Made by a program: the position numbers and the translations under genes. This document shows, piece by piece, positions 1-22,370 of a stretch of 22,370 nt of DNA. This stretch comes from Diplocarpon mali (lineage: Eukaryota > Ascomycota > Leotiomycetes > Helotiales > Drepanopezizaceae), in NCBI GenBank assembly GCA_024741835.1, contig JAENRP010000502.1, forward strand, positions 1,378-23,747, written 5' to 3'. The notes below the pieces were generated by a model, which saw only the letters and a list, made by a program, of their open reading frames with translations, did not search any database and was not told the origin of the DNA. The number at the start of each line of letters is the position of its first letter. The first letter of the stretch is position 1.

Positions 1-3
1 TTT

Positions 4-28
4 TACTTATAGACCAGGCCTAGGAGTT
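4..28. repeat. 25-bp palindrome copy 1
   Basis: Right arm GGCCTAGGAGTT, left arm eroded (TACTTATAGACC). Lies near the uncertain end of gene B; reading frame not assignable. Confidence 0.75.
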
Positions 29-305
29 AGAAAACGAAATTAGTAAAATAAACAAATAGGCTATAGAATTATAAAAATAATTAAAAATAGAACTAACTTA
101 AGTATTAGTTTTCCTTAGTTCTCTTTAAAGGATAGGGAGAACTATTACTAAATAATACTCTCTTTGCCAAACGACTACTTCTTCTTATAATATTACTATT
201 AATATCCGATGAGATAGGTCTTAGTATAGCAAGGGCCTTAGTAGTTTAGGCAGATGCTAGTATACTTTAGCGGCTTCTATTAATAGAAAGAGAGACTTAT
301 ATAAT

Positions 306-333
306 ATTATTATTATTATTATTATTATTATTA
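306..333. repeat. TTA microsatellite (poly-Asn in gene B)
   Basis: A run of about nine TTA units. On the minus strand after the frameshift it reads as poly-Asn within the low-complexity C-terminal region of gene B. Confidence 0.8.
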
Positions 334-419
334 TCCTTAAAGGAATTATTAGTAATAGAGGAAGGAGAGGCAGGAGATTCTATAGATACTACTTCCTTAG
401 CCTTACCCTTTGCTAGATC

Positions 420-444
420 AAGTTACGGACCAGGCCTAGGAGTT
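420..444. repeat. 25-bp palindrome copy 2, in gene B
   Basis: Right arm GGCCTAGGAGTT. After the A7 shift it reads ITPRPGP on the minus strand (major frame). Aligns with copy 6 in gene A. Confidence 0.75.
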
Positions 445-466
445 ATATCAAGTGTCTTTATATAAG

Positions 467-473
467 TTTTTTT
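467..473 (-). other. Frameshift at an A7 run in gene B
   Basis: Upstream codons (3568 to 1264) are in one register; the palindrome at 420-444 and the following KGKAKEVV-like sequence are in another. The switch fits a one-base change at this homopolymer (seven T on the plus strand). Confidence 0.55.
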
Positions 474-1240
474 ATACTATACTTCTTAAATAGAATTGTC
501 TTATTAATCATATTATCAGCTTTAATATTATCTTCTATATCTTTAGTCTTTATTTAAGACTTATTACTATATAACTATAGCTCTAGTTATTAAACTAGCT
601 TTTAGGTATTAGTAAAATCTTTAAAAAGTTCTTATTTATACTTCTTTAGATATACTATTAGCTAAGATATATCTTTTGCAAATAAATCCTTTATAGTTAT
701 TACTACTAATAGATTGTTCTATAATCTTCTACTTATAAGGGCCTTTGATAATAGACCACCTTTCGTTATACTAAGGGTTATATAGAACTTTGCAAAAGAT
801 TCTCTTACTATGCCTTATCTTAATAATTAAGGCTTCTTTATATTAATAGAATTGATAAGGAAATCTTTTAAATCAGCTCTATTCTTAAGCGTATTATTAT
901 TAATAACTTTTATATAATTATTATTAATAGTAAGAAAACCACCCTTCCTAGGCTCTCTATTAGAATCCAGGTTAATAAAAGTGCCTTATCTTATAAATAT
1001 AGAAAATAGAGTAGTCTTATTAAAGATATACTCCTTTAGAATTATTCTATCCTTAGTATTTAATTCTTTCTATTAAGCTGCGCTTTATACTAGGTTTAGC
1101 AAGATCTACTAAGAGTTTTTAAAATAATAGGATATAAGTATAAATGACTTATAAGACTTTTCTTATATAGTAAATTCCTTAATCGATTATTTAATAGTAG
1201 GAATTATATAATAGTTAATAGTTCTACTATTAAGAGAATT

Positions 1241-1265
1241 GACCTGCGAACTAGGCCTAGGAGTC
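1241..1265. repeat. 25-bp palindrome copy 3, in gene B
   Basis: Reads LTPRPSSQV on the minus strand in the gene frame. Aligns with copy 7 in gene A. Confidence 0.85.
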
Positions 1266-2470
1266 AATCTTACAAATCTTATATTAGTATCAATCTTAGT
1301 AGAAATAATTCGCAAATAGTAGTTAATGCTTATAAACTATATAGGCTTAGGATATACTACTAATTTATATAAAGAATTATAATAAGTTAATAGAATACTA
1401 AGATATAGACTATAGTATATCCTTAAGGTCTATTATATCAAGCTATAAGTTATATTATAAAAGAAGGCGGAAGGGGGGCTTAGCTTCTTATCTAAGGTCT
1501 GAAAATGGTATTAGTATATTTCTAGCTCTTCTTATACTATTATTAAAAATGAACTTTTTTTACAATTGCTATAACTATGCGTACGCATAGTACTTAAAAA
1601 GGCATAACTTAATAACTTAGGCATATTTAAGAAACCTTTAGTATAAAGTAATATTAGGGTATTTTTAGTTAGTATAGTCTTATACTAAGCAGGGGTCCAA
1701 GCGATATTATAAAACAATTTAAAGGCCTTAGGTGCTACTTTGAACTTAAAGAAACCTAATAATATATCTTTCTTAATTTAATTAGCCATTCTATTACTAG
1801 TAGCTATAATTGTATAGTTTCTAAGGTATAATAAGAATAGAGTTAGGTTAAGTGTAATGCAAAATTTATATATATTAAAGGAAACTTGCTTATTAGTTAG
1901 AGATACTATTATCAGCTTATAATATTATATATATTATCATTTATATAAAGTATAAAATTTTTCGAAATTGAAGTCTTTAAATATCCTTATTACAAATTTG
2001 CTTAATTGCGTCTTTATCTCTAGTATTACTGCAATCTTAAATCTATTGCTATATTAAAGTATTATCTTAATATTAAGGGAAACTTTATAGCATTTTATAG
2101 ATATAATTATTATGCTATTTTCTAGCTTTTCTTTAAGGATATAGTAGTCGCCTTTCGATTTCTTATACTTAATAAAGAAATATATAATATTATCTATAGA
2201 AAATTAGTCTTATTATAGCTTTATGATTTATTTAATAGCTCTTGCTATTGCTTCCTATGCTAGTAAAACTTCTCCTCGGCCTTCCTTCTTTAAATGTTTC
2301 ATTATTGACTTATAAAATTTAAGAATAAACTTTTATAAGTCCTTAGGGAAAGATTGTATAATATCCGCGATATCCTTTTTAGTATTATTAAAAATTTCCA
2401 AGATATTAGTAATAGTACTCCCTTCTTTATTTGATAAATCTTCTTTTAAGTCTATAATATTATGTACGCT

Positions 2471-2495
2471 AACCTATGGGCTAGGCCTGCGATTT
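2471..2495. repeat. 25-bp palindrome copy 4, in gene B
   Basis: Degenerate arms; reads NRRPSP, a stop, then V in the gene frame. No counterpart seen in gene A. Confidence 0.65.
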
Positions 2496-2656
2496 AATTT
2501 ATTTGCTACTAATGTTTGAGGTATTTAGGGCACTTCTAGGGATGGTGATTCAAACTCGTCTAAGTCGGAAGATAGGTAGTTGGGCTGGTGTTCTACTTAA
2601 GCTTTAGGTATTATAGGCACTTCTTACTTAGAGGCCTTATTATTATATGTTAATTC

Positions 2657-2681
2657 GACTTGTAGGCTAGGCCTACGAGTC
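2657..2681. repeat. 25-bp palindrome copy 5, in gene B
   Basis: Arms GACTTGTAGGCT and GGCCTACGAGTC around A. Reads LTRRPSLQV in frame. Aligns with copy 8 in gene A. Confidence 0.85.
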
Positions 2682-3568
2682 AAATTTTCCTTATTAGTTA
2701 GTTCTGCTAGAAGTGGTAACATTTTCTAGGCGGTAGGAACTATAAACTCCTATCTCTCTATCTTATTATTAAAGTAGTTTATAGTATACTTAATAAGATA
2801 GATCATCTTTTCTTTTATAATAAGTAAATTGTATTAGGACTATTATAGGCTGAGGGTATTTAAAATTGTCTGATCTAGGAGGGCTAAATTATTATATTAT
2901 ATAGGATCGTCTTTCATAGTCTAAATAGTAGAGTATATAATAGTGCTTAAGAACCCTATAAATTTTCTACTTTTCATATTATTGCCTTAGAGTTTCTTTA
3001 TACCTTTTTAAATAGTGAAGTGATTTAATACTTATATGGCCTTTGCTATAGGTTAGTATATCTTAAAAATTCTGCCTAGTCTTTGTAAGGTGTTATTAGC
3101 AGTAATATCGCTTATAAAGTAGGTCCAGAAGAGTATACTATAGGTGCTACTTATAAACTGTAATAATCTCTTTATACACTTATTCTTTTTATCCCGGTTT
3201 TTTCGAAATAAATCAACTAATGTAAAATAACTTTAATACTCTTATAAAAACTTTTCACAATTAATCCCTTTTACCTTAAGCTTACTCTTAAGGAAATCAT
3301 CAAAGCCTAGGAATCCCTCTTCAATTATGGAGATTCTCTAGTTAAGCATATTAATAGATGAGTTTAGGAATACTTGCTATTCTATTTCACTTAATGTTCT
3401 ATAAGTGGTTATAATATCTTTTAATAATCGAAGAGATTTGCTATCCTATAAGAATCCACCCTTTAATATTAGTTTATTATTAGCGGTATTTATTGACTTG
3501 CTGCCTGAGGTAATAACTGATATGCTTTTCTTAGGTATAGCTTTTTTATTTAAGCTTAATAGTACTAT

Positions 3569-4051
3569 AATGAATTAGTTAGCAAAAGGGTAGCTTTAAA
3601 TAAAGAGATAATTATTTAAGAAAGATTAATAATATAAGAGGCCTATATTAGAAAAGATTGATAATAGAAAGATAATAGTAGTAGTGCTAGTATTATAAGT
3701 CTAGTAGGGTTATAGAAAAAGTAAAAAAAGGTAAAATCGTAGTGCAAGGAGAGGCTTATTTATAGAGTTTGGATTCGCGCTAGTGTACAAAGGAAAAGTA
3801 GGCATAAAGAGGCTAGAAGTAGGAATAAAAGTAGGGTATAACGCATACAAGGACCTATAATTAGTAAATGATAATTATTAAAGGTAAGGACGATATTTCA
3901 AAGGTAAGTATTAGAAAGTTATATATAAAGGGAATAATTAAAGAATAAATTATATAAAGAGTAAAGTAAATAAAGAATATATATAGAATAGAATAATAGG
4001 TTAAGAATAAAGAGGTATAGGTATATAGAAAGTAGATAATCTTAAAAAAAT
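3569..4051. other. Intergenic spacer between genes A and B
   Basis: About 480 bases separate the stop of gene A from the inferred start of gene B. The stretch holds purine-rich A+T sequence and no long conserved frame. On the minus strand a CTATAAATAAG motif (plus 3756-3766) lies roughly 190 bases upstream of the inferred gene B start and could be a TATA box. A short hydrophobic frame at 3861-4055 is low-complexity and not convincing as a gene. Confidence 0.45.
3756..3766 (-). promoter_or_regulatory. Possible TATA box of gene B
   Basis: The minus strand reads CTATAAATAAG, about 190 bases upstream of the inferred start of gene B. In so A+T-rich a sequence this could be chance. Confidence 0.2.
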
Positions 4052-4303
4052 TCAACTTCTAATTCGCAATCTCTTCAAATGGTTTTCAAAGGGGGGGTAG
4101 ACTCGATTCTCTAAGCTTAAGTCGACTTAATTATCAATTCTATTATCACTTTAGAGTCTTCTTCTTTTATATTAGTTCTTATTTCTCGGCGATTTCTCAG
4201 CTTTAGGGACCTCTCTTAAAGGATCTTCTATTAATACCCTTAGATTTAGTGACTAAGGTTTATCTGAACTATCTCGTAGGCTTAAGCTAGCTAAGTCTAA
4301 CCT

Positions 4304-4328
4304 TACTTATAGGCCAGGCTTGCGAGTC
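4304..4328. repeat. 25-bp palindrome copy 6, in gene A
   Basis: Reads LTRKPGL, a stop, then V in the gene frame. Counterpart of copy 2. Confidence 0.85.
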
Positions 4329-5188
4329 AGTTTTAGCGTTTCTAAGCTTAAGGGTAAAAACAGGAGATTAGTTCCCAAATTAGGGTCTAATACTATACTA
4401 GTGTTTTAGTTTATCTCTTTTCCGAATTTTCTTATAATAATACCTTTATCAATTAGTATATTAAGCTTTCAAATAGCATTTACTTTATTATACTATCCCT
4501 AAGACTTGAATCTATAAAGAAGCGATTTAGTATTTATAATATTCGTCTAAGCTTTAATAAGGGCATTAAAGAGCTTCTAATTATATTCTATAAAGTAGAT
4601 TTTCAATTTGTCTTTATTAAAAAGAAATAACTCCTATACTTTAATTATAACCAATAGATCTATCTAAGAGCGTTAATCAATAATAGCTTTAAAGAGGCTA
4701 CTATAGTTCTTAAGATAAAAAGCTGCCTTAAAAGGTATAGTAATTCTACTTATATTAATCTATTAAAGTATTAGAGGTTGCTTTAAAGCAAAGATTGAAA
4801 AGATAAAATCGGAGATTCAAGTCTTATTTTCTAAAGTATTCTTATTATAGATAGCTATATAGTTATTATAAAAGGCTATAAAACCACTAGTCTTATAAGA
4901 ATTGTCCGAAAGCATTTTAAAAAGGTATTCCTATTTTATTATTATTATAATTGGATTGCTATTATTAGTAATAGGTCGTAAGATCTCCTTTTACTTTAAT
5001 TTTACAATTATTTAAGCTAGTTGAGATTTTGATCTAAGTGCTTAAGAAGTCTATCGACTTATCTTCTTTGCAAATAGAATAAGTTTTACATTCGACTAAG
5101 AGCCGACCTACCTATTAAGGCTTCTAAAAGCTGGCCCTTATCCAATCAGTAGGATTTAATAATCTAAGACTTACTTTCTAATAAAATT

Positions 5189-5213
5189 GACTTATAGGCT
5201 AAGACCGCAAGTA
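5189..5213. repeat. 25-bp palindrome copy 7, in gene A
   Basis: Heavily eroded; reads FTCGLSL, a stop, then V in the gene frame. Counterpart of copy 3. Confidence 0.7.
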
Positions 5214-6574
5214 AAAATCGGAATTTCTTTATTAATAGCATTTATATTTCTCTTTATTAAAACGATTTAATTATAAAGATTAAGGCCAATCAATTAAAGA
5301 GGTTCGAGGTAGGCCATAAGCTAATAGGTTCCTCTACTTCTCGCTATTATAGCTAAGAGGTAGAGTCTATAGTACATTTGAAGGACTTATTAAGTAAGAT
5401 TGAATATTATATTATAAAGAAAATAAGAAGGTATAAAGGTTATACTATCTATAAAGCGGAAGTGATAAAGATATATCTTTACTTCTTATCTTATAATAAA
5501 GAGGAATATACTTATAAAAGTACTATTATTAGTAGTAAAATTGTTAGTTAAAAAGCGGCATTTAAAGGGTTTAAGCATTATAATTAACCTTTCTTCCTTT
5601 ATTTCCTCCTACTATTTATTACTTAATAATATCGATAAGAAGGAATTGTTCTATTTAATTAGCTCTAACGCTTTTAAAGCTTTAAGATCAGCTTTGAATT
5701 TTATAGCACTTAAAGATGCCTCTATTATTAATAGGTTGGATTTGCGTATTCTTAAAGAGATAAAGAATTAATTATTAAAGTAGATTAGAAAAAGATCGAT
5801 ATCTTTTATTATATAAAGAAGTTCAAAGTATTTAATAGTTTTATTAATATTAAAGCCTTTATAATTAAGACTATAGTAAACCGAAAGAGAGCAAATATAA
5901 AGGTCGCAAAGTCTTCTCCCTTCGATTCTTACGCTAAGAAGATACTATCAAAAGCGAGTTTTTATTATAAAGGATACTTAAATATTATATCGTTCTTTAA
6001 GCTTAAGGTTAAGAATAACCAATTAAGGCATATTACTATAATTACAAATATCTTAATCAATAGATTCCTTTTCGCATTCTCTTTCTTATAAGATAAAATA
6101 GTCTCGCTTAGCATTTAAGAGACTAGGTTTTTAACTTTTATAATTATTAAAGAATTAAACAATATTCGTAAGGGCGAATTCGTCTAAGGTAAGCTATTAA
6201 ATCTATTTAATAGCTCTTTTAGTTATTTCTAAAGCAATAGGAATAGGGTCTTCCTTTATATTATCGTTTTTAAAGCAGTTATATATAGATATAAAGAAGT
6301 TAAGAACTAGCTCTTTTAAATTATTGAAGAAGGAGTCTAAATAGGTGCGCAATCCTTTGGTTTTAAATTGCAAATTAGCTAAGGTAGCTATTAAACAATC
6401 TATCCTTTTTAAAGGTTAAGCTAAAATTAGTTGTTTAGCTAAAGGAGAGTCCTTTAAAGATTTTAAAAATTCTAAAGAGGCTGCGCTAAGCGTTTGGGCA
6501 ATTTATTTAATATTAGTCTTTAGAATTATTTTAATAAAAGGCAAGTTAGGTCCAGTTTTAAAATTCTCGTTTCT

Positions 6575-6599
6575 AACTCCTAGTCTAGGACCGCGAGTC
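6575..6599. repeat. 25-bp palindrome copy 8, in gene A
   Basis: Reads LTRGPRLGV in the gene frame. Counterpart of copy 5. Confidence 0.85.
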
Positions 6600-7423
6600 A
6601 AATCATATAGTTTAGCACTTATTATATCTTTAAGCTAAAAGGCGAATTTCAAAGTAGGCTTAACTATAAATAACTAATTCCCTTCTTTATTATTAAAGAA
6701 ATCTTATTTAAATCCTAGTATAGGAGTCCAGTTCTCTTTTAAAATAAGCAAATTATAAGCAAAAGCGCAAAGCCTTAATATATTAATAATAGTACTATTA
6801 GGTAAGGTAATATCTATAGCTTAATTTGATCTTTTTATAGACTTATTAACTGCTATAAATATTATATTAAATAGGCCTATAAATCTGCGACCGCGAATTC
6901 GATTGCCTTAGAATTTTACTACTCCTTTTTAAATAATAAAGAAATTGAGAATCTGAATAGCTTTAGTAATAGGAGTATTTTCCTTAAGAATTTTTAATAA
7001 TACTTATCTTTTATTATTAGAATCAATATTTGTTAAGAAGCATAAACGAAATAAGAGTCCTCTTTTATTAGTGGCTAAATTATCCAATTGTCGAATAGAT
7101 TCTTTTCTTTTATCTTAATCCGTTTTAAAAGTATTGGCTAAGGTTATATATTAATCTGCATTAGCTAAGAATTCCTCTTTAAAGATTCCCTTTAGTTTTA
7201 ATTCTTTAATTAAGAAGTCGTCAAATTAGAGAATTCTAAGGGCCACTTAAGTTAAAAGGTTATTAATAGCATTTGCGTAAGCTAAAAGGAGTTTTTATTA
7301 CTCTATATCTCCTAAGGCTGCATAGGTCGATTTAAAGCTCTTTAATAATGCAATAGCTTTACTATCCTAAGAGAAGTTTATAACTAGTATTTATTTATCT
7401 CCTATTATAGTAGATAAAGCCAT

Positions 7424-7740
7424 TTATAAATTCTTTAAAGGCATATTACTTATAAAAGATAGGGAGTATAAATAAGAGAGTTTAATAGGATATAAGAATT
7501 AAAAGAGCATATAAGCTATAATAGGTTTACTATAAATATATATAAAGGAAATTGGACTTTTTTTTATTATTTAAAGAAAGTAATAAGAATACTATAATTA
7601 AAGGCTAATATTAAGAATATAAAATAAGTCAAAGCAGGCAAGAATTTAAAGTGATCCTAAAAGATCTATATCTTAAATAATAAAGGAAGCAACCTTACCG
7701 AAAATGTAAAAATAAAGATTAAAGAAAGGTAAGACAATTA
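7424..7740. other. Spacer between gene A start and the Gypsy-1 pol end
   Basis: This A+T-rich stretch should hold the 3' LTR of Gypsy-1 if that element were complete. I found no copy of the terminal sequence seen at 15248 (TGTGACATATATC on the minus strand) and no polypurine tract followed by TG. It may instead be the promoter region of gene A: several TATA-like strings occur on the minus strand around 7530-7560. Confidence 0.35.
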
Positions 7741-7838
7741 ATAGGCTAAGAAATTGTTTAATATTCCTATTTGCATTCTTTGGATATTTTAAGAATAATA
7801 ACTTAAGGTTGCAATTAATTAGGTATTTTAATATTCTT

Positions 7839-7863
7839 TACTTATAGGACCGGCTTATAAGTT
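7839..7863. repeat. 25-bp palindrome copy 9, Gypsy-1 pol C-terminus
   Basis: Reads LTYKPVL, a stop, then V in the pol frame (major frame). Confidence 0.75.
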
Positions 7864-8834
7864 AAGTTGGAAAAATCTTAGTCTTTATCTAAGGGTTTAA
7901 AGTTGCTTATATTGCTATCAGTTCTTATAAAAGATTCGGAGGTTATATCAATTTCTAATTCGTCTTCTAAAGGGAATAAGGTTTGATCGCATTAATAAAA
8001 GCGCTTTAATTAGTTGGCTATAAAGGTTCCTTTAATATTAACTCTATTAAGTTCCTAAAGAGAATAGTATCCCTTTTCTTTCTACTTAAACTTAACCTTA
8101 AATAGACTAAGCTATTAATAGTTAAGTTTAGTATCTACTAATATATTAATACTTTTTATAATATTATAGACTAGGATAAGATCATCTTTTCAAATAAGAT
8201 GCGTTTTAAGTACTTTAGAAGCAGCCTATGCTTCCTTAGCTTTTTCCTAATATTATTTCTTTTGCAAAATGATTTCCTTTATATTTATATTTTAAAGCTT
8301 AAGTTATTAGTATTTTATTATAAGCAAATTAGAATAGTTCTAAATTTGATTATAGTCGAATAATCTTTAAATAGGCTATCGGGATTTAAAAGGGAGCTAT
8401 ACTTCTCTACTATAAATAAGGAAAAATAGTATAACTCTAGTCGGTTTATAAATTGTCATTTAATAAGTAAAGAGTATTTTATAAAAGTATTTTATCTAAT
8501 TCTTAAATCCTCTATAAGTAACTTTAAATAGCCTATTAAGAATATCGCGATATCTTTACTCTACTACTCTATTAGCTTTTAAGTTATATACTGAGATTTG
8601 AACCTATTTAATGCCATATTTTCGCAAAAAAGCTTTAACTACTCTTTTATTTTCAAGGCCCTTATTAATAGTTAATCTACTAAAAAGTCTATAGCAATAG
8701 ACTACGTCTTCTTAAAGGAACTTTATAATAGATTCAGAATTAGCAGATCTTAAAAGTCGTCCTTTAGGCCATCCTAATAAGTCTTCCTTTACTAAAATAA
8801 AATATATAATCCTATTTTCAATTATTAGTACTTA

Positions 8835-10621
8835 TATAATATTAAGACTGACTTTATAAAAAAGGCCTAATAGCTAGGTTAGGAATAAGGGATTCTCTTT
8901 ATAATTAGGTTTTCGTTTCTAATAAAAGATATAACTTTTCATAAAAGCTTTACAGTCTTTAAAAGAACCCTTTTAAAAGAATTTCCTTAAGAGTTAGTAG
9001 TAAGTAGACTTAGCTCCTTAGTGGCTAGTTTCCTTATAAATATCTTAGATAGCTTTAGCCCTTAGTTTTTCATTATCTAAGTAGAGTTATATAAGATATA
9101 AGTTATCGCTTCTTTTAAATAATCGTTTTCCTTATATTAGATAAATTAAAGCTTTAGCTTTGAATTTCTGAAAATCCTTAAAAGTAACTATCTTTAGTTA
9201 TTTAAGTATAATTAAAAATTTCGCAATTTCTTTAAAGTCACTTAAGTAGTCAAGTAATAAAATTCTCTTATTTAACTCGCAAGCTAGGACTATAAGTCGA
9301 GTCCCTTTAAGGCAATATATTAATAGATAATTAACTTCGTTTTCTACCTACTTATTAATATCTATTTTATCTTCTTTAATTAAATTAAAGGGGTAGGGAT
9401 AAGTTCTTTTTAAAAGGCTATTAGTAATACTATTTTTCGTCCTTAGAATATATTTAACTTTAAAGTCCATTAGTCTTATTTAAGCAATCCATTTTATTAG
9501 TAAAGCTCTTAATAGATTGCTTATAGTTTTATTCAATTATTCTACTAGTACTTTAGTATTAGTTTCGAAGATAAAGTAAGTGCTATAAAGGTTGCTTCTT
9601 ATCTTTTTCATCGCCTTTAAAGCGCTTTTATATTCTTACTTAATAATATTATACTTTATTTCTACTAGATTCTAAAGACCACTTTTAAAGCAAGCTAGAT
9701 ATCTTTTCTATTAGCTATTAGCTTGCTAAAGGATAGTACCCTATTTGATTAAGCTTGCATTAACTATTAGTATAATTGGCCTAGCATCGGCTTTATAATC
9801 TATTTTGATTAGATATAGCACTTTAAGTAACGCTTGCTTTAGTTGTTTTATAACCTCTATTTAAGGTTCCTCCTATTAAAACTTAGCCCCTTTCTAAAAT
9901 AAGGAGTAAATAGGTACTGCCTTTTTAATAAAATCCTTGATTTATATATAATAGTATACTATAATATTAATAAACGCGCGAGCTTCTGCTATATTATTAT
10001 ACCTCTTCTATTTATCGATTTTAAGTACTTTAGCCCTTTAAGGACTTTAGCTATTAGAATCTATAATAAAACTAATAATTTCTATTAATAGGAGATAGTA
10101 TTATAACTTTGGGCCAACTATTGCTCTTGCCCTTTCGAATTATATAAGCACCTAGTCCAGGTTTTAAATATGTTCTATTATAAATTATTATATATTAAGG
10201 AGAACTTCTTTATAGTTATAGAATAATCTTAATCCTTTTACTCTTATATTATCTATATAAGGGAGCGTAATATTAAGTATATAATCTATTAGTATTTTAT
10301 AGATTACTTAAATAAATTAAGCGATCGAATTTATAGCCTCTTAAGGTAATCTTATTATCTAAAGTAGCTTAAGAGGAGTTTAAATTACTATTATATCTTT
10401 TGATTTAATATTAAGAATAAATTAGTTATATTTAAAGAAGAAGTTAATAAGAGAGCTATAGGTTAATCCTATAAATTCATTTAAGAATTCATTTATATTC
10501 AAAGGAATATTAGCGTCTTTAATAGTTACTCGGTTTATCTTTACTACTACTATTATTAGTCTGTAAGTTCCCTTCTCTTTCTTAGTAATTAAGAACTATT
10601 TATTCTTATAAGGGCTATTAT
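8835..10621 (-). repeat. Left arm of large inverted repeat (Gypsy-1 RT to integrase)
   Basis: This stretch matches the reverse complement of 16378-18175 nearly end to end. Differences are mostly C/T and G/A exchanges, as expected when RIP hits two copies independently. The match ends exactly where Copia LTR termini begin on the other copy. Confidence 0.85.
9274..9298. repeat. 25-bp palindrome copy 10, Gypsy-1 integrase N-part
   Basis: Read in the second frame (RLIVLACEL). Same site as copy 15 in Gypsy-2. Confidence 0.85.
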
Positions 10622-11240
10622 AGAACTTAAGAATACCTTGCTTTAGCTTATCCTTTAATATTTCGATTACCTTTTCTTAAAGAGCTTTAAAGACTTCGAA
10701 TGTTTTCTCTTACTAAGCTTTATAGGGTATTGTCTTAATCTTAATATAAGGCGTGACTTCTTTTCGAATCTGGCCTAGTTCCGTTTAGTCAAAAGCTAAG
10801 GCGTCCTTTTAATTTATTAAAGTTTTATAAAGTAGTTTGCGTTTTTACTTTATTAAGTTATCTTTAATTTTTAGTATATTAAAACGTTCTTTTATTAGCT
10901 AATATCTAATAGGTTTATTAGAAAATCTGCCTATAATAAACTTATCGAATTTGCCACCTAGCTTTAGAGGTCGAAGCTTCTTATCTTATTTAAACTAATC
11001 ATCTAAGCCGCTAGGCTTTAAGCTATTAGAGATTCCCTAATCTACTAGTTATACTTTATCGGCCTTGCTTTTATATATAGTTCAAATATTAACTAGTACT
11101 ATACTTCTCTACTTCTTTCCTTTTTTATTAAATCTTATAAAATGGTTCGAATTTTCCTTTTTAAAAATAAATAAAAGATTTTCTAAATCGTTAATTTAAA
11201 GTAGATAGATAGAAATATTATTAGTAATTTTATTGTTTTT

Positions 11241-11265
11241 CACTTATAGGTCCGGTTTATAAATA
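11241..11265. repeat. 25-bp palindrome copy 11, Gypsy-1 pol N-part
   Basis: Reads IYKPDL, a stop, then V in the pol frame (major frame); both arms C-to-T eroded. Confidence 0.7.
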
Positions 11266-11402
11266 GTTTTTAGGTTTTTTAAAATAATTGGTAAATTATT
11301 AAAATTTATAAAACGAACTCTCTTTTCTACCTTATTTTTCTTTTTTCTTAATTATTAAGCTAATAAAACGCCGATTATACTATTCTTTAAAATTCCAAAT
11401 TT

Positions 11403-11427
11403 AACTCTTAGTCTAAGACCGCAAGTT
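11403..11427. repeat. 25-bp palindrome copy 12, Gypsy-1 pol N-part
   Basis: Reads LTCGLRLRV in the pol frame, exactly 54 codons from copy 11. Confidence 0.75.
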
Positions 11428-12939
11428 AAATTGCTATTATTTAAAATCGGCAAACTTACCTTTCTTTTACTATAACTCCTTGCTAAGTGCCTTCCTTTAC
11501 TAGCATTAAGCCTAGCCCTTATACTAGCTAATTGTTTTTTAAAACCTTATTTTAAAATTCGGCTATATCTCTTGCGATAACTATTTGTCCTTTTAAAGAT
11601 CGATCTATATTTTAAAAACTAGCTTTTATAAGACTATTTCTAGGATAGTTAAATATTAGCTAGGATTTTAAAATAAAGGGCATTCTTAAAAGAATATTAT
11701 TTGAAGAATTCTCTATTATTAGAAAGTTAGTATAATTAATAATTTCTCTAACTCTAACCTTTATATTTTTCACCTATCTATTAAAATTGTATTTCGATCT
11801 AAAGATAGTTGAATAAATAAGGAATCGATCGCTAACAATTATTAATTGAGCCATTTTTACCACTTTTCTAATTATTATATTAACTTTTGAACTATAATTG
11901 ATTAAAGCCTTTACTTTAATTAATTCTTTTATAAAATAAATAATAATAAGGCTTTTTATCGCAACTACTAAACAATTTCGATTAATATTTTAAGATATTA
12001 AAGCTATTACTATAATATCGTAGTACCTTTAGATTCCTTTATCTTTTATAATCTAAAGATATTTAATTAAAGTTAAGTGCTTTTCAAAGTTCTTTTATAT
12101 TACAATTTCCATTTCCTTATTATTATTTAAATCTTTAAAGGCAATTAAGATATGCTTTCTTAATACTTTATTAAAGTATCTAATTAAACTAAATAGGTCT
12201 TTAAACGTAAGGTTAATTTACTAAACTATAATATTCTCTATAGCTTTCTCTATTGCAATTAAACTAGCGTATTTATTAATGAATTTTTCCTATTTTAATA
12301 TCTATCTCTTTCGCTTAAGGTTAAGGGTCTATACAATAACTTTAACTTCTTGATCTTTAAGTTTAAAGCTATCTTTATCTATTATATCTCTAATCAATTC
12401 GTCTGCTATATCGGCTTTATCCTTATCTACTATAGTTTCAAATTATTAAGTATCTTTTAGCATTTAAACTCTATATTAAGATTCTTAAGTTATACGTATT
12501 GATTTCTGGACTTTAGCTGGTTTTATTAGTATTAAAGGAGTAGTAGATCTAAAAGGACACTAAGTATTCTAAGGGTTTTTAAATATAAAAGTAGCATTAA
12601 TATTAATAGATATGTTATTATTAACCTACTTTAAAATAGAGATACCTTTGATTTTAGTAGTAGTCTAGTTCGAAGTTTAATTAATAAGTACTTCTTTAAG
12701 TAGATTGCTAGCTAAACCTATATATATATAAGTTAGGACCTTAGAGTTGATTTCGATAATACGCTTCTGTTCGGCCAAATCCTTATCTTACTTTATACTA
12801 TATATTATTATTTGAATAGTCTATAGCTATAAACGATTCTAGTGTTTTTTAATAGAGATAGCATTTAGTCTAAGATCTCTAATGTAAAGCATCTTATACT
12901 TATTAATATATATAACCTTAGTATTAATAAAATGATAGA

Positions 12940-13006
12940 AAAGAGGGCAATTGTTGCAATACTTATATAGAGTATAGTTAGGTTCTTTATTATTGCAAAA
13001 GTTGCA
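12940..13006 (-). other. Gypsy-1 zinc-knuckle-like motif
   Basis: The minus strand encodes CNFCNNKEPNYTLYKYCNNC (first CxxC codons at plus 12995-13006). This is a Cys-rich knuckle in which expected His residues now read Tyr, as C-to-T mutation of CAC/CAT would give. Such knuckles bind nucleic acid at the end of retroelement Gag. The spacing is not the textbook CX2CX4HX4C, so the call is tentative. Confidence 0.4.
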
Positions 13007-13318
13007 AGTTAGTTACTTTCTATTACTATTTCCTTAGTACCTTATAGCATTAATATTAGTAGAGTACTAGTTAGGATTAATTCCTCTTTCTTTAGCCAGC
13101 TATTGCGTTTTTATATTAACTGGTTATTTTAAATAATAAGAAGTAGGAGTCTGGTAATAGGAACTACTAAATTAGCTTATAATAGCTGAGTTTTATCTAT
13201 TACTAAACTAGGGAATATACTGTTTTTCTTATAAGAGATTATTAATCTTAGTTTTTAAGCTTTAGATTTAAAGTTTTGCAAATTAGATCTTAAGTTCTTT
13301 AATTCTAGGGTTGGATCT

Positions 13319-13343
13319 TACTCTTAAGTTAGGCCCGCGAGTG
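13319..13343. repeat. 25-bp palindrome copy 13, Gypsy-1 gag
   Basis: Reads FTRGPNLRV in the gag frame (major frame). Confidence 0.8.
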
Positions 13344-14327
13344 AAAGGTATAACTACTAGGTTCTTCTTTACTTCCTCTATTACTTCTAGAGCTTTCGAG
13401 TATTCTTAGACTAGGCTCTTAAGGTCTTTAGTATAGGAGGGAGTAAGGGCTTTTTCCTATTCTATAGTATTAATAGTTCTTTTATTAAGATCTGATTTTA
13501 AAGTAAAGGCTGAGAATTCCTTAAATAAAGCGAATATTATAAGGTCTTGCTTATTAATCTTAAAATGCTTAATAATCTTGTTTTAAAGGCTAATAGGTAA
13601 TTTAAATAAGAAAAGGCGGCCTCTTTCAACCTTGCTAAGTATTCTTTAGCTAATTAAGGTATTTGATATATAAGTAAAAGTCCGATAGTAGTTCTTAAGT
13701 TCCTTAGGAGTTTAAGTAATTAGAATAAATTCCTTTAAGAAAGCTAAAGTATTGCAAATCTGCTATTTATCAAATTCTCGGAATTCAGACTTAAGAGCTT
13801 TAATAAGGAGTTCTTATAAACTATGCGTTTTCCATTTGAAGAGGGATTTGATAATATCTTTACTTATATAGTTATAGTAGCAAGAGAGCTAAGAAATCAT
13901 ATCCGCTTATAGAATACTAAAATCATAATAAATTTCCTTATATTACTTAAGGAAATCAGTAATATTAGCTCTTATAAAGTGAGGAGCACTAAGGGAACTA
14001 AGGAGGGGAAAGTGGCTAGTAATAGCCTTAAATGCGGCTATTATTATTTTATATTAACCGTTTAGGTTAATAGAATCTATAAGGGGCAAAGGGGAAGCTT
14101 TAATATCGTATAATTAATTGCTAAGAGGAGTACTTCGAATTTCAAAAGGGCTTAAAGAACATTTAGAATCTAAGTCAATCTTAAAGTGATTAAAATAAGT
14201 TTGAAAAGATTTAAATAAAAGGATAGTAAAAAGTTCAAAATTATTATTATTTTTAATATTTTCTAATATTGATATTAAAAAAGTAGGTAGCGGCCTTAAG
14301 TTATTTAAAAGCGTCTTTTTATCCTTT

Positions 14328-14352
14328 TACTTATAAGCTAAGCCTAGGAATA
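14328..14352. repeat. 25-bp palindrome copy 14, Gypsy-1 gag N-part
   Basis: Arms TACTTATAAGCT / AGCCTAGGAATA. Read in the second frame (ILFLGLAYK). Confidence 0.7.
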
Positions 14353-14954
14353 GAATTCCGGATTCTATTAAAAGTTTAATCCGAGTTTGCTAAGAGATTC
14401 TAAGTAGGTATTAAATAGCTAATAAAAGCATTGCGACTAATCGCAATAAGATAAGGTTTATTTAATTAAAGACTAATTTCTAAGATAAAGTTTATATATA
14501 AGATTTTTCTTAGCCTTTAAGCTAATTCCTATTAATCCTTAGAATAAAGGGGTCTCTAGAGACGATTCTAAGGCAGTTTTTAAAGTTCTATTAAGCTAAA
14601 GCGGCTGAATTATCAAATTCGGATTTCTAAAGATTCTAAAGAGGCACTTCCGATTAGAGTTTGCGCTTAGTATTACTTAAGTACTTAAAACTACTACTAT
14701 TTAAGATTACTATTATAGGGTTTGCTAAACTTTTCCTATTAGGAAGCCGAAAATTCTGACAATCTTAAAGTTAAAGAGAAAAAATAGGGATTTTTTAAAG
14801 TAGAGCTGAAAAGGGAAATTCTAAAGTTATTAATAATTGCTAAACGAAAATCGACAGTTCTAAGTAATTAGGCAATTAAGGATAAGGTTTTTAAAGTTGA
14901 TCAAAATGCTATAAGTGTTTTAAAGATGTATTTTTTAAAAGGCCAGTCTCTTAT

Positions 14955-15248
14955 CTATAAACCAAAAGATTGATAAGGTTATATAAGGATAGAAATCTTA
15001 AGAAATCGGTCTTTGCATAGGTTACTAATATAAAATAGAAGGGAGATAATATAAGAATAGGTCTAAGGGAAGACTTAAAAACAAAAGGAGGAAGTACTGC
15101 AAGCAGGCTCTTTTAGATAAGATATTAAGAATAAGTCCTAAGTATAGGGTATATTTAGTACTTATGGCGATGCGCGCTGTCTTTATATATAGAAGATAGC
15201 CCTTTTATCCTCCTACTGTCCTACGCTGATCATATGATATATGTCACA
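14955..15248 (-). repeat. Likely 5' LTR of Gypsy-1
   Basis: Read on the minus strand, the segment starts TGTGACATATATCATATGATC, has a TATA-like box (TATATATAAAG, plus 15182-15192) about 60 bases in, and ends near a TGGTTTATAGATAAGAG string that could be a primer-binding site (TGG start). The inner boundary is approximate, and no second copy is present in the window to confirm it. The start coincides exactly with the break in the Copia-B gag homology. Confidence 0.45.
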
Positions 15249-15850
15249 AGACCTATCTATCTTAGGTCTCTATATTATCTTTATCTTTTCTATATTAAAA
15301 TAAAGTGATCTGCTATAGTAAATACTAAGTATTAAAGGTAGTTATCTAAGAGTATTTTACCTTTAAAGTATCCTATCTTATCTTTATATTATTATAAACT
15401 TAAATAAAATCTTAGTCTTTATCGCTTAAACCTCTATTGATCTTAAGCTTACATTTAGCTAAGGCCAGCCTATACTCCTTCTCCTTTTCAATATTTAAAA
15501 TCTACCTTTAGGATTCTTAGTTATTATCTACTAAGGCTCTTAGGCTAAGCTTATTTAATATATTTAGCAAATCCTTAGTAGTTATATTAGCTATTAAAGT
15601 AGAAGTAGACAAATCGGTAGAAGGAGTATAAGAGGCTATCCTTGCATATTTAATAAGTGTCTTTTAAATCGCTATTTTAATGCCTTTACTCTTAAAGTAA
15701 AGCTCTAAATCGTAGAACCATTATTGCTAGTTCTTTTAAAAGAGTTAGAGGTCTCTAGGCCTAGTATTTCGATCAGAATTAGAAGCTATTGCCGTTTCGA
15801 ATAGAATTGCGTTGAAAATCAAATAAATTAAATAGTTAAGAGCATTCCTC
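15249..15850 (-). pseudogene. gag: Copia-B gag, N-terminal fragment
   Basis: A minus-strand frame from about 15850 to 15249 reads with Gln/Trp-type stops only. It includes QQWFYDLELYFKSKGIK when the stops are taken as Gln, resembling the tryptophan-plus-KG block at the start of Copia Gag (UBN2-like) proteins, then TKDLLNILNKLSLRALV and a charged segment EKEKEYRLALAKCKLK. The start codon is not certain. The frame ends at the Gypsy-1 LTR. Assignment to gag rests on position downstream of LTR and primer site plus this weak motif; it could be another element-encoded ORF. Confidence 0.45.
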
Positions 15851-15944
15851 CTGTCGAAAGGTTGAAATGATTAAATAGCAGGTATTATAGAAGTATTAAA
15901 TAGGGAGGAAGTCCTCTTATCGAAAAGGGTTTTTAGGCTATAAC

Positions 15945-16076
15945 GCAGGGAATTATACCTTTTACAAAATATAGTAAAGTAAGGAATCATACCTCTTGCA
16001 GTACCAAAGGGTTATAGAGTAAGGAATCATACCTCTTGCAATACAGGTTAGCTAAATAAGGAATTATACCTCTTAT
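15945..16076. repeat. Four tandem short repeats in the Copia-B leader
   Basis: The core AGGAATCATACCTCTTGCA or close variants start near 15948, 15981, 16021 and 16058, at 33-40-base spacing. The inner two are near identical, the outer two carry C-to-T changes. They lie between the primer-binding site and gag. Role unknown; packaging or promoter repeats are possible. Confidence 0.7.
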
Positions 16077-16182
16077 TCGCCGATTGCTCGCCTCTTACTA
16101 TAAGTCTCGTTCAACTTCTTATTAATAGTTGCAGCGCAAGTGCTTTCTAAGGGAAGTTAATAATCTATTATCGGTCTAGCTA

Positions 16183-16194
16183 GGGCTTATAACC
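16183..16194 (-). other. Copia-B primer-binding site
   Basis: The minus strand reads GGTTATAAGCCC directly after the LTR end. It matches, with one G/A change, the GGTTATGAGCCC-type site in Copia elements that prime from an internal fragment of initiator methionine tRNA. This places the LTR boundary and supports the Copia assignment. Confidence 0.6.
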
Positions 16195-16377
16195 TATTAA
16201 GCTTAAGTGAGTCGGCGCAGTAGGTAAAGGAGGCTTCTAGAGGTCGATGGTCGATATATTAATAAGAGTTAAGGAAGGAAGGTTACCCCTTTCTTCCCTA
16301 TAGCTATATACGTATCAATATCCTACTGACTAAGCAATAGGGTCATATGATAATATATCAAAGTGATAGCTGTATCA
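16195..16377 (-). repeat. Copia-B 5' LTR
   Basis: On the minus strand it begins TGATACAGCTATCAC and ends TTAATA just before the primer-binding site; with RIP reversed in thought, the ends would be the usual TG...CA. A TATA-like run (ACGTATATAGC) lies around 16303-16313. The outer end coincides with the first base of Gypsy-2 homology. Confidence 0.55.
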
Positions 16378-18175
16378 CCCATCTTAATATAATAGCCCTT
16401 ATAGGAATAAATGGTTCTTAATTGCTAAGAAAGAGAAGGGAACTTATAGATTAATAATAGTAGTAGTAGAGATGAATAGAGTTACTGTTAAGGATGCTAA
16501 TATTCCTTTAAATATAGATAAGTTCTCGAATGAATTCGTAGGATTAACCTATAGCTCTCTTATTAACTTCTTCTTTAGATACGACTAATTTATTCTTAAT
16601 GTTAAATTAAGAGATATAATAGTAATTCAAACCCCTTTTAAGCTACTTTAGATAATAAGATTACCTTAAGAGGCTATAAATTCGATCGCTTAATTTATTT
16701 AAGTAATCTACAGGATATTAGTAGATTATATACCTAATATTATACTCTTTTATATAAATGATATAAGAGTAAAAGGATTAAAATCATTCTATAATTATAA
16801 AGAAGTTCTTCTTAGCATATAATGATTTATAATAGAATATATTCAAAACCTAGACTAGGTGCTTATACGATTCGAAAGGGTAAGAGCAACGGTTAGTCTA
16901 AAGTTATAATACTATCTTCTATTAATAGAAATTATTAGTTTTATTACTAATTCTAATAGCCGAAGTCTTTAAAGGGCTAAAGTACTTAAAATCGACAAAT
17001 AGAAGAGGTATGATAATATGGCAGAAGCTCGCGCATTTATTAGCGTTATAGTATACTATTGCATTTGGATTAAGGATTTTACTAAAAAGGCAGTACCTAT
17101 TTATGCCTTATTTTAAAAAGGGGCTGAGTTTTAATAGGAAGAACCTTAAATAAAGGCAATAAAACAATTAAAGTAAGCGTTGCTTAAAGTGCTATATCTG
17201 ATTAAAATAGACTATAGAGCTAAAGCTAGGCTAATTATACTAATAGTTGATATAAGCTTAATCGGATGGAGTACTATCCTTTAATAAGCTGATAGCTAAT
17301 AGAAAAGACATTTAGCTTACTTTAAAAGTAGTCTTTAGAATCCTATGGAAATAAAGTATAATACTATTAAATAGGAATGTAAAGGCGCCTTTAAAGTAAT
17401 AAAAAAGATAAGAAGCGACCTCTATAGCACTTACTTTATCTTTGAAACTAATGCTAAAGTGCTAATAGAACAATTGAATAGAGCTGCAAGCGACCTATTA
17501 AGAGCCTTATTAATAAAATAGATTGCTTAAATAAGACTAATAGACTTTAAAGTCAAATATATTTTAAAAATAAAAAATACTACTACTAATAGCCTTTTAA
17601 GAAGAACTCGTCCCTACCCCTTTAATTTAATTAAAGAAAATAAAATAGATATTATTAAATAAGTAGAAAACGAAGTTAATTATCTATTAATATATTATCT
17701 TAAAGGAATTCGACTCGCAAGCCCGGCCTACGAGTCAAATAAGAGAATTTTATCACTTAACTACTTAAGTAACTTTAAAGAAATCGTAAAATTTTTAATT
17801 ACGCTTAAACGACTAAAGATAGTTTCTCTTAAGGATTTTCAAAAGTTTAAAGCTAAAGCTTTGATTTATCTAGTATAAGGAAGGCGGTTATTTAAAAAGA
17901 GTAATAACTTATCTTTTATATAACTCTATTTAGATAATAATAAACTATAAGCTAAAGCTATTTAAGATGTTTATAAAGAGATTAGCTATTAAGAAGCTAA
18001 GTCTACTTACTACTAACTCTTAAGAAAATTCTTTTGGAAAGGTTCTTTTAAAAACTATAAAGCTTTTATAAAAAGCTATATCCCTTATTAGAAACGAAAA
18101 CCTAATTATAAAGAGAATCTCCTATTCTTAACTTAGCTATTAGGCCTTTTCTATAAAATTAGTCTTAATATTATA
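16378..18175 (+). mobile_element. pol: Gypsy-2: internal Ty3/Gypsy fragment, inverted relative to Gypsy-1
   Basis: The plus strand encodes the same RT-RNase H-integrase segment as Gypsy-1. It starts at NSPYRNKWF (16391 onward), has RT box YIND where YxDD is expected (near 16757-16768), an RNase H segment near 17235-17280, and the integrase zinc-binding region up to about 18130. It stops at 18175 at the first base of the Copia-A LTR, and at 16378 beside the Copia-B LTR. Unlike Gypsy-1 it still encodes Trp in NKWF. It carries the palindrome at the same position as Gypsy-1 (17712-17736 against 9274-9298), so that palindrome was in the common ancestor. The missing Gypsy-2 ends probably lie beyond the Copia insertions or were lost. 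Confidence 0.85.
17712..17736. repeat. 25-bp palindrome copy 15, Gypsy-2
   Basis: Arms GACTCGCAAGCC and GGCCTACGAGTC around C. Second frame (RLASPAYES). Same site as copy 10. Confidence 0.9.
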
Positions 18176-18405
18176 TGTAGCAAGGAGGTTCTCTGATAGT
18201 GAACTTGATAGTAAACTAGAAGAGGGCACGAAGAAGTATAAGGTGCAAACGACGATGTTAGGTATCTTGATTCATAAGAGCTCTCTAACTACGAGCTATT
18301 TAACAAGGGCTGCTACTAAGTTATATAGTAAGTTATATAATATATTATATATATGATATATCATATAATAGATTATATAATAAATATGTAACAGGTATAC
18401 TTACA
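18176..18405 (-). repeat. Copia-A 3' LTR, about 230 bp
   Basis: The minus strand starts TGTAAGTATACCTGTTACAT right after a purine-rich GAGGGG tract, and ends CCTTGCTACA, giving TG...CA termini. The outer end is fixed independently because Gypsy-2 homology stops at 18175. The middle part (18320-18385) is nearly pure A+T. The flanking 5-base target duplication would be TTATA or similar, but the other side is outside the window. Confidence 0.75.
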
Positions 18406-18420
18406 ATATACCCCTCTAGG
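18406..18420 (-). other. Copia-A polypurine tract region
   Basis: On the minus strand CCTAGAGGGGTATAT precedes the TGTAAG start of the LTR. A purine-rich tract next to the 3' LTR primes plus-strand DNA synthesis in LTR retrotransposons. Confidence 0.5.
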
Positions 18421-18685
18421 GAGACCTTTAAAGGTACTTGCTAGCAATATATATAATATTATAACTTTTGTTATAATCTATAGTTTCGTATGAAAAATCA
18501 ACCTGCAGATATAGGAAATAGAGTAGAGTTCGCTAGCGCGTTCTACTTTAGAGTAGGAAATCTACCCTTTAGTAAGTCAAAATCAACTCGCGGGTCTGGC
18601 CCAGGAGTAGAAAAAAAAATCACCACTTAATAGAAGTATAAAAAAAAAATCACCTTATAATAGAGGTGCGAAAAAAAATCACCTC
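18421..18685. other. Copia-A untranslated tail
   Basis: About 265 bases between the pol stop and the polypurine tract. It holds one palindrome (18585-18609) and most of the 30-bp tandem repeat array that overlaps the pol stop. The remaining 18421-18580 shows no feature I recognise. Confidence 0.5.
18585..18609. repeat. 25-bp palindrome copy 16, Copia-A untranslated tail
   Basis: Arms AACTCGCGGGTC / GGCCCAGGAGTA. Outside the coding frame, directly next to the 30-bp tandem array. Confidence 0.8.
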
Positions 18686-18700
18686 TTAATTAAGGTGCAG
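18611..18700 (-). repeat. Three 30-bp tandem repeats, each a hairpin plus T-tract
   Basis: Units 18611-18640, 18641-18670 and 18671-18700 are each 30 bases. On the minus strand each unit has a CACCT...AGGTG-type inverted repeat followed by 8-9 T, a terminator-like shape. The innermost unit spans the last codons and stop (18686-18688) of Copia-A pol. A related block, without the T-run, follows the palindrome at 20607-20627. Confidence 0.75.
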
Positions 18701-20482
18701 AACCTTCATATTTAACAATTTGATAAAGGCGGCGTGGTTAGAGCTATTTAAGCTCTTAGTAAGGCCGTCGGCGGCGTTATCTTTAGTATTTGTATATTAA
18801 AGGTCCAAATGGCCTTTCCGAAGTTCTTATTAAATATAATAGAACTTGATATCGATATGCTTTGTTCTCTAATAATATTCGGGGTTTTCGATAAGATAAA
18901 GGGCTCTTTAGTTATCGCAGATCATCTTAACTTTAGTAGCATCGTCGCTAGCATAGCCTATTTCCTTAAGTACCTAGCGTATTTAAGAGGCCTCTTATGC
19001 GAATTTGCATATAGCGACGTACTCTGCTTCTATAGATAAGAGAGCGATAATAGTCTATCGCTTAAAGGAGGCGGTAATTACGCCATTATTAAGGAAGAAG
19101 ACGGCCCTAGAATAAGAGGCTCTACTTCCTTTATTACCTACTTAATCAGAATCGCAATAGCTATGCAATTTCTAAAGCTCTAAGTCAGTTGTTTTACTTC
19201 CGAAGGTAGTATAATAAAATTGCGTTCTTTATAAGTACTATAAAACTTGTTTTAAAGCTGCCATATATTATAGCGAAAGGTTAATAAGGAATTTGCTAAG
19301 AATAGAGCAGTAGTATAGTATATCCTAATACGTATAGTGCATAAGGTACTATAGAGAACCATAGATCTCCTAGTATAGCTTCACTTCCTATAGAGTGGCT
19401 TAGCCTTTAAATTTGACTATATAAACTTTATAACCATTAGCAAAAGGCGTTAGTACGCTTTTGCAATTAGTTATATAAAAACGTTTAAGAACCTTATTAA
19501 TATAGGCGTCTTAATAAAGTAAGATTGTTCTATTTTATTAATCTTTAACTATATATACTTTTAAGAAGTAGTTAGCCGGTTTGCTACTTATAATCTCGAA
19601 GAGGTTGCGAAGATCTCTCTTAAACTTATTATATATATTACCCTTCTTTACTACTATAAGGAAGTCGTTAATATAGGTAATAATAAGAATCCGAGAGGCG
19701 CAGTTGATATATATGCAATTGTTAGTATCAAGAGGTTGAAAATCGAGCTTTTATAGCTTAGACTATAGCTTTTCTTACTATAATTATAAAGATTACTTTA
19801 AGCTATATAAGGCCTTAAAAAGCTTAAGATAGTAGTCTTAAGGTAAAAGAATAACCTTATCTTAAGTATATCTAAGAGGTAACTTGATATAGATATTAGA
19901 GTTAGCTTCTAAATTAAGGAAAGCTATCTTAATATCGAACTAATCTAGCTTAAAGTTATATAGCGCTATTAATGCAATTGCGATCTTCTAAACTGTAAAT
20001 TTGCAGACGCTAGCAAAGGTTTAGTTGTAATCTCGACCTTATCATTGCATATAGCCTTATATAATAAATCTGACCTTCTATTAGGAGATTTCCCTATTTT
20101 GATCTCTTTTTATTTTAAAGACAAGTCTCGATCCGAGTACTCTATTATCTTTAGAGAGTTCTAAGCGTTTCACTACTACTTATATATTCTTATAAGCGAG
20201 GGAATTATACTTAGAGTTGATCGCAGATCGCTATTTGTTAGCGTTAGCGCGAGAGAGGGCTTGTTTGACTATTTTCAGGTTATTTAAGTATAGAGAGTTA
20301 AGTAAGGCTATATAGAAGGCGCTTAAATAGGCTTTCTTATTATTAGAGTTGTTAGCTTTAAATCTAAGAGTATGAGTTGAGCGAGCAGCTCTTTTCTCAG
20401 AAGGCTAAGGGTAAGCCTTATTCCTTAAACTAAGAGGTCTTCCTCTCTTTCTTAGAGTTGGAAGTTCAGCTTCTCCTAAATC

Positions 20483-20507
20483 GACTTATAGTCCTGGCCT
20501 AGGAGTG
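20483..20507. repeat. 25-bp palindrome copy 17, Copia-A linker
   Basis: Reads FTPRPGL, a stop, then V in the pol frame. First of three in about 125 bases. Confidence 0.9.
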
Positions 20508-20536
20508 AAATTATCATTATCGTAAGAGTCAGAATT

Positions 20537-20561
20537 AACTCGCGGTCCTAGCCTAGGAGTG
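20537..20561. repeat. 25-bp palindrome copy 18, Copia-A linker
   Basis: Reads FTPRLGPRV in the pol frame. Confidence 0.9.
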
Positions 20562-20581
20562 AAATCGGGAGATTTAGAATT

Positions 20582-20606
20582 GACTCGCGGTCCTGGCCTA
20601 AGAGTG
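20582..20606. repeat. 25-bp palindrome copy 19, Copia-A linker
   Basis: Reads FTLRPGPRV in the pol frame; followed on the plus strand by AAATCACC, as in the 30-bp array. Confidence 0.9.
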
Positions 20607-21994
20607 AAATCACCCTTTAATTAAGGCTCTATAATTAGGCCGTCTTTATCGAATCAAACGTAAGATGATTGAATAATCTTATTATCTATTTATAATAGTA
20701 TATAGATCTGATAAATACTTCTACTATTAAATCCGATAAGAGTACCTACCTCTGCTCTTAGAGCGAGTTTATTGCTCTAAGTTCGCTTTTCTTTCTCAAT
20801 TAGTATATAGATGCAATAGCTTAGTACTTAAAGATGCTTGATTAAGGGAGTATAAGGCTTATTAGGCTTAATATTATCTTAAAAGATCTTATATAGAGTC
20901 TTGCTACTTAGAATATTAAAGGCGGTAAGATTAGTAATATATATTATTAAAAGAAGGAGGTAAGGCTAGAGAAAGGAGGGGATATTTTAGTCAATTACAG
21001 CTATTTGCAACTTTTCTATTAGTATGCGAATTAATTGTTCTAACCTGCTGTCTTATTCTAGTATATATAGAGTAGATTCCTTTAAAATCATACTAAGGTT
21101 TTCTATAAGTATTCATATCTATATAAGAGAGTACTCCTTGCCTCTATCAGTTCTCTACTACTTAATTATACGATTATACTAAATTTATAAAAGGCTGATT
21201 ATCTTCTTATTTGCCTTAAAGGCATTAGATTTATTTATATAGGTCTATCCCCATCTAGCTATTATAGCTAAGCAAGTGAAGATAGAAGTGTATTTATAGC
21301 TATTAAAGTCAGTTGGCTTTAAATGAACTATATTAACGTATAGCTTATCAAGTGCCTTTGTAAGTCGAGGGCGAGCTAAACGTTTATTAATATATTAAAG
21401 AGGTCTGCCTTTCTTATAAAGAGCGCAGATTCGCATCTTCCTTAATTTTATTTCCTTAATCTGTATATTAGTAATAGCAGATTAGGTCTTTTTAACCGTT
21501 TATAAGCTAGCGTGGCCTAATCGATAGTACTAGAGCTTAATATTAAGAGGTCTATTCTTAATAGCAGCTAAGAGAGCATATTCACTTATATAACTAAAGG
21601 ATTTAGTAAAAGGCTATTCCTTATTAATATATATATTATTATCAATAGTGCAAATTTCCTTCTTATTAAATAGGAATAGCTTGCTATTTTAATAGAAGCC
21701 TTTGATTTTATTAAATTTACTACTTAAGTATAAGTAGATAGGTAATTAAGGTATATAAAGAGTATTAATTAACTTAAGAATATATACCTTTCTATTGGAT
21801 TTAAGTGCATTAACTTTGCAAGTGCTAACGCCGAGAGGTTAAATAGATCTATTAACTATACTTAAAGAGGGTAGATTATCTTGAGTAGTATAGGAGGTGA
21901 ACTTAAAGAGATTATTAAAGATATGCTTACTAGTACCTATATTATATAGCTAACAATTCCTCAATTTTAATAAGAAGTAGGAGGTAGAAGAACT

Positions 21995-22019
21995 GACTCC
22001 CGGGCCTGGCCTGCGAGTG
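21995..22019. repeat. 25-bp palindrome copy 20, Copia-A Gag/protease linker
   Basis: Reads STRRPGPGV in the pol frame; least RIP-damaged copy, within an 83-codon stretch that is still open. Confidence 0.9.
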
Positions 22020-22060
22020 GAAATTGGCCCTAGGGAGGAGTCGCCTTTTAGTAAGGAATT

Positions 22061-22085
22061 GACTCCTAGGCCAGGCTCGCAAGTG
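22061..22085. repeat. 25-bp palindrome copy 21, Copia-A Gag/protease linker
   Basis: Reads LTCEPGLGV in the pol frame, 22 codons from copy 20; both are followed on the plus strand by AATTGGCCCTAGGG. Confidence 0.9.
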
Positions 22086-22370
22086 AGAATTGGCCCTAGG
22101 GTTAGTAATAGTATAGTATACTTAAAGAGGTTATTATCTAACTCTTTATCTTCCTTTTGAATGTTCCTAAAAGGCTTTTTACCTTTTAGTAATAATAGCA
22201 AGGATTTATCGTCCTTGCCTTTAAGGTAATAGAATATATACTTCTTTCCTAAGTCCTTCTCCTAGGCCTCTCTTTTCGATTTGTTAATTGCGAAGCAATC
22301 TTTTACCTTATAGTATAACTCTAGTTGCTTATAATAAGGATAGGAGGAGTTAAGGGAGGTAGTAGTATTC

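Follow-up and report, generated by a model that had tools for sequence, protein, structure and literature searches.

A short, GC-rich and nearly palindromic sequence recurs 21 times in the 22,370-nt stretch of Diplocarpon mali DNA analysed here (the window), and we consider it, with moderate confidence, to be an ultrashort DNA insertion module that has spread among retroelements only and is tolerated in inter-domain linkers. The initial annotation had proposed a palindromic DNA module set in unrelated coding contexts, and this is borne out by the occurrence of both polarities, by the prevalence of one codon register, and by a linker of an outgroup Copia that lacks the module; the general mobility that was also proposed is not.

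Copies and carriers in the window

The window is one block of RIP-mutated retroelements, the frames of which are dead and rich in stop codons. The host is a leaf-spot-type fungus. With a RIP-tolerant profile, 21 copies score at least 11, the number that the initial annotation had counted, and none does so in any of five first-order Markov shuffles. Registers were judged from stop densities in the six registers of each copy, from homologous loci and from Pfam-anchored frames, the minus-strand T register being read as start-1 in the stop-density analysis. The 16 sites said to read as T-x-x-P-x-x-x-V (the T register) were recovered, together with three in another register (9274, 17712 and 14328) and two that are unclear (7839 and 18585); the T register of copies 4 and 420 is taken solely from the homologous locus L002, and that of 5189 from an alignment. 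Nineteen of the copies had been described as lying within long coding frames that they leave unbroken. This tally is matched by the 16 in the T register and the three in the other register, which does not shift the frame either, the remaining two having no clear frame, but the palindrome-bearing "long coding frames" carry 40-79 stops per frame of 617-1223 codons, the longest stretch without a stop in the window being 103 aa.

Four unrelated element types had been distinguished. However, types A and B are homologues (31% identity) and Gypsy-1 and Gypsy-2 have one palindrome site in common, which reduces the unrelated lineages in the window to three. Type A carries copies at 4..28 (T register via L002:1075, where the flank is partly N), 420..444 (T register via L002:1501), 1241..1265 (T register, TPRPSSQV on the minus strand), 2471..2495 (T register, with no counterpart in type B) and 2657..2681 (T register, TRRPSLQV on minus). 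In type B they lie at 4304..4328 (T register), 5189..5213 (T register, assigned from the alignment with type A, this register being second-lowest in stops) and 6575..6599 (T register, TRGPRLGV on minus). Copy 1241 aligns with 5189, in opposite polarity, and 2657 with the place of 6575; these common places, one of them of opposite polarity, could reflect either inheritance or repeat hits. A protein search with the 2483-residue type B frame as query, under a length filter that excludes proteins near 1100 aa, gave no match.

The RIP-damaged pol frame of Gypsy-1 (7901..11498, minus strand) contains RNase H and an integrase H2C2 match under the curated cut-off, and that of Gypsy-2 (16400..18250, plus strand) contains RNase H. 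Gypsy-1 has a copy near its 3' end without a clear coding frame (7839..7863), whose outer flank is similar to L001:94, the homologue of 14328; one between RNase H and the integrase zinc domain, in a register other than T (9274..9298); two in the T register upstream of an RT-like stretch (11241..11265 and 11403..11427); one in the T register in a region that is gag-like by eye (13319..13343); and one on the 5' side of that region, not in the T register (14328..14352). The Gypsy-2 copy (17712..17736) shares both site and register with 9274. A search for a Gypsy outgroup gave three matches, and the aligned one, P0031 (23%), does not reach the palindrome places.

The Copia-1 polyprotein frame (18701..22369, minus strand), also RIP-damaged, contains RVT_2 and SH3_retrovirus and is 68% identical to P0001, a Copia polyprotein of Diplocarpon coronariae. 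Three copies lie in its SH3-RT linker, namely 20483..20507 (T register, FTPRPGLXV; FTPGPGPRV in P0001), 20537..20561, at 54 bp from the first, and 20582..20606, at 45 bp from the second. Two more lie in the gag/Pol_BBD linker, at 21995..22019 (T register, STRRPGPGV; STREPGPGV in P0001) and, 66 bp away, at 22061..22085 (LTCEPGLGV; LTREPGPGV in P0001). These five copies represent about two events plus in-frame tandem duplication. A further copy downstream of the matched polyprotein (18585..18609) was taken as non-coding.

Symmetry, codon register and the encoded peptide

Less-mutated copies centre on ACTCGCGGKCC-N-GGMCCRGGAGT, a near-palindromic 23-bp core (ACTC...GAGT) with one free base on each side, within a conserved context of about 35 bp and with flanks that are usually RAWTY-like. 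Judged by these copies, the perfect (CCTAGG) palindrome and the ideal peptide TPRPGLGV of the initial annotation are products of RIP/CpG decay, and the degree of palindromicity was overstated, since RIP gives the arms extra apparent symmetry: in less-mutated copies just 4-10 of 11 arm positions pair. The two strands were thought to encode an identical peptide. Both do give a Gly/Pro loop in the T register, but in the less-mutated sequence the readings differ, TRGPGPGV on one strand and TPGPGPRV on the opposite one.

A symmetric core in which the central and outer bases are free would suit a functional cis site, bound by a dimeric protein or acting as an RNA hairpin in packaging or regulation, that was acquired and then kept in several copies per element. 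The restriction of the observed carriers to retroelements and the presence of several copies per element, in both coding and 3' non-coding parts, are consistent with this reading, as is arm pairing above permutation (271 versus 255 of 385 positions, P 0.001). The pairing excess, however, is confounded with RIP level, because RIP shifts both arms together, and we did not accept it as a sign of hairpin selection; only one of three 25-mers folded well, the other two doing no better than shuffles. Furthermore, where types A and B share a place, decay has affected the palindrome and its flanks to a similar extent (identity 0.71 and 0.50 versus 0.47 and 0.43, the 95th percentile of 8-codon windows in this comparison being 0.71), and a regulatory site has no need for a single codon register. 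We therefore regard a cis site as unlikely.

The register preference is pronounced: 13 of 15 coding events share one register (probability 3e-5 at 1/3 each), a count that depends on our collapsing of events by hand and on stop densities measured in sequence damaged by RIP. Stop codons as the source of the bias were ruled out, as the less-mutated sequence is stop-free in every register and the TAG stops are products of decay. Spacings between neighbouring copies are divisible by 3 in 42 of 42 cases in coding arrays versus 3 of 10 elsewhere. Wherever Pfam domains could be placed (Copia-1, Gypsy-1/2 and Gypsy-3), coding copies fall between them, that of Gypsy-3 in the RNase H/H2C2 interval, and the Copia-2 array lies upstream of a weak gag_pre-integrase match (E 0.096). 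P0001 itself has five such peptides at the places of the five palindromes, TREPGPGV twice and TPGPGPRV three times, from gag to Pol_BBD and from SH3 to RVT_2; its linker 1 is a 16-residue tandem duplication. They are absent from P0002, a Rhynchosporium homologue with 41% identity, in which linker 1 is 26 aa shorter; this absence concerns one protein and a variable, fast-evolving region, the second Copia linker being unalignable.

This preference for one register, at inter-domain junctions or, in Copia-2, adjoining one, might also result from selection on the peptide, TRGPGPGV/TPGPGPRV being a polyprotein linker or protease-cleavage module swapped among elements. We consider this quite improbable. 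Both peptides come from a single sequence, read on opposite strands, synonymous positions are conserved (the T of ACT and the A of GGA, both third codon bases, are each kept in 34 of 35 cases), and the site common to two Gypsy families uses a register other than T. In addition, copies lie past a stop codon in loci L046 and L049, and 18585 lies downstream of Copia-1. The base sequence is also found in non-coding copies and in a register other than T, which likewise speaks against an ancestral protein motif, the case that the initial annotation had named as refuting its reading.

Genomic distribution and movement

The genome holds at least 900 copies in total: at up to 3 mismatches there are 917 forward and 902 reverse matches, and the reversed-pattern control gives 0. 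All 40 match loci that were fetched (20 + 10 + 10) fall within a few retroelement families. The module's base sequence turns up in either polarity in Copia-1, Copia-2, Gypsy-1/2, Gypsy-3 and the A/B lineage, both in coding linkers and in non-coding 3' parts. In 200 kb sampled elsewhere, mostly GC-balanced, no copy was found at up to 1 mismatch, versus 20 in the window; the RIP-tolerant profile gave two matches of at least 11 there (11.0 in L028 and 11.5 in L040), which were taken as chance in GC-richer DNA. The generality expected by the initial annotation thus stands insofar as at least 900 copies exist beyond the window, but all 40 fetched loci are retroelements and the 200 kb held no convincing copy. 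Bacterial and archaeal genomes gave no match, and the one matching contig among 2.9 million in IMG/VR was taken as a chance match.

A palindrome moving generally among genes, as first envisaged, is not what the sample of the genome indicates. The carriers in it are retroelements only, and the two sites compared are occupied: at both 13319 and 17712, each of the 40 best-scored matches, which include the window's own and were drawn from 256 candidates at one site and 303 at the other, runs across the palindrome without a shortfall of 25-30 bp. In an all-against-all comparison, long gaps involving the palindrome were array units or alignment splits, and no polymorphic empty site was found. No clean target duplication emerged from permutation tests, first across 1024 boundary settings and afterwards across 18 offsets; offsets 24, 29, 30, 31 and 33 were all mildly over permutation, no single duplication length being dominant.

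The flanks bear on whether an insertion element is needed at all. A GC-rich minisatellite unit of single origin, moved with neighbouring sequence by recombination or template switching, would account for the gain and loss of copies in tandem units, for the duplicated linker 1 of P0001, and for the likeness, by eye, of 18585 and the 20582 linker over ~15 bp outside the palindrome. When the palindromes were masked, a score of at least 30 was reached by 5 of 1876 flank pairs from different lineages, versus 0 in two shuffle rounds, suggesting that arrival was perhaps not always precise, so that the insertion reading is slightly weakened and the minisatellite slightly strengthened. However, this excess is small and consists of AT-rich sequence, four of the five pairs being type B against Gypsy-1, and the remaining lineage pairs show at most a short RAWTY-like context. 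A minisatellite is, in our judgement, distinctly unlikely.

Proposed origin and known systems

Under the favoured reading of an insertion module confined to retroelements, some 15-20 ancestral entries would have occurred into unrelated lineages (Copia, Gypsy and one unclassified) of a Diplocarpon-like fungus. The length gained at each arrival would be divisible by 3, probably 30 nt or 10 codons, and the survivors would be copies in flexible linkers, in the one register that yields a Gly/Pro loop from either strand. Copies may then have multiplied passively, in part through tandem duplication in register, with units of 39-90 bp, and in part because the carriers retrotransposed, until RIP destroyed the carriers. 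As only retroelements were seen as carriers, our preferred guess for transfer between lineages is strand switching at the hairpin during reverse transcription of co-packaged RNAs. In its boldest form, the proposal would place a counterpart of protein-coding palindromes in the eukaryotic nucleus, as a selfish, retrotransposon-only module that jumps between Copia and Gypsy while reverse transcription proceeds in shared particles and owes its tolerance to a multiple-of-three length and the same harmless loop on both strands; this form is possible but doubtful.

MITEs and bacterial REP-type palindromes are tiny non-autonomous repeats with inverted symmetry, which the module resembles in size and symmetry, although it has no internal sequence, no known transposase partner and, in the offset scan, no dominant length of target duplication. 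Rickettsia palindromic elements (RPEs) are present in both polarities, as is the module. Their suggestion as the analogue holds for in-frame insertion of a palindromic repeat into unrelated coding sequences with a recurring peptide and no frameshift (16 of 21 copies here in the T register and three in the other, across several lineages). It fails on length and on host genes: RPEs are described as ~150 bp long, with nearly half in ordinary bacterial genes (PMC10969869), whereas the module is fungal, spans ~25-35 bp and was seen only in retroelements, all 10 late matches in the sample of the genome lying in known retroelement contexts. The GC clusters of yeast mtDNA (GC42 and kin) are likewise short, GC-rich, dispersed palindromes, with a movement mechanism described as unresolved (PMC4478555). 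As far as that account goes they are not described as in-frame coding, and the module does not share their mitochondrial location: its carriers are Copia and Gypsy, with a RIP signature, and the P0001 gene lies on a 4.8-Mb contig. Fusarium mitochondrial palindromic microsatellite repeats are optional palindromes for which mobility in a filamentous ascomycete has been argued, but they are A/T runs, mitochondrial and largely intergenic, with no coding register described in the part of the account concerned (PMC7218506). Among the matches listed in open PMC literature, titles and abstract openings describe no such element, and five peptide strings had no occurrence in the open PMC literature searched.

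Finally, it should be noted that the several public assemblies of Diplocarpon coronariae allow a direct test for empty sites. Mobility of the module would mean that in-frame palindromes are not peculiar to Rickettsia, and that retroelements carry parasites far below the usual size of non-autonomous elements. Even as a mere common linker, it would mark tiny DNA exchanges between unrelated retroelement lineages and could be used as a tracer of them.

Copy number and sequence before decay

At a score of at least 11 that tolerates repeat-induced point mutation (RIP), the module, a GC-rich near-palindrome of about 25 bp, has 21 copies in the window and none in each of five Markov shuffles, so that the count in the initial annotation stands; 200 kb of mostly GC-balanced sequence gave two matches at that score (11.0 and 11.5), and a mismatch scan of the window gave 17 places at no more than 9 mismatches. 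Across the genome (49.4 Mb, 676 contigs), the initially described form has 118 matches per strand (≤3 mismatches), a mixed form 592 forward and 573 reverse (≤1), and a less-decayed form 917 forward and 902 reverse (≤3), forward and reverse counts being largely the same sites because the module is near-palindromic; a reversed-pattern control gave no genome-wide matches for any of the three forms. Twenty 10-kb pieces from fixed coordinates of large contigs (41–55% GC each, partly AT-rich) held no copy at ≤1 mismatch to the RIP-tolerant pattern, which gives 20 in the window. Bacterial and archaeal genomes gave no matches, and the sole match of the degenerate palindrome pattern in IMG/VR viral contigs (L051, IMGVR_UViG_3300007799_000029, 7132–7154) is presumably due to chance.

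Among 23 less-mutated copies at nine loci (L046, L047, L050, and L052–L057), nine fit ACTCGCGGKCC-N-GGMCCRGGAGT exactly, the others differing at one or more places, and 10 read TRGPGPGV. Their arms pair at 4–10 of 11 positions, and G stands opposite G at positions 5/19, giving the module a polarity in which the opposite strand reads TPGPGPRV. The CCTAGG arms of the palindrome in the initial annotation would be decay products, derived from CCCGG or CCAGG by CpG and RIP mutation. Across 35 site representatives, which include several units from the same arrays and from which the chance match L040 was removed beforehand, the central base and two outer bases are free, while third bases are conserved (T of ACT and A of GGA, 34 of 35 each), a constancy that points to module identity at the DNA level.

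Retroelement carriers

The window (22,370 bases) consists of retroelement remnants at 23–39% GC, in which CpA/TpG is strongly depleted versus ApC/GpT (0.33–0.76, per kilobase), a mark of RIP; its longest stop-to-stop stretch is 103 codons. With stops read as X, Pfam identifies RVT_2 and SH3_retrovirus in Copia-1 (22369–18701, minus strand), RNase H in Gypsy-1 (11498–7901, minus; integrase H2C2 below cut-off) and RNase H in Gypsy-2 (16400–18250, plus). Types A (about 4.2–0.3 kb, minus) and B (7.45–4.05 kb, minus) are homologous to each other (31% identity) over frames of ~1100 codons (300–3600 and 4050–7450), and matched no family in the Pfam search.

Three further features were observed in this block. 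A 95-codon open stretch antisense to the Copia 3′ end (18752–19036, plus) is probably chance in a low-stop register. A minisatellite 3′ of Copia-1 (18585–18705) consists of A-rich units followed by TCACC...TTAAT, and visual inspection suggests that some of this sequence appears also beside the palindrome near 20606. The copy at 7839 and that at L001:94, a homologue of 14328, have similar outer flanks on the sense-downstream side, which are perhaps terminal repeats of Gypsy-1.

Forty loci (20 + 10 + 10) were picked, not randomly, from among the matches listed. The first 30 defined type A, Copia-1, Copia-2, Gypsy-3, and a Gypsy-1 relative as carriers, and all of the last ten match these (two each in the Copia-1 3′ region, the Copia-1 linkers, the Copia-2 array, and the Gypsy-1 relative L001; one each in the Copia-2 3′ region and Gypsy-3). 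No 25–30 bp shortfall was seen at site 17712 in the best 40 of 256 matches, or at site 13319 in the best 40 of 303, the window's own included in both. Few carrier families and occupied sites argue that the high count is mainly few ancestral sites multiplied by their carriers. The genome-wide search proposed initially yields hundreds of matches outside the window, but all 40 fetched loci belong to few carrier families.

Registers, arrays, and Copia relatives

Registers were assigned from stop density, homologous loci, and Pfam-anchored frames, which together uphold the in-frame T-x-x-P-x-x-x-V reading (T register) previously claimed for 16 sites: 16 of the 21 window copies have it (4 and 420 solely via locus L002; 5189 by alignment), three have another register (9274, 17712, 14328), and the frame is unclear for two (7839, 18585). 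When tandem units and shared places were collapsed by hand and Copia-2 and Gypsy-3 added, 13 of 15 events were in the T register (3.1e-5 if chance is 1/3 per register); for the window alone the figure is 11 of 13. The common site of 9274 and 17712 lies in a different register with the frame kept, indicating that register and frame-keeping are separate matters. By reading, the less-mutated sequence is stop-free in every register, and the T register probably has the best survival, since a Gly/Pro loop then results whichever strand is read.

Neighbours within 120 bp in coding arrays are spaced by a multiple of 3 in 42 of 42 pairs (39, 45, 48, 54, 66, 87, 90). Outside coding arrays this holds for 3 of 10 pairs, nine from one 3′ region (61, 64, 66) and one from L001 (118). 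The pairs of both groups come from few families and are therefore not independent of each other. In L046 and L049 this 3′ region follows the stop codon, and L004, L017, and L020 were assigned to it by similarity; its putative placement in Copia-2 comes from contig C55, where it and the L047 array share a strand at a distance of ~3 kb. Array size among family copies varies mostly by 45-, 48-, or 93-bp units.

The closest relative of the Copia-1 frame is a 1491-aa polyprotein of Diplocarpon coronariae (P0001; 68% identity over the whole query), followed by one of Rhynchosporium graminicola (P0002; 41%). P0001 carries TREPGPGV at 354 and 370, between the gag domain (ending at 220) and Pol_BBD (starting at 392), and TPGPGPRV at 849, 864, and 880, between SH3 (ending at 828) and RVT_2 (starting at 991); these five places are those of the five window Copia-1 palindromes, and the motif is absent from P0002 and 31 other retrieved proteins. 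Translational bypass hairpins occur in Magnusiomyces mitochondria; the P0001 peptide is present in a predicted sequence and is uninformative on bypass in the cell. Upstream of Pol_BBD (residues 349–380), the 16-residue unit PGPI-L/S-TREPGPGVNSS occurs twice in tandem, and its PGPI resembles half a module. Linker 1 has 52 residues in P0001 versus 26 in P0002; minus one 16-residue unit, the excess is 10 residues, or 30 bp, which might represent a module insertion, though this is no more than a hint, since the length of linkers like these drifts. The best Copia match suggests Diplocarpon or a near relative in Helotiales as the source of the window; D. coronariae assemblies are 50–54 Mb with about 30–32% retroelements (PMC11527701).

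Possible arrival of the module and known systems

With palindromes masked, 5 of 1876 cross-lineage flank pairs score at least 30, versus none in two shuffle rounds, and nine score at least 28, versus 3.5 in shuffles; this slight excess involves mostly type B with Gypsy-1 and AT-rich flanks. Apart from it, the lineages have just a RAWTY-like context in common, which argues for precise arrival of the module. Direct-repeat permutation tests over all sites gave z of ~1.7–3.5 at offsets 24, 29, 30, 31, and 33, and a clean duplication was not found. When types A and B are aligned, the module coincides at two places, with opposite polarity in one pair; identity inside it (0.71 and 0.50) is close to the flank values (0.47 and 0.43), and the common places can have been inherited or hit twice. 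A GAATTTTA-like string lies 5–9 bp outside the palindrome at 6575 (type B), 11403 (Gypsy-1), and 17712 (Gypsy-2), and is either chance in AT-rich DNA or part of a longer module.

Rickettsia palindromic elements, described as about 150 bp long, nearly half of them in genes, and in frame (PMC10969869), are alike in action, but the module differs from them in size and, as far as sampled, in lacking insertions in host genes; yeast mitochondrial GC clusters, which are also palindromic (PMC4478555), are alike in size and GC-richness, but the module differs in location. No nuclear in-frame palindrome of such kind was found described for fungi in the literature searched. Overall, the module, which is possibly mobile, is real, is a DNA-level entity, and is spread among unrelated retroelements, where it is mostly read in one register.
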